In this document: piece by piece, positions 1 to 64,000 of the stretch
How positions within the stretch are numbered: the stretch's first letter is position 1
Layout: each line of letters starts with the position of its first letter
Assembly: GCF_003044935.1 (NCBI RefSeq)
Contig: NZ_POXP01000003.1
Location: 62,001 to 126,000 of the forward strand
Source of the DNA: Neisseria subflava
Lineage (GTDB): Bacteria; Pseudomonadota; Gammaproteobacteria; Burkholderiales; Neisseriaceae
Reading direction: 5' to 3'
DNA: 64,000 nucleotides
Translations under genes and position numbers: made by a program
The notes under the pieces: model-generated
Databases searched by the model: none
What the model was told of the DNA's origin: nothing
Seen by the model: the letters and a program-made list of their open reading frames with translations, nothing else

Positions 1-600
1 CTCAACGACGGTGTGAACAAATACTTCGACAAAGTGCCGACTAAATTTGCCGATTGGTCTGAAGACGAATTCCGCAGCGCAGGTTTCCGCGCAGTTCCGG
101 GTGCGGTTGCCCGCCGCGGCAGCTTTGTGGCGAAAAATGTCGTGTTGATGCCTTCTTATGTCAATATCGGCGCATACGTTGACGAAGGTGCGATGGTCGA
201 TACTTGGGCAACTGTCGGCTCTTGCGCGCAAATCGGTAAAAACGTGCACTTGAGCGGCGGCGTCGGCATCGGCGGCGTACTCGAGCCTCTGCAAGCCAGC
301 CCGACCATTATTGAAGACAACTGCTTCATCGGCGCGCGTTCTGAAATTGTTGAAGGCGTGATTGTCGAAGAAGGCAGCGTGATTTCTATGGGCGTGTTCA
401 TCGGTCAATCCACCAAAATCTTTGACCGTACTACCGGCGAAATCTATCAAGGCCGCGTACCGGCAGGTTCGGTTGTTGTATCCGGCAGCATGCCTTCCAA
501 AGACGGCAGCCACAGCCTCTACTGTGCGGTTATCGTCAAACGCGTGGATGCGCAAACCCGTGCGAAAACCAGCGTGAATGAATTGTTGCGCGGTATCTAA
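1..600 (+). CDS. dapD: 2,3,4,5-tetrahydropyridine-2,6-dicarboxylate N-succinyltransferase, C-terminal part
   Basis: The reading frame is open from base 1, so the gene enters from the left; about 199 residues of a family usually near 273 are present. DapD succinylates tetrahydrodipicolinate in the lysine/diaminopimelate pathway in the cytoplasm. The visible part has the left-handed beta-helix hexapeptide pattern (repeats such as NIGAYV, MVDTWA, IGARSE) and the family's C-terminal half, including the [11 protein letters not shown] and [11 protein letters not shown] stretches. It ends in TAA and is followed by a strong hairpin terminator. Identity is clear; only the N-terminus is missing. Confidence 0.95.
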
Positions 601-667
601 TCGGATAACGATGACGCCGACTGAGGGTGGGTGGCAAAGCCTGCCTTACGGTCGGGTGTGAACACAA

Positions 668-696
668 AACAGGCAGAATATTCTGCCTGTTTTTTT
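668..696 (+). terminator. Rho-independent terminator of dapD
   Basis: A perfect 12-bp inverted repeat (arms AACAGGCAGAAT / ATTCTGCCTGTT) is followed by a T run, 68 bases after the dapD stop. It contains no DUS. Confidence 0.85.
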
Positions 697-703
697 ATGG
701 TTT

Positions 704-738
704 AAAGGCCGTCTGAAACGATTTCAGACGGCCTTTTG
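704..738. terminator. Inverted DUS pair, bidirectional terminator
   Basis: Two AG-type DUS face each other (AAAGGCCGTCTGAAA, short loop, TTTCAGACGGCCTTTT), with T/A tails on both sides. It sits between dapD and the convergent glycosyltransferase gene and probably ends the latter. Confidence 0.75.
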
Positions 739-793
739 TTTTTGATGACGGGTTGTTTAAGATAATCGAAGGAGAGGGGTTCTTTGCCTGAAA

Positions 794-1588
794 TTACGCT
801 TTCGGCCAGTCGGCGCAATAGTATTGCCAATAGACTTCGATAAAAGGAATCTCGCCGTAATCGCACAGCCACGGTTTGGCGCGTGTGGTGTAGTGGATAA
901 CGGGCGGAACGGTGTCGGGTTTGGGGAATACTTCGCCGAGGTCTCGTTTTTGGAAGTATTCGACTGCGCCGGTCTGGAAGTTCCAAGATTCTTCTAGTTG
1001 CAGCCAGTTTTTTTGAAATACGGTGTTTAGAAAGCATTGGTCGCCGTAGGGTACGGCTTCGTTGAGACAGGAAGCGGTTTTCAGAAGTTGCTCCGCGATA
1101 TTGTGTTCACGCCATTGCACCAAGTCGGCCAACAGCATGCCTGAATTGAAATAGGGTGTGGTGTGTAGGTCGATAGGATGTTTCCATTCGGTGCGCGCCA
1201 AAACGGAATCTTGTACCGCTGCAACGGGATATCCGCGCATATCGAGGTTGAACAAATCGTGCAGGGATTGGGTAACCACCATATCGCTGTCGAGATACAG
1301 GGCGCGGTCGACGGGCAGGTGCTGCATCATCAGGCGGAAAAATGCGGCATCCGAAATATGGGACAGGCGGCGATATTGGCTGAAGTCCATTTCGATTTTG
1401 ACATCATTCAGACGGCTGCCGCTGGCGGCGAGTTTTTGGTTGGTATAGTTGATCCATTCCTTCCTGAAGGTGTTGTGCATAAGGTAGAAATTGACACCTG
1501 TATTGTGCGTACAGATGGACTTCATCAGGGTATGGACTTGTTCGGCATAGCCGGTATCGGCGGCAAGGACGATGGTAATGTTGCTCAT
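794..1588 (-). CDS. Glycosyltransferase family 8 protein (LgtC-like)
   Basis: The 264-residue protein begins with the GT8 pattern (NITIVLAADTGY), carries a metal-binding DSD at residues 100-102 (ALYLDSDMVV), a NSG motif near 148 and the C-terminal HYTTRAKPW stretch matching the conserved His/Lys-Pro-Trp of GT8 retaining galactosyl/glucosyltransferases. It probably transfers hexose from a UDP-sugar to lipooligosaccharide or another glycan. The start is ATG with AAGGGAA upstream. It stands alone, 38 bp downstream of rmuC on the same strand, outside any lgt cluster. The acceptor cannot be told from sequence. Confidence 0.82.
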   Translation of the reverse strand: MSNITIVLAADTGYAEQVHTLMKSICTHNTGVNFYLMHNTFRKEWINYTNQKLAASGSRLNDVKIEMDFSQYRRLSHISDAAFFRLMMQHLPVDRALYLDSDMVVTQSLHDLFNLDMRGYPVAAVQDSVLARTEWKHPIDLHTTPYFNSGMLLADLVQWREHNIAEQLLKTASCLNEAVPYGDQCFLNTVFQKNWLQLEESWNFQTGAVEYFQKRDLGEVFPKPDTVPPVIHYTTRAKPWLCDYGEIPFIEVYWQYYCADWPKA

Positions 1589-1626
1589 TGGTTAAATTCC
1601 CTTTATTTGCAATGTTTTAAATTTTG

Positions 1627-3429
1627 TCAGTCATTTTCTTGGTCTTGTGCAGTTGGTAAAGCGGCATGGTCTTCGGTTTCCGACACGGCCTTTTCTACTA
1701 AATCCCGTTGCAGTTGTTTGCCGGCTTTGATGCCCAATTTGCGTAGTTTTTCGGTGCTGCTGATGAGGTTGCCCCTGCCGGAAACCAAGCGGCCGTAGGC
1801 CGTCTGAAACTGGGATTGTGCCTGGCTGAGCGCTTTATTGATGCCATCCATGCTTTCGACAAAGCCGACAAATTTGTCATAGAGTTTGCTGCCTGCTTCG
1901 GCAATCGCCAGTGCGTTTTGGTTTTGCTGCTCGTTGCGCCAGATGTTGGCAACGGTGCGCAGGGTGGCGAGCAGGGTGCTGGGGCCGGTCAGCATGATGC
2001 GTTTGTCGAAACACTCTTGGAAGAGGTTTGGATCGTGTTGCAGGGCGAGGAGGTAGGCCGGTTCGACAGGGACGAACATAAAGACGAAGTCCAGCGTTTT
2101 GACGCCCTCAAGGTCGGTGTAGTCTTTTGCTGCCAAGCTTTTGATATGGGCGCGGATGCTGGCGACGTGGTTGGCAAGCTCGCGTTCTGCTTCTGCGCCG
2201 GTGCTTTGCGTATAGCGGACGTAGGCAGTCAGCGATACTTTGGAGTCGATGACGATTTGTTTGTTGTCGGGCAGATTGATAAGGACGTCGGGCTGGAGGC
2301 GGCGTTGGGTGCCGTCTGCTTCGTGGCGGACGCTGGAAGCTTGAACGATGTATTCGCGGCCTTTTTGCAGACCGGAATTTTCCAATACGCTTTCCAAAAT
2401 CATCTCGCCCCAGTTGCCTTGGGTTTTGTTTTGCGTGCCGGTCAGCGCAGTGGTCAGCGCTTTGGCATCGTGGTGGAGCTGGGTGTTGAGGGTTTGCAGG
2501 CGTTTGAGCTCGTTTTCGATGGTCAGGCGTTCTTTGGCTTCTTTTTCATAAGTCTGCTGAACCAGCTCGCTGAAGCCGTGGATGCGTTCGTTGAGCGGAT
2601 TGAGCAGTTGTTGGAGATGGTCGTGGTTTTGTTCGGTAAAGCGGCGGCTTTTCTCTTCCAAAATAGTGTTGGCGAGGTTTTGGAACTGGTCGCTCAGGTT
2701 TTTACGTGCATCTGCCAATAGAGCCAATTTTTCTTCAGCAGCCTGACGGTCTTTTTCCGATTGGGTGTTGAGACGCTCGTTTTGGACTTGAAGCGCGTGG
2801 TTTTGCTCCAAAAGGGCGGCGTATTCTTGTTTCAGACGGCCTTTTTCAGCTTCCTGTTGCTGTAAAAGGCTGTTTTTGCCGTCGATATTGGCTTTTTCTT
2901 GAGTCAGTTGTGTGGAGAGGCGCTCGTTTTGGACTTGCAGCGCATGGTTTTGCTCTAACAGCGTGTCGTAGTCTTGTTTCAGACGGCCTTTTTCCGTTTC
3001 CTGCTGTTGTAAAAGTGTATTTTTATCCGCACTCAATGCCTGTTCTTGAGCCAGTTGCGTGTTTAGGCGTTCGTTGTTGATTTGCAGGTTTTGCGCACTT
3101 TGCTGCCATTTTGCACATTCGTGTTTTAAAGCTTCGGCTTCGGCCTCGCAATCTTGCAGATAGGCAATCTGTTTTTCGGCTGCGGCAAAGCGGTTGCCCG
3201 TCTCCTGCAATTCGTCTTGCAATTCCTGCACGGTATGGCGGCTTTGCGCCAAGTCCGCCGCAGTTTGAGCCTGCACCTGTTCGGCAAACTCATGTAGGCG
3301 GCGACTTTCGGCCAATTCTTGCAAAACAATAAAGTGTCGGCTTTGGGCTTGGTAGCGTGTTATCAGCCAAGCAAACAGCGCGCCGATAAAAAATGCGGCC
3401 GCGCCGGTCAGAATTAAGGTGTTGTTCAT
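1627..3429 (-). CDS. rmuC: DNA recombination protein RmuC
   Basis: An N-terminal membrane segment (residues ~4-22) is followed by a long coiled coil (to about residue 270) and the conserved RmuC nuclease-like domain (GNWGEMILESVLE, VLINLPDNKQIVIDSK, LAALR-type stretch LLATLRTVANIWR). RmuC limits recombination at inverted repeats. I place the start at the ATG at 3429 (MNNTLILTG); an in-frame TTG at 3444 would add five residues. The coiled coil holds a roughly 49-residue repeat with a DUS embedded in each of two copies. Length is about 600 residues against 475-500 in E. coli, and the repeat explains part of the excess. Confidence 0.92.
   Translation of the reverse strand: MNNTLILTGAAAFFIGALFAWLITRYQAQSRHFIVLQELAESRRLHEFAEQVQAQTAADLAQSRHTVQELQDELQETGNRFAAAEKQIAYLQDCEAEAEALKHECAKWQQSAQNLQINNERLNTQLAQEQALSADKNTLLQQQETEKGRLKQDYDTLLEQNHALQVQNERLSTQLTQEKANIDGKNSLLQQQEAEKGRLKQEYAALLEQNHALQVQNERLNTQSEKDRQAAEEKLALLADARKNLSDQFQNLANTILEEKSRRFTEQNHDHLQQLLNPLNERIHGFSELVQQTYEKEAKERLTIENELKRLQTLNTQLHHDAKALTTALTGTQNKTQGNWGEMILESVLENSGLQKGREYIVQASSVRHEADGTQRRLQPDVLINLPDNKQIVIDSKVSLTAYVRYTQSTGAEAERELANHVASIRAHIKSLAAKDYTDLEGVKTLDFVFMFVPVEPAYLLALQHDPNLFQECFDKRIMLTGPSTLLATLRTVANIWRNEQQNQNALAIAEAGSKLYDKFVGFVESMDGINKALSQAQSQFQTAYGRLVSGRGNLISSTEKLRKLGIKAGKQLQRDLVEKAVSETEDHAALPTAQDQEND
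2760..3090 (-). repeat. Tandem ~147-bp repeat inside rmuC, each unit with a DUS
   Basis: In the coiled coil the phrases QNERL-TQ, LLQQQE-EKGRLKQ and LLEQNHALQ recur with a period of about 49 residues (two full copies and a third partial one). The segment EKGRLKQ is encoded across AGGCCGTCTGAA in both copies; on the plus strand these DUS lie at 2831-2842 and 2978-2989, 147 bases apart. Confidence 0.8.
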
Positions 3430-3922
3430 GCTGGAAATAGTCAATACGCAGAATGTTTCACTATATCATATATTTGTAGCGCATTTTATGGTCGGATATA
3501 CGCTAGAAACGTGTGTTTTCTTTAAAAGAAGCTATCAAAGGTATTGGTTTTGACTAATTGAACATTTAGGTTGTGAAAAAGATAAATTTGTAACATTTTG
3601 AATTTAAAAATATATTTAATTTAGAGTGCAATTTTGCAACAAAAAAGGAGGGATTTTATGGGCGCAGAAAGATACGTTTGTAGTGTGTATGTAATTAAGA
3701 CATCGGTGTCATTGAGAAAGACATCGGTGTCATTTTCAAAACAAAATATAAATTAACTAAAATCTTCATTATGTATATTTTTAGTATTTTATCTTTACGT
3801 AAAAGTTGTATTAATTAACGATTAACACAGTATGATTCGTCCTGTCGGCAGCGCAGATGCCGGCGAAAAAATGTGTATGTTGTTAAATAACATTTTGTAT
3901 CTATGAAAAAGGACTACTTAAA
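3430..3922. other. AT-rich intergenic region between rmuC and the small-peptide genes
   Basis: About 490 bp without an established gene. It holds the upstream regions of rmuC and of the peptide cluster, one short ORF with a near-perfect ribosome binding site (3658-3756, listed separately), and a possible 24-residue ORF at 3832-3906 that lacks a visible ribosome binding site. No DUS is present. No promoter could be assigned with confidence. Confidence 0.6.
3658..3756 (+). CDS. Possible 32-residue ORF with strong RBS, unknown
   Basis: ATG at 3658 follows AGGAGG at about 3647-3652 with six-base spacing, the best Shine-Dalgarno in this stretch. The peptide begins MGAERYVCSVYVIK and then repeats KTSVS twice, because the DNA contains a 21-bp direct repeat (AAGACATCGGTGTCATT) at about 3698 and 3719. 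No signal peptide or known family. It could be a real small protein, a leader peptide for the genes downstream, or chance; the ribosome binding site is the main support. Confidence 0.4.
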   Translation: MGAERYVCSVYVIKTSVSLRKTSVSFSKQNIN

Positions 3923-4030
3923 ATGGGACATTTAATAACGCTTTCTGCCGCTTCTTTAATCGGTATGTCCGGAATATCAGCTTCTGCCATCGGCATCTCC
4001 CGTAATATCGAAACGGTAGTACACAAATAA
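3923..4030 (+). CDS. Small peptide A of a three-gene paralogous cluster, unknown
   Basis: A 35-residue ORF, ATG with AAGGA about nine bases upstream. Sequence starts MGHLITLSAASLIGMSG and ends in NIETVVHK. It aligns with peptides B and C over the core S/A-A-S-L-I-G-M-S-G and the spacing of I-xx-N, but lacks their lysines near the N-terminus, so it is the most diverged member. The hydrophobic first two-thirds looks like a signal or membrane segment; the remaining tail is short and polar. No family is recognised. Confidence 0.6.
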   Translation: MGHLITLSAASLIGMSGISASAIGISRNIETVVHK

Positions 4031-4117
4031 TTCAATCATAAACGAATTAATTACAATACTTCAGAAAACGCAACTTAGGCCGTTTTTCGGCCGACAGACA
4101 AGAAAGTGAGATAAACA

Positions 4118-4222
4118 ATGAAAACTTTAATCAAACTGGCAGCAGCCTCTTTAATCGGTATGTCCGGCCTGACCGTCGGCGCAACCAATATCGCCCACAA
4201 TATGGCTGATGCCGCCAAATAA
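4118..4222 (+). CDS. Small peptide B of a three-gene paralogous cluster, unknown
   Basis: A 34-residue ORF beginning MKTLIKLAAASLIGMSGL and ending NIAHNMADAAK. Two lysines, a hydrophobic core and VGA before a Thr resemble a signal peptide with a possible cleavage site after about residue 22, which would leave a mature peptide of about 12 residues. It is nearly identical to peptide C in the first 23 residues although many codons differ, which argues for selection at protein level. AAAGTGAG upstream may serve as ribosome binding site. Function unknown. Confidence 0.72.
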   Translation: MKTLIKLAAASLIGMSGLTVGATNIAHNMADAAK

Positions 4223-4264
4223 AAAATACACAACACACCCTTAAATACACAGAAAAGAGTTAAA

Positions 4265-4372
4265 ATGAAAACATTAATTAAATTGGCCGCAGCTTCTTTG
4301 ATCGGCATGTCCGGTTTGACAGTTGGTGCGACCAAAATCGCAAAAAATATGGCAGAAGCTGCCAATAAATAA
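4265..4372 (+). CDS. Small peptide C of a three-gene paralogous cluster, unknown
   Basis: A 35-residue ORF beginning MKTLIKLAAASLIGMSGL and ending KIAKNMAEAANK. It shares residues 1-23 with peptide B; the tail is more basic. AAAGAG lies seven bases before the ATG. The gene is followed by the inverted DUS pair shared with convergent mnmE. The three genes are about 40-90 bp apart and probably cotranscribed. Alternatives to a secreted peptide are a small membrane protein or a toxin-like hydrophobic peptide; the sequence alone does not decide. Confidence 0.72.
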   Translation: MKTLIKLAAASLIGMSGLTVGATKIAKNMAEAANK

Positions 4373-4406
4373 ACGCAAGTGAAATTAAGCTTGTTTTGGT
4401 GATAAA

Positions 4407-4436
4407 AAAGGCCGTCTGAACATTCAGACGGCCTTT
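4407..4436. terminator. Inverted DUS pair between peptide C and mnmE
   Basis: A 14-bp stem of two facing AG-type DUS with a three-base loop and flanking A and T runs; it can end transcription from both convergent sides. Confidence 0.75.
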
Positions 4437-4456
4437 GTATTTGATGGCAAACCGTT

Positions 4457-5821
4457 TTATTTGCCGATACAGAAGCGCGAGAAAATCACGCCCAGCAAAT
4501 CGTCGGCGGTAAATTCGCCGGTGATTTCGCTGCAGGCGTTTTGGGCGAGGCGCAGGTGTTCAGCGAAAAGCTCGATTTGGTTGTTGTCGCAGAGGGCGGC
4601 GTTTTCCAGCTCGGCTTCGGCTTCGTGCAAGGCGTTGAGGTGGCGGCTGCGGGCGAGGAACAGGCTTTCGCTTTCGCCCTGCCAGCCAACTTCCTGCAAT
4701 AGGGCGTGTTTGAGCAAATCGAGACCAGCGCCGGTTTTGGCAGACAGGCTGATAACGCTTTCCGCGCCGGTTTGCGCAAGGCCGTCTGAACGGACGGCGA
4801 CAGGTTCGCCGGTCAGGTCGGCTTTGTTGTGGATTTCGATTTTTTTCAAACCTTCGGGCAGGCTGTTCAAAATGGCTTGGGTTTTGGCGTTCACGCCTTC
4901 GCGCGGGTCAATCAGAATCAGGGCGACATCGGCTTCGGAGACGGCTTTTCGGCTGCGCTCGATGCCGATTTGTTCGACCACGTCGTCGGTTTCGCGCAGG
5001 CCGGCAGTGTCGATGATGTGAACGGGTACGCCGTCGAGGGTAATTTGTTCGCGCACGGTGTCGCGGGTGGTGCCGGCGATGTCGGTTACGATGGCGATGT
5101 CGTCGCCCGCCAAGGCGTTGAGCAGGCTGGATTTGCCGACGTTGGGCGCACCGACGAGGACGACGTTCATGCCTTCGCGCAAAATCGCGCCTTGTTCCGC
5201 ACTGGCAAGCACGGTTTTCAGACGGCCTTGCAGGGCTTGGAGCTTGCCGCGCGCGTCGGCGGCTTCGAGAAAGTCGATGTCTTCTTCGGGGAAGTCGAGC
5301 GTGGCTTCAACCAGCATCCGCAAAGTAATAAGGTCGTCCACCAGCTCGTGTATGTGTCGGGAAAACGCGCCTTTGAGCGAACGCAACGCCATGCGTGCGG
5401 CGGACTTGCTGGAGGCATCGATGAGGTCGGCGACGCTTTCGGCTTGGGCAAGGTCGAGTTTGTTGTTGAGGAAGGCGCGTTTGGTAAATTCGCCCGGCTC
5501 CGCCATGCGCGCGCCCAGTTCGAGGCAGCGCGAGAGCAACATGTCCATCACGACAGGGCCGCCGTGCCCCTGCAATTCAATCACGTCTTCGCCAGTAAAG
5601 CTGGCGGGAGCGGCGAAGTAGAGCAGGATGCCGTTGTCTATCGGCTGTCCGTCGCCGCCGAGAAAGTCGGTGTAAAGCGCGGTGCGCGGTTTGGGCGTTT
5701 TGCCGCCGCTGAGGGTTTGCGCCAAAGGCAGCAGGTTTTTGCCGGAAAGACGGATCACGCCGACGCCGCCACGTCCGGGTGCGGTGGCGATGGCGGCGAT
5801 GGTGGGTTGGGTTACGGACAT
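4457..5821 (-). CDS. mnmE: tRNA modification GTPase MnmE
   Basis: With MnmG this GTPase adds the carboxymethylaminomethyl group to U34 of certain tRNAs. The 454-residue protein has the N-terminal tetrahydrofolate-binding domain ([13 protein letters not shown]), helical domain, and an inserted G domain: GAPNVGKSS at 224-232, GTTRD at 250-254, DTAG at 271-274, NKAD at 332-335. It ends with the family's C-terminal CIGK containing the catalytic cysteine. Length equals that of E. coli MnmE. Nothing is missing. Confidence 0.97.
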
Positions 5822-5879
5822 GGTTGGCTCGTATCTGGAATTTAATAGACGGTATTATATAGTGATTTCACGATGATGC

Positions 5880-5920
5880 AGGCCGTCTGAAAACCTTGAT
5901 TTCGGTTTCAGACGGCCTTT
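5880..5920 (-). terminator. Inverted DUS pair downstream of the DUF924 gene
   Basis: Facing AG-type DUS with extended pairing (GGCCGTCTGAAAACC / GGTTTCAGACGGCC) between the stop of the DUF924 gene and the start of mnmE. Confidence 0.7.
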
Positions 5921-5933
5921 GACTTTGATGGAA

Positions 5934-6473
5934 TTAAAATGATGAACCTTCCTGCTTCAGAAATTCTGCTTCTTCTTCCGTGGTTTTACGCCCCAATACG
6001 GCGTTACGGTGCGGATAGCGTCCGAAGTGGTCGATGATGACTTTGTGTTTGATTTCAAAGGCCAATGCGTTTTCATTGGTATAGCGTTCAAACAGCGGTA
6101 CGGCTTGTTCATGGATAACTTGGCTTTCGCTGTGCATCAACGGCATCAGCATGAAATGGCGTTCATGCGGAAGGAGGTCGGCGAAGCCGGGTTGGCGAAC
6201 GGCTTCTTGGGCAAGAATGAGTGCAGCAGTATCTTGGGCAAACGCTTGAGGGCTGTCGCGGAACAGATTGCGCGAGAATTGGTCAAGAATAATGATTTCG
6301 GCGAGCCTGCCTTGCAGAGTATCGCGCCAGTGTGAAAGTTCGCCGCGAGCTGCCTGCTGCCAGATATCGAAAAATTGAGCGCGAATTTGGGCATCGAATC
6401 CATTGTTGCGGGCAAATTGGAAAGGGTGGTTTTCTTCGGTAAACCAGAAATCTAAGACAGTTTGAGGTGTCAT
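5934..6473 (-). CDS. DUF924 family protein
   Basis: A 179-residue cytoplasmic protein opening with VLDFWF and carrying LDQFSRNLFRDSP, HERHFMLMPLMHSES and FGRYPHRN, the hallmark motifs of DUF924 (an all-helical family of unknown function with a TPR-like fold). The start has AAGGAGT in good position. It is monocistronic between mnmE and an intergenic pseudogene. Family assignment is firm; biochemical role is unknown. Confidence 0.9.
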   Translation of the reverse strand: MTPQTVLDFWFTEENHPFQFARNNGFDAQIRAQFFDIWQQAARGELSHWRDTLQGRLAEIIILDQFSRNLFRDSPQAFAQDTAALILAQEAVRQPGFADLLPHERHFMLMPLMHSESQVIHEQAVPLFERYTNENALAFEIKHKVIIDHFGRYPHRNAVLGRKTTEEEAEFLKQEGSSF

Positions 6474-6716
6474 GAAAACTCCTTGAAATAGAGTACAGGG
6501 AAAATTGAGGCCGTCTGAAAAATTAGAGAGATGCTTTCAGATCATCTTAACCATCAGCGCTTGCGTGAGAAAAGATCGGTAGCGGAGCGGATTGTTGCTC
6601 ACAATATGCAATTTATGATCTATATCTTTTCAGGATGGGCTCCTTACTACTCTGGTACAGTTCCTTCACTTTGTTCAAAATATTTTTGTAATTTTGATAT
6701 AAATTGCCGACAGATT
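6474..6716. other. Intergenic sequence, no gene seen
   Basis: Contains one single DUS near 6509-6520 and AT-rich sequence with no plausible reading frame. The stretch directly downstream of the pseudogene (lower coordinates) may be further decayed remains of it, but no similarity to the intact copy was found by eye. Confidence 0.5.
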
Positions 6717-6812
6717 TTATTCGTATGTGGAGACGACGACAATATTTTGCACTTGGAAAACTTTGCTTGCGTTGCCGACATAAGCTGTTGCACCAATCAC
6801 TGCGATTTTCAT
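6717..6812 (-). pseudogene. Remnant of an NAD(P)-binding oxidoreductase (5' end with internal deletion)
   Basis: The frame reads MKIAVIGATAYVGNA, then jumps to SKVFQVQNIVVVS and stops. The intact neighbour (6906-7562) reads MKIAVIGATGYVGNA and, about 20 residues later, DKVFQAQNVAAVS. The upstream leader and ribosome-binding region are also alike in the two copies. This is a duplicated gene that lost about 60 bases in frame and everything after residue ~50. Confidence 0.8.
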
Positions 6813-6856
6813 GTGTGACTTCTTGTTGAGATTCGATTGATGAGATGAGCGCATGC

Positions 6857-6893
6857 AAAGGCCGTCTGAAACTTTTAGTTTCAGACGGCCTTT
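6857..6893 (-). terminator. Inverted DUS pair after the oxidoreductase gene
   Basis: AAAGGCCGTCTGAAA and its complement flank a short loop, between the oxidoreductase stop and the pseudogene copy. Confidence 0.7.
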
Positions 6894-6905
6894 AAATTAA
6901 GATGA

Positions 6906-7562
6906 TTAAACAGCGGCGACGGTAAAACGTTCAAACAAATGCGCTTTGTTTTCCACATCGTCGGCGATGGCGACTGCCAAATCGGCCACGCTGATGCCTG
7001 CCGGAATTTTACCGTCCATCAGCAAATCGTCTTTACCCAAGCGGTATTTGCCGGTTTTGTCTTCGCTGAAACCGCCGTCCGCGCCCAGTCGTGCCGGAGG
7101 GGAAACGAAAGACCAGTTCACGTCGCGGCGCGGCAGGAGTTCTGCCAAGAGATGGCGTGCGGCATTGGCGCCGTCGAAAATTTCTTTCGGGAAGTCGGGC
7201 GTATCGATAACTTGCAAACCGGGTGCCACATACAGGCTGCCCGCGCCGCCGACGACCAACAAATAAGGCACTTGCGCTGCTTTTGCCGCTTCGACGATGC
7301 TGTTTGCGCCGCGTGTGAAATCCGCGCCGATGTTGGGATTGGTCCAGCCCGGGTTGAACGCGCTGACCACGGCATCAAAACCGGCCAGTTTGTCGGCAAA
7401 ATCTGCTGCGTTGACATCTGCAGAGACTGCGGCAACATTTTGCGCTTGGAAAACTTTGTCTGTGTTGCGAGCAAAAGCGGTTACTTCATGACCGCGGTCT
7501 GCCAATTCTTGAACGACTGCGTTGCCGACATAACCAGTTGCACCGATAACTGCGATTTTCAT
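6906..7562 (-). CDS. NAD(P)-dependent epimerase/dehydratase-like (NAD(P)H-binding) protein
   Basis: A 218-residue single-domain Rossmann protein. The N-terminus MKIAVIGATGYVG is the dinucleotide-binding glycine motif; the rest (GFDAVVSAFNPGWTN, LLVVGGAGSLYV, WSFVSPPARLG) matches atypical short-chain dehydrogenase/NmrA-type proteins such as the YwnB/BlvrB-like group. The start is the ATG at 7562, with AAGGAG seven bases upstream, rather than a more distal in-frame codon. Substrate unknown. A decayed second copy lies immediately downstream, evidence of a local tandem duplication. Confidence 0.85.
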   Translation of the reverse strand: MKIAVIGATGYVGNAVVQELADRGHEVTAFARNTDKVFQAQNVAAVSADVNAADFADKLAGFDAVVSAFNPGWTNPNIGADFTRGANSIVEAAKAAQVPYLLVVGGAGSLYVAPGLQVIDTPDFPKEIFDGANAARHLLAELLPRRDVNWSFVSPPARLGADGGFSEDKTGKYRLGKDDLLMDGKIPAGISVADLAVAIADDVENKAHLFERFTVAAV

Positions 7563-7681
7563 GTTTGACTCCTTGTTGGGATTCGATTGATTAGATGAGT
7601 GCATTGTAAGGCCGTCTGAAATGCTTGATAATCCCTGATTTACTGTTATGATTGTGAAGTTGAACTAAATAATAGATAGAA

Positions 7682-7719
7682 AAAGGCCGTCTGAAACGAG
7701 GTTAAGCTTCAGACGGCCT
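7682..7719 (-). terminator. Inverted DUS pair after the orphan pair
   Basis: AAGGCCGTCTGAA and TTCAGACGGCCT facing each other across a 15-base loop, just beyond the stop at 7730. Confidence 0.65.
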
Positions 7720-7729
7720 GTTGTTAGTG

Positions 7730-8119
7730 TCAGAAAGTGATGCCGGTAATGTTACCCTTTGTATCAAATGAAACATAAAAATAGTATTCATCGTCGGGTA
7801 TCAATGCATCGTCATCATTGTAAAACACGATATAGAGATTCTGATCGACAAAATTCAATGCTTTCGGCTTTAAATCTTGAAGGAAGCTTTCCGCTGTCGG
7901 ATGCGGATTGGCAAAAAATTCGTTTTTGGTGCGGATGCCGTTGTGTTTACGGATATGTTCGAGCAGGTATGCGTTTAAGGTGGAATAGAGTTGCGCCTGT
8001 TGTGCAAATGCTTCCGTTAGGCGTTTGAGCGCCCTGCTTGCCGGTTTTTTGCCGTCTGCGTTCAAAGATAATTTCACAGGCAGCCCTGCCCATTTTGAAG
8101 ATGCCTCGAAAGTGCCCAT
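7730..8119 (-). CDS. Hypothetical protein, possibly DUF2262-like
   Basis: A 129-residue soluble protein. The layout (W-G-LPVKLSLNADG near the start, a helical AL-RL-EAFAQQ stretch, SFLQDLKPKALNF in the middle, an acidic YNDDDALIPDDEYYF and a final V-FDTKGNITGITF) is reminiscent of DUF2262, a family often found among immunity-like proteins; this is a pattern judgement only. It follows the next gene by eight bases and is likely cotranslated, since its own ribosome binding site is poor. Confidence 0.6.
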   Translation of the reverse strand: MGTFEASSKWAGLPVKLSLNADGKKPASRALKRLTEAFAQQAQLYSTLNAYLLEHIRKHNGIRTKNEFFANPHPTAESFLQDLKPKALNFVDQNLYIVFYNDDDALIPDDEYYFYVSFDTKGNITGITF

Positions 8120-8127
8120 AAATGTGT

Positions 8128-8688
8128 TTAATCTGAATGTTGCTTCAGATATTCTCGGCGTAAGTTTTCCAATTTTTGATTGTGTGCGTCAGTTTCAAGT
8201 ACTTCAACTAAAAGTATATTGCCTAACCAATCACTTCCGAATGGCTCCCAATCCATGCCTAACTTGCTACGGGTACGGTATATAGTCAGTGGTTTGAGTG
8301 TCTGAAATAAGCAGTTTTTAAAGGGGTTGTTTGCATCATCTTCTGCCCAGGTCAGATTGTATATGGGTTGATCCATGAATGTACCGTTTCCCACATGGAT
8401 ATAGCCCAAAATTGGGCAGCTTTTGCCTTGGAATTGTTTTTTGCCTCCACCTATGCCTGCATTAATCTTAAATGTCCCCATTTCAGGGTCGAAATCTGAA
8501 GTCAAAATCAAAAATTCATCTGTTTTATTGAAGAATAAGTCGGCATAAACCGTTGTATTCAAATCTAAAGCTGCCAAACGTTCATATACATATTCATCTT
8601 CGGCAGAATAACCAAGACCTAAAAATCGCATCAGACGCTGCAGTAGTCCTTTGGGTCTGTAAGGGTTAGATGTGTCGAAATCAGCCAT
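8128..8688 (-). CDS. Hypothetical protein
   Basis: A 186-residue soluble protein with no signal peptide. ATG preceded by AAGGATG. Features are a basic N-terminal stretch (RPKGLLQRLMRFLG), a central beta-rich part with GIGGGKKQF, and a C-terminal helix. I recognise no family. It forms a two-gene operon with the downstream ORF (eight-base gap), is divergent from the LysR-type gene, and is somewhat more AT-rich than the flanking housekeeping genes, which suggests an accessory origin. Confidence 0.65.
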   Translation of the reverse strand: MADFDTSNPYRPKGLLQRLMRFLGLGYSAEDEYVYERLAALDLNTTVYADLFFNKTDEFLILTSDFDPEMGTFKINAGIGGGKKQFQGKSCPILGYIHVGNGTFMDQPIYNLTWAEDDANNPFKNCLFQTLKPLTIYRTRSKLGMDWEPFGSDWLGNILLVEVLETDAHNQKLENLRREYLKQHSD

Positions 8689-8877
8689 TTAATCATCCTT
8701 TTAAAATATAAACATCAGTAGGCGGTATACCTTAAAAAGGGTAAATATGCAAATGGCTATAAATAAATATTATTCAACCGCCCAATCAGTTCCGCGCCGA
8801 TTTTTCATCCGCGCTATATAATCCGCAGTATTCCTAACAGGCCGTCTGAAAACACCAATTTCAGTAAAGTAAACATC

Positions 8878-9768
8878 ATGCAAGACATCAAACCCCTGCT
8901 TGTTTTCGCTACCGTCCTCGAACACGGCAGCATGAACGCCGCTGCTGCCGTGTTGGGCATGACGCCGTCTGCCGTCAGCCAGCACATCAACCGCCTCGAA
9001 ACCCTGCACGGCATCAAGCTGTTAAACCGCAGTACGCGCAGCCTTGCGCCTACCGATGCCGGCCGTGCCTTGGGCGAATACTGCCGCCGTCTAGCCGCCA
9101 CCCTTGCTGATACGCGTACCGTTATCGACAATCTGAAGACCGAACCCGTCGGCGAATTGCGCATTTCCCTGACTTCCTGCGTCATCGGTTCCCGCGCTTT
9201 TCAGACGGCCTTTTCACGATTGCAAACCGAGTTCCCTAAAATCCGTCCTGTCCTTAATTTCAGCGATACTTTGGACGACCTGCAACACAATCAGACCGAC
9301 ATCGCCATACGCGGCGGCGACCGTGCTTTGGACGATCCCAACTTGGTTGCGCGCCATCTCGTGACTTGGCCGTACATGATTTGCGCCGCACCCGATTATC
9401 TCGACCGGCATCCGCCCATTACCCATCCCTCTCAGCTTCATGCGCACCGCTGGCTACATTTTTTACCTGTCCGCACGACCTTGCAAAATGGTAGCGAAAG
9501 CTATTTTCTCGATATCGCCGACAGCATTGCCTGTACGCATCTTGCCGCTGTGTGTAGTCTGACCGAAAGCGGTTTCGGTTTGTCTTTACAAGTGGGCGGC
9601 GAAGTGAGGGAGAAAATTGCACAAGGCCGTCTGAAAGCGGTTTTGCCTGAATGGACATTGCCGCCGGTCAGCCTTTATTTGGTAACGCCTTATCGTGTGC
9701 AGTCTGCCAAAACCGAGGCTGCCGTGCGCATTTTTACCGAGAGTTTTGCCAAGGAAGGGGATTTATGA
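8878..9768 (+). CDS. LysR family transcriptional regulator
   Basis: 296 residues. The N-terminal winged helix-turn-helix is plain (GSMNAAAAVLGMTPSAVSQHINRLE at about 20-44, shown by A-A-LGMTPSAVSQ), followed by a periplasmic-binding-like effector domain (GELRISLTS, IAIRGGD). This resembles the CrgA/AaeR-like subgroup that starts with a short N-terminus. A DUS inside the effector domain encodes FQTAFS. The divergent partner is the orphan pair upstream. Target and coinducer are unknown. Stop overlaps the next start as ATGA. Confidence 0.9.
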   Translation: MQDIKPLLVFATVLEHGSMNAAAAVLGMTPSAVSQHINRLETLHGIKLLNRSTRSLAPTDAGRALGEYCRRLAATLADTRTVIDNLKTEPVGELRISLTSCVIGSRAFQTAFSRLQTEFPKIRPVLNFSDTLDDLQHNQTDIAIRGGDRALDDPNLVARHLVTWPYMICAAPDYLDRHPPITHPSQLHAHRWLHFLPVRTTLQNGSESYFLDIADSIACTHLAAVCSLTESGFGLSLQVGGEVREKIAQGRLKAVLPEWTLPPVSLYLVTPYRVQSAKTEAAVRIFTESFAKEGDL

Positions 9769-10037
9769 ACGCGGAAAATTGGAGCGTTTACCTGATTTTG
9801 TGCGAAAACGGCGCGTTTTATTGCGGCATCAGCAACCGTCCTCAAGAGCGATTTGCGGCGCACTTGTCAGGAAAAGGCGCGAAATACACGCGTTTGAACA
9901 AGCCTGTCGAGATGCGCATCGTTTCAGACGGCTTGAATAAAAGTGAAGCGCTGAAGCGGGAAATCGGCATTAAGAAATTGACGGCGGAGCAGAAACGGGG
10001 CTTGTGGGCTGAAGCTGAAACATTGGCAAAAGACTAA
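9765..10037 (+). CDS. GIY-YIG nuclease superfamily protein (UPF0213-like)
   Basis: A 90-residue single-domain protein. WSVYLILCENGAFYCGISN is the GIY-YIG motif in the variant V-Y-L / Y-C-G form, followed by the conserved Arg (R-P-QERFAAHL) and a Glu in SEALKREI. Members are stand-alone and of uncertain substrate. The ATG overlaps the LysR stop (ATGA), so it is translationally coupled to the regulator. GGAAGGGG precedes the start. Confidence 0.87.
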   Translation: MNAENWSVYLILCENGAFYCGISNRPQERFAAHLSGKGAKYTRLNKPVEMRIVSDGLNKSEALKREIGIKKLTAEQKRGLWAEAETLAKD

Positions 10038-10146
10038 TGGCAGCAATGGATTAACTTGTAGTCGTGATATGAATAACCACATAAATAGGTAAGCCTGCTG
10101 GTGTGTTTTGCATAGGCAAGCGGCAAATGTTTATTAACATGATTCA

Positions 10147-10185
10147 AAAAGGCCGTCTGAAACCTGATCGGGGTTCAGACGGCCT
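10147..10185 (+). terminator. Inverted DUS pair after the GIY-YIG gene
   Basis: Facing DUS (AAAGGCCGTCTGAAACC / GGTTCAGACGGCC); the 3' arm is followed by TGTTTG rather than a full T run, so termination may be weak. Confidence 0.55.
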
Positions 10186-10197
10186 GTTTGGGATGGG

Positions 10198-10347
10198 GAT
10201 GGCTTTCAGGTTGACGCTACTCATGGAGAAGTCGGTAAGAATTTGAATTCTAAAGGAAACTTTGAAAATAAAATGAGTAACCGCTTGAACAATAAAATGA
10301 AAGTTATCGCGCTTCATGACAAATGGGGTGAATTTCTATCCGAGTAG
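10198..10347 (+). pseudogene. Orphan C-terminal protein fragment, unknown
   Basis: An open frame with no proper start continues from just after the DUS pair to TAG at 10345-10347. The translation (DGFQVDATHGEVGKN, then MSNRLNNKMKVIALH and WGEFLSE) has a sensible amino-acid mix and looks like the end of a larger protein. An internal ATG at 10273 would give only 24 residues. It may be the left-over C-terminus of a lost gene; no family recognised. Confidence 0.35.
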
Positions 10348-10440
10348 AGAGGTGGTGTCAATATATTTTTCCTGTTTTTGAGACAAAATCTGATTTATAC
10401 CAATATTTATTATAGTGTAGGTCGAAAGTATTAGTTTCTA

Positions 10441-10449
10441 TGCTAGAAT
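10441..10449 (+). promoter_or_regulatory. Candidate extended -10 promoter of the cytochrome lipoprotein gene
   Basis: TGCTAGAAT fits an extended -10 (TGn-TAGAAT) 57 bases before the ATG. No convincing -35 is seen, as is usual for extended -10 promoters. Confidence 0.35.
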
Positions 10450-10505
10450 TTTTGAGCTGTTTATATAAAACAGTGATTTAAACTAAAACTAACGAAAGAC
10501 AGAAC

Positions 10506-11039
10506 ATGAACAAATTACTGATTGCCGTAATGATGATGGCTGGTTTGACAGCTTGTTCCCAAGAGGCTAAACAGGAGACTCAAGAGGCTGCTCAAGCCGT
10601 TGCATCTGAAGTTAAAACCGAAGCCGCTTCTGCTGCCGATGCGACTGCATCCGCCGCTCAAGAAGCAGCTGATAAGGTTGAAGCCGCTGCCAGCAAAGCA
10701 GAGGAAGCCGCCAAACCTGAAGAGGCCGCCAAGCCCGAAGAGAAAGCCGAAGCGCCTGCCGCTGAAGCCAAGCCTGCCGAATCCGCCAAAGTGGACGGCA
10801 AAGCTGTTTTTGAAGCGAACTGTAAAGCATGCCACAGCGGCTTGATTCCCGGCGCTCCGGCCGTAGGCAAAAAAGAAGACTGGGCGCCTCGCATTAAACA
10901 AGGCAAAGACACCTTGCACAAACACGCCCTCGAAGGCTTTAATTCCATGCCTGCCAAAGGCGGCAACGGCAGCTTAAGCGACGACGAAGTGAAAGCCGCA
11001 GTTGACTACATGGCCAACGAATCCGGCGCTAAATTCTAA
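10506..11039 (+). CDS. c-type cytochrome lipoprotein (cytochrome c5-like)
   Basis: 177 residues. A lipoprotein signal peptide ends in LTAC (lipidated Cys17). Residues 18-95 form a low-complexity Ala/Glu/Lys/Pro linker with EEAAKP repeats, recalling the linkers of other neisserial lipid-anchored redox proteins. The C-terminal domain has one heme site, CKACH at 106-110, and a downstream NSMPAKGG whose Met is the likely sixth ligand. It probably carries electrons from the membrane-bound respiratory chain to a terminal oxidase or reductase on the periplasmic side. It is single-heme, unlike the two-domain neisserial c5. Confidence 0.9.
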   Translation: MNKLLIAVMMMAGLTACSQEAKQETQEAAQAVASEVKTEAASAADATASAAQEAADKVEAAASKAEEAAKPEEAAKPEEKAEAPAAEAKPAESAKVDGKAVFEANCKACHSGLIPGAPAVGKKEDWAPRIKQGKDTLHKHALEGFNSMPAKGGNGSLSDDEVKAAVDYMANESGAKF

Positions 11040-11201
11040 ATCATGCAGATTGAAACGCACCTTGCCACAAAGTGCGTTTTTTATGGGCAGACGGATGAAA
11101 GTTAAAATAGGGCCGATAAACAGGCAAAGGCCGTCTGAAACATTTTATTTTGAAGCACAATCGGCTAAAATCAGACGAATGATTTTATGCAGGAGCAAAC
11201 C

Positions 11202-11915
11202 ATGAACAATCAACACGACAACGTAGATGCCGGCGAAATCGCCAAGTTCAGCCAAATCGCCGATAAATGGTGGGATAAAAACGGCGAATTCAAGCCCCTG
11301 CATGACATCAACCCCTTACGCCTCGACTATATCGACGGCTATGCCGGATTGGCAGGCAAACGCGTGCTGGATGTAGGCTGCGGCGGCGGTATTTTGTCGG
11401 AAAGCATGGCCAAACGCGGCGCAGAACACGTTACCGGTATCGATATGGCGGAAAAATCCCTGCAAACCGCCGCTGCCCATGCGGCCGCTCAACATGTTGC
11501 CAATATCGATTACCGCTGCATCCGCGTCGAAGACCTCGCCGCCGAGCAGCCGCACAGTTTCGACGTGGTAACGTGTATGGAAATGATGGAACACGTTCCC
11601 GATCCGTCTGCCATCGTTCAGGCTTGCGCGAAACTGGTCAAACCCGACGGCATGGTGTTTTTCTCCACCATCAACCGCAATCCCAAATCTTATCTGCATC
11701 TGATTGTCGGCGCAGAATATCTGTTGAAATTCGTCCCCAAAGGCACGCATGACTGGAAAAAATTCATCACGCCGGCAGAACTCGCGCGTATGTGCCGCCA
11801 AGCCGGATTGGATACCGTCGGCAGCAAGGGCATGACCTACAATTTGTTGAGCGGCCGTTATTCCCTGTGTGACTCGACCGAAGTCAACTACATGGTGGCC
11901 TGCCGTCCGGCGTAA
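11202..11915 (+). CDS. ubiG: 3-demethylubiquinol 3-O-methyltransferase UbiG
   Basis: 237 residues. Catalyses both O-methylations in ubiquinone synthesis. The class I SAM-binding motif [13 protein letters not shown] and the UbiG signature ([10 protein letters not shown] near the N-terminus, [29 protein letters not shown]) are all present. I chose the ATG at 11202 because AGGAG lies nine bases upstream; an in-frame ATG at 11187 would overlap that site. Confidence 0.95.
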
Positions 11916-12019
11916 GGTTCCACGGATAAAACACACGGGCTTGCCCGATATTTGAAACAGTATGTCGAAAGCAGCTTAATTCAAATATCGGTAAGGCAAA
12001 TCAGGCCGTCTGAAAAGAA

Positions 12020-12050
12020 AAAAGGCATGTGCGATACATGCCTTTTTTGT
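12020..12050. terminator. Bidirectional terminator between ubiG and the CYTH gene
   Basis: AAAAGGCATGT and ACATGCCTTTT flank a five-base loop, with A and T runs on either side; convergent genes share it. A single DUS lies immediately before. Confidence 0.8.
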
Positions 12051-12066
12051 ATGTGGGTTGTACTCG

Positions 12067-12537
12067 TTATTCCGTCCAAGACGAATACGGATGTTTGCTC
12101 AAATACGCATTGGTGAACTTACCGTCTGACGTGATTTCCTTGCCCAACCAAGACGGTTTGGGGAACTCGGTATCTTCAGACGGCAATTCGATTTCCGCCA
12201 CAATCAATGGCGCATTGTCGCCGAAATATTCGTCTATTTCATACACAAAGCCTTCAAATTCGACCCGATAGCGGTATTTTTCCATTTTAAACGGGCACAT
12301 ATCCGCCATCATCGCCTGCGCGTGAGCCAGCGGGATTTCGTATTCAAACTCGCTGCGCGTCATATCGGAAATATAGCCTTTCAGGGTCAGCCAGGCTTGC
12401 GAACCGATAATCCGCACGCGGATGGTGCGCTCTTTTTCCACGCTCAAATAGCCCTGTTGCAACACCAGCGGCTCGCTTGCCACTTCGCGCCAACTGTCAT
12501 CCGCCAGCAAAAAGCGGCGTTCGATTTCGACCGTCAT
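12067..12537 (-). CDS. CYTH domain protein (triphosphate tunnel metalloenzyme family)
   Basis: 156 residues. The opening TVEIERRFLL is the ExExR/K signature of CYTH proteins; further charged strands (TIRVRI, WLTLKG, FEYEIP, YRYRVEF, EIDEYFGD, VAEIELPS) build the eight-stranded tunnel. Bacterial stand-alone members of this kind act as inorganic triphosphatases or are of unknown role. Convergent to ubiG, upstream of nothing cotranscribed except a 35-bp DUS-containing spacer to hemJ. Confidence 0.88.
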   Translation of the reverse strand: MTVEIERRFLLADDSWREVASEPLVLQQGYLSVEKERTIRVRIIGSQAWLTLKGYISDMTRSEFEYEIPLAHAQAMMADMCPFKMEKYRYRVEFEGFVYEIDEYFGDNAPLIVAEIELPSEDTEFPKPSWLGKEITSDGKFTNAYLSKHPYSSWTE

Positions 12538-12575
12538 GAATTCTTTCCTTATTTACCAAACAGGCCGTCTGAAGA

Positions 12576-12995
12576 TCAAAACGGCTTGAAAACCACCATA
12601 TAAAGCGCAGCCACCATCATCAATACAGGGAGTTCGTTGAATACCCGATACCAGCGGTGCGAATACATATTGCTGCCGTTTTGAAAACGGCGCAGCAGCA
12701 GGCCGCAATAAAGCTGGTAAGCCAAGAGCAGCAGGCCGCACAATAATTTAACCGCCAGCCAGCCGTTGCCCCACCAATTATTTACAAACCCGATGGCCGC
12801 GCCGAATATCAGCGTTCCCCAGCCCAAAGGCGACATAAAGCGGTACAGCCGCCGCGACATATCCGTCAGCCGTACATATTCCACGCTGCCGGGCTCTAAT
12901 TGCGCCAGATTCACATAAATCCGTGGCAGATAAAACAGTCCCGCAAACCAAGAAATTACAAAAAACACATGCAGCAGCTTAAACCACAAATACAT
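12576..12995 (-). CDS. hemJ: Protoporphyrinogen IX oxidase HemJ (CopD/UPF0093 family)
   Basis: 139 residues with four predicted membrane helices. WFKLLHVFFVISWFAGLFYLPR contains the conserved helix-1 His, and VKLLCGLLLLAYQ holds the conserved Lys; both are typical of HemJ, which oxidises protoporphyrinogen IX in haem synthesis. The ATG at 12995 is the start; the preceding five in-frame residues seen upstream (RPSE) are only a DUS read as codons, and that DUS abuts the ATG directly. Confidence 0.88.
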   Translation of the reverse strand: MYLWFKLLHVFFVISWFAGLFYLPRIYVNLAQLEPGSVEYVRLTDMSRRLYRFMSPLGWGTLIFGAAIGFVNNWWGNGWLAVKLLCGLLLLAYQLYCGLLLRRFQNGSNMYSHRWYRVFNELPVLMMVAALYMVVFKPF

Positions 12996-13229
12996 TTCAG
13001 ACGGCCTCAAAACCTAAAACCATTATTTTATCCGCAATACGGCCCGAGCCGAAACAAAATAGTCAAAACAAGCCGATTTAGTGCGCCGCAACAATGTGTT
13101 GCAGGTACGATTTTACCCAAAAACCAAATTGTAAATTCCGCAACAATATGCAAGTTGGGATATGCACGATGCAAAAAAATTGTTAAAATCCTATGCTATT
13201 TAATTATAAAAACATTATGGACGGAAAAC

Positions 13230-13493
13230 ATGAAACAATTCGAAATCAGCAACAGCGTCAGGAAAGCGCTTTGCGACTACCTGAATACGCATAATCTAAA
13301 CCTCAAAGCCGCCATGGACAACGAAACAACCAATGGCGAAGTCGCGGCCATCGTTCATGCAGGATTGCCGGCGATGATTCGGAAAATCTATTCTTTGGAA
13401 AAAATGAAAACCTTTTTCTGGACGAAAAAAGATTTGATGATGGAGTTTATCAATATGCGCTTGAATGCCGGCGATAAAAAGGGCAAAAACTAA
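13230..13493 (+). CDS. Hypothetical small protein (87 residues)
   Basis: The ATG at 13230 has GGACGGA upstream. The protein begins MKQFEISNSVRKALCDYL, is helical and basic, and ends KKGKN. No membrane segment or family is recognised; the size and composition would allow a small DNA- or RNA-binding or regulatory protein, but that is speculation. It has its own terminator at 13630. The upstream 215 bp is AT-rich. Confidence 0.6.
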   Translation: MKQFEISNSVRKALCDYLNTHNLNLKAAMDNETTNGEVAAIVHAGLPAMIRKIYSLEKMKTFFWTKKDLMMEFINMRLNAGDKKGKN

Positions 13494-13606
13494 TTTTAGC
13501 GATGGGTAGGAGGAAGATAGGAGTTTGAAATGCGGACTTCTGTTTTCTCGATGTCTTGTTAGGGACAGTGCTTGCTCATTGTTCCTAATAAGTTTTGACA
13601 ACCGAA

Positions 13607-13618
13607 AGGTCGTCTGAA
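13607..13618 (+). other. AG-mucDUS variant AGGTCGTCTGAA
   Basis: One base different from the local AG dialect (GGTCG instead of GGCCG). This exact 12-mer is the dialect known from the N. mucosa/sicca group; a single point mutation explains it equally well. Confidence 0.6.
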
Positions 13619-13629
13619 ATTCAAATGAT

Positions 13630-13655
13630 AGGGCATGGGAACATGCCCTGTTTTT
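13630..13655 (+). terminator. Terminator of the 87-residue protein gene
   Basis: AGGGCATG and CATGCCCT flank a four-base GGAA loop and are followed by GTTTTT. Confidence 0.75.
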
Positions 13656-13777
13656 ATGGGCGGCTTGTCTGCATTGGGAAAATATTGAGCTTGGCAACCG
13701 TTGCAGCGTTCCGCGCCGGGTAGTTTTATCGGCTGAATGGTTTTATTTGTTTTGCTGAAAATATTGAATTGATTATA

Positions 13778-13810
13778 AAAAGGCCGTCTGAAACATTTCA
13801 GATGGCCTTT
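13778..13810 (-). terminator. Imperfect inverted DUS pair after prlC
   Basis: AAAGGCCGTCTGAAA faces TTTCAGATGGCCTTT; the second arm has one DUS mismatch (GATGG for GACGG) but still pairs as G-U in RNA from one strand. Confidence 0.65.
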
Positions 13811-13847
13811 AGCGTTGAATCAGCAATTAAAACGGCGGATTTTCAAA

Positions 13848-15884
13848 TCAAACTGCGTTGTCGAAACCGCTGTGGCGGAGCAGGGCATCCAGGCTTGGTT
13901 CGCGGCCGCGGAAGGCTTTGAAGGATTCTGCTGCGCTGCGCGAACCGCCGACGGCCAGTATTTCTTTCCAGAAGCGGCGGCCGGTTTCGGCAACATCGTC
14001 GCTTTCTTCAAAAGCGGCGTAAGCGTCTGCACTCAAAACTTCCGCCCATGCGTAGCTGTAATAGCCTGCGGAGTAGCCGCCGGCGAAGATGTGGCTGAAG
14101 CTCAAGGCGAAGCGGTTGTATGCCGGCGGTTGGGTCACGGCGACTTCTTGACGCACTTTGTCCAAGATTTGCGGCCATTCTTTCAGATGGCCTTCATCTT
14201 CCTGATGGTAGATTTCCATGTCGAAGAGGGCAAATTCCATTTGACGGACGAGGAGCATACCGCGTTGGAAGTTTTTAGCCGCGTGCATTTTGTCGAACAG
14301 CTCTTTCGGCAATACCGCGCCGGTTTCTTCGTGCGAGGACATTTGCGCCAATACGTCGTATTCCCAAACGAAGTTTTCCATGAATTGGCTAGGCAGCTCG
14401 ACCGCGTCCCATTCGACGCCGTTGATGCCGGATACGCCCACTTCGTCAACTTGGGTCAACAAATGGTGCAGGCCGTGGCCGGTTTCGTGGAAGAGGGTGA
14501 TGATTTCGTCGTGGCTCAAACGCGCTTCTTTGTCGCCGACCGGCGGGGTGAAGTTGCAGACGAGGTAGGCGGTCGGCAGTTGCAGCGTGCCGTCGGCGAA
14601 ACGGCGGCGGCTTTTGTAGCCGTCCATCCATGCGCCGCCGCGTTTGCCTTCGCGTGCGTACAAGTCCATGTAAACGCCGCCGATGGTCTGGCCGTCTTGT
14701 TTCAGCTCGAAATAGCGCACGTCTTTGTGCCAAACGGGGACGGTTTTTTCAGCCAGCTCGATGCCGTAGAGTTTTTTGATTTGGGTAAACAGGCCTGCCA
14801 ATACTTTGCTGATAGGGAAGTATTTTTTCACTTCGGTTTCGCTGAAGGCGTATTTGGCTTGGCGCAGTTTTTCGGCGGCATAGCTCAAATCCCACGATTG
14901 CGGGTCTTCGATATTCAGGTTTTCGCGCGCAAAGGCCTTGATCTCGGCAAAGTCTTTTTCGGCAAAAGGTTTGGCGCGGCGGGCAAGGTCGTGCAGGAAG
15001 TTCAGAACCTGCTCGGGCGTATCCGCCATTTTGGTTGCCAGCGACAGCTCGGCGTAGTTTTTGAAGCCGAGCAGTTTGGCGGTTTTCAGCGCGTTTGCAA
15101 GCGTTTGTTCGACGTTGGCCGTGTTGTCGAATTTACCTTCGTCAGACAATTCGCTGGCACGGGTAACGTAGGCACGGTAGATTTGTTCGCGCAGTTCTCG
15201 GTTGTCGGCGTATTGGATAACGGCGAGGTAGTGCGGAATCTGCAGGCCGATTTTGTAGCCTGTTTTGCCTTCGCTTTGCGCGGCGGCGGCAAACATGGCG
15301 ATGGAGTCTTCGGGGATGCCAGCAAGCGGCGCGGCATCGTCAAAGTAAATGCCGAAAGCGTCGGTCGCGTCTTGGACGTTTTGTGCGAATTTGGCACCCA
15401 GTTGCGCGCCTTCGGTTTGCAGTTGCGCCAGTTCTGCCTGCTGTTCGGGCGGCAATTCGGCACCGCTGAGGACGAAATCGCGCAAGTCGTGGTTGAGCTT
15501 GGTTTGCTGCGCTGGGGAGAGGGTGTCGAATTCGGCAGAATTTTTGATGATTTTGAAGCGGTTGTACAACTCGATGTCTTGACCGATTTCGGTGAAGAAA
15601 ATGGTGATTTCAGGCATCAATTCGTTGTATACGGCACGCAGCTCGGGCGTATCGACGACGGAGTTGAGATGGGAAACCACGCTCCAAATGCGGCCGACGC
15701 GTTCGGTAATGTCGGTCAGTTTTTCGACGGTGTTTGCCCAGTTGGTGTGCGTTTGCGCTTTGATGGCGGCGATTTGTTCGCGCGCTTCGGCAATGGCGGT
15801 TTGCAGGGCGGGTTTGATATCTTCGGTTTTGATTTGGTCGAAACGGGGTTCTTCGCCCAAGTGGAGCAGGACGTTGTCGCTCAT
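13848..15884 (-). CDS. prlC: Oligopeptidase A (M3 family metallopeptidase)
   Basis: 678 residues, the usual length. The zinc site is FHETGHGLHHL (HExxH), with the third ligand Glu in the downstream GINGVEWDAVELPSQF stretch. The cytoplasmic enzyme degrades short peptides including cleaved signal peptides. Start is ATG with AGGAGA upstream. It is flanked by inverted DUS pairs on both sides and is monocistronic. Confidence 0.96.
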   Translation of the reverse strand: MSDNVLLHLGEEPRFDQIKTEDIKPALQTAIAEAREQIAAIKAQTHTNWANTVEKLTDITERVGRIWSVVSHLNSVVDTPELRAVYNELMPEITIFFTEIGQDIELYNRFKIIKNSAEFDTLSPAQQTKLNHDLRDFVLSGAELPPEQQAELAQLQTEGAQLGAKFAQNVQDATDAFGIYFDDAAPLAGIPEDSIAMFAAAAQSEGKTGYKIGLQIPHYLAVIQYADNRELREQIYRAYVTRASELSDEGKFDNTANVEQTLANALKTAKLLGFKNYAELSLATKMADTPEQVLNFLHDLARRAKPFAEKDFAEIKAFARENLNIEDPQSWDLSYAAEKLRQAKYAFSETEVKKYFPISKVLAGLFTQIKKLYGIELAEKTVPVWHKDVRYFELKQDGQTIGGVYMDLYAREGKRGGAWMDGYKSRRRFADGTLQLPTAYLVCNFTPPVGDKEARLSHDEIITLFHETGHGLHHLLTQVDEVGVSGINGVEWDAVELPSQFMENFVWEYDVLAQMSSHEETGAVLPKELFDKMHAAKNFQRGMLLVRQMEFALFDMEIYHQEDEGHLKEWPQILDKVRQEVAVTQPPAYNRFALSFSHIFAGGYSAGYYSYAWAEVLSADAYAAFEESDDVAETGRRFWKEILAVGGSRSAAESFKAFRGREPSLDALLRHSGFDNAV

Positions 15885-15908
15885 ATGGTTTCTCCTGAAT
15901 AAGATGGA

Positions 15909-15933
15909 TTCAGACGGCCTTTTGGCCGTCTGA
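15909..15933 (-). terminator. Inverted DUS pair (tail-to-tail) before prlC
   Basis: TTCAGACGGCC-TTTT-GGCCGTCTGAA, eleven-bp arms and a four-base loop. The order of arms is reversed compared with most pairs here. It ends the glycosyltransferase gene upstream. Confidence 0.6.
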
Positions 15934-16005
15934 AAAGAAAACGATAGGCGTTATATGGTGGCAGACAGGCAGAATTAAAGTGTTCCGCCCGCCTGTCGGC
16001 CAATC

Positions 16006-16872
16006 TTATTCTGCGCCGCGCGGATTGGCGTGCAATGGCGCAGCCAGCTCGAGGCGCATCGGTGTGCCTTTCGGGGCAAATACTGCATTGGCAACATTGG
16101 TTTGCAGGGATTCGGCAAACGAGCCGCGATACACTTTTGCGCCTTGGTGGGTCAGGTTGGATTGTACGTCGACGTACACTTCTCCGCCGATTTGACGCCA
16201 GAGGTGGCAGAAGGTGTAGTCTTCGGACAGATAGCGTTTGCTTTCAGGATCGACCATGCAGTCGAAGAAGCGGTAGTGCAGTCCTTTGTCTTCTCTGTTG
16301 TAGTCGCTGTCGGAGATGTAGTTCAACTCGGGGTAGGCTGCCATCATTTTTTCAAATACGCTGCGCTTGATAACCATGAAGCCGGTTGGCGCATCATGAA
16401 CTTTCATAAAACCGTCTTCATCGACTTTCAATACGATTTCACCGTTTTCATTTTTTTCGCTGGTGTTGACGGTATAAGAAGTGTACATGCGCTCGAAGTC
16501 GGCTTGGGTCGTGCCGGCCGGAACGCCTTCTTCAGGCCAGTTGTCGCGTTTGAGCGGATAAATGCCTGCTACAACGTCTTTGTCTGCCAAAAGCAGACGG
16601 TAGAATGAGTCGGGAGAGAAGCCGATGTCGGAGTCAATCCAGAATAAATGCGTCCATTCTTTGTTTTCCAAAAATTTGGCCACGCAGTTGTTGCGCGCGC
16701 GCGTAATCAGGCTTTCGCCGCGCTGCATCATTACTTGCAGCGGCAGGCCGAGGGAGGCGTTGGTGTGGACGATGTTCAGAAGCGAGAGGGTGTAGTTGTG
16801 GAAATATTTGCCGTCATGGCTGGGGGTCATAATGACGGGGTACATTTCGGCAAGGGCTGATTCGGGCAACAT
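16006..16872 (-). CDS. Putative glycosyltransferase (GT-A fold)
   Basis: 288 residues without membrane segments. The segment RARNNCVAKFLENKEWTHLFWIDSDIGF gives a clear GT-A type DxD (WIDSDIGF) followed by VVAGIYPLKR and a later SEDYTFCHLWRQIGG acidic motif. Related proteins occur in bacteria and phages as family-2-like transferases of unknown acceptor. Start ATG with GGAAAAG. It is isolated, with no other glycan gene adjacent, so the target is not predictable; LOS or protein glycan modification is possible. Confidence 0.72.
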   Translation of the reverse strand: MLPESALAEMYPVIMTPSHDGKYFHNYTLSLLNIVHTNASLGLPLQVMMQRGESLITRARNNCVAKFLENKEWTHLFWIDSDIGFSPDSFYRLLLADKDVVAGIYPLKRDNWPEEGVPAGTTQADFERMYTSYTVNTSEKNENGEIVLKVDEDGFMKVHDAPTGFMVIKRSVFEKMMAAYPELNYISDSDYNREDKGLHYRFFDCMVDPESKRYLSEDYTFCHLWRQIGGEVYVDVQSNLTHQGAKVYRGSFAESLQTNVANAVFAPKGTPMRLELAAPLHANPRGAE

Positions 16873-16943
16873 GACTTTTCCTTATTGTTGATTGTGAACT
16901 TTATTATTGTAAGGGATTTGATTGTATCAATAAACAAACCGTA

Positions 16944-17807
16944 CTATTTTGTTTGGTTGATCAGTCGGTATTGCGTGCGCAAAAATTCGTCTAAGACGGC
17001 CTGTTGTATTTCCAGCCGTTTGGAAACGGGGGAGGCGAAGCGTACGATGATGTGGTACACCTTGTCATCATGCGGCACGCGGGACACGCGCGGCTGGGCG
17101 GCGGGGGTAATAAAGAGTTTTTGCGCTTGAACGTTTTCCAAATATTGTTGGATAACGGGAACATAGGCTGCGCACGACGGCTCAAGAACGGCTTTCAGAC
17201 AGCCTATGATTTCGTCCGAATCCAAATGAATCGGCACGGGGATTTCCACCGTATGAATCACATAATTGCCCAAAATATTGTCGCGGCGTACGGTATGGCT
17301 CAAAAGCAGGCTGTTGGGAAACGAGAGCGTTTTGCCGGAAAGTTGGCCGATCAACGGATTAGGGCCGATTTGCATCATCAGCGTGTTCAGCATATTGATA
17401 TCGACCACCCGTCCGCGCAGGCCGTTGATTTCGATGTAGTCGCCGATGGAATATTGTTTGGTTACTGAGCGCAGGATGCTGCCGGACAAACACATAATCA
17501 GCTCTTTGGTCGCCACCACAATCGCTGCGGCTACCGCAAACATCGACAACGCCAAAGTTTGAATCTGCGCCGCCCAAATCATCGCCAGCCCGAGCAGGAT
17601 CAGCAACATGGTCACGTTGCGGCTGAACACCAGCGAGCGGCGTTTGTTTTCAATGCTCAAATCCGGATGGCTGCGAAAATGCGCCGAGAGCAAAATGCTG
17701 CGCCCGGCAATGACGGCCACAATCATCAACATCGACATCAACGCCGATTTAATAATTTCTTCACTGACAGGCAAAGCGTTCAGCCATTCATGCATGGTGT
17801 TCCACAT
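16944..17807 (-). CDS. Small-conductance mechanosensitive channel, MscS family
   Basis: 287 residues. Three N-terminal membrane helices (about 18-40, 65-88, 90-112), then the MscS beta domain with IGDYIEINGLRGRVVDINML and the PNSLL motif (LSFPNSLLL), then a C-terminal domain. Such channels release solutes on hypo-osmotic shock. AGGAAACAGG precedes the ATG. The downstream end (first codons after 16944) has no DUS pair. Confidence 0.9.
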   Translation of the reverse strand: MWNTMHEWLNALPVSEEIIKSALMSMLMIVAVIAGRSILLSAHFRSHPDLSIENKRRSLVFSRNVTMLLILLGLAMIWAAQIQTLALSMFAVAAAIVVATKELIMCLSGSILRSVTKQYSIGDYIEINGLRGRVVDINMLNTLMMQIGPNPLIGQLSGKTLSFPNSLLLSHTVRRDNILGNYVIHTVEIPVPIHLDSDEIIGCLKAVLEPSCAAYVPVIQQYLENVQAQKLFITPAAQPRVSRVPHDDKVYHIIVRFASPVSKRLEIQQAVLDEFLRTQYRLINQTK

Positions 17808-17828
17808 AATCCTGTTTCCTTTCCCTTC

Positions 17829-18323
17829 TTAGGCCGTCTGAAAACCCACGCGTTCAAAAATTTCTGCCGCACACGCTTCCGATACCGCAAACAAAGTTGC
17901 CACGCTGCCCAAAGCCCGTTGCGCTACCACGCTCAAATCATCGCGGCACACTTCGCCCAGCCACTCAACCGGCCGCACCAGCGACATTTTTTCATCGTCC
18001 CATTGCGGACAATGTACCGCACCGCCCGTAATCCTGCCAACCCGATAACGGCGCAGGGTAGGCGAGTAGGTCAATACGGCATCTCCATCGGCCAACTCGT
18101 TGACAAACCGCCACATCTGAGCCGCACCCGATTGCGCCGTTCTCAATTTCACATCCGGCACGGCTGAACGGTAAATATCCGTCAGTTCCTCACGGCCAAA
18201 ACCTTTTGCCGCCGCTTCGGCCAGCATGGGCCAGGCCAATGCCGCCACACCGCGTTCAAAAAATACATCATAAAGCGCACCTTGCGTGCTGCGAACCATA
18301 TAAAGTCTGGCTTGTTTTCCCAT
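17829..18323 (-). CDS. Stand-alone Mrr N-terminal-like / PUA-like domain protein
   Basis: 164 residues. The pattern LYMVRSTQGALYDVFFERGVAALAW, AAQMWRFVNELADGDAVLTYSPTLRRYRVGRITGG, PVEWLGEVCRDDLSVVAQRALGSVATLF matches the N-terminal module found in front of Mrr-type restriction endonuclease domains (reader domain of EVE/PUA-like character). Here the nuclease part is absent: the frame ends inside a DUS, with the last residues FQTA encoded by the DUS and stop TAA just after. It may be a truncated restriction gene or a self-standing regulator. The 21-bp gap to the MscS gene suggests cotranscription. Confidence 0.65.
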   Translation of the reverse strand: MGKQARLYMVRSTQGALYDVFFERGVAALAWPMLAEAAAKGFGREELTDIYRSAVPDVKLRTAQSGAAQMWRFVNELADGDAVLTYSPTLRRYRVGRITGGAVHCPQWDDEKMSLVRPVEWLGEVCRDDLSVVAQRALGSVATLFAVSEACAAEIFERVGFQTA

Positions 18324-18493
18324 TGCAGTACCTGTTTGTTTGAAGAACCCATCCCTTTGTTTCCATGTTACCTGTTACGGCTGAAAAATTCGATATTTTA
18401 CATTGCCGGAAGGGTTTGAAGTTCTCGCTGAAAATAAATGAATTATAGATGAAAGGCCGTCTGAAAAATAAAATAGGCTTATATATCAACAGA

Positions 18494-18508
18494 TGATATA
18501 TCGTAACA
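18494..18508. promoter_or_regulatory. Candidate Zur operator
   Basis: TGATATATCGTAACA closely resembles the neisserial Zur palindrome of the form TGTTATnnnATAACA. It lies 104 bases before the His-rich gene. Assignment rests on similarity to the consensus as I remember it. Confidence 0.5.
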
Positions 18509-18612
18509 ATATATTAATAACTGTAAAATTTTTTACGTTTGCATCAAAAAAAGATAAGATGAAAGAATCAATCGCGAAAGATTGCTATTCACTGAACATT
18601 AGGAGAGAAAAA

Positions 18613-18948
18613 ATGACCTGCAAAACCCACGAACATCATGACCACGTCCACGGCGCAAACTGCGGCCACACTGCCATCAAACACGAAGGCCACGTCGATT
18701 ATCTGCACGACGGCCACCTGCACCATGAGCACAACGGCCACTACGACGAGCACGCCCTGAGCGTCAATGAAACCAACCCTGACGGCTGCCATCCGGTTGA
18801 CACCTGCCAAGGCCACGTTCACGGCGAAGGTTGCGGCCACGAAGCCGTACCGCATGGCGATCACGTTGACTACATTGTCAACGGCCGTCTGCATCACCAA
18901 CACGGCGATCACTGCGACGACCATGGCCCGGTTGAAATCGTTAAATAA
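18613..18948 (+). CDS. Histidine-rich metal-binding protein
   Basis: 111 residues, about one quarter histidine, no signal peptide. It consists of two tandem modules of the form H-x-HVHGxxCGHxAxxHxxHVDYxxxGxLHHxH, separated by SVNETNPDGCHPVDTC, with paired cysteines. This suggests cytoplasmic zinc (or nickel/cobalt) storage or chaperoning. The ATG at 18613 has AGGAG nine bases upstream. The Zur-like box upstream fits expression under zinc starvation. Metal and partner are inferred, not shown. Confidence 0.75.
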   Translation: MTCKTHEHHDHVHGANCGHTAIKHEGHVDYLHDGHLHHEHNGHYDEHALSVNETNPDGCHPVDTCQGHVHGEGCGHEAVPHGDHVDYIVNGRLHHQHGDHCDDHGPVEIVK

Positions 18949-18988
18949 AACTGTTTTTCAGACGGCCTTTGATATGGGGCATCTGTAG

Positions 18989-19018
18989 GAAAAGGGGGTG
19001 TATTTTCACCCCCCTTTT
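18989..19018 (+). terminator. Terminator after the His-rich gene
   Basis: GAAAAGGGGGTG and CACCCCCCTTTTC flank a loop, with a single DUS about 20 bases earlier. Confidence 0.75.
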
Positions 19019-19058
19019 CATATATATTGTCGTACCCTACACTAAAACAGCCATTATT

Positions 19059-19415
19059 ATGTTTGACATCATATTTGTATTGGTATTCGGCAGGCTCCAA
19101 GCCTCCGGAACACTGAATTTCCCCGATAGGCTTTATCCCATCTGGAAATGGGCGCTAGGTGCAAGCATGCTTTATGCCGCGATAGGGACAATGCTGGGAT
19201 ATGCTTTCTCCGGTTCCTTCTCCCTAGTCAGCTTTTTGCTGATTATTGCCTTATCATCCGTCTGGTTCTCTCTGTATTTCAAACTGCTGCGGCTTACCGC
19301 CTCAAAAACTGTACTGAACCAATGTATTTACTGGGTGCTGGGTATTGTTTCGGCATTGTCGTTCCCCTTTATTGTGGGCTACCTTTCCCTATTGGCCAAA
19401 GGCTTTGTACAATAA
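19059..19415 (+). CDS. Hypothetical integral membrane protein
   Basis: 118 residues with three or four hydrophobic helices (around 1-12, 30-52, 55-72, 88-112). The start at 19059 (MFDIIFVLV) lacks a good ribosome binding site; a longer in-frame option from 18969 would run through the terminator hairpin and is unlikely. No family recognised. Convergent with dnaE. Confidence 0.6.
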   Translation: MFDIIFVLVFGRLQASGTLNFPDRLYPIWKWALGASMLYAAIGTMLGYAFSGSFSLVSFLLIIALSSVWFSLYFKLLRLTASKTVLNQCIYWVLGIVSALSFPFIVGYLSLLAKGFVQ

Positions 19416-19501
19416 ACTTTTCAGATAACCACTCTATCCAATAAGGCCGTCTGAAAGCCTGAATCCGTATTTGATTTATGTTTTTAAAGCGCTTTTTAAA
19501 C

Positions 19502-19540
19502 TAAAGGCCGTCTGAACGTATAGTTTCAGACGGCCTTTAG
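19502..19540. terminator. Inverted DUS pair between the membrane protein gene and dnaE
   Basis: AAAGGCCGTCTGAAC / TTTCAGACGGCCTTT facing across a short loop immediately after the dnaE stop; serves both convergent genes. A further single DUS lies at about 19444. Confidence 0.75.
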
Positions 19541-19542
19541 TG

Positions 19543-22500
19543 TTACCAATTCACGCGGACGGCCCTGCTGCCGAGCAATGTTTCCAGTTCGTCAAACAAG
19601 ACGGTGCTTGGTGTCACCATCCATTTTGGCGCAATTTTCAATTTGCCCGATGCTTTGCCGTTGCTGTACGACAGTTGCAGTGGGATGTGCGACGTGTCGG
19701 GCAGGCGGTGGGCGGTGAGGATGGCGGCGAGGTGTACGATGTTGTGGCCGGGGGCGAGGGCGAGGCTGAGGCTGCGGGCGTAGCGTTCGCGCGCCATTTG
19801 CAGGGTCATGACTTGGTTGGCCATGATGCGCAACCCGTCGCCACCGCCGTAGTCGTCGCGGCTGACTTTGGATTCGATAATCAGCACTTGGTCGGATTTG
19901 AGGTAGTCGGCGCAGTTTTCCAGCGTGTGGCCGCTGACCATGATTTCCACCAGACCGCTCAAATCTTCAAGGCTGACGAAGGCGATTTTGCCGCGCTTGC
20001 CCATCATGGTGCGCACGGCGGTCACGAACCCGGCGAGGCGCACGCTGTCTTGCGGTTTCAGACGGCCTAACTTGGTCGGGGCGATTTGGCGGACTTCTTG
20101 GGCATATGGGCCGAACGGGTGTCCGGACAGATAAAAGCCGATGACGGTTTTTTCTTCGGCGAGTTTTTCTGACTCGCTCCACATGGGCACGTCAACGAGC
20201 AGCACCGGTTCGATGGCGTCTTCCATCATGTCGAAAAGTCCGCCCTGATTGGCGTTGGCGGCTTTTTGGTCGGCGTTGTTCATGGCAAGGTCAATGTTCG
20301 CCAAGAGCATGGCGCGGTTGGGTTCGATGCTGTCGAACGCGCCGCCGCGTATCAGGGCTTCGAGGGTGCGGCGGTTCATGTGTTCTTTGCCAACGCGCTC
20401 GCAGAAGTCCAAGAGGCCGGTAAACTTGCCGCCGCTTTGCCGCGCGGCGATGATGGATTCGACGGCGGCTTCGCCCGTGCCTTTAATCGCGCCGAGTGCG
20501 TAGCGGATTTTCATGTTCGGATACGGCGTGAAGCGGTAGTCGGATTCGTTGATGTCGGGCGGCAGGAACTCGATGCCGTTGGCGCGGCAGTCGTCGTAGA
20601 AATGCTTGAGCTGGTCGGTATTGTCCAATTCAGACGACATAGTCGCCGCCATAAATTCGGCGGGATAGTGGGCTTTGAGCCATGCGGTCTGGTAGGAAAT
20701 CAGGGCGTAGGCGGCGGCGTGGGATTTGTTGAAACCGTAGCCGGCAAATTTTTCCATGTAGTTGAAGATTTCGTCGGATTTTTCGCGAGAAATGCCTTGT
20801 TTTGCCGCGCCTTCGGCGAAGATTTCTCGGTGTTTCACCATTTCTTCGGGTTTTTTCTTACCCATGGCGCGACGCAGCAAGTCCGCGCCGCCGAGCGAGT
20901 AGCCGCCGATAATTTGCGCCGCCTGCATCACTTGTTCTTGATACACCATAATGCCGTAGGTCGGCGCGAGGATACCTTCGAGCAGCGGGTGGATGTATTG
21001 GAATTCCTGACCCTTCATACGCGCGACGAAGTCTGGGATGTTGTCCATCGGGCCGGGGCGGTAGAGCGACACGAAGGCGATGAGTTCTTCAAACTTGGTC
21101 GTGTGCGCTGTTTTCAGCATTTTTTTCATACCGGTCGACTCGAACTGGAAGACGGCGGTGGTGTTCGTATCGCGGAAGATTTGGTAGGCAGCCTGATCGT
21201 CAAGCGGAATCTTGCCGACATCGACGATATCGCCGGTGGTGTTTTTGATGTTGTTCTGCGCCATTTCGATAATGGTCAAGTTGCGGAGACCCAAAAAGTC
21301 GAACTTCACCAAACCCACGTCTTCCACGTCGCCCTTGTCGTACATGGATACGGGCGAGGCGGATTCGTCCGCCTGATACACGGGGCTGTAATCGGAAATC
21401 TTGCCTGGCGCAATCAACACGCCGCCCGCGTGCATACCCAAACCGCGCGTCAGGTCTTCCAACTTTTTCGCCAGCGTAATGAGTTCGTCCGCTTCTTCTG
21501 CTTCAATTAATTCCTGAATCTGCGGCTCGGCCTCCATGGCTTTTTCCAAACTCAGGGGTTTGTTGGCTTCCAACGGAATCAGCTTGGACAGTTTGTCGCA
21601 CAGCATAAACGGCAGTTCCAGCACGCGTCCGACGTCGCGAATCACCGCTTTGGACGACATCGTGCCGAAGGTAACAATCTGGCTTACCGCATCCGCGCCG
21701 TATTTCTCGCGCACATATTCAATCACGCGGCCGCGGTTTGCCTGACAGAAGTCCACGTCAAAGTCAGGCATGGAGACGCGTTCAGGGTTCAAGAAACGCT
21801 CGAACAGCAGCGCGTATTTCAACGGGTCGAGGTCGGTAATCTTCAGCGAATACGCCACCAGCGAGCCTGCACCCGAACCACGGCCCGGCCCGACCGGACA
21901 GCCATGCGTTTTCGCCCAGTTGATAAAGTCTTGTACGATAAGGAAATAGCCGGGGAATTTCATCTGGATAATGATGTTCAGCTCAAAATCCAAACGTTCC
22001 TGATATTCCGGCATTTTTGCCGCACGCTCTGCCTCGTCGGGATAAAGCTGAACCATGCGTTCCTGCAAACCCTCGTTGGACAGTTTCACCAAATAATCAT
22101 CCAGCGACAGGCCGTCCGGGGTAGGGAAGAGCGGCAGGAAGTTTTTGCCCAATGTGATGTGCAGATTACAGCGTTTGGCAATTTCTACCGTGTTTTCCAA
22201 GGCTTCAGGCAAATCGGAGAAACGTTCGGCCATGGTTTCCGGCGGAATGAAAAACTGGCTCGGCGTGAAATCGCGCGGACGTTTTTTGTCCGTCAATACC
22301 CAGCCGCCTGCGATGCACACCCGCGCCTCGTGTGCGTTGAAATCGTCGCGGCTCATAAACTGTGTTGGATGCGTTGCCACCACCGGCAAGCCCAATTCTT
22401 CCGCCAGTTTCACGCTGCCTGAAACGCAAGCCTCCCATTCAGGGCGTTCGGGCAGGCGTTGCAGCTCTAAATAAAACGCATCGGGAAACCACTCCGCATA

Positions 22501-22977
22501 TTTCAACGCCGCCGCACGCGCCGCGTCTTCATTGCCGTTCAACAGATTTACGCCTACTTCGCCGTAATGCGCGCCACTCAAACAAATCAAGCCGCTGTTG
22601 TCGCCGTTTTCCAGCCATTCGGGATTGAGTTCCGCATGATGAATATTGCGGTCTTTGCCGACATAAGCCTCCGTCAAAAGCTCGCTCAAGCGCAGATAGC
22701 CCGCATCGTTGCGGATAATCAGCATGGCGCGAAACGGCTTGTCAGGCGCATTCGGATTACCTATCCACACATCCGCCGCGCCGATGGGCTTAATCCCTGC
22801 GCCGCGGCAGGCTTTATAGAATTTCACCAAACCGAATTCGTTCATCAAATCGCTGATGCCCAAAGCAGGCAAACCGTATTCCTGCGCTTTGGCAATCAGT
22901 TTTTTAATCCGCACCATACCGTCGGTAATCGAGAATTCGGTATGCAGGCGCAGGGGGATATAGGTCGGCTCGGTCAT
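19543..22977 (-). CDS. dnaE: DNA polymerase III subunit alpha
   Basis: 1144 residues, the replicative polymerase. An N-terminal PHP domain (LRLHTEFSITDG at 9-20) leads into the polymerase core: PVGPGRGSGAGS at 361-372 and the catalytic PDFDVDF at 404-410; further on GLGMHAGGVLIAP, YNFNKSHA-type GYGFNKSHAAAYA, then an OB fold near the C-terminus. I start at the ATG at 22977 (MTEPTYIPLR); the frame stays open 137 codons upstream but that part does not look like protein. Two single DUS lie just upstream of the start. Confidence 0.97.
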   Translation of the reverse strand: MTEPTYIPLRLHTEFSITDGMVRIKKLIAKAQEYGLPALGISDLMNEFGLVKFYKACRGAGIKPIGAADVWIGNPNAPDKPFRAMLIIRNDAGYLRLSELLTEAYVGKDRNIHHAELNPEWLENGDNSGLICLSGAHYGEVGVNLLNGNEDAARAAALKYAEWFPDAFYLELQRLPERPEWEACVSGSVKLAEELGLPVVATHPTQFMSRDDFNAHEARVCIAGGWVLTDKKRPRDFTPSQFFIPPETMAERFSDLPEALENTVEIAKRCNLHITLGKNFLPLFPTPDGLSLDDYLVKLSNEGLQERMVQLYPDEAERAAKMPEYQERLDFELNIIIQMKFPGYFLIVQDFINWAKTHGCPVGPGRGSGAGSLVAYSLKITDLDPLKYALLFERFLNPERVSMPDFDVDFCQANRGRVIEYVREKYGADAVSQIVTFGTMSSKAVIRDVGRVLELPFMLCDKLSKLIPLEANKPLSLEKAMEAEPQIQELIEAEEADELITLAKKLEDLTRGLGMHAGGVLIAPGKISDYSPVYQADESASPVSMYDKGDVEDVGLVKFDFLGLRNLTIIEMAQNNIKNTTGDIVDVGKIPLDDQAAYQIFRDTNTTAVFQFESTGMKKMLKTAHTTKFEELIAFVSLYRPGPMDNIPDFVARMKGQEFQYIHPLLEGILAPTYGIMVYQEQVMQAAQIIGGYSLGGADLLRRAMGKKKPEEMVKHREIFAEGAAKQGISREKSDEIFNYMEKFAGYGFNKSHAAAYALISYQTAWLKAHYPAEFMAATMSSELDNTDQLKHFYDDCRANGIEFLPPDINESDYRFTPYPNMKIRYALGAIKGTGEAAVESIIAARQSGGKFTGLLDFCERVGKEHMNRRTLEALIRGGAFDSIEPNRAMLLANIDLAMNNADQKAANANQGGLFDMMEDAIEPVLLVDVPMWSESEKLAEEKTVIGFYLSGHPFGPYAQEVRQIAPTKLGRLKPQDSVRLAGFVTAVRTMMGKRGKIAFVSLEDLSGLVEIMVSGHTLENCADYLKSDQVLIIESKVSRDDYGGGDGLRIMANQVMTLQMARERYARSLSLALAPGHNIVHLAAILTAHRLPDTSHIPLQLSYSNGKASGKLKIAPKWMVTPSTVLFDELETLLGSRAVRVNW

Positions 22978-23139
22978 GGCAAAATCGGCGTGAACAATAA
23001 AAGGCGTATTGTAGCAGGGTTGGCAGCTAAAGGCCGTCTGAAAACCAAATGTAATGGGTTTGGATAAAGCAAATAAAACAGAAGGGGGCTTTCTTTCAGA
23101 CGGCCATGTTAAAATATCGCCATTATTGGAAAGGATTGA

Positions 23140-23376
23140 ATGATGGAAGCAACAGTCTATCTTGAAGACAATGAATACATCGCTTTGTGCGACCTGTTGA
23201 AACTGGCCGGCCTTGCCGAAAGCGGCGGACAGGCAAAAGCATTTATCGCCGAAGGGCTGGTGTTGCGCAACGGCGAAACCGAAACCCGTAAAACCGCCAA
23301 AATACGTGGCGGCGAAGTGATTGAATTTGACGGCGCACGCTTGGAAATTGCCGATGGATACGACCCTGAAGAATAA
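23140..23376 (+). CDS. S4-like RNA-binding protein (YbcJ family)
   Basis: 78 residues made of one S4-like domain: LCDLLKLAGLAESGGQAKAFIAEGLVLRNGETETRK with the conserved R/K-xG-EVIEF end. YbcJ-like proteins bind structured RNA, perhaps in ribosome assembly or translation. AAAGGA precedes two tandem ATG codons (23140 and 23143); either can be the start. The 3' end overlaps the next gene by 23 bases in another frame. Confidence 0.88.
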   Translation: MMEATVYLEDNEYIALCDLLKLAGLAESGGQAKAFIAEGLVLRNGETETRKTAKIRGGEVIEFDGARLEIADGYDPEE

Positions 23377-23572
23377 AGCCGAAGCCATCTTGGGCGAACC
23401 GCTTTTAGACGAACCCGTCCGTCCTGAGTCGTGGGAATGTTGCGGCAGCGAATGCGGCGATGCCTGTATCCAGACAATGTATTGGGTGGAAAAAGCCCGA
23501 TATGATGCGCAACAGAGGAAATTGAAAGAAGCAGGTTGGATAGACGGCGAAGATGGTGCAAAGGCCGTCTGA
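23354..23572 (+). CDS. Oxidoreductase-like domain protein
   Basis: 72 residues. RPESWECCGSECGDACIQTMYW is the Cys-rich motif of the small oxidoreductase-like family (PF09791 type), probably a metal- or cluster-binding module. It overlaps the S4 gene and is translationally coupled to it. The final Lys-Ala-Val and stop are encoded by an AG-type DUS (AAG GCC GTC TGA). Confidence 0.8.
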   Translation: MDTTLKNKAEAILGEPLLDEPVRPESWECCGSECGDACIQTMYWVEKARYDAQQRKLKEAGWIDGEDGAKAV

Positions 23573-23620
23573 AAATGATTGGGCTTGATAGGAGCTGTGT
23601 TTCAAACAATGCTGCATTAA

Positions 23621-23660
23621 AGCCAATGCCGTCTGAAAGTTTCAGACGGCATTGGCTTTT
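23621..23660. terminator. Inverted AT-type DUS pair, terminator
   Basis: AGCCAATGCCGTCTGAAA faces its complement with almost no loop, followed by T6. Both arms are ATGCCGTCTGAA, the meningococcal/gonococcal dialect, unlike the AG type elsewhere. Convergent genes share it. Confidence 0.8.
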
Positions 23661-23672
23661 TTAAAGTTTAAA

Positions 23673-24134
23673 TTAAGATTGTGTTACCTCGGAAGCGGTT
23701 GCATTTTCAGGTGTGCCAGGTGCAGCATCGGCAGGAGCCTGATAATCTGTATTTTGCGATGAAGAGGGCTCGGCATTGTCATGTTTATGATGCTTATCAT
23801 GTTTACCAAAGTGTCGTTTGTCCTGATCGTCATCTTGTGCTACTGCCAATACTTTGCCGTTTTGAGCATCAACCAAAGCTTCGTATTCGACGCCGTCTTT
23901 CAAGATTTCTACTTTGTAACGGCCGCCCAAATGTTGTTTGTATTTGTAATCGACATCTTTAACGACGCCGCCCACTTCTGCTACCGCTGCTGCGGCTGCT
24001 TGCTGGCCGGAAACCTTTGCGAACATACCTTCTTTGAAAGCCATGGTACCTGCCGCACCGGCAACGCCCAAACTTGAAGCAATAATACCGGCAATGATGA
24101 GTTTTTTTGAAATAAAAGCGTTAATGCGTTTCAT
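23673..24134 (-). CDS. PepSY domain protein, exported
   Basis: 153 residues. An N-terminal segment with KRINAFISKK before a hydrophobic stretch (IIAGIIASSLGVAGAAG) is a signal peptide or anchor. A single PepSY domain follows (AAAVAEVGGVVKDVDYKYKQH, YKVEILKDGVEYEALVDAQNGKVL), then a His/Asp-rich segment (HFGKHDKHHKHD) and a Ser/Ala/Pro-rich tail. PepSY modules bind or inhibit proteases in the envelope; the His cluster hints at metal binding. Start ATG at 24134 with AAAGAAA upstream. Confidence 0.82.
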   Translation of the reverse strand: MKRINAFISKKLIIAGIIASSLGVAGAAGTMAFKEGMFAKVSGQQAAAAAVAEVGGVVKDVDYKYKQHLGGRYKVEILKDGVEYEALVDAQNGKVLAVAQDDDQDKRHFGKHDKHHKHDNAEPSSSQNTDYQAPADAAPGTPENATASEVTQS

Positions 24135-24478
24135 GATTTTCTTTCCTACTGTGTTGTTGAACGATGAATGTATTCTATGCCTCAACAATTAGCTGAACAT
24201 GAGCAAAACGCTAAGATGTGTAATGGGTTGCAATACTAAAATTAACACTTTAAATAATAATGGAGATCGAATCCGCGCTTTCAGACGGCCTTGCTAATAT
24301 GTTGTGATGGCATATTTGGTGGGGATTGTGGTTTGCGTGTGAAAACAAAAAAGCGTGATGAAAAAAGGGCATGTGTGAGACATGCCCCGGATTAAATGGT
24401 AAACGCGATGGTGAGAAACCAAATGACGGAATAAGATTTGCGGTTGGTCAACTTATCTTATTCCGCCTTGTTTTACAA
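24135..24478. other. Intergenic region between the PepSY gene and engB
   Basis: About 340 bp, AT-rich, containing one single DUS near 24281, the engB terminator hairpin and the PepSY gene's upstream region. No ORF of note. Confidence 0.6.
24367..24387 (-). terminator. Terminator of engB
   Basis: Read on the minus strand, GGGCATGT-CTCAC-ACATGCCC is followed by T6. It lies about 90 bases past the engB stop. Confidence 0.7.
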
Positions 24479-25120
24479 TCATTCAGGCGATGCTTCGCCT
24501 GCAAGATTCTTGATTTCTTCGCGATGCGCGTCAAACCATGAGCCGACCACTTGATTGACTTCGTCCATGCCTTGTTTTTTCAGGCTGGAGAACAGTTGAA
24601 CGCTGATTTTTTGACGCTCAGTGTAGGGTTTGAGTGATTTTTTTACCGCTGCCAAAGTTTTAATCTGGTCGTTTTTAGACAGCTTGTCTGCTTTTGACAG
24701 CAGGATATGCACAGGACGGCCGGTGATGTGGAAGAAGTCCAGCATCTGAATGTCTAAAGCCTTGAGCGGATGGCGCGAGTCCATAATCAAAATCAGGCCG
24801 ATCAGTTGGCGGCGTTGTTGCAGGTAGTCGCCCAAGAGTTTGACCCAGTGCGCACGGATGGCCTCCGGTACTTGCGCGTAGCCGTAGCCGGGCAAATCGA
24901 CCATGAAATTGCCGTTTTCCAGTTCAAAGAAATTGATGTGTTGGGTGCGGCCCGGTGTTTTGGAAACATAGGCAAGGCGCACATGATTAGTTAAAGTATT
25001 GATGGCGCTAGATTTGCCGGCATTGCTTCGGCCAACAAAGGCAATCTCGGCCGGCGTGTCGGGCAGGTCTTTCAAATGGTTGACCGTTGTAAAGAATTTG
25101 GCGTTTTGAAAAAGGTTCAT
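24479..25120 (-). CDS. engB: Ribosome biogenesis GTP-binding protein EngB (YsxC)
   Basis: 213 residues. G domain motifs: GRSNAGKSS (G1), PGRTQ (G2), DLPGYG (G3), LSKADK (G4). YsxC/EngB acts in 50S subunit assembly. The start is the ATG at 25120 ([10 protein letters not shown]) with AAGGAAA upstream; an upstream in-frame extension to 25174 lacks support. Divergent from cytochrome c4, a neighbourhood that I know from other Neisseria. Confidence 0.94.
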
Positions 25121-25221
25121 CAGTATTTCCTTGCATGGAAACAAAACTGCAACATCATAATTTGTATCGGGCATTTATGTTGCAGCAGTTTGGTAATTTG
25201 AGTAGTAATTTAATGTAAACT

Positions 25222-25232
25222 TGGTATAGAAT
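25222..25232 (+). promoter_or_regulatory. Candidate extended -10 promoter of cytochrome c4
   Basis: TGGTATAGAAT contains an extended -10 (TGn-TATAGA) about 105 bases before the cytochrome start; the -35 is not clear. Confidence 0.35.
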
Positions 25233-25335
25233 AGCACGTTTATAGAATTATCGGTTTTAATCGGGAAAATTCCCCGGTATTTGAGTATAAAAAAGGCATT
25301 GACGCGGTACGCAATGCTGTAATCAGGAGCACTCC

Positions 25336-25959
25336 ATGAAACGATTGACTTTATTGGCCTTGGTATTGGCTGCCGGTGCGGTTTCCGCTGCCCCTAAAGC
25401 AGATGCTGAAAAAGGCAAACAGGTAGCGACTACTATCTGTGCGGCGTGTCACGCAGCCGATGGTAACAGCGGTATCGCAACTTATCCTAAACTGGCAGGT
25501 CAGGCTGCGGCCTACACCTACGGTCAAACCATGGCCATCAAAGACGGTACCCGTACCCACGGTGCTGCCGGCGTGATGAAACCGATGGTGATGAACTTGT
25601 CCGAACAAGACATCCGCGACGCTGCCGCCTACTACGCTAAACAACAAGGCAAACCGGGCGAAGCCAATCCTAAAGAAAACCCAGAGCTGGGCGCGAAAAT
25701 CTATCGCGGCGGCCTGAGCGCTAAAAAACTGCCGGCATGTATGTCTTGCCACGGTCCTAGCGGCGCAGGTATCCCTGGCGGCGGTACTGAAATCCAAGCC
25801 TATCCTCGTCTGGGCGGCCAACACAAAGCTTACGTTGTCGAGCAAATGAAAGCTTACCAATCCGGCCAACGCAAAAACGCCATCATGGCCGATATTGCCA
25901 ACCGTCTGAGCGAAGAAGAGTTGAACGCAGTAGCCAACTTCATCCAAGGTTTGCACTAA
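25336..25959 (+). CDS. Cytochrome c4, dihaem
   Basis: 207 residues with a Sec signal peptide (cleavage after about Ala19). Two homologous domains carry haem sites CAACH (35-39) and CMSCH (135-139), with Met ligands in MKPMVMN and near the C-terminal MADIANRL. In Neisseria cytochrome c4 feeds electrons from the bc1 complex to the cbb3 oxidase. Good GGAGCACTCC ribosome binding region. Followed by an inverted DUS pair and then ccsBA, which make c-type cytochromes. Confidence 0.95.
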   Translation: MKRLTLLALVLAAGAVSAAPKADAEKGKQVATTICAACHAADGNSGIATYPKLAGQAAAYTYGQTMAIKDGTRTHGAAGVMKPMVMNLSEQDIRDAAAYYAKQQGKPGEANPKENPELGAKIYRGGLSAKKLPACMSCHGPSGAGIPGGGTEIQAYPRLGGQHKAYVVEQMKAYQSGQRKNAIMADIANRLSEEELNAVANFIQGLH

Positions 25960-25986
25960 TTTCGTTTTGAAACGAGCTTATTGATA

Positions 25987-26018
25987 CAGGCCGTCTGAAA
26001 ACCCTTCAGACGGCCTTA
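25987..26018 (+). terminator. Inverted DUS pair after cytochrome c4
   Basis: CAGGCCGTCTGAA / TTCAGACGGCCTTAG, six-base loop, 28 bases beyond the stop. Confidence 0.65.
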
Positions 26019-26163
26019 GCCAATATAGGCCGATAAGCCTGATTGTTTTTTTCAAATAGCGACAGAAAGATTTTTACTACAATATGCAGTATTCTTCCTT
26101 TCGCATCACACGTCATTGCAGTCCGTTCTACCGATCGGGTTGCCCCAAGCCGACATTTGAGAC

Positions 26164-28179
26164 ATGAGTAAATCTTCATCATCCGTCCCACTTATCCGTA
26201 GACCATGGTTTGCCTTTTTCAGCTCCATGCGCTTTGCCGTTGCCCTGCTTAGCCTGTTGGGCGTGGCTTCGATTATCGGTACGGTCTTGCAACAAAATCA
26301 GCCACAAGTCGATTATTTGGTGAAATTCGGCCCGTTTTGGTCGCAGATTTTCGGCTTTTTGGGCCTGTACGACGTGTATGCCTCGGCGTGGTTCGTTGTC
26401 ATCATGATGTTTTTGGTGATTTCCACCGGATTGTGCCTGATTCGCAATGTTCCGCCGTTTTTGCGCGAGATTCGTTCCTTCCGTGAAAACGCGAAGGAAA
26501 AATCACTGGCGGCAATGCGCCATTCCATCGTTTTAGACGGACAGGTAACGCCCGAAGTCGCGCAACGTTATTTGGAAGTGCAGGGCTACGGCTGCAAAAC
26601 CGTTACGCGTGAAGACGGTTCGGTTTTGGTGGCGGCGAAAAAAGGCGCGATGAACAAATGGGGCTATATCTTTGCCCATGCTGCGCTGATTGTGATTTGT
26701 TTGGGTGGTTTGATAGACAGCAACATCCTGCTGAAAATCGGTATGCTCACCGGTCGGGTCGTGCCGGACAATACGGCGGTTTACGCCAAAGACTTTAAGC
26801 CAGAAAGTGTGTTGGGGGCGTCCAATTTGTCGTTTAGGGGCAATGTCAATATTTCAGAAGGGCAGAGTGCGGACGTAGTGTTTCTGAATGCGGATAACGG
26901 CATGCTGGTGCAAGACTTGCCGTTTTCCGTCAAATTGAAGAAATTCCATATCGACTTTTACGATACCGGGATGCCGCGCGATTTCGCCAGCGACTTGGAA
27001 GTCACGGACAAGGCAACCGGCAAAGTCAGCGAACACACCATCCGCGTCAACCATCCTTTGACGCTGCACGGTATTACGGTTTATCAGGCAAGTTTCGCCG
27101 ACGGCGGCTCGGATTTGACGTTTAAAGCGTGGAATCTGGCCGATGCCGACCGCACTCCGGTCAAACTCAAAGCGACTTCCATGCGCGAGTTTCCGCTGGA
27201 TTTGGGCAAGGCTTCTTATAAACTGGAATTCGACCAGTTTACTTCGATAAATGTCGAAGACATGAGCGAGCCGTCTGAAAAAGAGCAAAACCTGAAATCC
27301 GCCCTCAACGATGTTCGCTCCGTCCGTCAGGAAGACAAAAAATACACCAATATCGGCCCGTCTATCGTTTACCGCATCCGCGACAAAGCGGGGCAGGCGG
27401 TCGAATATAAAAACTATATGTTGCCGCTGAAACAAGATGAAGACTATTTCTTCATTACCGGCACGCGCAGCGGCTTGGCGCAGCAATACCGTTGGTTGCG
27501 CATTCCGATGGATAAAAACGGCCAAATCGACACCTTTATGGCTTTGCGCCAATATCTGAAAAACGATACGGCACGCCGTAAAACCGTTGCCAATGCCGTC
27601 AAAGGTGCCCCCGCCGAAATCCGCGAGCAATTTATGGCGGCGGCGGAAAACACTTTGTCGATTTTTGCCAAAGGCGGCTATTTGGCTTTGGACGAGTTTG
27701 TTACCACTAACATTCCCAAAGATCAGCAGGAAAAAATGCAGGGCTATTTCTACGAGATGCTCTATGGCGTGATGAATGCCGCTTTGGAAGATACGATCAG
27801 CACATACAATCTGCCGGCTTGGCCGCAAGACGAAAAGCGCAACCGCTTCCTGCTGCATGCAATGGACGCGTACACCGGTTTGACCGAGTATCCTGCGCCG
27901 ATGTTGCTGCAATTGGACGGCTATTCCGAAGTGCGCTCTTCCGGATTGCAGATGACCCGTTCGCCGGGCGCATTCTTGGTGTATTTGGGTTCGGTATTGC
28001 TGGTGTTGGGTACGGTGTTTATGTTCTATATTCGTGAAAAACGTGCTTGGCTGCTGTTTTCAGACGGCCGTATCCGTTTTGCCATGTCTTCCAGCCGCAA
28101 CGAACGCGACTTGCAGAAAGAATTTCCGCAACACACACGGCAATTGCAGCAGCTTGCCAAGGATTTGAACCATGAATAA
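26164..28179 (+). CDS. ccsB: Cytochrome c biogenesis protein ResB/CcsB
   Basis: 671 residues. Membrane helices near residues 20-40, 66-85 and 165-185 and a last one near 600-625 enclose a large periplasmic ResB domain. RFAVALLSLLGVASIIGT and WFVVIMMFLV are typical for ResB. With CcsA it forms the system II haem lyase that exports haem and attaches it to CxxCH motifs. A DUS near the end encodes FSDGR. The stop overlaps the ccsA start by eight bases. Confidence 0.94.
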   Translation: MSKSSSSVPLIRRPWFAFFSSMRFAVALLSLLGVASIIGTVLQQNQPQVDYLVKFGPFWSQIFGFLGLYDVYASAWFVVIMMFLVISTGLCLIRNVPPFLREIRSFRENAKEKSLAAMRHSIVLDGQVTPEVAQRYLEVQGYGCKTVTREDGSVLVAAKKGAMNKWGYIFAHAALIVICLGGLIDSNILLKIGMLTGRVVPDNTAVYAKDFKPESVLGASNLSFRGNVNISEGQSADVVFLNADNGMLVQDLPFSVKLKKFHIDFYDTGMPRDFASDLEVTDKATGKVSEHTIRVNHPLTLHGITVYQASFADGGSDLTFKAWNLADADRTPVKLKATSMREFPLDLGKASYKLEFDQFTSINVEDMSEPSEKEQNLKSALNDVRSVRQEDKKYTNIGPSIVYRIRDKAGQAVEYKNYMLPLKQDEDYFFITGTRSGLAQQYRWLRIPMDKNGQIDTFMALRQYLKNDTARRKTVANAVKGAPAEIREQFMAAAENTLSIFAKGGYLALDEFVTTNIPKDQQEKMQGYFYEMLYGVMNAALEDTISTYNLPAWPQDEKRNRFLLHAMDAYTGLTEYPAPMLLQLDGYSEVRSSGLQMTRSPGAFLVYLGSVLLVLGTVFMFYIREKRAWLLFSDGRIRFAMSSSRNERDLQKEFPQHTRQLQQLAKDLNHE

Positions 28180-29359
28180 CAAACATCAGGCCTTGCCCGA
28201 GCATGAGCTTCTGACACACAAATCATTTATCCGAAACCTCAACCTTTTCGACTGGGCATTCGCGCTGCTGATTGCAGTCGGTGCGTTTATTGCCCAAACC
28301 CAGGCTGGTCTGCATATGGACATCTACGAAATGGTAATTTTGTGGGTGAGTGCCGGTATTGCCGTTTTTCTGGGTTGGTTTTTCAAACCGATGCGCTGGT
28401 TTATCCCTTTGGGCGTGTGCTTGGCGTATTTGGCCGTTGATTTGTATGGGGGCGACATCAAACGCGCAGACGGCTTCCTGCTCAAATACCTGTTAAGCAG
28501 CCAGTCGGCGATTATGTGGCAATGCGCGTTTGTGTTCTTTGCCTTGTTTGCCTATATCGTCGGCGCGATAGCGGCGGTGCGCAAAAATGTGCCGACCAAT
28601 ACGCTTTTGGGCATGGGTACCGTGTTTGCGTGGGTTTCCGCGATGGCGGGCTTTGTCGGTTTGCTGGTACGCTGGCATGAAAGCTATCTGCTGCGTCCCG
28701 ATGCCGGTCATATTCCGGTTTCCAACCTTTACGAAGTATTCATCTTGTTCTTGGTCATTACGGCACTGATGTACCTCTATTACGAAGGCCGTTTTGCCGT
28801 ACAAAAACTGGGTGGCTTCGTCTTCAGCTTTATGGCAATTGTGGTCGGATTTGTCTTATGGTACAGCGTTTCACGCGAGGCTCATGCCATTCAGCCGCTG
28901 ATTCCGGCTTTGCAGTCTTGGTGGATGAAAATCCATGTTCCGGCCAACTTTATCGGCTACGGTGCATTCTGTATCGCCGCCATGCTGGGTATTGCCGAAC
29001 TGCTGGCGCTCAGAAAAGAAGATGCGGGCCAAAAATCATGGCTGCCACACTCGCAAGTCATTGAAGAAGTCATGTACAAAGCGATTGCCGTCGGTTTCCT
29101 GTTCTTCACGATTGCCACCATCCTCGGCGCATTGTGGGCGGCCGATGCGTGGGGTCGCTATTGGAGCTGGGACCCGAAAGAAACTTGGGCATTCATCGTT
29201 TGGCTGAATTACGCTGTTTGGTTGCATTTGCGGCTGGTGGCAGGCTGGCGCGGCAGGGTGTTGGCTTGGTGGGCAGTCATCGGTCTGGTCATTACCGCCT
29301 TTGCCTTTATCGGCGTGAATATGTTCTTGAGCGGCCTGCATTCTTACGGCACTTTGTAA
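28172..29359 (+). CDS. ccsA: Cytochrome c biogenesis protein CcsA
   Basis: 395 residues with about eight membrane helices. The haem-handling WWD motif is clear: WGRYWSWDPKETWAFIVWL. Conserved histidines lie in the flanking helices. It is translationally coupled to ccsB and together they replace the Ccm (system I) genes of many proteobacteria. Two or three single DUS follow before tsaD. Confidence 0.95.
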   Translation: MNNKHQALPEHELLTHKSFIRNLNLFDWAFALLIAVGAFIAQTQAGLHMDIYEMVILWVSAGIAVFLGWFFKPMRWFIPLGVCLAYLAVDLYGGDIKRADGFLLKYLLSSQSAIMWQCAFVFFALFAYIVGAIAAVRKNVPTNTLLGMGTVFAWVSAMAGFVGLLVRWHESYLLRPDAGHIPVSNLYEVFILFLVITALMYLYYEGRFAVQKLGGFVFSFMAIVVGFVLWYSVSREAHAIQPLIPALQSWWMKIHVPANFIGYGAFCIAAMLGIAELLALRKEDAGQKSWLPHSQVIEEVMYKAIAVGFLFFTIATILGALWAADAWGRYWSWDPKETWAFIVWLNYAVWLHLRLVAGWRGRVLAWWAVIGLVITAFAFIGVNMFLSGLHSYGTL

Positions 29360-29458
29360 ACCGCTTATTCTGCACTTTATTTCAGACGGCCTTTTTCCGT
29401 TTTCGGAGAAAACGCCGTCTGAATCGTTTTTAATCATTTTTTCAGACGGCCTCAAACC

Positions 29459-30529
29459 ATGTTGGTATTAGGAATTGAATCATCTTGCGACGAAACCGGC
29501 GTTGCGCTCTACGATACTGAGCGCGGCCTGTTGGCGCATCATTTGCACACACAAATGGCGATGCACGCCGAATACGGCGGCGTTGTCCCCGAATTGGCCA
29601 GCCGTGACCATATCCGCCGTGTCGTGCCGTTGACGCAAGGTTGCTTGAAGGAAGCAGGCGTAGGCTATGCCGATATTGACGCAGTTGCCTTTACGCAAGG
29701 TCCGGGCTTGGGCGGTGCATTGCTGGCCGGTTCAGGCTTTGCCAATGCGTTGGCATTTGCCATCGGTAAGCCCATTATCCCTGTCCACCATCTTGAAGGC
29801 CATTTGCTCTCGCCTTTGTTGGCAGACGACAAGCCTGAATTTCCATTTGTCGCTTTGCTGGTGTCGGGCGGACATACGCAATTTATGGCTGTACGCGGTA
29901 TCGGCGATTACACCTTGCTGGGTGAAAGCGTGGACGATGCGGCAGGCGAAGCGTTTGATAAAACGGCCAAGCTTTTGGGCCTGCCTTATCCCGGTGGTGC
30001 CAAATTATCCGAGTTGGCTAAACTCGGCACGCCTGATGCCTTCATATTCCCACGTCCTATGCTCCATTCGCACGATTTACAGATGAGCTTTTCGGGTTTG
30101 AAAACAGCCGTTTTGACCGCTGTCGAAAAAGTCCGCACTGAAACCGGCAGCGATGAAATTCCCGAACAGACGCGTAACGATATTTGCCGCGCTTTCCAAG
30201 ATGCGGTGGTTGACGTATTGGCGGCCAAAGCCAAAAAAGCGTTGTTGGATACCGGCTTCAGAACTTTGGTGGTTGCCGGCGGCGTGGGTGCAAACTGGAA
30301 ACTGCGTGATGAATTTTCGCGCTTAACCGTCAAAATGCCGTCTGAAAAAGGCAAACCCAAACCGCAGGAAGAAAAAATCAACGTCTATTTCCCACCGATG
30401 GCATATTGCACTGATAACGGCGCAATGATTGCCTTTGCCGGCGCGATGCGTCTTGCCGAGCGTCAGGCTGTCGGCGCATTCAATGTCAAGCCGCGCTGGC
30501 CGCTGTCGGATATTGTGAAGCAGGGTTGA
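29459..30529 (+). CDS. tsaD: tRNA N6-adenosine threonylcarbamoyltransferase TsaD
   Basis: 356 residues (family 330-355). [19 protein letters not shown], the metal-binding HxExH in [18 protein letters not shown], and [11 protein letters not shown] are all present. It transfers the threonylcarbamoyl group to A37 of ANN-decoding tRNAs. A DUS abuts the region just before the ATG, and an AT-dialect ATGCCGTCTGAA lies inside the gene (30335-30346), encoding MPSEK. Confidence 0.96.
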
Positions 30530-30552
30530 TAATTAGACTGCTTCGGTGCAAT

Positions 30553-30599
30553 GAAAGGCCGTCTGAAAACCTGAAGACAGGGTTTTCAGACGGCCTTTA
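30553..30599 (+). terminator. Inverted DUS pair after tsaD
   Basis: AAAGGCCGTCTGAAAACC / GGTTTTCAGACGGCCTTT with a loop of about ten bases. Confidence 0.75.
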
Positions 30600-30704
30600 A
30601 TGAAACGGATGTTTGCGGTAAAACTTCATTCAAAAAGATGAGTAATTTTTTCATCCGTTTTTTCTACAATATTAACTTTGATTGATTGCAAAAGGCCGTC
30701 TGAA

Positions 30705-31607
30705 ATGACGAATTTATCCAAAGGTTTGCTGGCTGCGATAGCGTCCAATTTGTTGTTTTCCATGCTGTTTCTGTACGGTATGTGGATGCGGCCGATGACG
30801 GGGACGGAGGTGTTTGCCTGGCGCATGGTCGCCATGCTGTCGGCTTTGTGCGTGCTGATGACGATGGTCAACGGTTGGCAAGCGGCAATGCGTTTTGCTT
30901 ATGGCGTCGGCCGGGATTGGAAACGGTGGCTGCTGATTGTATTGCCGACGCCGATATTTGCCAGCCAGTTGTGGCTGTTTGTCTGGGGGCCGGTCAATGG
31001 GGAAGGAGTAAACATTGCCATGGGTTATTTCATGTTTCCTTTAGCAATGATGCTGGGCGGACGGATTTGGTTTAAAGAGCGTTTGAACCGGTTGCAGAGG
31101 GTGGCGGTAATCTTGGCGTGTGCAGGCGTGGCATGTGAATTGGTGCGGTCGGGCGCGTTTTCGTGGACGACTGTATGGGTGTTCGGTACTTATCCGTTGT
31201 ATTATCTGCTGCGCCGCAAGCTGGGCGTGCCTTCCTTAATCGGGCTGACCTTTGATTTGTTGATGATTACGCCGTTTGCGTTGGCGTATATTGTGCTGGC
31301 AACGGATACTCCGGCGATGATTGCGGCCAAACCGGTTTTAATCTTTTTTATTGTGTTGCTGGGTTTTAATAGTGCAATATCCATGCATTTGAATTTAAAG
31401 GCAAATCAGTTTCTGCCGGTGGCGGTGTTCGGTATGTTGAGCTATTTGGAGCCTGTATTGCTTTTTATTGTGTCGATTGTATGGCTGGGCGAGCCGGTGC
31501 AAAAAGGCGCATTGATCGGCTACGGACTGATTTGGTCGGGATTGTGCGTGATGATTGTCAATGGCTTGTTGGGAATGAAGAAAGAAAAAAAATTGGCTAA
31601 AGCTTGA
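30705..31607 (+). CDS. rarD: RarD-type EamA family transporter
   Basis: 300 residues, ten hydrophobic helices, with the RarD start pattern (KGLLAAIASNLLFSMLFLYG) and the conserved W-R-(M) helix-2 sequence EVFAWRMV. RarD proteins belong to the drug/metabolite transporter superfamily; substrate is unproven. The DUS AGGCCGTCTGAA ends directly at the ATG (30692-30703), occupying the place where a ribosome binding site would be expected. Confidence 0.88.
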   Translation: MTNLSKGLLAAIASNLLFSMLFLYGMWMRPMTGTEVFAWRMVAMLSALCVLMTMVNGWQAAMRFAYGVGRDWKRWLLIVLPTPIFASQLWLFVWGPVNGEGVNIAMGYFMFPLAMMLGGRIWFKERLNRLQRVAVILACAGVACELVRSGAFSWTTVWVFGTYPLYYLLRRKLGVPSLIGLTFDLLMITPFALAYIVLATDTPAMIAAKPVLIFFIVLLGFNSAISMHLNLKANQFLPVAVFGMLSYLEPVLLFIVSIVWLGEPVQKGALIGYGLIWSGLCVMIVNGLLGMKKEKKLAKA

Positions 31608-31616
31608 TGATAGATT

Positions 31617-31663
31617 AAGGCCGTCTGAAAACTGAGTTGGTCAATATTTTCAGACGGCCTTTG
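31617..31663. terminator. Inverted DUS pair between rarD and murU
   Basis: AAGGCCGTCTGAAAA / TTTTCAGACGGCCTT with a longer loop, shared by convergent genes. Confidence 0.7.
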
Positions 31664-31700
31664 ATATTGAAAGGGACGTATCGGATACGCCCCTTTTGTT

Positions 31701-32986
<1,286 letters not shown>

Positions 32987-32996
32987 CCGGCTCGCT

Positions 32997-33434
32997 TTAT
33001 TTTAATGCCTGTTCGATTTTTGCCAGCTCTGCCAAGAGTTCTTTGAGTTGTGCCATTTTTTCTTTGGTGAGGACTTTTTCAATTGCGTCATAGCGCTCGT
33101 CAACCAATGCGCCGGTGGATTCATAGAGTTTCTCGCCTTCGGGCGTCAGTTTCAGATAAACGCGGCGTTGGTCGTTGGAAGGCTTCAAGCGCACGGCCAA
33201 ACCTGCTTTTTCCAAGCGGGTCAGAATGCCGGTCAGGCTGGGACGGAGGATGCAGGCCTGATTGGCCAAATCTTGAAAGTCGAGTGTGCCGTTTTCCGCT
33301 AAGAGCCGGATGATACGCCATTGCTGGTCAGTAATATTGGCTTGGTTCAGAATAGGGCGGAATTGGGTCATCAATGCTTCCCGTGCCTGAATCAGACCGA
33401 TATTGATAGATGCATGTTTAGATTGGTTGGGCAT
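32997..33434 (-). CDS. nadR: MarR family regulator NadR/FarR
   Basis: 145 residues. The sequence (SINIGLIQAREALMTQFRPILNQANITDQQWRIIRLL split over residues 8-44, then a winged helix with RPSLTGILTRLEKAGLAVR) is of the HpaR/NadR/FarR type that in pathogenic Neisseria represses nadA and farAB and responds to hydroxyphenylacetates. I start at the ATG at 33434 (MPNQSKHAS). No nadA or farAB in this window. A palindromic site upstream may be its own operator. Confidence 0.9.
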   Translation of the reverse strand: MPNQSKHASINIGLIQAREALMTQFRPILNQANITDQQWRIIRLLAENGTLDFQDLANQACILRPSLTGILTRLEKAGLAVRLKPSNDQRRVYLKLTPEGEKLYESTGALVDERYDAIEKVLTKEKMAQLKELLAELAKIEQALK

Positions 33435-33773
33435 TACTAAGTCTCCGGTGTTATCAAAAATCAAACCGTTGAAGCGTGAGGTAGATTGATAAAGGCGAAT
33501 ATTGCTGTTTTAAGGCTGCCGTCGGCCGCCGGGTCATGGGAACAAAAGCATCACTGCCACAATATTAGATGAAGATCTCTAACAGTTTGTTTTGATAATA
33601 ATGTTTCCAATTGTTCTTATGGTTATATCTTAGTCTATTTTCTTTATAATCTCAACAAAATCATATGTTATTGGGAAAGAGATAGTTTATTTATTTATGA
33701 AATGGAATTGGTTGAATATATTCAGGTGAAATTATTCTTTAAATTTTCTATTTTTAGTGGATTTTCAATGAAT
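33435..33773. other. AT-rich control region upstream of nadR
   Basis: About 340 bp without a gene. It contains the candidate operator at 33565-33582 and several AT-rich stretches that could act as promoter elements for the minus-strand nadR; the thioredoxin-like gene ends at its other edge with no clear terminator. Confidence 0.55.
33565..33582. promoter_or_regulatory. Candidate MarR-type operator
   Basis: TTAGATGAAGATCTCTAA is an imperfect palindrome (TTAG...CTAA with a GATC core), the size expected for a MarR-family dimer, 131 bases upstream of nadR. Confidence 0.35.
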
Positions 33774-34283
33774 TTAGCTGAAGATATTTGCCAAGTAAAT
33801 TCTGATTTTTAAGCCGATATAACTGGAAAGTCCGGATGTGTGATGAATCATTTTGCCATCTTTTAATATGATAATGGTCGGAGTGACGGCTATGTTCCAT
33901 TTTTGAGCCATTAGGCCGTCTGAATCATTGAAGTTTGGAAAGGATAGATTGTTTTCTTGCATATGGCGGGCAATATCATTGTCGCTTCCGGAGCGTAAGG
34001 CTACACCCAGAGTCGGAATATTGTCTTGATGCAGTTTTTCTATGGTCGGCGATGTGTACGAGCAAATACCGCACCAGCTACCCCAAAAGTAAACAACGGC
34101 AACACGGTTCTGGCTGAAAGATTGGAGGGAAGTGGTTTGACCGTTGGTTAGAGTGAGGGTTTGCGCTGCTGATTGTAAGGGTTGGTCGGGTTTGCGTACC
34201 CAGTCGACAATCAAGGAGAGAAAAATGAAAATAATCACGGCCTGAAGCAATGATTTGGCGTAGTGGAGCAGGGTTTTCGTCAT
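33774..34283 (-). CDS. Thioredoxin-like (TlpA/ScsD family) membrane-anchored protein
   Basis: 169 residues. One N-terminal membrane helix (about 10-30) tethers a periplasmic redoxin domain with the active site VVYFWGSWCGICSYTSP (CxxC) and the cis-Pro loop in VTPTIIILKDG. Such proteins reduce or isomerise disulfides in the envelope. The ATG at 34283 (MTKTLLHYAK) is preferred to upstream in-frame codons. Distinctly AT-richer than the ribosomal genes next door. Confidence 0.83.
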   Translation of the reverse strand: MTKTLLHYAKSLLQAVIIFIFLSLIVDWVRKPDQPLQSAAQTLTLTNGQTTSLQSFSQNRVAVVYFWGSWCGICSYTSPTIEKLHQDNIPTLGVALRSGSDNDIARHMQENNLSFPNFNDSDGLMAQKWNIAVTPTIIILKDGKMIHHTSGLSSYIGLKIRIYLANIFS

Positions 34284-34327
34284 GTATTGTGCCGTGAAAA
34301 AAGATTGAATGATTGTTTGATAAATGG

Positions 34328-34354
34328 AAAAAGCCTTGCAGAGCAAGGCTTTTG
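34328..34354 (-). terminator. Terminator of rpsI
   Basis: On the minus strand AAAAGCCTTGC-TCT-GCAAGGCTTTTT, a strong hairpin with a T run 20 bases past the rpsI stop. Confidence 0.85.
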
Positions 34355-34373
34355 ATTCGATTCTGGAAACGTA

Positions 34374-34766
34374 TTAACGTTTGGAGAATTGTTTTGCGCG
34401 ACGTGCTTTGCGCAAACCAGGTTTTTTACGTTCAACTTCACGAGCATCGCGAGTAACGAAGCCTGCTTGAGACAGAGCTGGTTTCAGAGCTGCGTCGAAG
34501 TCGATCAGGGCGCGGGTGATGCCGTGACGGATGGCGCCGGATTGACCGGTTTCGCCGCCACCGGTTACGTTAACTTTAATGTCGAAAGATTCGGCATTTT
34601 CAGTCAGAACCAGAGGTTGACGTACAACCATGCGGCTGGTTTCACGTGCGAAGAATTCGTCAACGGGACGGCCGTTTACGATGATTTGGCCGGTACCTTT
34701 AGTCAAGAATACACGAGCCACTGAACTTTTGCGGCGGCCTGTGCCGTAGTAGTATTTACCGTTCAT
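34374..34766 (-). CDS. rpsI: 30S ribosomal protein S9
   Basis: 130 residues; [14 protein letters not shown] at the start and [18 protein letters not shown] at the end are the standard S9 termini, the latter reaching the P-site tRNA. Second gene of the rplM-rpsI operon, 12 bases after rplM. Confidence 0.99.
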
Positions 34767-34778
34767 GTCGTGTCCTTA

Positions 34779-35210
34779 TTATTTCAGTTCCAAAACTTTA
34801 GGTTGTTGTGCAGCGTGGCCGTGTTCGGCACCGGCGTACACTTTCAGTTTTTTGATCATGGCGTAGCCCAGAGGACCTTTAGGCAACATGCCTTTTACGG
34901 CTTGTTCCAAAGCGCGGCCTGGGAATTGCTCTTGCATTTCGCGGAAAGTACGCTCGTAGATGCCGCCTGGGAAACCAGAGTGACGGAAGTATTTTTTGTC
35001 TTCGAATTTAGCACCGGTCACGCGCAGTTTGTCTGCGTTGATGACGATGATGTAGTCGCCGGTATCAACGTGAGGGGTGTATTCGGGTTTGTGTTTGCCG
35101 CGCAGACGGTGTGCGACTTCGGCTGCGACACGACCCAGAACTTTGTCTTCTGCGTCAATGACGAACCATTCGCGCTTCACCTCGTGGGGTTTTGCAGAGA
35201 AGGTTTTCAT
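34779..35210 (-). CDS. rplM: 50S ribosomal protein L13
   Basis: 143 residues, full length. Typical motifs include [35 protein letters not shown] and the C-terminal [16 protein letters not shown]. First gene of the operon with rpsI. Confidence 0.99.
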
Positions 35211-35356
35211 GGTTGGAATCCAGATATATATAGAAAGTTATGGATTTTAAAGAGGAGATTGGTTTTTGTCAATCTTAATTGAGTGTGTTTGATGCATGAA
35301 TATGCGGTTTTTTCAGACGGCCGGAAATCTTTACGAAAGTCTTTACTTGGAAAGGG

Positions 35357-35388
35357 AAAAGCCACACCTGTCGGTATGGCTTTTTTTA
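35357..35388. terminator. Hairpin at the 3' side of 6S RNA
   Basis: AAAAGCCACACC-TGTC-GGTATGGCTTTTTTT; a T7 run follows on the plus strand and T4 on the minus strand. It probably ends the 6S RNA precursor. Confidence 0.6.
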
Positions 35389-35390
35389 GG

Positions 35391-35568
35391 GAATCCCCAC
35401 GAGTGCCGTTTAGGCTGAATCCGCTTGAACCTTGCTGACAAGGCGGTCACCTCGGGTAGTTTCGGGTGCGTCCGATAAACGGACGCTCGCGCCCACTACA
35501 ACTCCCGGCAACCTAAAGCGAACGTATTGGTTCAAAGGAATATATGCCTTCGCGAACACCGCAGGGAA
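35391..35568 (-). ncRNA. ssrS: 6S RNA
   Basis: Read on the minus strand, this ~178-nt sequence starts CCCTGCGGTGTTCGCGAAGG and ends with TTCAAGCGGATTCAGCC ... GGCACTCGTGGGGATTCCC. These match the terminal stem and flanking conserved parts of E. coli 6S RNA (UGAGAUGUUCGCAAGCGG ... UUCAAGGGUUACAGCC ... GGCAUCUCGGAGAUUCC). The middle can form the open-complex-mimicking bubble. Location directly downstream of zapA is the typical place. 6S RNA sequesters sigma-70 RNA polymerase in stationary phase. The ends are approximate. Confidence 0.9.
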
Positions 35569-35578
35569 AAGGGGGAAA

Positions 35579-35881
35579 TCAGTTTTGCTCCAAGCGCGCC
35601 AGTGCTTTTTGGCACGCGTTGTTCATGTCGGTTATTTTACGCTCAAATTCACCGATTGCCAAATCGTCGTTGAGGGTGGTTTTCAAGAGGTCGTGTACGA
35701 CGTTGAGGGCTGCCATGACGACGATTTTGTCTGTGCCGACGATGCGGCCGCTTTCTTTAATCGCATCGCTTTTCTTGTTGAGCATTTCAACGGCTTGCAG
35801 AAGGGTGGCTTTTTCTTCACTCGGTGTGTTGATGGTGAAGTTGACATTCATGATGTCGAGATTGACTTGTTCGATACTCAC
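35579..35881 (-). CDS. zapA: Cell division protein ZapA
   Basis: 100 residues. EQVNLDIMNVNFTINTPSEEKATLLQAVEMLNKK and the helical remainder (IVVMAALNVVHDLL) match ZapA, which cross-links FtsZ filaments. It follows the ZapB-like gene by 11 bases and precedes 6S RNA, the usual arrangement in betaproteobacteria. Confidence 0.93.
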   Translation of the reverse strand: MSIEQVNLDIMNVNFTINTPSEEKATLLQAVEMLNKKSDAIKESGRIVGTDKIVVMAALNVVHDLLKTTLNDDLAIGEFERKITDMNNACQKALARLEQN

Positions 35882-35892
35882 GGGGCATCCTT

Positions 35893-36216
35893 TTATTGTT
35901 GTGTTTCTTGGGGCAATCGGGCAATGAGGCTGCGGATTTGGTCTGCGCTTTGGGCCAGCGCGTTGCGGTAGTTTTCTTTTTCGGCAGTCAGGTTGTCAAT
36001 TTTGCTTTGCAGGTCTTCTTTGAGTTTGCCGACTTGAACCAGCAAGGCTTCGCTGAGTTCGTCAATGGCCGCGTCGTGTTGGCGTTTTTGTTGCTCTTGC
36101 TCGAGTTTGAGTCTGTCGATTTCTTCGTTGAGACGGCGGTTTTCTGAAACCAGCGTTTCAAATTTTTGGACAAGTTGGTAAACGTTGATTTCCAGATTGT
36201 TCAGTGATTGGTTCAT
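35893..36216 (-). CDS. ZapB-like coiled-coil cell division protein
   Basis: 107 residues, almost entirely coiled coil (LVQKFETLVSENRRLNEEIDRLK ...). Small coiled-coil proteins of this kind directly upstream of zapA are annotated as ZapB/TIGR02449-like. I start at the ATG at 36216 (MNQSLNN) with AAGGGAAA upstream; the upstream in-frame codons read through a DUS. Confidence 0.8.
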   Translation of the reverse strand: MNQSLNNLEINVYQLVQKFETLVSENRRLNEEIDRLKLEQEQQKRQHDAAIDELSEALLVQVGKLKEDLQSKIDNLTAEKENYRNALAQSADQIRSLIARLPQETQQ

Positions 36217-36290
36217 GTGTTTCCCTTCAGACGGCCTTATGGCCGTCATATTGTGCGTCAGGCCGTCTGAATGGCAGACGGCGCGACCGT

Positions 36291-37280
36291 TTATTCGAAG
36301 CGAGCGCTTCGTTCCATCAGTCGTTCAACGACTTGCTGCGGGGTCATTTCTTTGCGGATGAGTTGCAGCAGGGTTTGAGTGATGGGCATATCGATTTGGT
36401 ATTTGGCGGCGGTGTTGAAGACTTCTTCAATGGTGCTGACACCTTCGGAAACGTGACCGATTTCGACAAGCACTTGATGCAACTCTTTGCCTTCTGCGAG
36501 GCCGAGGCCGACGCGGCGGTTGCGCGAGAGTGCGCCGGTACAGGTCAGGATAAGGTCGCCGATGCCGGCCAAACCCATCATGGTTTTGGGTTGCGCGCCC
36601 ATGGCGATGGCAAGGCGGGTGATTTCGGCGAGGCCGCGCGTTACTAGGGCTGCGCGTGCATTGAGGCCGTATTCAAGGCCGTCTGAAAGGCCGGTGGCAA
36701 TCGCCATGACGTTTTTAACGGCACCGCCCACAGCGACGCCGATGACGTCGGTGCTGCCGTACAGGCGCATTACGTTGGTGTTCAGTTGGGCAGTAGTTTC
36801 TTCCACCCAGTCTTTGTTTTCGGAAGCAAACACGACGGCGCAAGGCAGTTGAGCTGCAAGTTCTTGGGCAAAGCTCGGTCCTGAGAGAACGCCGATTTTT
36901 TTATTGTTAGGCAGGACTTCTTTCAGTACTTGGAAAGTCAGGAGGCCGGTATCTTGTTCAAAACCTTTGCAGGCTGCGAGAACGGGAATATCGGCGGCGT
37001 TATGCTGTTTGAGCAGCTCGGCGCTGCTTCTGAGGCCGGCTACGGAGGTAACGATCAGGGCAAGTTGGCTGTCTTTCAGCGCTTCGCCCAAATCGGCGTG
37101 AACGGTCAGGGACTCAGGGAAAGGGAAGCCGGGCAGGCCGCGTTTGTTTTCGCGATCTGCTTGCAGGGTGCGGATTTGGTCAGGATTGCGTGTCCAAAGG
37201 GCAACTTCATTGTTGTGGTGCGCAAAGTGCAACGCGAGAGCTGTACCCCACGAACCTGCGCCGATGACGGTAATTTTCAT
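36291..37280 (-). CDS. gpsA: Glycerol-3-phosphate dehydrogenase [NAD(P)+]
   Basis: 329 residues. GAGSWGTALALHFA is the NAD-binding motif, GLSDGLEYGLNARAALVTRGLAEI and the catalytic Lys in VGGAVKNVMAIATG are family-typical. Makes sn-glycerol 3-phosphate for phospholipids. Start ATG at 37280 with AGAGAAA upstream. Downstream DUS elements at about 36230-36271 lie between it and the ZapB-like gene. Confidence 0.96.
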   Translation of the reverse strand: MKITVIGAGSWGTALALHFAHHNNEVALWTRNPDQIRTLQADRENKRGLPGFPFPESLTVHADLGEALKDSQLALIVTSVAGLRSSAELLKQHNAADIPVLAACKGFEQDTGLLTFQVLKEVLPNNKKIGVLSGPSFAQELAAQLPCAVVFASENKDWVEETTAQLNTNVMRLYGSTDVIGVAVGGAVKNVMAIATGLSDGLEYGLNARAALVTRGLAEITRLAIAMGAQPKTMMGLAGIGDLILTCTGALSRNRRVGLGLAEGKELHQVLVEIGHVSEGVSTIEEVFNTAAKYQIDMPITQTLLQLIRKEMTPQQVVERLMERSARFE

Positions 37281-37381
37281 GTTTCTCTTCCATATGGGAA
37301 CGGAGCTTACTTTAAAACAAACGGCTTTGGGGTGCAAGGGCGGCGTTTGTGAAAAATATTTTGTGCCGTTTAAAAAGCCTT

Positions 37382-37407
37382 AGGCCGTCTGAAAGTTCAG
37401 ACGGCCT
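37382..37407 (-). terminator. Inverted DUS pair ending the polysaccharide locus
   Basis: AGGCCGTCTGAA-AG-TTCAGACGGCCT immediately after the wzc stop. Confidence 0.7.
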
Positions 37408-37415
37408 GCTTCGGT

Positions 37416-39575
37416 TTATGATTTATTGTTACCGGAATGGTAGGCATCGTAGGCGTAGTAGTCGTAGCTGTTGTTGGCTTCGCGCTTCATGCCGTTGAGG
37501 ACGACACCTTTGATGTTGATGTGGTTTTGTTTGAGGCGTTCGACGCTGGCCTCAAGCTCTCGTGCACGCGTGTGCGCATAACGGCTGATCATCAGGACGG
37601 TGCCTGCATGTTGGCCGATGATGACGGCGTCGGTCACGGCCAATACGGGCGGCGTGTCCAAGATGACGTAATCGTAGCGTTGGCGCGCGTGGGCGAGCAA
37701 TTCGTTGAAACGGTTGTCCATCAAAAGCTCGGACGGATTGCTAGGATAGCTGCCGCTGCTGATGAGGTGGAGGTTTTCAATGCCGGTCTCTTGTACGGCT
37801 TTGGCCGGAGCCGCTTTGCCGCTTAGGATGTCAGACAAGCCGAACTCGGGGGTAAGGCCGAAGAGTCGGTCGAGGTAGCCTTTGCGCATATCGGTATCGA
37901 TAAGCAGGACGCGTTTGCCCGATTGCGCCATTACGGCGGCGAGGTTGGCGGAGATAAAGGACTTGCCTGCCTCAGGCGAGGCACCGGTAATCATGAGGAC
38001 GTTGTTAGGCGCGTCCAGCATGGAAAAGTAGATATTGGTGCGCAGGGCGCGGATGGCTTCGACTGCCGTGTCGGCACGGTCTTCGCTGGCCAGCAGATAG
38101 TTGGAACGGCCGCCGGTTTTCTTGAATTTGCTTTTGAAGAAGTCGCGTTTTTGCTGGGTTTTGGAGTGCGGAACAAGAGCGACGACTTCCAAATTGAGGT
38201 TTTCGATTTCTTCAGATGAAGTAATGCCGTTTTTCATGCGGTTGCGAATCATCAGCCACAAAGCGGTCAATGAGCCTGCGGCAAGTGCGCTCAGGAGCGT
38301 GATGACGGTTTTGCGCGGTGCAACGGGGTTTTCAGGGACATAGGCATAATCGACGATGCGGACATTACCTTGCGCACTGGCTTTCATGATGTTGAGTTCT
38401 TGTTGTTTGCTCAACAGTTGGACGTAGGTTGCTTGGTTGGTTTCTACGTCACGGGTCAGGCGGATAACTTCTTGTTGGGTGTTCGGCAACTCGGCGATTT
38501 GTTGGTTGATTTTGTTTTTAGCGCGCTCGAGAACGGAGAGTTTGTCCAATACGGCTTTATAGGAAGGGTGTTCCGGCGTGTACAACTCGGCCAAACCTGC
38601 TTCTTCGGTTTTGAGCAGGGTAATTTGGGTTTCGATGCCGGTCAGGCTTTCCAATGCGCCTTTGGACTCGAGCGGGATGTCGAGGGAACCTGATTGTTGG
38701 CGGTAGGCATTGAGTTTGTTTTCAGCATCTTGCAAGGTTTCTTTCAAGCGTGGCAATTCTTCGCTGATGAAAGCCAATCCGCTGGATGCAACTTGGACGT
38801 CGCGTTCGCGATTTTGCGCAACGTAGTTGTCGGCAATGCTGTTGAGGATGACGCTGGTACGTTTAGGGTCGGTGCCGGTAAAGGTAAGGTTGATGATGGG
38901 GCTGGTTTTACCTTTGCTGATGACCGCCAGTTTGTTTTGGATGTTTTCGATGGCGCTGATGCGGGAGAACTTGGTTAACGCAAATTCTTGACCCGGGTTG
39001 GCCAGGATTTGATCGATTTTGAGGGTGGTTTGATTGTTGATTTTCAGAGGCACGCCGACCTTACCTTCGACAACGCGTTTGTCAGGCAGGGTAAGGGTAT
39101 AGGCTTTGTTGCTCTTGGCGGTCAGCGTGAAGGTTTTGTTGAACCATTCGTCTTGTACGGTAAAGCTGCCGACGGTCAGTTTGGGATCGGGGTCGCCGCT
39201 GATGTTGTGCATCAGGCTGCCGATAACGGGTGTGTATTTGGCTTTGACTTCTTGGTCAAGCTGAAGGTCGTCAACGGTTTTACCCAGCACCAGGCGTGAT
39301 TGAACCAACTCGACTTCTGCTTCAGACGGCGTGGTTTGGTTGTTGAAGATGCTGTTGATTTCAGTCAGGATTTGGTTTTGTCGCGTTTCAATTTCCAGCA
39401 TGGCGTCGGCACGGTATTGCGGAGTGGATGCCAGGCTGAAGGCTGCGCCAAGAATACCGCCTGCAAGCAGGGCGGCGAGGATTTTGTATTTATTTGTCCA
39501 AATTACTCGCAGCTGTTGGCCGAAGTCGATTTCGTCGTTGTCTGCGCTGTAAGGTGTGTAGGTCGTTTTTTTCAT
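37416..39575 (-). CDS. wzc: Polysaccharide co-polymerase / BY-type tyrosine kinase Wzc
   Basis: 719 residues. The Wzz-like part has membrane helices at about 30-50 and 425-445 with a long periplasmic coiled-coil between. The cytoplasmic kinase has Walker A GASPEAGKS (531-539), Walker A' LLIDTD (557-562), Walker B VILDTP (637-642) and a C-terminal tyrosine cluster at 704, 706, 707, 709 and 712. Such fused proteobacterial kinases control polymerisation and export of Wzy-type capsule or EPS by cycling phosphorylation with Wzb. Last gene of the locus. Confidence 0.93.
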   Translation of the reverse strand: MKKTTYTPYSADNDEIDFGQQLRVIWTNKYKILAALLAGGILGAAFSLASTPQYRADAMLEIETRQNQILTEINSIFNNQTTPSEAEVELVQSRLVLGKTVDDLQLDQEVKAKYTPVIGSLMHNISGDPDPKLTVGSFTVQDEWFNKTFTLTAKSNKAYTLTLPDKRVVEGKVGVPLKINNQTTLKIDQILANPGQEFALTKFSRISAIENIQNKLAVISKGKTSPIINLTFTGTDPKRTSVILNSIADNYVAQNRERDVQVASSGLAFISEELPRLKETLQDAENKLNAYRQQSGSLDIPLESKGALESLTGIETQITLLKTEEAGLAELYTPEHPSYKAVLDKLSVLERAKNKINQQIAELPNTQQEVIRLTRDVETNQATYVQLLSKQQELNIMKASAQGNVRIVDYAYVPENPVAPRKTVITLLSALAAGSLTALWLMIRNRMKNGITSSEEIENLNLEVVALVPHSKTQQKRDFFKSKFKKTGGRSNYLLASEDRADTAVEAIRALRTNIYFSMLDAPNNVLMITGASPEAGKSFISANLAAVMAQSGKRVLLIDTDMRKGYLDRLFGLTPEFGLSDILSGKAAPAKAVQETGIENLHLISSGSYPSNPSELLMDNRFNELLAHARQRYDYVILDTPPVLAVTDAVIIGQHAGTVLMISRYAHTRARELEASVERLKQNHINIKGVVLNGMKREANNSYDYYAYDAYHSGNNKS

Positions 39576-39601
39576 TGCTTGCTTTCTTGTTCATGCCGGT
39601 T

Positions 39602-40051
39602 TTATACCGGTTGAGTTTTTCCGTGTAGTTTGGTTTTCCAAGTGTCTGCGGCAGTATTGAGCTGTTCAAAAACGGCTTCAAACATTTCACTGCTTTGTTT
39701 GTATGGGTCAGGTACGGTTTTTTTAGGCAACCATTGGGCAAACAGCATGGTTTTGCTGCGTGCCGGCGGATGGATGTCGGCCACCATGTCGATTTGACAG
39801 GGCTCCATGACGAGAATCAAATCGGCCTGTTCGCACATTGGGGCGGTCAGTTGGCGTGCCGTATGGCCTGCAACGATAACGCCGTGTTTGAGTGCGGTTT
39901 TGATGGCTTGGAAATCGGCATCCTTACCTGCCAGTGCTTTTATGCCGGCGCTGCTGATGCGGCGGCCGGGTAGTTTTTTCTGCATGATCCGCTCTGCGGT
40001 GGGGGAGCGGCAGATGTTGCCTAGGCAGACGATGAGTATGTTGTGGTACAT
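39602..40051 (-). CDS. wzb: Low-molecular-weight protein tyrosine phosphatase Wzb
   Basis: 149 residues. The P-loop CLGNICRSPTAE (Cys9, Arg15) and the general acid in VPDPYKQ (Asp115) are intact. It would dephosphorylate the Wzc tyrosine cluster. It sits 26 bases upstream of wzc and 170 bases downstream of wza in the same orientation. Confidence 0.92.
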   Translation of the reverse strand: MYHNILIVCLGNICRSPTAERIMQKKLPGRRISSAGIKALAGKDADFQAIKTALKHGVIVAGHTARQLTAPMCEQADLILVMEPCQIDMVADIHPPARSKTMLFAQWLPKKTVPDPYKQSSEMFEAVFEQLNTAADTWKTKLHGKTQPV

Positions 40052-40221
40052 GATATTGTTTCGGTTTATGGTCTGAAAAAAGCGTGAGTCAGACTATAAG
40101 GTACTACTTTTCCGTTTGTGCGGTGTGTACGGCTTTTATATGCCGTTTATGTAATTTGGTCGGATTGTGCGTGATTTTGTATCCTGCTGTCAAACAAGGG
40201 TCTGACAGCAGGAATCACTGC

Positions 40222-41349
40222 TTATTTAAACGTATTGTCGAGGGTGTTGACGTTGCTGATGGAGTTTGTAATTTGTGACATTACGCGGTTCCAGCGGGTA
40301 ACCGGGGCGGCGGTAACGTAAACGGTGTCTTCCGAACGCAGTTTGAATTCGCTGCCCAGTGCGTAAGAGGTCGCATCTTTCAGGTTGAGCTGGTAGATGT
40401 GGATAGGTTTGGCCGCATCTTCAGGTACGCGGCGGATCACGAATACGCCGGTTGCATCCGCATAGGCTTGGTTCATGCCGCCCACTTCGCCGAGCGCTTG
40501 GGTCAGGTTGAGGCCGTGATTGCCGATCGGCAGGGTGGCTTGTTTGCCGACTTCGCCCATGATGTAGATTTTGTTGTTGCTGCTGTTAGGAACGTAAACG
40601 ATGTCGCCATGGCTGAGGAGATGGTTTTGCGACATATCGCCGTATTGCAGCATGTCTTGCAGGGAAATGGTGCGGTCGACGCCGTTGTGCGTCCATTTGA
40701 TGTGTTGGGTGTCGGCACTTTGGGTGACACCGCCTGCTTGGTTGATGGCATCCAAAATGGTCATCGGAATATTGGTAATCGGTAGTTGACCTGCTTGGTT
40801 GATGGCACCGGATACAGAAATACGTTGCGAACGGAATTCGGTAACGTTGATGGCTACTTGAGGGTTTTTGATGTAGCGTTTCAGAAGGCTGGCCAGGGTA
40901 TTTTGCAATTCGTCCAAAGTTTTGCCTTTAGCTTGAATTTTGCCTGCCAACGGGTAAGTGATATAACCGCCCTCATCTACCCAGGCGCCGCGGCTGACTT
41001 GGTTGGTTTGCGGGTTGCTTTGCTGGATGGGGGAATTAAGGTCGGAGTGCGCCCAAACCATGATATTGAGGACATCGCCACTGCCGATGCGGTAGCGGTA
41101 AGCGCTTTTGCTTTGCTCCAAGCCTTGGTTGGCTTGGGAAAGTACGGGTGGCGTACGCATTTTTTCAATCAGGTTGGGCGTGATGGGGTAAACGGCAACA
41201 CGGCTGTCGAGGTTGGTATCGGCTGCGGTGTCGGTATCGGTGTAAACAATGGTTTTGGTTCTGGTTTTGATGGTTGAACCAGGAATGACTGTTGTGCTGT
41301 TGCAGGCAGTCAGTGCGAATAGAGTAAGCAGGGAGAGCGTTTTTTTCAT
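40222..41349 (-). CDS. wza: Polysaccharide export lipoprotein Wza
   Basis: 375 residues. The signal peptide ends in LTAC (lipidated Cys16). The export domain (YRYRIGSGDVLNIMVWAHSDLN), two SLBB-type ligand-binding domains (INQAGQLPITNIPMTILDAINQAGG, MGEVGKQATLPIGNHGLNLTQALGEVGG) and a C-terminal segment identify an OPX/Wza protein, the octameric outer-membrane channel. Meningococcal CtrA belongs to the same superfamily, but the sequence next to Wzb/Wzc and Wzx/Wzy points to Wza. Confidence 0.92.
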   Translation of the reverse strand: MKKTLSLLTLFALTACNSTTVIPGSTIKTRTKTIVYTDTDTAADTNLDSRVAVYPITPNLIEKMRTPPVLSQANQGLEQSKSAYRYRIGSGDVLNIMVWAHSDLNSPIQQSNPQTNQVSRGAWVDEGGYITYPLAGKIQAKGKTLDELQNTLASLLKRYIKNPQVAINVTEFRSQRISVSGAINQAGQLPITNIPMTILDAINQAGGVTQSADTQHIKWTHNGVDRTISLQDMLQYGDMSQNHLLSHGDIVYVPNSSNNKIYIMGEVGKQATLPIGNHGLNLTQALGEVGGMNQAYADATGVFVIRRVPEDAAKPIHIYQLNLKDATSYALGSEFKLRSEDTVYVTAAPVTRWNRVMSQITNSISNVNTLDNTFK

Positions 41350-41375
41350 GTAGTAGTCCTTGCGGGATAGTGTCC

Positions 41376-41403
41376 GGACCGTCTGAAAATGTTCAGACGG
41401 CCT
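41376..41403 (-). terminator. Imperfect inverted DUS pair between pglD and wza
   Basis: GGACCGTCTGAA faces TTCAGACGGCC across a short loop in the 43-bp gap. The first arm deviates from the AG dialect (GAC for AGG), so the hairpin is weaker; partial termination inside the operon is possible. Confidence 0.45.
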
Positions 41404-43294
41404 TATTGTTTTGTTGCCAAACCAAGTCGCAGATATCGTCTTTAGGTACGAAGCCTGTCGGTGCGCGCAGCAGAAGCTGGCGCAGGCTGTTTTGGTCGCT
41501 TTGGAGACAAGCGGTTTGGAGTTCCGACAGTATGTCAGATAATTGCGTCCATGGAAGCATTACTTCACTGGCGGTCATAATACGGGGATGAGTGGTTTTT
41601 TGCACCTCGTCGCCGATGAGCAGTTCTTCATAAAGTTTCTCACCCGGGCGCAGGCCGGTAATCTTGATTTCGATGTCGCCGTGCGGGTGTTGCTCGTCTT
41701 TGACTTTGAGACCGCTGAGGACAATCATTTGACGGGCAAGGTCGATGATTTTGACAGATTCGCCCATGTCGAGGACGAATACGTCGCCGCCTTTACCCAT
41801 TGCGCCGGCTTGGATAACCAGTTGCGCCGCTTCGGGAATGGTCATGAAGTAGCGGGTAATGTCTTGGTGGGTCAGGGTAATCGGGCCACCTTCGGCAATT
41901 TGTTTTTCAAATACCGGGACAACGGAGCCGGACGAACCCAATACATTGCCGAAACGCACCATGCAGAAGCGTGTTTTTTGTTCTGGCTCGGCGGCAAGCG
42001 CTTGCAGGCAGAGTTCGGCCATGCGTTTGCTGGCGCCCATGGTGTTGGTCGGACGGACGGCTTTGTCGGTGGAAATCAAAACAAAGGTGGAAACGCCAGC
42101 ATCTACGGCAGCCTGCGCGCAGCAGAGTGTGCCGAACACGTTGTTTTGAATGCCTTCGATGGTGTTGAACTCTACCATAGGGACGTGTTTGTAGGCTGCG
42201 GCATGGTAGACGGTGTCGACGTGATAGGCTTGCATAATGCTGCTGAGGCGGTCTTTGTTTTGAACCGAACCCAAAAGCGGTACGACTTCGACTTGGCTGC
42301 CTTGCGCGGCTTGGGTTTCGCGCAATTCTTTGTCTATGCTGTATAGGGCAAATTCGGATAATTCAAACAACAGCAGTTTGGTCGGACGGCAGTTGAGAAT
42401 CTGACGGCAAAGTTCGGAGCCGATAGAGCCGCCTGCGCCGGTCACCATCACGACTTTGTCGCTGATGTCGGCACTCATTAATTCAGGGCGCGGTGCCACA
42501 GGGGCGCGGCCGAGCAAATCGACCACAGAGATTTTTTTCAATGAGCTGACGTTGATTTTGCCGTCCACCAAATCTTTCATGCCCGGAATGGTCAGGACTT
42601 CGCATTTGTATGCTTCGAGGCGGCGGATGATGTCTTTGCGTTCTTCCGGCGTAGAACTTGGAATCGCCAGCAGAATTTTGCGTACGCCGTAGCGGCTGAT
42701 CAGCATCGGGATTTCGTTGGGGTTGTAGACGGCAAGGTCATAGATGACGGTACGTTGGATTTTCGGGTTGTCATCGACAAAGGCGATGGCCGAGTATTCG
42801 TTAACCTGTTTGATGGCTTCCAACAACTGGCGGCCGGATTGGCCTGCACCGTAGATGATGACGGGGGTCATTTGTTTGCGGTGATGATCGGTCAGAATCG
42901 CACGCAGGATCATACGCGAGCTGGTCACGCCGACCACCAAGACCAAGAAATAGACGATGGGCAGGGCAAGGTGCAGTTTTTGCTCAAAAACCAGGGTGGT
43001 CAGGCAGAACAAGACCGCTGAAATAATGCTGCCGAATGCGGCGGCGGTCAGGACGCGGACGCTGACGAAGCGCGTAACGGCGCGGTAGAGGCCGATACGG
43101 ATGAAAAGGATGATGGTCAGCAACGCAGTGCTGCCGAAAGCTAGCCAGTTGGCGATACTCAACCATTCGTCGGAGTATTGCACTTTGAGGCTTTGGGCAA
43201 ACCAAAACGCCACGAATATCATCAAGATATCGTGAATGACGAAGAAGGTTTTTTTTAGATTGCGCGGCAGAGCCAGCAGGGTTTCCAAGTTCAT
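41393..43294 (-). CDS. pglD: UDP-GlcNAc 4,6-dehydratase (PglD/WbpM/CapD type)
   Basis: 633 residues. Four N-terminal membrane helices (about 18-36, 47-66, 80-104, 109-124), a first nucleotide-binding fold (VIIYGAGQSG at 146-155) and the catalytic SDR domain with GAGGSIG (286-292), STDKA (408-412) and the SMK-type MGASKR (419-424). It converts UDP-GlcNAc to UDP-4-keto-6-deoxy-GlcNAc, the first step towards bacillosamine-type sugars. Equivalent to the dehydratase of the neisserial protein-glycosylation locus, here placed amid capsule-type genes. Confidence 0.92.
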   Translation of the reverse strand: MNLETLLALPRNLKKTFFVIHDILMIFVAFWFAQSLKVQYSDEWLSIANWLAFGSTALLTIILFIRIGLYRAVTRFVSVRVLTAAAFGSIISAVLFCLTTLVFEQKLHLALPIVYFLVLVVGVTSSRMILRAILTDHHRKQMTPVIIYGAGQSGRQLLEAIKQVNEYSAIAFVDDNPKIQRTVIYDLAVYNPNEIPMLISRYGVRKILLAIPSSTPEERKDIIRRLEAYKCEVLTIPGMKDLVDGKINVSSLKKISVVDLLGRAPVAPRPELMSADISDKVVMVTGAGGSIGSELCRQILNCRPTKLLLFELSEFALYSIDKELRETQAAQGSQVEVVPLLGSVQNKDRLSSIMQAYHVDTVYHAAAYKHVPMVEFNTIEGIQNNVFGTLCCAQAAVDAGVSTFVLISTDKAVRPTNTMGASKRMAELCLQALAAEPEQKTRFCMVRFGNVLGSSGSVVPVFEKQIAEGGPITLTHQDITRYFMTIPEAAQLVIQAGAMGKGGDVFVLDMGESVKIIDLARQMIVLSGLKVKDEQHPHGDIEIKITGLRPGEKLYEELLIGDEVQKTTHPRIMTASEVMLPWTQLSDILSELQTACLQSDQNSLRQLLLRAPTGFVPKDDICDLVWQQNNKAV

Positions 43295-43366
43295 TTTATT
43301 TTTTACGTGTGTCTGAGTGTTGTAATGTGGCTTGGTACGGATTGTTTGAAGCAGGCTGTTTTGCTT

Positions 43367-43404
43367 TTTTCAGACGGCCTGAAGTTGCAGGCCGTCTGAA
43401 AATG
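43367..43404 (-). terminator. Inverted DUS pair between the aminotransferase and pglD
   Basis: TTTTCAGACGGCCT and AGGCCGTCTGAAAA flank a loop of about eight bases in the 111-bp gap. A stable hairpin inside the operon may attenuate pglD-wza-wzb-wzc. Confidence 0.5.
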
Positions 43405-43405
43405 A

Positions 43406-44581
43406 TTATGCCGTGGCTTCAGTCAATACGGCTTCTATGTTTTCTTTGCAGAACGCAATTTCTTCATCGGTCAGGGTTGGGTGCACCAAGAACATCAGGC
43501 TGGTGTCGCCCAACTCGACAGCGTTTTTCAAACGCTCTTTCGGACGCCAAGGCGTGTTGTCAAAGGCTTTTTCCAAATACACTTCGGAGCAACTGCCTTG
43601 ATAGCATGGCACTTTGCGCGCGTTCAGTTCGTTGACGATGCGGTCGCGTGTCCAGCCTTCTTTCAGGTGTTCGGGTTTGACGAAAACGTAGAACTTGTAT
43701 TGCGCGTGTTCGATGTAGTCGGCCACTTCAACCAAACGGATGCTGGCAAATTTGCCCAAGCTTTCAGCCAGTTTGGCAGCGTGCGCTTGACGGCGGGCAG
43801 TCCATTCAGGCATGCGTTTGAGCTGGATGCGGCCGATGACCGCCTGCATTTCCATCATGCGCCAGTTGGTGCCGAAGCTTTCGTGCAACCAGCGGAAACC
43901 GGGTGCGTGTTCGCGGTGGTACACGGCATCGTAGCTTTTGCCGTGGTCTTTGTACGACCACATTTTGCTCCACAGCTCTTTGTCGTTGGTAGTAACCATG
44001 CCGCCTTCGCCGCCGGTGGTCATGACTTTGTCTTGGCAGAACGACCAAGCACCGACGTGACCGATAGAGCCGACGGATTTGCCTTTGTATTTCGCACCGT
44101 GCGCTTGGGCGCAGTCTTCGATAACCCACAAGTTATGTTCTTTTGCCAAAGCCATGATGTCGTCCATTTCGGCAGGCATACCGGCAAGGTGAACCACGAT
44201 GATGGCTTTGGTGTTTGGCGTCAAAGCGGCTTTGATGGTTTCGGCGCTGATGTTTTGGCTGTTCAAATCGACATCGGCAAACACCGGATTTGCGCCGGCG
44301 GTCACGATGCAGGACGCTGAAGCCAAGAAAGTACGCGAAGTGACAATCACATCATCGCCTTGGCCGATACCCATTGCTTTGAGGGCTACGTCCAAAGCCA
44401 ACGTACCGTTGGAAAGGGCGACGGCGTATTGCGTGCCGACAAAGGCGGCAAATTCTTTTTCAAATTCGCGACATTCCGTACCTGTCCAGTAGTTGACTTT
44501 GTTGGACAGCAGGACTTTGGAAACGGCATCGGCTTCTTCTTGAGTAAAGCTTGGCCATGGGGAGAGTGATGTATTAAGCAT
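43406..44581 (-). CDS. pglC: UDP-4-keto-sugar aminotransferase (PglC type, DegT/DnrJ/EryC1/StrS)
   Basis: 391 residues. PLP-dependent fold with the NGT phosphate-binding loop (VALSNGTLALD), Asp156 in VIEDCAQAHG and the Schiff-base Lys185 in WSFCQDKVMTTGGEGG. It would make UDP-4-amino-4,6-dideoxy-GlcNAc from the PglD product. The start overlaps the formyltransferase stop by eight bases. Confidence 0.92.
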   Translation of the reverse strand: MLNTSLSPWPSFTQEEADAVSKVLLSNKVNYWTGTECREFEKEFAAFVGTQYAVALSNGTLALDVALKAMGIGQGDDVIVTSRTFLASASCIVTAGANPVFADVDLNSQNISAETIKAALTPNTKAIIVVHLAGMPAEMDDIMALAKEHNLWVIEDCAQAHGAKYKGKSVGSIGHVGAWSFCQDKVMTTGGEGGMVTTNDKELWSKMWSYKDHGKSYDAVYHREHAPGFRWLHESFGTNWRMMEMQAVIGRIQLKRMPEWTARRQAHAAKLAESLGKFASIRLVEVADYIEHAQYKFYVFVKPEHLKEGWTRDRIVNELNARKVPCYQGSCSEVYLEKAFDNTPWRPKERLKNAVELGDTSLMFLVHPTLTDEEIAFCKENIEAVLTEATA

Positions 44582-45353
44582 TTGTTTTTCCTGCGAAAAG
44601 ACTGGTTGAGCCTTTGGGGGCGATTTCTTCCAGCAGTTGGCGATTGATCAGGGTGTATTTCTGACCGTTGATTTCGACGTATGCGCCGTCGTAAGGAGGG
44701 AACCAGAAGGCGCGGATTTTCTTCTCGATATTGTCGCCGTCGTGGATTTGCTTCATGGCTTCCATCTCGTCGCGGCTGACGTAGCGGCCACCAATGTTTG
44801 GCGTGGTTGGCAATTTGGTTTTCGACTCGATGGCGCGGGTGATGATGCGTCGTGCGAAATCTTCCAATGCCTGCATGGTTTTGCGTTCGAGCGATTGGGC
44901 GGTTTCTGTTTCGGCGTCGATAGGGAAACGGTCCACTTCGATAATTTCACCGGTATCGATGGAAGCGTCGACGTAGTGGGCAGTATTGCCCCATTCGTTC
45001 AGCTCGTCCATGATGGCCAGGTTGTAGCCGCCCGTGCCTTTGTATTCGGGCAACAGCGCAGGGTGGAAGTTGATCGTGCCTAAAGTCGGAATGCTCAGGA
45101 ATTCATCACGCAGCTTGCGCCAGTAAAGGACGGACAAGCCCAAATCGTATTTCAGACGGCCTTCTCGCATTGCTTCCAAAGCCGTATCGAAGGTGTACAG
45201 GGGCAAGCCCAATTCCTGCGCGGCGGCCGTAGTCGGCGAGCCTTGCAGATGGCTGTCGGTCAAGACACCGATGATTTCGATATGGTCTTGTTTGGTCAAA
45301 AAACGAAGCAGGTTGGCGGAAACCTGTTTACGACCCATAAATAAGATTTTCAT
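44574..45353 (-). CDS. Sugar N-formyltransferase (Fmt-like)
   Basis: 259 residues. N-terminal formyltransferase fold with the catalytic triad Asn95-His97-Asp133 in TINFHPALLPEYKGTGG and ASIDTGEI. It lacks the tRNA-binding layout and length of Fmt. Sugar formyltransferases use N10-formyl-THF to formylate an amino group on a nucleotide-linked sugar; the adjacent PglC product is the obvious acceptor. The start is the ATG at 45353 (MKILFMGRK) with GGAGAA-type complement upstream. The gap to the HAD gene is 13 bases. Confidence 0.88.
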   Translation of the reverse strand: MKILFMGRKQVSANLLRFLTKQDHIEIIGVLTDSHLQGSPTTAAAQELGLPLYTFDTALEAMREGRLKYDLGLSVLYWRKLRDEFLSIPTLGTINFHPALLPEYKGTGGYNLAIMDELNEWGNTAHYVDASIDTGEIIEVDRFPIDAETETAQSLERKTMQALEDFARRIITRAIESKTKLPTTPNIGGRYVSRDEMEAMKQIHDGDNIEKKIRAFWFPPYDGAYVEINGQKYTLINRQLLEEIAPKGSTSLFAGKTNA

Positions 45354-45366
45354 GGAGAAATGTCCC

Positions 45367-46059
45367 TTATGCATTTGCTTTTTCGGTGGCGGAAGTTGTC
45401 AGTGTAGTCAGTTCTTCCAGGGTGTTTATCCAAAGGGTGGGCTGGTATTCACGACCGTATTGCTCGGGCTCGGCTTGATGAATATTGTGCGGCTTAGGCA
45501 TAATGCCTATGGAGAGCCAACCCAGTTTGTTGGGTGCGACAAAATCTTTTTTGATGTTGTCGCCGATGTAGATGAAACGTTTTGCAGCCGGATATTTGTT
45601 TTGCAGGAAGACAAAACGCTTATCGTCGGGTTTTTCCGATTGCATGGCTTCTGAAATCAAAATGTCGTCAAACAAATCGGTCAACCCCAAGGCCTGTATT
45701 TTCAAACGCTGTGTCAGACTGCGGCCGTCTGTAATCAGGGCGCATGCGGCAAAAGGGCGCATCAGCTTCCGTAAAAAAGACGGTTCGACATAAGGTCGGA
45801 TAACAGGCCTATGTAGTCGATATTGCCACAAGAGTGATTGTTTCTCTGATTCGTTTAATTTGCAATGATGACACAAATTGTCGAGCCAGTCTTTACTTTT
45901 ATTGTCGGCAATTTCATATAGTACGCCGGCATTGTATTGCGGATAAAGCGACGTAATCATCTCTACAACTGCCCGTATTCCGGAGCATTTGTAGTCATGT
46001 TCGGAGTAAAGCGTATCGTCAAGGTCAAAAACGATGACGGATTCTTCCGGCTTAATCAT
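45367..46059 (-). CDS. HAD superfamily hydrolase
   Basis: 230 residues. IVFDLDDTLYSE gives the DxD nucleophile pair (Asp12, Asp14), ALITDGRS is motif II, a Lys in SEKPDDKRF motif III, and IGDNIKKDF motif IV. The C-cap is helical. A phosphatase acting on a small phosphorylated metabolite, possibly the precursor that the neighbouring ATP-grasp enzyme attaches; unproven. It overlaps the ATP-grasp gene by eight bases. Confidence 0.88.
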   Translation of the reverse strand: MIKPEESVIVFDLDDTLYSEHDYKCSGIRAVVEMITSLYPQYNAGVLYEIADNKSKDWLDNLCHHCKLNESEKQSLLWQYRLHRPVIRPYVEPSFLRKLMRPFAACALITDGRSLTQRLKIQALGLTDLFDDILISEAMQSEKPDDKRFVFLQNKYPAAKRFIYIGDNIKKDFVAPNKLGWLSIGIMPKPHNIHQAEPEQYGREYQPTLWINTLEELTTLTTSATEKANA

Positions 46060-47026
46060 GTTCTCTTACCAAAACCTTAGCATCATAACGAAGCATGATT
46101 AAATTGTTTTCCCAGTCGTCGGAGAAGGGAATGTCTTGGCCGCCGATGTATTCTTGAATCAGCCAGCCCGGATAGTTGCCGCCTGCGGCGTAGGTCAGTG
46201 GGAAACCGCCGCCGAAACGCGGGTTGATTTCCACGCCGTAGGTCGTATTGTCGGTTTTGCTGACGAAGAACTGCGCGGTAATGCAGCCGCGTGCGCCTTC
46301 CAATACGGTCATTTTTTCAACCAACTCTTCATACAGGGCATTGCGCCGGGTCGCGCCTTTGCTGACTTCGCCGGTACGCACTTCCAAACGTTCGCGAGGA
46401 ATGGCGCATTTCAGACGGCCTTGACGGTCGTAATACATATCGACGGTGAACTCGGAAAAAGCATTTTCAATATCGATGTATTGGGCGAACATCATTTTCG
46501 GATCTTCGGCAATGTCGGCGGTCAGATCGGCCGGTGTGTTGATTTTTTTCGCACCGATGGCGCGGCTGCCGTCGTAAGGCTTGGCAAAACACGGGAAGGC
46601 CAGGCTGTCCCGTTCGTAAATTTCAGGCGAACGGATGCCGTATTGTGCAAACAGGCCTGCGGTCAGGCGCTTGTCGCGGCACAGGGTAATCAGTTTGGCG
46701 TCGGAAATGACGATGTGTATTCCTTCGGCTTCAAAACGGTCGCGTGCTTCGGCCAGCTTGAGCAGTTCGGTATCGATGGTCGGCACAATCAGGCCGATGT
46801 TGTGTTGTTTGGCCAGTTCGAAAATGCTGTCGATGTATTCGGCTGCGTCGATGCGCGGTACGCTGAAAGCGCGGTCGGCGACATGACAGGCTGAAGACAT
46901 GTGGGGATTGAGGTCGGTGGCAAATACGCCGATGCCGTCTGAAAAACGTGCGGCTTCGGTTTGGAAGTCCTGCACCAATTCGACGCGGCGGCCTGCCGAC
47001 AGAATCAGTATGTTATTTTTTTTCAT
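46052..47026 (-). CDS. ATP-grasp enzyme (carbamoyl-phosphate-synthase-like)
   Basis: 324 residues. Pre-ATP-grasp fold (ILILSAGRRVELVQDF), ATP-grasp core with PCFAKPYDGSRAIGAKKI, and the metal-binding Glu/Asn in YGVEINPRFGGGFP. In meningococcus the variant PglB2 has an ATP-grasp domain fused to the initiating transferase and attaches an acyl (glyceramide) group to the 4-amino sugar; here the equivalent is a separate protein, whose gene overlaps that of the transferase by 14 bases. An AT-dialect DUS (46932-46943) encodes SDGIG. Confidence 0.85.
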   Translation of the reverse strand: MKKNNILILSAGRRVELVQDFQTEAARFSDGIGVFATDLNPHMSSACHVADRAFSVPRIDAAEYIDSIFELAKQHNIGLIVPTIDTELLKLAEARDRFEAEGIHIVISDAKLITLCRDKRLTAGLFAQYGIRSPEIYERDSLAFPCFAKPYDGSRAIGAKKINTPADLTADIAEDPKMMFAQYIDIENAFSEFTVDMYYDRQGRLKCAIPRERLEVRTGEVSKGATRRNALYEELVEKMTVLEGARGCITAQFFVSKTDNTTYGVEINPRFGGGFPLTYAAGGNYPGWLIQEYIGGQDIPFSDDWENNLIMLRYDAKVLVREHD

Positions 47027-47630
47027 CAGTTTTATTACCCGTGAAATAAGGCATAGTGGCTTCTCCTTCGGCTGAGATGCCTTCTTTGACGAAGACTTTT
47101 TTAACCGTCAGGAACAAAATTTTAATATCCAGCCAGAAGCTGAAGTGGTCGATGTACCAAACATCGTGGGCGAACTTTTCGTCCCATGAAATAGCGTTGC
47201 GGCCATTGACTTGCGCCCAACCGGTCACGCCCGGTTTCATTTCGTGGCGGCGGTTTTGGAAGTCGTTGTACAACGGCAGGTAGTGCATCAGCAGCGGACG
47301 AGGGCCAACCAAACTCATCTCGCCTTTTAAGACATTCCATAATTCAGGAAGTTCGTCCAAGCTGGTGGCACGTAATTTTTTGCCGAAATCGGTCAGGCGT
47401 TCGCTGTCCGGTAACGGGTTGCCGTCTTTATCGATTGCATCGCGCATGGAGCGGAATTTAATCATTTTAAACGGCTTGCCGTCTTTACCCGGCCGCTCTT
47501 GGATGAAGAACACGGGCGAGCCTAAGTTTTTGCGGATGAGGTACACCAAAATCAAAAACACAGGCGACAGGATAATCAGCCCAGAGGCGGAGGCAACAAT
47601 GTCAAACAGGCGTTTGAAAAATTTATTCAT
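47013..47630 (-). CDS. Initiating phosphoglycosyl transferase (PglB N-domain / PglC-Campylobacter type)
   Basis: 205 residues. Re-entrant membrane helix at about 11-33, RPGKDGKPFKMIKFRSM, the catalytic Asp92-Glu93 in TSLDELPEL, and LVGPRPLL with KPGVTGWAQVNGRN. It moves a sugar phosphate from UDP to undecaprenyl phosphate and so starts glycan assembly. Neisserial PglB normally carries a C-terminal acetyltransferase (or ATP-grasp) domain; this protein ends after the transferase. It overlaps both neighbouring genes. Confidence 0.9.
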   Translation of the reverse strand: MNKFFKRLFDIVASASGLIILSPVFLILVYLIRKNLGSPVFFIQERPGKDGKPFKMIKFRSMRDAIDKDGNPLPDSERLTDFGKKLRATSLDELPELWNVLKGEMSLVGPRPLLMHYLPLYNDFQNRRHEMKPGVTGWAQVNGRNAISWDEKFAHDVWYIDHFSFWLDIKILFLTVKKVFVKEGISAEGEATMPYFTGNKTDEKK

Positions 47631-48795
47631 GAGCTAATCTTTCAATCAGGTTGACGATTTTTTGATAGGCAACGTCGCGCTTGAAGCGGCGGACGATTTC
47701 TTCGGACTGAACAGGATCGTCTTTGCGCTTCAAAATATCTTTGGCGGCTTTAACGAAGCTGTCCACATCGCCGGAACGGTAGTTCGCATGCGGCAGCAGG
47801 GTAAGGACTTCGGCAACTTCGTCGTTGACCTGGCTGTTCAGAATCGGTTTTTGCAAAGCCATATAGTCGGAAAGTTTGTTGGTAATCGACTGCATGGCGT
47901 AAGAGTGGATGGCGTTGACGGAAATGTCGCAGCCTTTGGCGACCGACATCATTTCGGCGTAAGGAATGTAGCCGTAAAACTTGATGCCGTCGCAGGCATA
48001 TTGTTTGAGCCTGTCTAAATCGGGGCCGCCGCCCATGATGTGCAACTCGACGTTTTCGCCGGCATCCAACAGCTTGCGAACGCCTTTGCACACGGTTTCC
48101 ACGTCATAGCTGTAACTGAGCGTGCCCAAGTAGAAAAAGCGGATTTTGTCGTCGCCGAAATTTTTGGCAGGCGCGGCATCGAGTTTCGGAAAATCCGCGC
48201 CGATATAGACGACTTCGCCGGGTACATTCGGATTGGCTTCTTTGGCACGGTCGAGATAAGTCTGTGATACGGCAACCAGCGCGTCGGCGTAGCGGTAGGC
48301 TTGGTTGGCGCGTGAAGCAAAGGGCAGCAGGTTATGCGGTACTTTTTTCAAAAACGGTACGACCGAGGAGAAGGACTCCGGCCATACGTCCTGCACATCG
48401 ACAATCAGCTTGTAGCCCAAACGCGCTTTGTGTTTGCCCAAGAGCAGGTTGGTGGCAATCAGCGGATAGGCGGAAAAGACGACGTCTTGTTCGCCCGGAC
48501 GGCAGTTTTCCAACCATTTTTCAAAATGTTTGACGAAGCGGTGATGGCTGGTTACGCGCCTTAAAGACACGTTTTTGCTGTACCCGCTTTCTTCCAACAA
48601 CATCACTTTCAGACGGCCTTGTGAGGCGGCCTCGGCATCTTCGGGCCGTCTGAAAGATTTGTCGTAGTGCTTGAAGTTGCTGGTAATCAGCAACACGTCA
48701 TGCGACTGCGACAACAGCTCGGCAAGATACCAGAAGCGGTTGAAATGCGGCTCGGACGGCAGCGAGCAATAAGGGGCGACGATGGTAATGTTCAT
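47623..48795 (-). CDS. Glycosyltransferase family 4 (WbuB-like)
   Basis: 390 residues, GT-B fold: N-terminal APYCSLPSEPHFNRFWYLAELL, VDVQDVWPES in the middle, and the sugar-nucleotide domain with FFYLGTLSYSYDVETV, LHIMGGGPD and YIPYAEMM. WbuB-like enzymes add N-acetyl amino sugars (for example FucNAc). A DUS in the gene encodes a RLK/RPE stretch. Overlaps the PGT gene by eight bases. Confidence 0.85.
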   Translation of the reverse strand: MNITIVAPYCSLPSEPHFNRFWYLAELLSQSHDVLLITSNFKHYDKSFRRPEDAEAASQGRLKVMLLEESGYSKNVSLRRVTSHHRFVKHFEKWLENCRPGEQDVVFSAYPLIATNLLLGKHKARLGYKLIVDVQDVWPESFSSVVPFLKKVPHNLLPFASRANQAYRYADALVAVSQTYLDRAKEANPNVPGEVVYIGADFPKLDAAPAKNFGDDKIRFFYLGTLSYSYDVETVCKGVRKLLDAGENVELHIMGGGPDLDRLKQYACDGIKFYGYIPYAEMMSVAKGCDISVNAIHSYAMQSITNKLSDYMALQKPILNSQVNDEVAEVLTLLPHANYRSGDVDSFVKAAKDILKRKDDPVQSEEIVRRFKRDVAYQKIVNLIERLAHE

Positions 48796-48808
48796 GTTTC
48801 AGACGGCC

Positions 48809-49879
48809 TTACATTTCGTACGCAGCCATGGTGGTGCGGTAGATTTCGTCGTCGGAGCATAAAGTTTCGACGTGTTTGTGCAGGGCTTTGCCCATTTGAC
48901 CGCGCAGCTCTGGATGCTTGATGAGTGTATCGACGGCTTCGATAAACGCTTCGTCATCGCCGAAAGGAATGCAGTAGCCGGTTTGGCCGGTGATGACCAT
49001 TTCGGAAATGCCCGCCATGTTGTAGGTCACGACAGGTGTGTCGTAAAGGCCGGCTTCCAAAATATTGTTGCCGACGCCTGCACCGTGGTCGCCCACGCAA
49101 TGCGGCGTGTTCACCAAAATATCGACTTCTTTGAAGTAGCCGGTCAAGTCGCGGACGCCGCCGAGGAAGGTAACTTTGTCTTCGATGCCCAAACGTTTGG
49201 CTTGGGCTTTGAGGTTGTCCATTTCTTCGCCGATGCCTGCAACGTTGAGGCGTACAGGCATACCGCGGTCAACCATTTTCTTCAAAATATCCAGCATTAA
49301 ATGCACGGCGCGGACGGTGTCCAAACGGGAAAGCGTGCCCAGTTGGACATAGTCTTTGACTGTTTTTTCAGGAACGTAATCCGCTTTGTGCAGGGCGTTG
49401 TAAGTGTAGGTGATGCGGTTGGCAGGGAAACCGTAACGGATGAGTTTTTCGCGTTCGTGTTTGCAGTTGCCGATGATGTATACGCCCAGCTTGTCGAAAA
49501 GCTTGGCAATTTTCGGATAAGTTTCCGGATCAAGGCCGCGCGCGTGGTAGAACACTTTGGTTTTTGGTGAGGCAAACTTGGCCGCAATGGCGCAGGCCGG
49601 AACGATACGCGCCATTTGGCAGTGAATCACATCGGGTTTCTCTTTTTTCAGCAGTTTCATGTAGGCAAACATGCCTTTGATGTAACCCAAAAGACCGCCT
49701 TGGTAAAAATCAATCGGCTGCCAACGGATGCCCAATGCTTGCGCTTCCTGAATCAAAGGGCCGTCTGAAGAGGCCAATACGATATCGTGTCCGCGTTGTT
49801 TGAGCAGGCGGCCGAGGCGGAAAGTGGCGTTTTCAGTGCCACCGAGGCCGGACATGGAGGTAGTCAGGATGATTTTCAT
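48809..49879 (-). CDS. Glycosyltransferase family 4 (PglA/PglH-like)
   Basis: 356 residues. TTSMSGLGGTENATFRLGRLL begins the GT-B fold, LDPETYPKIAKLFDKLG in the centre, and VTFLGGVRDLTGYFKEVDILVNTP with NNILEAGLYDTPVVTYN and its EAGL Glu in the donor-binding domain. It resembles neisserial pilin/LOS GT4 enzymes as I remember them. The start is the ATG at 49879, overlapping the polymerase stop (ATGA); the open frame further upstream is not coding. Confidence 0.86.
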   Translation of the reverse strand: MKIILTTSMSGLGGTENATFRLGRLLKQRGHDIVLASSDGPLIQEAQALGIRWQPIDFYQGGLLGYIKGMFAYMKLLKKEKPDVIHCQMARIVPACAIAAKFASPKTKVFYHARGLDPETYPKIAKLFDKLGVYIIGNCKHEREKLIRYGFPANRITYTYNALHKADYVPEKTVKDYVQLGTLSRLDTVRAVHLMLDILKKMVDRGMPVRLNVAGIGEEMDNLKAQAKRLGIEDKVTFLGGVRDLTGYFKEVDILVNTPHCVGDHGAGVGNNILEAGLYDTPVVTYNMAGISEMVITGQTGYCIPFGDDEAFIEAVDTLIKHPELRGQMGKALHKHVETLCSDDEIYRTTMAAYEM

Positions 49880-51186
49880 GATGGTTTCTTCGTATCGTAT
49901 AGTGTTTCGTTGTATGCGTAAGCGGCCATATCTTTCAGCTTGGGCGCAACAAATACGCTGTAAATAAAAATCAGCAGGCAGGGCAGCCAGATAAACGGCA
50001 TACGCAAAATGGTGGACGGAATAAAACCGGCCAGCAGGAAAATGCCCAAGGCAACCCAAGCCAAAACGCGCGATTTGCCGGTTACTGCGCGGTTTGAGGC
50101 GGTGTAGAGGAAATAACACGCCACAAAGGCAATAAAGCCGAGCAGGGAAATCATGCCGAAACCCAGATACAGCTCGATGATGAAGCTGTGCGGGTTTTCA
50201 AAGCCCAAGCTGCCGCTCAAATGGCCGCCGAAATATTCGCGGAAGTTTTTAGGGCCGTAGCCGGTCAGCAGCAGGGGCGGATTGTTCCAGAAGTAGTTGT
50301 AAATCTCCTGACGGTAGGACACGGAGTTGTCGCTGCCCAAGTCGTACAGGAAGAGGTACACGCGGCTGGAAAAGCGTTCCAAAAACTGGTTGCCGTTGAG
50401 CGACAGCAAAAATTCCGCAATCGCGCGTGACGGAATCATCGACAACACCAACGCCAGCAAACCTGCTACGCCGACCGTAATAAAACCGTTTTTGCGATAG
50501 GCCGTATAAACCAGCAAAATTAACAGGTAACAGCCGATGGCGGTACGCGATACGCTAGCGAAAATGGCCATGCCCAACAGCAGGAACAAGCCCCAGCCCA
50601 GCAGTTTTTCTTTGTGTTTCCGTCCTTGGAGTTGGAAGAAAAACAAAATGGCAGGCGCAAGGCAGACTGCGGTAGCGGCAAGGTTGTTCGGGTTAAAGAA
50701 CAAGCCTTTGAGCGAGCCTTCATCAATAGCCAACTCATCGCTGGCACTCACAAACTGAATACCGGTGGCCAGCTCTGCAAACGGCGGCACGGCGATAAAC
50801 AGCGTAAATACGACGAGGAACTTCTGAATCGTCCTCAAAGGGTCGTCGGCGCGCTTCAATACTTGGTAAAACAAGTAGAAGAAAGCCGGAACCGCCATAA
50901 AAAACAAAATATCCATGTACTGCGTCGGCGTCAGCGACGTAATGCCCATGTGGATGGCAGGCCAGATGCACATGGCAGTCAGGGCGCAGAGCATGGCAAA
51001 AATCTTGCGCGGAATATGCTTGCTTTCCAGAAAAAATACGACAAAACCAAGCAGTACAAATATCAGGGTCAGCGGGTTATCAATACGCGGTACGCCGACC
51101 TTAAAGGACAGCGCGGGCCCCAGCATATAGGCTGCGAGCATGATGTATAGGATGTAAGTGTATAAGTTCAGACGTTTTATTTTCAT
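49876..51186 (-). CDS. wzy: O-antigen polymerase/ligase superfamily protein (Wzy)
   Basis: 436 residues with about eleven membrane helices and a large loop containing GYGPKNFREYFGGHLSGSLGF followed by NPHSFIIELYLGFG, the Wzy_C/WaaL-type motif. In this setting, between flippase and glycosyltransferases and with Wza/Wzb/Wzc present, it most likely polymerises lipid-linked repeats. A ligase (or PglL-like oligosaccharyltransferase) function cannot be excluded, but the protein is shorter than PglL. Confidence 0.83.
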   Translation of the reverse strand: MKIKRLNLYTYILYIMLAAYMLGPALSFKVGVPRIDNPLTLIFVLLGFVVFFLESKHIPRKIFAMLCALTAMCIWPAIHMGITSLTPTQYMDILFFMAVPAFFYLFYQVLKRADDPLRTIQKFLVVFTLFIAVPPFAELATGIQFVSASDELAIDEGSLKGLFFNPNNLAATAVCLAPAILFFFQLQGRKHKEKLLGWGLFLLLGMAIFASVSRTAIGCYLLILLVYTAYRKNGFITVGVAGLLALVLSMIPSRAIAEFLLSLNGNQFLERFSSRVYLFLYDLGSDNSVSYRQEIYNYFWNNPPLLLTGYGPKNFREYFGGHLSGSLGFENPHSFIIELYLGFGMISLLGFIAFVACYFLYTASNRAVTGKSRVLAWVALGIFLLAGFIPSTILRMPFIWLPCLLIFIYSVFVAPKLKDMAAYAYNETLYDTKKPS

Positions 51187-51228
51187 AGTCGTTCTGTTGT
51201 TATCGTAGAGACGTGAATCTCAGGTTGG

Positions 51229-52656
51229 CTATTTTGCCGAACGGTTTAATTTGGCTTTGATTTTTTCGGTCGCGGCAAATAGTGCGTGTTTGTATTTTAG
51301 GAACAGGAAACCCAGTCCGACTGCCCATGCCAGCGCAAACCAAATATAGTTGTCGCGTGTACCCAGCCAAGTGTAGGCAAGGCAGATTATCAGGCAGAGC
51401 GTTGAGTTGGTATAAATCTTCAGGCGCGGCAAAGGCTGCCACAGGCGTGAAGAGAATTCGGTTTTCAAGATGAAAAACAGCCAAAAAGCCGTTGCGCTGG
51501 CCATAGCTGCACCTTTTGCACCAAATTTCGGTACCAACAGATAGAGTAGGGCGGTATTGGCGATAAAGGCAACGATGTTGATGACAGTAATCAGCCAAGT
51601 CGAGCGGACGACGTTCAAACCGATGCCGCTGACTTCGGTCAGCGTGTAAAACAGGGGGAAGAGCATACACGAGAGCAGGATAAATTGAACCTGCGTGTAT
51701 TTTTCCGGCAGTATCCAGGTCGCCATCGGCGAGAAAATCCCGATGAGGCAAATCATTGCGCTGATGAGGACGGTCATGGAAAGCGTGATGTCGCCGATTT
51801 TGTCCAGATTGTTTTTTTCTTCTACCCATTTGAACACCAAAGGCGCCCAAATGGTGGAGAACACGCTTTGGAAAATCAAGGCGACGGCGCCAAAGCTGAC
51901 CGCCATCGAATAAATGCCCAACTCGTCCAAGCCAGAGATGTTTTTGAGGACAAAGCGGTCAATCGAAGTCAGGCCCCAATAGGCCAAGTTGCCGAATGCC
52001 AGCGGCAGGCCGTAGCGCAGGCCGTCCCGATGCAGCTCGGACGACCATTTCGCATGGGAAACGGCTTGCAGATCTCGGCGCAGTTGATAGATCAACAGTA
52101 AAACAGTCAGCACTTGGGCTGCGGTGTAGGCAAAAACCAGCGAAGTAGTATTGGCAGGCAAGCCGGAAGCAATCACGGCAAAAACCAACACCAAAATCAA
52201 GAATTTCGGCGCAAGCTGGCTGACGGAAAAAGCCAATGCCTGCTCTTTCATCCGCAAAATCAAGGCTAAAAAACGGATAATCAGCGTGGTGGCTAAGAAA
52301 ATCAGGAAGAGAATCCCCAAATTCGCACTGGGGATGTCGAAAATGATTTCAGACGGCCATGATGCGTTTATCAGCAACACTAAAACCACAACCGCCACCG
52401 TCAGAATCAATGGCGATAAAAAAACGGATTTGAACAGCGCGGCCTTGTCTTTAACGGCGTAATAGTCGCGAATATAGGATTGGTCCAGCCCCAAGCCCAA
52501 GAGCAGAATGCTCAGTCCGGCAATGGTCTGCAAGAGTACGATACGGCCGATGTCTTCCGCAGGGAAGTACCATGAGATGAGCGGCAGGGAAAGCAGGCCG
52601 AAAGCGGCGCTTCCTATCGGGCCCAATGCGTAGCCGAGGATTTTTTTCGCGTTCAT
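51229..52656 (-). CDS. wzx: Polysaccharide flippase (Wzx, MATE/MVF fold)
   Basis: 475 residues with twelve to fourteen membrane helices. Opening LGYALGPIGSAAFGLLSLPLISWYFPAEDIGRI and the RDGLRYGLPLAFGNLAYWGLTSIDRF stretch are typical of oligosaccharide flippases. It moves lipid-linked repeats across the inner membrane. One DUS lies within the gene and another between it and the dehydrogenase gene. Confidence 0.9.
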   Translation of the reverse strand: MNAKKILGYALGPIGSAAFGLLSLPLISWYFPAEDIGRIVLLQTIAGLSILLLGLGLDQSYIRDYYAVKDKAALFKSVFLSPLILTVAVVVLVLLINASWPSEIIFDIPSANLGILFLIFLATTLIIRFLALILRMKEQALAFSVSQLAPKFLILVLVFAVIASGLPANTTSLVFAYTAAQVLTVLLLIYQLRRDLQAVSHAKWSSELHRDGLRYGLPLAFGNLAYWGLTSIDRFVLKNISGLDELGIYSMAVSFGAVALIFQSVFSTIWAPLVFKWVEEKNNLDKIGDITLSMTVLISAMICLIGIFSPMATWILPEKYTQVQFILLSCMLFPLFYTLTEVSGIGLNVVRSTWLITVINIVAFIANTALLYLLVPKFGAKGAAMASATAFWLFFILKTEFSSRLWQPLPRLKIYTNSTLCLIICLAYTWLGTRDNYIWFALAWAVGLGFLFLKYKHALFAATEKIKAKLNRSAK

Positions 52657-52824
52657 ATTATTTGTTTTCAGACGGCCAGAAGTTCGAGCTGAGCGTTTTT
52701 CGTAAGAGATGCGTTGTTACCGTTGCCGGTTTGCCAAGGCCGTCTGAAAAACAAATGGCCTTGGGAAACCGGCCGCCGTCCCAGTCGGGGAAACCGGTGG
52801 CAGCCGGATGCGTCTGAAGCAAGA

Positions 52825-54132
52825 TTATGCTTTGATGACTTTAGGATTTTTCACTGGGAATTTGCCGCGAGTATCGACAATCAGCTTGGCATGTTCGGTG
52901 ATCATGTCATAGTCGAATTTGTCGTGATCGGTGGTCAGAACCACGCAGTCGTATTGAGCGACAGTTTCAGGGGTCAGCGCTTCGCTCTTCAGGTCGAAGT
53001 AGTGGTGGCCGGGGATATGTGGGAACTCTGGAACGTGCGGGTCAGAGTAGGAAACCACTGCGCCCAGTTTGTGCAGGCGGTCCATCACTTCCACAGACGG
53101 GCTTTCACGCATATCGTCCACGTTTTTCTTGTAGGCGATACCCAATACCAAGATTTTGCTGTCTTTGATAGAACGGTTGTGGTCATTCAAAGCCAGGCCG
53201 ACTTTTTCGATAACGTAGTCGGGCATGTGGGAGTTCACTTCGCCAGCCAGCTCGATGAAACGGGTGTTTACACCGTATTCTCGTGCTTTCCAAGTCAGGT
53301 AGAACGGGTCGATAGGGATACAGTGGCCGCCCAATCCAGGGCCTGGATAATAAGCAACGAAGCCGAACGGTTTGGTTGCAGCGGCATTGATGACTTCGTG
53401 AATGTCGATGCCCATTTTGTCGGCAACGATTTTCATCTCGTTCACCAAGCCGATGTTTACGGCGCGGTGGATGTTTTCCAGAAGTTTGGTCAGCTCGGCA
53501 GCTTTGGTGGAGCTTACTGGAACAACTTTATCGATGGCAGGTTGGTACAGCGCAAGGCCGACTTCCAAACACGCTGGGGTATGGCCGCCGATGACTTTTG
53601 GAATGGTACGGGTTTCAAAGTTAGGGTTGCCCGGGTCTTCACGCTCAGGAGAGTAAACCAAGAATACGTCTTGACCGACTTTCAAGCCGCCTTCTTCCAT
53701 GCGTGGCAGCAATTCTTCTTCGGTAGTACCGGGGTAGGTGGTGGATTCCAAAGACAGCACTTGACCGGCGCGCAGGTAAGGTTTTACCGCATCGGTAGTG
53801 TCGATCACAAAGCTCATGTCCGGCTCGCGGTATTTGTTCAGCGGAGTCGGTACGCACAAAATGACGGCTTCTACTTCGCCGATGCGGGAGAAGTCGGTCG
53901 TTGCTTCAAACAGGCTGTTGGAAGCAGCGGCAATTTTGTCGGAAGGGATATGCTCGATGTAGCTTTCGCCTTTATTGAGCTTGTCGACTTTGTTGGTGTC
54001 AATGTCGAAACCCAAAACTTGGTAACCGATGTCCACATAGCGCAACATCAGTGGTAAACCGACGTAGCCTAAGCCAACGATGCCGATTTTTGCGGTCTTA
54101 TCGGCAAATTTTTGTATCGTAATGTTTTTCAT
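52825..54132 (-). CDS. wbpA: UDP-N-acetyl-hexosamine 6-dehydrogenase (WbpA/TviB type)
   Basis: 435 residues. GLGYVGLP (20-27), YSPERED (160-166, family-specific), [17 protein letters not shown] and the catalytic Cys271 in [14 protein letters not shown]. The central sequence is closer to the WbpA/WecC group (UDP-GlcNAc or UDP-ManNAc) than to UDP-glucose dehydrogenase. It would provide an acidic sugar (a UDP-HexNAcA). First gene of the locus; a GC-rich 160-bp gap with DUS separates it from wzx. Confidence 0.88.
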
Positions 54133-54706
54133 GATGTCTTTCGTTTAATGAATGAGTAAATCGGGAGTGTTTGCCCGATGCCTGAGTTGTTTGCTGCAAC
54201 CGCATAGCCATAGCCGGCTGCTGTATCGTGTGAAGCCTTAAAACCATACTTATAATTGCATTAGACAAAATCATAAGCACTTATCTGATTCGTCTCAATC
54301 AAAAAAGTTTAACGGTCGTTCAGACGGTCTCTATGGTATGGAAACGGTATTTTTGAATACTTAATTTTTAGAAATTACATTCAACCACATGTTTTGATTT
54401 TAGATATTGTTTTGTCAAATGTATGATTCATGAAATGAAACTACCGTTTATGCCGTTTAAAACCCTTCTAGAATAAAAATTTTTAATAAATTTTCGTGGC
54501 TTAACTTATCTTAATAATCCATTATTTCGTGATGAAAAAAAGGAAAATTTGTCGACAATCGGCTTGAGGATAGTTAACTTAAGTCAAAGTTTTAAATTGG
54601 AATACGCTAAAGTCATTATAATATATTGACGAAAAAATTACATTTATTGCTATGTAAATGATAGATATGTCCTATTAAAAGTGGTTTGATTATTAAGTTG
54701 AGGCAA
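54133..54706 (-). promoter_or_regulatory. Long AT-rich leader of the polysaccharide locus
   Basis: 574 bp with no gene between the ribD stop and the first locus gene. It is much more AT-rich than its surroundings, contains one degenerate DUS (near 54318) and, on the minus strand, TATAAT at 54615-54620 as a possible -10. I looked for a JUMPstart/ops element (GGCGGTAG) and did not see it. Room for an untranslated leader, a regulator site or a small RNA exists. Confidence 0.45.
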
Positions 54707-55810
54707 TTAGACGGATTTTTTCCGGAGAACCCATTTAATGTCCTGCCCGATGATTTCTACCGATTGACTTTGCCAAGGGCCGTCTGAAAGTAGGGCGGCC
54801 GGATTTTCAGGGAGGGAGAAAAGAGGTTTGCCTGCGCCTAACAGTTTCGGTGCTTGGTAGAGGACGATTTCATCCACCAAGTCATCCTTCAGGAAGGCTG
54901 AAGCAAGTGTTGAGCCGGCTTCTACCAGAACTTCGCCAAAGCCAAGTTCTGCCAGTTGCGGCATGAGTGAAAGAAGATTGATGCGGCCGTTGATGTGTTC
55001 AGACGGCCTGATAATGCGGATATGTTCAAATTTACCCAGCGCCTGCAAACGTTGTTCGTCTGAGGAAAGGGTAACGATAACGGTCGGGCTTTCGGTATCG
55101 GTCACGAGGTGGCAGTCCAAAGGGATTTGCAGCCGGCTGTCCAAGACGATACGCGCAGGTTGGCGTAGGGTGGGAAAGCTGCGGACGTTGAGTTTCGGGT
55201 TGTCGGCAAGCACGGTACCGATACCGGTCAAAACGGCGCAACTTTCGGCACGGAGAATTTGTACGTCTTCGCGCGCTGCTTCGCCGGTAATCCAAAAGCT
55301 GCGGCCGTCTGAAAGGGCGGTTTTGCCGTCCAAACTGGCGGCGCATTTGAGGCGGACAAATGGTCTGCCGCGTTCGATACGCGACAGGAAACCGCGGTTG
55401 AGCTCGCGCGCCTGAGCTTCCAACAAACCGCTTTCGGTACGGATTCCGGCGGCTTCCAGCATAGACAAGCCTTTGCCTGCGACCAACGGGTTAGGGTCGG
55501 TCATGGCGGCGACCACGCGCGTTACGCCGGAATGAACCAGCGCTTCGGCGCATGGCGGTGTGCGGCCGTAATGGCTGCAAGGTTCCAGCGTGACATAGGC
55601 TGTTGCACCTTTTGCCGTAGCTCCGGCCTGCCTTAATGCGTGAACTTCAGCGTGCGGCTCGCCTGCTTTGACGTGGAAACCTTGTCCGACGATTTGTGCG
55701 CCGTGTGCAATTACGCAACCGACGCGGGGATTGGGGGAAGTAGAAAACCGCCCAAGCTTGGCCAGCTCGAGGGCGGTTTGCATCATTTGGGTATCAAGTG
55801 CGGAAAACAT
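54707..55810 (-). CDS. ribD: Bifunctional riboflavin deaminase/reductase RibD
   Basis: 367 residues. The deaminase zinc site is HAEVHAL (His53, Glu55) with EPCSHYGRTPPC (Cys78, Cys87); the C-terminal reductase domain has RPFVRLKCAASLDGKTAL and EVLVEAGSTLASAFL. It carries out the second and third steps of riboflavin synthesis. Start ATG at 55810 (MFSALDTQ); the preceding in-frame residues come from a DUS. 14 bases after nrdR. Confidence 0.96.
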   Translation of the reverse strand: MFSALDTQMMQTALELAKLGRFSTSPNPRVGCVIAHGAQIVGQGFHVKAGEPHAEVHALRQAGATAKGATAYVTLEPCSHYGRTPPCAEALVHSGVTRVVAAMTDPNPLVAGKGLSMLEAAGIRTESGLLEAQARELNRGFLSRIERGRPFVRLKCAASLDGKTALSDGRSFWITGEAAREDVQILRAESCAVLTGIGTVLADNPKLNVRSFPTLRQPARIVLDSRLQIPLDCHLVTDTESPTVIVTLSSDEQRLQALGKFEHIRIIRPSEHINGRINLLSLMPQLAELGFGEVLVEAGSTLASAFLKDDLVDEIVLYQAPKLLGAGKPLFSLPENPAALLSDGPWQSQSVEIIGQDIKWVLRKKSV

Positions 55811-55824
55811 GGTTTCAGACGGCC

Positions 55825-56277
55825 TTATTTGGCTTTGCATTCGGCGATGACTTGGGTGAATTCGGAAACGTCTTTAAAGCTTTTATAGACGGACGCGAAG
55901 CGGACATAAGCAACTTGGTCGATTTTTGCCAGTTCCTCCATCGCCATTTTGCCAACGATGTGCGAAGCGACTTCTTTTTTGCCCAAACGGTAGAGGCGCT
56001 GCTCGATCAGGGCAACGGTTTCATCGATTTGTTCTTGTGTGACAGGACGTTTGTGCAGCGCGCGCTCAAGGCTGGTCTGCAGTTTGTGCGGATTGAAGGG
56101 AACCCGTGTGCCGTTGGATTTGATGACTTGCGGCATCCGCATTTCAACGGTTTCAAAAGTGCTGAAGCGTTGTCCGCATTCCAAGCATTTGCGACGGCGA
56201 CGGATGCTGTTGGTGTCTTCTAGCCATCGCGAGTCGGTTACTTGTGTGTTGGGGTGTTGGCAAAACGGGCACTTCAT
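55825..56277 (-). CDS. nrdR: Transcriptional repressor NrdR
   Basis: 150 residues. N-terminal zinc ribbon with Cys3, Cys6, Cys31, Cys34 (MKCPFC ... CLECG) and an ATP-cone (VIKSNGTRVPFNPHKL). Represses ribonucleotide reductase genes. Forms an operon with ribD, an arrangement common in proteobacteria. Confidence 0.97.
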   Translation of the reverse strand: MKCPFCQHPNTQVTDSRWLEDTNSIRRRRKCLECGQRFSTFETVEMRMPQVIKSNGTRVPFNPHKLQTSLERALHKRPVTQEQIDETVALIEQRLYRLGKKEVASHIVGKMAMEELAKIDQVAYVRFASVYKSFKDVSEFTQVIAECKAK

Positions 56278-56400
56278 CGGGTTTCCTTGTCATACGCTCG
56301 GCAAGGTCGCTAAGCAATTGAATTTATTGTTTGTGAACTATTATTGTAGCGGATTGCGTTATTTTCGTATAGTAAAGGCTTTGTCTATGGATTAAGTATA

Positions 56401-56454
56401 AAAAGGCCGTCTGAAAGGGCAACTTGAGCGAAGTTGAGCCTTTCAGACGGCCTT
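56401..56454 (-). terminator. Inverted DUS pair after the amidotransferase gene
   Basis: AAAAGGCCGTCTGAAAGG and its complement; the loop can fold further (CAACTTGAGCGAAGTTG), giving one long stem. Confidence 0.75.
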
Positions 56455-56476
56455 GAGTTTTTCAGCCAATCAAACG

Positions 56477-57319
56477 TCAAACCGATACGCCGACGGCACG
56501 GGCGATTTCCAAACCTTCTTCCGCGCTCATGTAAACCGGATTGTCGGGGCGGTCGCTGAGGACAATGTCGCCGTCTTGAAACATCACCAATTCATTGACT
56601 GCCAATTGCGACCAGGTTTCATCTCGCGTCAGGGGCAGGGTGGCGATGACGGAAACTTTATCGTTCGGGGTGGTCACTTCTGAAAAATCGACCATGACAT
56701 CATCGTCCAGCAAACGCGCTTTACCAAACGGGGCTTTGCGCACGATGTAGTGCAGTAAGGTGCTGGCGTGGGCAAACAGGCAGTCGCCGTTGGACATCAC
56801 GAAATTAAACAAGCCATAGCGGCGGATTTCATGGGTCAGGCCGGCGATGGCATCAAACAAAACTTCAGGTTCGGGCTTGGTGGCAAAACGGCTGCGCAGG
56901 CGGTTGAGAATAAAGCAGAACGCGCGTTCGGAATCGGTCGTGCCGACGGCATGGTAGTACTCGCCCTGCTCGGGGTAAAAATCAATCAAATGGCCGTTGT
57001 GGGCAAACAGCCAATATTCGCCCCACATTTCGCGCATGAAGGGATGAGTGTTCGCCAATGAGGTCTGGCCTTGTGAGGCCTTGCGGATATGGGCGATAAC
57101 GTTTTCAGATTTGATTTGGTAGGCGCGCACCAAGTCGGCAACGGGCGAGTTGGCGCTGGGTTTGTCGTCATGAAACAAGCGCACGCCTTTGCCTTCGAAA
57201 AAGCCGATACCGAAGCCGTCGGCGTGGTGGTCAGTAATGCCGCCGCGACGGCGGAAGCCTTCAAAAGAAAACATGATGTCTGTGGGCGTGTTGCAATTCA
57301 TGCCGAGCAGTTGGCACAT
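56477..57319 (-). CDS. Class II glutamine amidotransferase (YafJ-like)
   Basis: 280 residues. The N-terminal Cys2 (MCQLLGMNC) is the expected nucleophile; FRRRGGITDHHADGFGIGFF, VIAHIRKASQG and FAHNGHL match stand-alone GATase II proteins of the YafJ type. A glutamine-dependent amide transfer or hydrolase role is implied, but the acceptor is unknown. It is separate from nrdR by DUS hairpin. Confidence 0.9.
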   Translation of the reverse strand: MCQLLGMNCNTPTDIMFSFEGFRRRGGITDHHADGFGIGFFEGKGVRLFHDDKPSANSPVADLVRAYQIKSENVIAHIRKASQGQTSLANTHPFMREMWGEYWLFAHNGHLIDFYPEQGEYYHAVGTTDSERAFCFILNRLRSRFATKPEPEVLFDAIAGLTHEIRRYGLFNFVMSNGDCLFAHASTLLHYIVRKAPFGKARLLDDDVMVDFSEVTTPNDKVSVIATLPLTRDETWSQLAVNELVMFQDGDIVLSDRPDNPVYMSAEEGLEIARAVGVSV

Positions 57320-57426
57320 GGTGTTAACCTTTATTTTTGGGGTATTTATAGGGTTATTATGGTGTATCGGGCAGGCAGTTTCAATATGTAGAGTGTGATA
57401 TGTTTATAACTATCTCATACTTGGCG

Positions 57427-57464
57427 GGCCGTCTGAAAAATTGCTGTCAAAAATTCAGACGGCC
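57427..57464 (-). terminator. Inverted DUS pair at the 3' end of the PHP gene
   Basis: GGGCCGTCTGAA / TTCAGACGGCC; the downstream arm also encodes the last two residues and stop of the PHP protein. Confidence 0.6.
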
Positions 57465-58291
57465 TTAAAGTGTTCCCAGACCGGGCGGCATTGTTCGGGT
57501 AAGTCGGGACAGGCGCCGAGTATGCCGCCGCTGAAGTCGTTGAGGCGGTGGAAGTCGCTGCCTGCGCTGGCGAGAAAGTCGAAGCGGTCGGCAAGCAGGG
57601 CATAGTTGAGGCGGTCGTTTTTACAGCAGTTGCCACTGTGCACTTCAATTCCTGCGCCGCCAAGGTTTTTAAATTCTTGAAACAGGTTTCGTTTGGCGGT
57701 GGCGGATAATTCATAGCGCATCGGGTGGGCGATAATGGCCATGCCGCCCGCGCCTGTAATCGCGGCTACGCAGTCTTCCAGTGTGGCCCATTCGTGTCTG
57801 ACGGAACAGGATTTGCCGTCGCCCAGGTATTTGGTAAATGCCTGCTGTTTGTTTTTAACATGGCCTGCGCGGATGAGGAATTCAGCAATGTGGGTGCGGC
57901 TGGCCATTTCTTTGTTGGCGGCTAATGCCAGCGCACCTTCATACGCGCCTGTTATGCCTTTTTTCTCCAGTTTGGCCGCGATGGCTTCCAATCGTTTCAG
58001 ACGGCCTTTGCGGACTTTAGCAAGAAGGTTTTGCAGGGTTTCGTTGTGTTCGTCAAAGTCCAAGCCGACAACGTGGATGGTGCGGCCGCGCCAAGTGACG
58101 GATATTTCTACGCCGTTGATGAAGGAGAGGCCGAGGGTATTGGCTTCGGCGCGAGCTTCGGCCAGTCCGCCGGTGTGGTCGTGGTCGGTCAGGGCGAGCA
58201 GGGTGCAACCGTTTTGACGGGCGAGTCGGACGACTTCGGTTGGGGAGAGCATGCCGTCTGAAACGGTCGAATGGCAGTGTAAATCAATCAT
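57455..58291 (-). CDS. PHP domain phosphoesterase (Rnm/YciV-like)
   Basis: 278 residues. DLHCHSTVSDG, LALTDHDHTGG, NGVEISVTW, IIAHPMRYELS and SAGSDFHRL are the metal-binding motifs of PHP proteins of the YciV/RNase AM group (5'-3' exoribonuclease and 3',5'-nucleotide phosphatase). The last residues (Ala-Val-stop) are encoded by a DUS. An AT-dialect DUS (58251-58262) near the start encodes VSDGML. Confidence 0.9.
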   Translation of the reverse strand: MIDLHCHSTVSDGMLSPTEVVRLARQNGCTLLALTDHDHTGGLAEARAEANTLGLSFINGVEISVTWRGRTIHVVGLDFDEHNETLQNLLAKVRKGRLKRLEAIAAKLEKKGITGAYEGALALAANKEMASRTHIAEFLIRAGHVKNKQQAFTKYLGDGKSCSVRHEWATLEDCVAAITGAGGMAIIAHPMRYELSATAKRNLFQEFKNLGGAGIEVHSGNCCKNDRLNYALLADRFDFLASAGSDFHRLNDFSGGILGACPDLPEQCRPVWEHFKAV

Positions 58292-58312
58292 GGTTTTGCT
58301 TTGAATTTTCTC

Positions 58313-58344
58313 AAAAAAGGCCGTCTGAACGTTTCAGACGGCCT
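58313..58344 (-). terminator. Inverted DUS pair after ponA
   Basis: AAAGGCCGTCTGAAC / GTTTCAGACGGCCTT with minimal loop, just beyond the ponA stop. Confidence 0.75.
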
Positions 58345-58351
58345 TGATTTG

Positions 58352-60748
58352 TTAGAACAGAGAGTCCAGTTGTTGTTTGTTATTGTTGCCGGTATTGCTT
58401 GGCAGAACTGGGGTTTCGTCTAATTCTTCACGGGCTGGCGCATTGCCACTCTCGGTGCGGCGGCGGTTTTCATTCGGAACCGCGCGACGGGCAGGTTGAG
58501 TGGGGCGCGGCGCAACGCCGCTGTTGTCCAAGGCCAGGTCGGAGCTGGTGGTCATGCGTTCGCGCATATACACTTCGCCACCGTTCGAAACCACGCCCTC
58601 AGGGGCTTTCATCGGTTTGACGCTGGTGCCTTTCAGGGCAAAGCGCATGTATTCTACCCATACCGGTACGGCGATTGTACCACCGTAACCTGCACGACCC
58701 ATGCTGCGCGGTTTGTCAAAGCCGATATAGACGGCAGTCACAACGCTAGGGTTGAAGCCGACAAACCATGCGTCTTTGTTGTCGTTGGTGGTACCGGTTT
58801 TACCGGCGATGTCGGCGCGGCCGAGTGCGGCTGCACCGCGTGCGGTACCGACACGGACAACGTCTTGCATGATTTTGTACATGATGTAGGCGTTGCGCGG
58901 GTCAATGGCCTGAGGCGCGTTCTCACCGGCTACCAAAGGCTGCATTTGCGCTCTCAGACGGCCTTGGCTGTCGTAGATTTTGTCGATGACGTGGGCAGAT
59001 ACTTTGTAACCGCCGTTGGCAAAGACGCTGTAACCTTCTGCAATACGCAACGGCGTGGTTTCGCCTGTACCCAAAGCCATAGACAGGCTGGCAGGAATTT
59101 CAGACGGCTTGAAGCCGAAGCGTTGGATGTATTGTTGCGCGTAACCGATACCGATAGACATCAGGATGCGGATGGATACCATGTTTTTCGAAGCGGTCAA
59201 AGCCTGGCGCAGCGTGATGTAACCGGAATAGCGGCCGTCTGAATTTTTTGGGTTCCACGCTTTACCGTTTGCACCTTTGCCCGGCAGAGAAATCGGCGCA
59301 TCGTTAATCATGGTGGAAGCAGTCATGCCTTTTGCCAAAGCGGCGGAATAAACGAACGGTTTGAACGTCGAGCCGGGTTGGCGCATGGCTTGAGTTGCGC
59401 GGTTGAAGGTTTTGCTGTGGTAGTCGTAGCCGCCGACCAATGCGCGGACTGCACCGGTTTTCGCATCTAAAGACACCAATGCGCCTTGCAGCAAAGGCTC
59501 TTGAACGACGGTAAAGGTATCGCCGCTGCCTTTAACGCGGATGACGGAGCCGCGGCGGATGCGGTCTTCGCCCATTTTTTCGTTGTTGACGGCACGGGCG
59601 GCAAAGCCTAAAGCGTGGCTGTTCAGCGTCACTTTACGGCCGCTCGGCAACTGAATCTGTACACCTTTACGGGAGGCTTCCAATACAACTGCCGGAATCA
59701 TTTTATCGACGGTGTAAAGCGTAGAAAGGTATTGGCTGACAGTTTCTTCTACGTTGTCGCTTTTGCTCAGGTCAATGTAGTTTTCTGCACCGCGGTAGCT
59801 GCTGCCGCGGTCAAAATTACGCAGGACTTTACGCAGGGCTTCGGTGGCCACGCGCTGGTGTGCGGTGTCGACGGTGGTGTATACCTTGAAGCCTTGCGTG
59901 TAGGCATCTTCGCCGTATTTCTCAAACAGCTCTTGACGCACCATTTCGGCAACGTACAGGGCGCTTTGATCGATGTTTTGTACAAAACGCTCGTAATGCA
60001 ACTCTTCTTTCAAAGCCTGATCGCGTTGCTGCAGGGTAATCATGCCTTCTTCCAGCATATTATTCAGAATATAAGCCTGACGCAGTTTGGCGCGTTCAGG
60101 ATTTACAATCGGATTGTAGGCGGAAGGGGCTTTGGGCAAGCCGGCCAACATGGCGGCTTCGGCCAATGTTAACTCGTTAACATTTTTGTTGAAATAAATT
60201 TGGGCTGCAGATGCAAAACCATAAGCGCGTTGACCCAAATAGATTTGGTTGAAGTACAGCTCCAAAATCTTGTCTTTGCTCAAAGACTGCTCGATTTTGT
60301 AGGCCAACAGGGCTTCGTTGAATTTACGGGTGAACGAACGCTCGCTGCTCAGGTAGAAGTTTTTAGCAACCTGTTGCGTAATCGTACTGGCACCGGATTG
60401 GACGCCGCCGGCCATGACGTTGCCGATCGCGGCGCGCGCCACACCCCAAACGTCCACGCCCCAGTGGTCGTAGAAGCGTTTGTCTTCGGCGGCAATCACG
60501 GCATTTTTCAAAACTTTGGGAAAGTCACCGATTTTGGTGAATTCACGCCGTTGCTCGCCGTAAACGCCAATCACTTGGCCGTCTGAAGAATAAATCGTCA
60601 GCGGCATTTTGGGTTTGTAGTGTTGTAAAGTGTCCAAAGACGGCAGTTTCGGATAGGTGACCAAAATTGCAATTGCAATCAGCCCCACGCCGAAAAGAGC
60701 CAGTCCCAATAAGAGACCCAGGCAGGTCGTTATAATCTTTTTAATCAT
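58352..60748 (-). CDS. ponA: Penicillin-binding protein 1A
   Basis: 798 residues, the length known for neisserial PBP1. A membrane anchor (about 7-30), the transglycosylase with catalytic Glu88 in VIAAEDKRFYDHWGVD, and the transpeptidase with Ser460 in QPGSTFKPF, then SKNMVSIRIL and KTGTTNDNKDAW. The C-terminal tail is Pro/Arg/Asn-rich. Start ATG at 60748 (MIKKIITT). Divergent from pilM, the standard neisserial arrangement. Confidence 0.97.
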   Translation of the reverse strand: MIKKIITTCLGLLLGLALFGVGLIAIAILVTYPKLPSLDTLQHYKPKMPLTIYSSDGQVIGVYGEQRREFTKIGDFPKVLKNAVIAAEDKRFYDHWGVDVWGVARAAIGNVMAGGVQSGASTITQQVAKNFYLSSERSFTRKFNEALLAYKIEQSLSKDKILELYFNQIYLGQRAYGFASAAQIYFNKNVNELTLAEAAMLAGLPKAPSAYNPIVNPERAKLRQAYILNNMLEEGMITLQQRDQALKEELHYERFVQNIDQSALYVAEMVRQELFEKYGEDAYTQGFKVYTTVDTAHQRVATEALRKVLRNFDRGSSYRGAENYIDLSKSDNVEETVSQYLSTLYTVDKMIPAVVLEASRKGVQIQLPSGRKVTLNSHALGFAARAVNNEKMGEDRIRRGSVIRVKGSGDTFTVVQEPLLQGALVSLDAKTGAVRALVGGYDYHSKTFNRATQAMRQPGSTFKPFVYSAALAKGMTASTMINDAPISLPGKGANGKAWNPKNSDGRYSGYITLRQALTASKNMVSIRILMSIGIGYAQQYIQRFGFKPSEIPASLSMALGTGETTPLRIAEGYSVFANGGYKVSAHVIDKIYDSQGRLRAQMQPLVAGENAPQAIDPRNAYIMYKIMQDVVRVGTARGAAALGRADIAGKTGTTNDNKDAWFVGFNPSVVTAVYIGFDKPRSMGRAGYGGTIAVPVWVEYMRFALKGTSVKPMKAPEGVVSNGGEVYMRERMTTSSDLALDNSGVAPRPTQPARRAVPNENRRRTESGNAPAREELDETPVLPSNTGNNNKQQLDSLF

Positions 60749-60762
60749 GACTAAGTAATAAT

Positions 60763-60793
60763 TTGCCATTAATGGCGATAAATAAAGTAAAAT
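60763..60793 (+). promoter_or_regulatory. Candidate pilM operon promoter
   Basis: TTGCCA (60763-60768) and TAAAAT (60788-60793) have a 19-base spacer, somewhat long; about 108 bases before pilM, in the divergent region with ponA. Confidence 0.3.
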
Positions 60794-60900
60794 GGGAAAC
60801 GATTTCTATCAGCCACAGTCAATACTGTGCAAAGAATAAGAAGTCCTTTACGGATAACGAAACAGTTACTCACTCCTAAATGATACAGGGAAGTCAAATC

Positions 60901-61992
60901 ATGCGCTTATTTAAAAGCACGAAAGATACCAAAACAGGCAAGGCTTCTAGTGGATTGAACAACCGCTCTGCCATCGGTGTCGATATCAGCCAACATGCCA
61001 TTAAGATGGTACAACTGACAGGCCGTAGTTTAAACCAAATTCAGCTGGAAAAATACGTTATTACCAAATTGCCTAAAAATATTGTCAAAGGCAACAAAAT
61101 TCAAGACTACGATCAGCTTGCTACCTACATCCAGCATACTTACGCACAATTACGCAGTTCTTGCAAAAATATTGTTGCAGCCGTGCCACAAAACTTGGCG
61201 ACAGTCGAGCAAATTATTTACAACCCGCGTGATACCGATTTGGACTTGGAAGAGTTTGTCGAAGCGGAAGTCGGCCAATTTGCGCCTATTGAAGAAATGA
61301 ACTACGACTTTCAAGCCGAAGAAGTCGGTTCAGGCCAGCATGTTTTAGCTGTTGCTGCCAAAAAAGACGATGTCGAGCCGCGCATTGAAATGTTTGAGAA
61401 TGCGGGCTTGCCTTTGTCCGCTTTGGATTTAGACTTGCTGGCGCAACGCAATGCCTTTGTTCATTGGATAAATACGCATGCTCCCGAAATGGCAGAGGAA
61501 AAAGTTGCCGTGTTCGGCATTCATGCGACGCAAATGTATGCCTTGATTCTGCAAAACGGCCGTATTCTTTACAAACAAGAAACGCCGGTCAGCACAGAGC
61601 AGCTCAATCAGCTGATTCAGCGGACTTATCAGGTGACGGAAGAAAAAGCCGCGCAAATGATGGCTTCTCAAAACAAGCCTTCCGACTACCAGTCTCAGAT
61701 TGCCGACCGTTTTAATGTACAGGTTGCGCAAGAAGTTCAGCGTGTTTTGCAATTTTACTATACCACGCAGGCCACTGATTCTTTCGCCAATATCAAACAC
61801 ATCCTGCTGACAGGCTTTACCGCACAGCAGGCAGGTTTGGCAGAAAGCATTTTCTCGCAAACCAATACGGCAACAGAATATCTGCATCCGATTTCATATG
61901 TGGAACGCAGTGCAAAAGTAGAATTGCCGCAGCTTCAAATTGATGCGCCGTCACTGACCTTGGCGTTCGGATTGGCATTAAGGGGACTTTGA
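60901..61992 (+). CDS. pilM: Type IV pilus assembly protein PilM
   Basis: 363 residues, actin-like fold: SAIGVDISQHAIKMVQL (phosphate-1), ILLTGFTAQQAGL and LTLAFGLALRGL at the end. It is a cytoplasmic protein that binds the PilN N-terminus and forms the inner-membrane platform. I start at ATG 60901 (MRLFKST) with AGGGAAG upstream; seven additional in-frame codons exist. First gene of pilMNOPQ. Confidence 0.95.
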   Translation: MRLFKSTKDTKTGKASSGLNNRSAIGVDISQHAIKMVQLTGRSLNQIQLEKYVITKLPKNIVKGNKIQDYDQLATYIQHTYAQLRSSCKNIVAAVPQNLATVEQIIYNPRDTDLDLEEFVEAEVGQFAPIEEMNYDFQAEEVGSGQHVLAVAAKKDDVEPRIEMFENAGLPLSALDLDLLAQRNAFVHWINTHAPEMAEEKVAVFGIHATQMYALILQNGRILYKQETPVSTEQLNQLIQRTYQVTEEKAAQMMASQNKPSDYQSQIADRFNVQVAQEVQRVLQFYYTTQATDSFANIKHILLTGFTAQQAGLAESIFSQTNTATEYLHPISYVERSAKVELPQLQIDAPSLTLAFGLALRGL

Positions 61993-61996
61993 GAAC

Positions 61997-62620
61997 ATGA
62001 TCGAATTAACCAGAATCAACCTTCTTCCGTATCGGGAAGAGATTAAACAGCGCAAGCAGCAGCAATTCAAAATATTGATGCTTGGTGCTTTTGCAGTGGG
62101 TTTGGGCTTGGCAGCCGCTACCTATCTTGGTATTGACAGCGCCATCCGCAATCAAGAAGGCCGCAACAACTTCCTGCAAACCGAAATCGACAGACTTGAT
62201 AGAGAATTAGGCGAAATCGATAAACTTCAGCAAGAAAAAGAAGCCTTCTTGGCCAAGAAGCTGAAAGTTGAAGAGTTGCAGGAAAAACGCTATCAAGCGG
62301 CTTATATCCTTGATTCTTTGAATGCGCTTACGCCCGATAATACTTATTTGACCGCGTTGGAAGCCGAAAGCCCGACCAGCTATAAAATCAGCGGTCATGC
62401 CATCAGCGACAATAAAATTGCCGTTATGATGCGCTCCCTGCCGAGTACAGGTATTTTCTTGCAGCCTGAATTGTTGAGTATTAAAAAAGTAGATAACTAC
62501 CAAGAATTTACTTTGAAATCTTCAATCAACCAAGTGAATACGCCGGCTCCTGCACCGACTGCCCAAAGCAGCGGTGAAATGGCCGAACCTGTGGCCGAAC
62601 CTGCTCCGGAGGCTCAATAA
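61997..62620 (+). CDS. pilN: Type IV pilus assembly protein PilN
   Basis: 207 residues. IELTRINLLPYREEIK is the PilM-binding cytoplasmic N-terminus (INLLPYR), followed by one membrane helix (about 26-45), a coiled coil and a ferredoxin-like periplasmic domain, then a Pro/Ala/Glu-rich tail. The stop and the pilO start overlap (TAATG). Confidence 0.95.
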   Translation: MIELTRINLLPYREEIKQRKQQQFKILMLGAFAVGLGLAAATYLGIDSAIRNQEGRNNFLQTEIDRLDRELGEIDKLQQEKEAFLAKKLKVEELQEKRYQAAYILDSLNALTPDNTYLTALEAESPTSYKISGHAISDNKIAVMMRSLPSTGIFLQPELLSIKKVDNYQEFTLKSSINQVNTPAPAPTAQSSGEMAEPVAEPAPEAQ

Positions 62621-63291
62621 TGGCATCTAAAAACTTAAAACAATTGGACGTACAAAACCTGTACCTGCTCAATATGCCTTCAAAACTTTTGCTGGCAGGT
62701 TTATTGATTGTCGGTATGTTGGCTTTGGGCTATGCCGGCGTATTTAAAGATCAGATTGAAACCCTGAATACGCAGGAAGCTAAAGAGGAAGAGCTGAAGG
62801 AAACCTTTACGCGTAAAAGCATTCAGGCAGCAAGCTTGAATAATCTGAAGGCCGAATTGGCTTCGATCCGTTCTGCATTCGACGTTTTGTTGAAACAATT
62901 GCCGACCGACGCAGAAATTCCGAACCTGATTCAAGAATTGCATCAGGCAGGTTCAACCAACGGATTGCGTTTGGACAGCGTTGCACCGCTCCAACCTGAA
63001 AACGATGGTCCGATTCAAAAACTGCCGTATCAGATTTCCATCACAGGCAAATACTCTCAGATCAGCCAATTTACCCGTGATGTAGGCGATTTGTCGCGCA
63101 TTATTACGTTAGATTCTTTAAAACTCGTGAACGCAGGCGAGGACAAAGAAGGCAAAGGTAATAAAGGCGAGTTGACATTGAGTGCGATTGCGACGACTTA
63201 CAAAGCACGTCCGGCCGAAGAGATTGCTGCCGAATTGGCTGCGCAACAGGCACAAGAAGAAGGCAAACCTGCCGAGAATGAGCAAAAATAA
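62620..63291 (+). CDS. pilO: Type IV pilus assembly protein PilO
   Basis: 223 residues. One membrane helix (about 21-41), coiled coil and periplasmic ferredoxin-like domain (PYQISITGKYSQISQFTRDVGDL). Dimerises with PilN in the alignment subcomplex. Acidic/Gln-rich C-terminal tail. Confidence 0.95.
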   Translation: MASKNLKQLDVQNLYLLNMPSKLLLAGLLIVGMLALGYAGVFKDQIETLNTQEAKEEELKETFTRKSIQAASLNNLKAELASIRSAFDVLLKQLPTDAEIPNLIQELHQAGSTNGLRLDSVAPLQPENDGPIQKLPYQISITGKYSQISQFTRDVGDLSRIITLDSLKLVNAGEDKEGKGNKGELTLSAIATTYKARPAEEIAAELAAQQAQEEGKPAENEQK

Positions 63292-63306
63292 AAGAATAGG
63301 GAAATC

Positions 63307-63849
63307 ATGAAAAAAATCATCTTACTCTTAAGTCTTCTTCCCTTGGCAGCCTGTACGCAAAGCTATGAAGATTTGACTCAATGGATGACGCAAACCCGTC
63401 AGGAAGCAAAATCCAAGATTATTCCGTTTGAAGAGCCGACGGTTACATTGCCTAAGCCGTATAGCCCGCCGAACTTTAAAGGCATGAATGCGTTTGATTC
63501 CCGCCGTTTGGACACTGCCCCTAAAGGCGGTAATGCGCCGGATGTGAACCGTCCGAAAGAAACATTGGAAGCCTTCAGTTTGGAAAATATGGCCTTTGTC
63601 GGAACGCTGCAAAGCGGCGGCAAAGTTTCCGGATTTATCAAGGTCAACGACCATGTTTATACCGTTTATCCCGGAAACTACATCGGTCAGAATTACGGCA
63701 GAATCCAAAGTATTACCGAAGATAAAATTATCCTGACCGAGCAAGTTGAAGACAGCTACGGCAACTGGGTGTACCGGAAGGCCGAATTGCCATTGAGCAG
63801 TAAAGAGGCGGATTCTTCCAATAGCTCAGATAGTTCGAACTCAAATTAA
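63307..63849 (+). CDS. pilP: Type IV pilus assembly lipoprotein PilP
   Basis: 180 residues. Signal peptide ending LAAC (lipidated Cys16), a flexible stretch, then the compact beta-sandwich domain (LENMAFVGTLQSGGKVSGFIKVNDHVYTVYPGNYIGQNYG) that links PilNO to PilQ. Ser/Asn-rich end. Confidence 0.96.
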   Translation: MKKIILLLSLLPLAACTQSYEDLTQWMTQTRQEAKSKIIPFEEPTVTLPKPYSPPNFKGMNAFDSRRLDTAPKGGNAPDVNRPKETLEAFSLENMAFVGTLQSGGKVSGFIKVNDHVYTVYPGNYIGQNYGRIQSITEDKIILTEQVEDSYGNWVYRKAELPLSSKEADSSNSSDSSNSN

Positions 63850-63869
63850 TTTAGGGGTCTCACTCAATT

Positions 63870-64000
63870 ATGAAAACCAAGCACATGACAAAATTATTTG
63901 CCGGCTTCAGCGTTGCCCTCGCTGTTCAGACGGCCTTTGCAGGCAATATTACCGATATCAACGTTTCCACTTTGCCTGACAACCAAAAAATTATCAAAAT
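63870..64000 (+). CDS. pilQ: Type IV pilus secretin PilQ, N-terminal fragment
   Basis: Only the first 43 codons are in the window. A signal peptide ([19 protein letters not shown]...) ends [16 protein letters not shown], the start of the first AMIN domain. The -VQTAFA residues at the cleavage site are encoded by a DUS (63925-63936). PilQ is the outer-membrane channel for pili and incoming DNA. Confidence 0.92.

Follow-up and report, generated by a model that had tools for sequence, protein, structure and literature searches.

The Escherichia coli group 1 capsule export system serves as a reference for comparison within the Wza-Wzc families, and Lees-Miller is said to have linked the Acinetobacter baumannii K locus to PglL protein glycosylation in 2013. 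One A. baumannii K unit has been described as feeding both the capsule and PglL (PMC6333632). Within Neisseria, the commensals tested are reported to carry protein glycans of 3 to 4 sugars, and the N. flavescens glycan is reported to start with diNAcBac (PMC6959607). Stein et al. (2011; PMC3078933) list a putative LPS cluster in N. sicca 4320 with the same gene order as the locus presented here and describe it as largely intact in most commensals. For Neisseria, we found no published link between the pgl core and Wzy/Wza polymer genes. To this body of work we add a 14-gene locus of Neisseria subflava, analyzed within a window of 64,000 nucleotides (the whole stretch of DNA that was studied). 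We consider it probable, on comparative grounds, that this locus is the pgl core in its full form, a forked line in which PglL and Wzy/Wza draw on one common Und-PP oligosaccharide.

An open-frame check of the window found the 14 genes as open frames at 37416-54132, all on the minus strand (as are all gene coordinates below), with 13 intergenic gaps of -16 to 170 bases. Pfam and NCBIfam profiles back all 14 assignments; by these frames and matches, the 14-gene minus-strand polysaccharide set of the original prediction is real and intact, and the ATP-grasp, HAD, and formyltransferase genes are added to its gene list. The first gene (52825..54132) encodes an NDP-sugar dehydrogenase (TIGR03026, 434.8 bits; cut-off, 189.8) that is PglJ-like and probably of the UDP-GlcNAc type, the PglJ name being suggested by published role and distribution. 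The initiating phosphoglycosyl transferase (47013..47630; PF02397) corresponds to the transferase half of PglB. It is 80 to 94% identical to the first 200 to 205 residues of seven PglB-type proteins of 413 to 418 aa, and in two of the seven, from Wzc-lacking genomes, the other half matches 4m98, a solved "Pilin glycosylation protein" (375.5 and 370.4 bits). The best PDB match of the transferase is 8g1n, an N,N'-diacetylbacillosaminyl-1-phosphate transferase, and PF02397 (Bac_transf) has a single match in the whole genome, the one in the window locus. An ATP-grasp ligase representing a PglB2-like acyl module (46052..47026) scores 386.8 bits on a PRK12767-type model, just below the cut-off of 390; in locus L087, the ATP-grasp is fused to the transferase. 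The gene for a HAD-family hydrolase (45367..46059; PF13419) accompanies the ATP-grasp gene in 20 of the 22 relatives' loci in which the latter occurs, and the N-formyltransferase (44574..45374; PF00551) finds its best PDB match in the GDP-4-amino-sugar formyltransferase 5vys (54 bits). The remaining sugar genes encode a PglC-type DegT aminotransferase (43406..44581; PF01041), a family with just one other match in the genome (23.5 bits), and a PglD-type (CapD-type) UDP-GlcNAc 4,6-dehydratase (41393..43294; PF02719, 430.8 bits), for which the best PDB match is the WlaL protein 5bju. A survey of 46 Neisseria genomes gave one PglD-type match per genome in 45. The window locus holds the only PglB-, PglC-, and PglD-type genes found in its genome and is therefore the pgl core plus wzy and wza-wzb-wzc. 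The order pglF-pglG-pglH-pglB-pglC-pglD was assigned by domains and position, with wzy and the acyl genes interspersed, and all pgl names except PglB come from position, domains, and published order. The cluster is thus no capsule locus apart from pgl: the genes that build its sugars are those of the protein-glycosylation core.

The Wzx flippase (51229..52656; PF01943), counterpart of PglF, is 49 to 56% identical to the flippases of six Wzc-lacking pgl clusters. Two GT4 glycosyltransferases, named by position, occupy the PglG (48809..49891; PF00534/PF13439) and PglH (47623..48795; PF13692) places, and both proteins were matched at equivalent places in Wzc-lacking clusters. The putative Wzy polymerase (49876..51186) has the weakest Pfam match of the cluster (Wzy_C, PF04932; 33.9 bits), just above the cut-off of 31.7, and is 55 to 59% identical to five aligned relatives. 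A profile built from the window Wzy and those of 5 of 23 Wzy-labelled loci matched no relevant solved structure and gave no clear match to the genome's PglL-type protein.

Wza (40222..41349), an outer-membrane OPX lipoprotein, carries an LTAC lipobox and a Wza_C domain, and its best solved-structure match is a solved Wza, 2j58. It scores 410.9 bits on PRK15078 (cut-off, 333), and the CtrA-type protein of the same genome scores 152.1 bits on that model, shows no Wza_C match at E values up to 1e-5, and is 30% identical to the window Wza over 310 aligned columns. The profile comparison of Wza with CtrA that had been proposed for the OPX protein thus places it in the Wza group. Wzb, a low-molecular-weight tyrosine phosphatase (39602..40051; PF01451), contains CLGNICRS at residue 9. 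The Wzc co-polymerase and BY-kinase (37416..39575) has Wzz, GNVR, and AAA_31 domains, matches the solved Wzc chains 9r62 and 7nhr, and ends in a tyrosine-rich tail with five Y in the final 30 residues; its 744.1 bits on the NCBIfam Wzc equivalog lie below the cut-off of 1068, and its domains are clear. The Wzc tyrosine cluster, Wzb P-loop, and Wza lipobox earlier described as intact are all present, and the claim of a complete Wzy-dependent pathway with a BY-kinase is borne out in that Wzx, Wzy, Wza, Wzb, and Wzc are all encoded.

The original prediction had further taken the Wzy route as an alternative to the Ctr (ABC) route and as a departure from the export logic of the genus, and neither part holds. 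The genome has both routes: a ctrA-D-type locus lies on another contig, CtrA-D are absent from the window locus, and Wzc and CtrB occur together in 23 of the 46 genomes, the window's included. Wzc itself is found in 30 of 46 (again including the window's), and the system was already listed in 2011 (PMC3078933). No flippase or polymerase was present among eight proteins scanned in the ctr stretch, and no link between Wzc and Ctr presence was detectable from four independent pairs on a tree of one marker, PrlC, in which 17 of 48 inner branches are open.

The order DegT-CapD-Wza-Wzb-Wzc, with wza-wzb-wzc directly after pglC-pglD, recurs in all 29 other Wzc-positive loci. Only 9 of these 29 stretches have ribD immediately before the dehydrogenase, and 5 carry a different flippase/GT cassette. 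Among 15 Wzc-lacking loci, 8 have a pgl cluster, whole or reduced, downstream of ribD as in the window, without wzy, wza, wzb, or wzc, and 3 have CapD with no neighboring DegT or transferase label; in none of the 15 did a search at E values of <0.5 find a Wzy match or any remnant of wza, wzb, wzc, or wzy. Across 435 pairs, distances to CapD correlate closely with those of Wzc (r, 0.97) and Wza (r, 0.94), compared with 0.70 and 0.75 for distances to PrlC; DegT distances (r, 0.77 with Wzc and 0.80 with the marker) do not follow Wzc more closely. Outside the genus, CapD lies beside Wza-Wzb-Wzc in only one of three genomes having both genes. The Wzc match is in one piece with no internal stop in 26 of the 30 Wzc-positive genomes, contains one TAA in 3, in which frames of 713 to 714 aa are nevertheless open, and is split in 1 (G014). 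Wzc is full length in the window and in three of the four nearest genomes, and dN/dS is <0.6 in every comparison with these four, low on both branches. Wzx and Wzy are split in N. weixii. By published gene patterns, genomes G005, G009, G015, G020, G023, and G039 appear to be the pathogen clade.

A PglL-type protein of 638 aa with Wzy_C and Wzy_C_2 domains is encoded about 175 kb from the locus, within the same contig; because it has no NCBIfam match, its PglL activity is one that we infer. In the proposed forked line, the PglD-type, PglC-type, and acyl-module enzymes would make a UDP-4-acylamino-trideoxy-GlcNAc sugar, which the PglB-type transferase would attach to undecaprenyl phosphate. Next, the two GT4 enzymes would add a hexose and an N-acetylhexuronic acid, the latter presumably supplied through the dehydrogenase, and Wzx/PglF would flip the unit to the periplasm. 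There, PglL would transfer the unit onto proteins in one branch, and in the other Wzy would polymerize it for export by Wzc-Wza as an acidic capsule or exopolysaccharide, under Wzc/Wzb tyrosine phosphorylation. The pathogen-looking clade retains the protein branch without the polymer branch. The computed basis of this reading is gene content, the single-copy core, synteny, wza/wzc-capD co-inheritance, and purifying selection, from which we infer polymer synthesis, the shared precursor, the sugar identities, and the direction of change. A broader proposal is that the pathogen pgl locus is a reduced Wzy-dependent capsule locus, commensals having kept the fork and a second capsule beside Ctr and pathogens having lost the polymer branch; we hold this tentatively, at somewhat less than an even chance.

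The acyl genes in the window predict a glyceramido or formyl sugar, unlike the published diNAcBac of N. flavescens, which counts against the forked line. So do the DegT distances, the variable place of ribD and the five differing cassettes among the Wzc-positive loci, the three Wzc-lacking loci with an isolated CapD, the arrangement outside the genus, the split genes of G014 and N. weixii, the marginal Wzy match, and the lack of an Alcian blue reaction after a ctr-locus promoter deletion in N. musculi (PMC9140248).

The LPS O-antigen reading of Stein et al. (2011), in which Wzy-made O-repeats are joined to the lipid A-core by a ligase, seems unlikely for this locus. Only two Wzy_C matches were found in the genome at E values up to 1, the window Wzy and the PglL-type protein, and therefore no separate (WaaL-type) ligase was found by that family, although the PglL-type protein may act as an O-antigen ligase; the cluster also includes Wza, Wzb, and Wzc, and the 2011 report names a further region, whose two glycosyltransferases are unique to strain 4320 (PMC3078933). 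It is quite unlikely that the locus holds two product lines, with pgl serving proteins only and the Wzy/Wza polymer built on another initiating sugar: the formyltransferase and ATP-grasp ligase could yield a second nucleotide sugar and there is a hairpin between the pglD and wza genes, but the search of the Bac_transf family found a single initiating enzyme. Least likely is that in many species the polymer arm has fallen silent or is degenerating, leaving the locus to protein glycosylation only, for which the split genes of G014 and N. weixii and the lack of an Alcian blue reaction in extracts of an N. musculi ctr-locus promoter deletion (PMC9140248) speak, against the low dN/dS values of the window's clade and the predominance of full-length, uninterrupted Wzc frames given above.

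The cluster is preceded by a gap of 574 bases between ribD and the first gene (54133..54706, minus strand), a possible promoter region with a single promoter-like match at 54298-54270 (15 matches in the scan in total, 15.0 expected). An inverted repeat between pglD and wza (41379..41400, no strand assigned) forms a 9-pair hairpin; we take its arms to be of uptake-sequence type, and it may mark a boundary between the two genes. A terminator-like inverted repeat follows wzc (37381..37408, no strand assigned), with a hairpin of 12 or 11 pairs on the two strands. No described RNA element was found by Rfam at the gathering score in 36000-56000. Recent acquisition as an island was rejected: the G+C of the cluster (0.481 to 0.553 across 17 one-kb steps, 37001-54000) falls within that of the window as a whole (0.386 to 0.587), and the locus is genus-wide; the lowest step, 54001-55000, contains the gap before the first gene. 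Phase variation via long repeats was likewise rejected, the locus having two T8 runs, no G/C run of at least 6, and a top tandem-repeat score of 39.

If the forked line is correct, pglB, pglC, and pglD mutants of commensals with the full locus would lose two surface glycans, not one. Colonization defects are reported for N. musculi pglB and pglC mutants (PMC9140248), and if N. musculi has the full locus, their attribution to pilin glycosylation would need re-reading. The forked locus would also offer a testable origin for neisserial O-glycosylation, half of the sampled Neisseria genomes (23 of 46) might have two capsule export machines, and the pilin-glycosylation genes of pathogens would be recast as vestiges of such a locus for capsule synthesis.

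The N. sicca 4320 cluster shares its 14 gene types, identically ordered, with the window locus, names Wza, Wzb, and Wzc among them, and differs in being read as O-repeat genes, section 11 of that report drawing no link to pgl (PMC3078933). The Neisseria pgl core of Hadjineophytou (2019; PMC6959607) has the same pglF-pglG-pglH-pglB-pglC-pglD order, with a PglJ dehydrogenase in commensals; its account of the core, however, mentions only a few interspersed ORFs, and its main text contains neither wza nor a polymerase, with wzy in a reference title only. The meningococcal-type ctr capsule is also encoded in this genome, on another contig and with ABC export, its CtrA-type protein being a distant relative of Wza. 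Compared with E. coli group 1 capsule export, the window Wza and Wzc are homologous to solved chains over nearly their full length, whereas for the initiating enzyme WbaP (146 bits) is a more distant match than the small bacillosaminyl transferase (223 bits). The A. baumannii K locus likewise combines Wzx/Wzy with Wza-Wzb-Wzc; here, in contrast, it is the neisserial pgl core that would be shared, an ABC capsule locus is present in the genome as well, and some relatives have the protein branch only.

The minus-strand cluster at window positions 37416-54132 is the protein glycosylation (pgl) core locus, and wza, wzb, and wzc belong to it. We establish here its gene content, single-copy core, and linkage, the joint inheritance of Wza and Wzc with CapD, and low dN/dS. 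The 14 genes are transcribed in the order NDP-sugar dehydrogenase, Wzx, Wzy, two GT4 glycosyltransferases, a 205-aa initiating transferase, ATP-grasp, HAD, formyltransferase, DegT aminotransferase, CapD-type dehydratase, Wza, Wzb, and Wzc. ribD ends 574 bases upstream of the cluster, and gpsA starts 135 bases downstream. Inverted repeats with GCCGTCTGAA-type arms lie after wzc (37381-37408) and between pglD and wza (41379-41400); the latter may mark a transcription boundary. Relative to the nearest genomes, dN/dS is 0.24-0.56 for wzb, at dS of 0.02-0.09, and 0.00-0.24 for the other cluster genes. Wzc is intact in three of the four nearest genomes and broken into open frames of 617 and 140 aa in the fourth (G014). 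The cluster as such is already published: Stein et al. (2011; PMC3078933) described the same 14 gene types, in identical order, in N. sicca 4320 and took them for a putative set of LPS genes.

The PglD-type (CapD) dehydratase has exactly one match in each of 45 of the 46 genus genomes, the exception being G031, which is 68% complete. The window's own genome contains one Bac_transf gene and one strong DegT match, both inside the cluster (the second DegT match scores 23.5 bits). The 205-aa transferase corresponds to the first half of seven PglB-type proteins of 413-418 aa from Wzc-lacking loci, with 80-94% identity. In PDB searches with two of the seven, the second half of each aligned along the full chain of 4m98, a solved "Pilin glycosylation protein" (scores of 375.5 and 370.4 bits), which anchors the name PglB; the other pgl names are based on domains and position. 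Fifteen loci were extracted from the 16 Wzc-lacking genomes, G031 being left out for lack of a match. The cluster, whole or minus some genes, lies downstream of ribD in 8 of the 15; one has GT-GT-transferase-DegT-CapD without a ribD label, three have CapD without an adjoining DegT or transferase label, and three are interrupted by contig or stretch ends. The Wzc-lacking genome G018 encodes a 416-aa PglB-type protein, and its CapD match contains one TAG (open frame, 626 aa). Its close relative G043 carries a full locus, with transferase and ATP-grasp as separate genes.

The order DegT-CapD-Wza-Wzb-Wzc is found in all 29 other Wzc-positive loci. Across 435 genome pairs, distances of Wzc and Wza correlate with those of CapD at 0.97 and 0.94, respectively, versus 0.70-0.75 for all three proteins against the marker PrlC. 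DegT distances correlate at 0.77-0.82 with Wzc, Wza, and CapD and at 0.80 with PrlC, so DegT tracks them no more closely than it tracks the marker. In 9 of the 29 stretches ribD lies immediately before the dehydrogenase, and two (L069 and L070) have partial ribD matches; other stretches start within the locus or carry different sugar genes at the ribD position. The family's other genera, sampled in 37 genomes, have Wzc in five, CapD in four, and both in three; CapD adjoins Wza-Wzb-Wzc in one of these three (G054), alongside a different transferase and aminotransferase.

By open-frame labels, 15 of the 29 loci contain ATP-grasp, HAD, and formyltransferase genes, five contain ATP-grasp and HAD, one ATP-grasp and formyltransferase, one ATP-grasp alone, and seven none of these. 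One of the seven (L076) is truncated by its contig; a formyltransferase match there reaches 47% and spans 90% of the query. A NeuD/PglB-type acetyltransferase replaces the acyl genes in L084. No match to the window Wzx or Wzy was found in L089 through L093. L089 has a different flippase and GT genes, with a dTDP-rhamnose-type epimerase gene upstream; L089 through L092 carry a distinct cassette (another flippase, a 398-aa membrane protein, and other GT genes) ahead of the same pglB-pglC-pglD-wza-wzb-wzc block. The 398-aa protein, which had no Pfam match in L089, is possibly Wzy. This variation indicates that the loci retain initiation and export but swap the acyl module and the middle cassette. 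In N. weixii (G042), Wzx and Wzy are each broken into two open frames, and a search for the formyltransferase gave no match.

The original prediction named the exporter Wza and called for its comparison with the Wza and CtrA groups; model scores place it with Wza. On the NCBIfam Wza model, the window Wza reaches 410.9 bits (curated cut-off, 333), and the genome's own CtrA-type protein reaches 152.1 bits. The window Wza has a Wza_C domain; the CtrA-type protein has no Wza_C match at E up to 1e-5. Solved Wza and Wzc chains also align with their window counterparts along almost the entire length. The proposal that a Wzy route would be a different export logic for Neisseria does not hold. Wzc (E up to 1e-30) is present in 30 of 46 genus genomes and CtrB (score over the family cut-off) in 29; 23 have both, including the window's own genome, 7 have Wzc alone, 6 CtrB alone, and 10 neither. 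On the PrlC tree, the tally covers 44 of the 46 genomes (G031 and G034, both without either protein, lie outside it), and minimum changes are 6 for Wzc and 9 for CtrB. Six Wzc-lacking genomes (G005, G009, G015, G020, G023, and G039) form one starred group of 16 with the window and N. sicca clades. This placement fits, without proving, loss of the polymer branch, on a tree built from a single gene and with many open branches.

The capsule locus of the window's genome (contig C2, 278000-297900) has ctrA-D-type genes beside Stealth-type and TagF-type genes and may be the N. subflava cps of PMC6202450. It also contains a hexapeptide-type transferase gene and a 482-aa gene that hit no Pfam family at E up to 1e-5. 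The main text of PMC6202450, a later survey of commensal capsule genes, does not mention wza, wzc, wzx, or wzy. Two pgl papers (PMC9239064 and PMC11130364) lack wza and have wzy in a reference only. The only paper found naming Neisseria, pglD, and wza together, in the text accessible to searching, concerns Vibrio vulnificus. We found no literature linking pgl to Wzy/Wza in Neisseria, with subscription journals thinly covered, and the link may be published elsewhere.

Tested commensals have protein glycans of 3-4 sugars, reported as GATDH-Hex-HexNAcA-HexN in N. mucosa and diNAcBac-Hex-HexNAcA-HexNAc in N. flavescens (PMC6959607). We infer that the window strain would make a comparable 3-4 sugar unit, the first sugar of which would bear a glyceramido or formyl group; Wzy would polymerize this unit, and Wza would export the polymer. 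The diNAcBac at the start of the N. flavescens unit argues against such a first sugar. A GT4 gene outside the locus (contig C1, 969870-971024), 58% identical to the L084 gene between wzx and wzy, is putatively PglP-like from its position in relatives, so the polymer repeat may differ from the protein glycan. Deletion of the N. musculi ctr promoter is reported to give extracts without an Alcian blue reaction (a reduction, according to the figure legend; PMC9140248); if this species carries the locus, no second acidic polymer was seen in those conditions.

Wzx/Wzy and ABC capsules within one genome are known generally (PMC5542703). A system of the kind proposed here, with one unit supplying both protein glycosylation and capsule, has been described in Acinetobacter (PMC6333632). 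Within Neisseria, the published PglB2 of the pgl locus has a distinct C-terminal domain (PMC6959607), and the 527-aa protein of L087, in which transferase and ATP-grasp are fused, resembles it.
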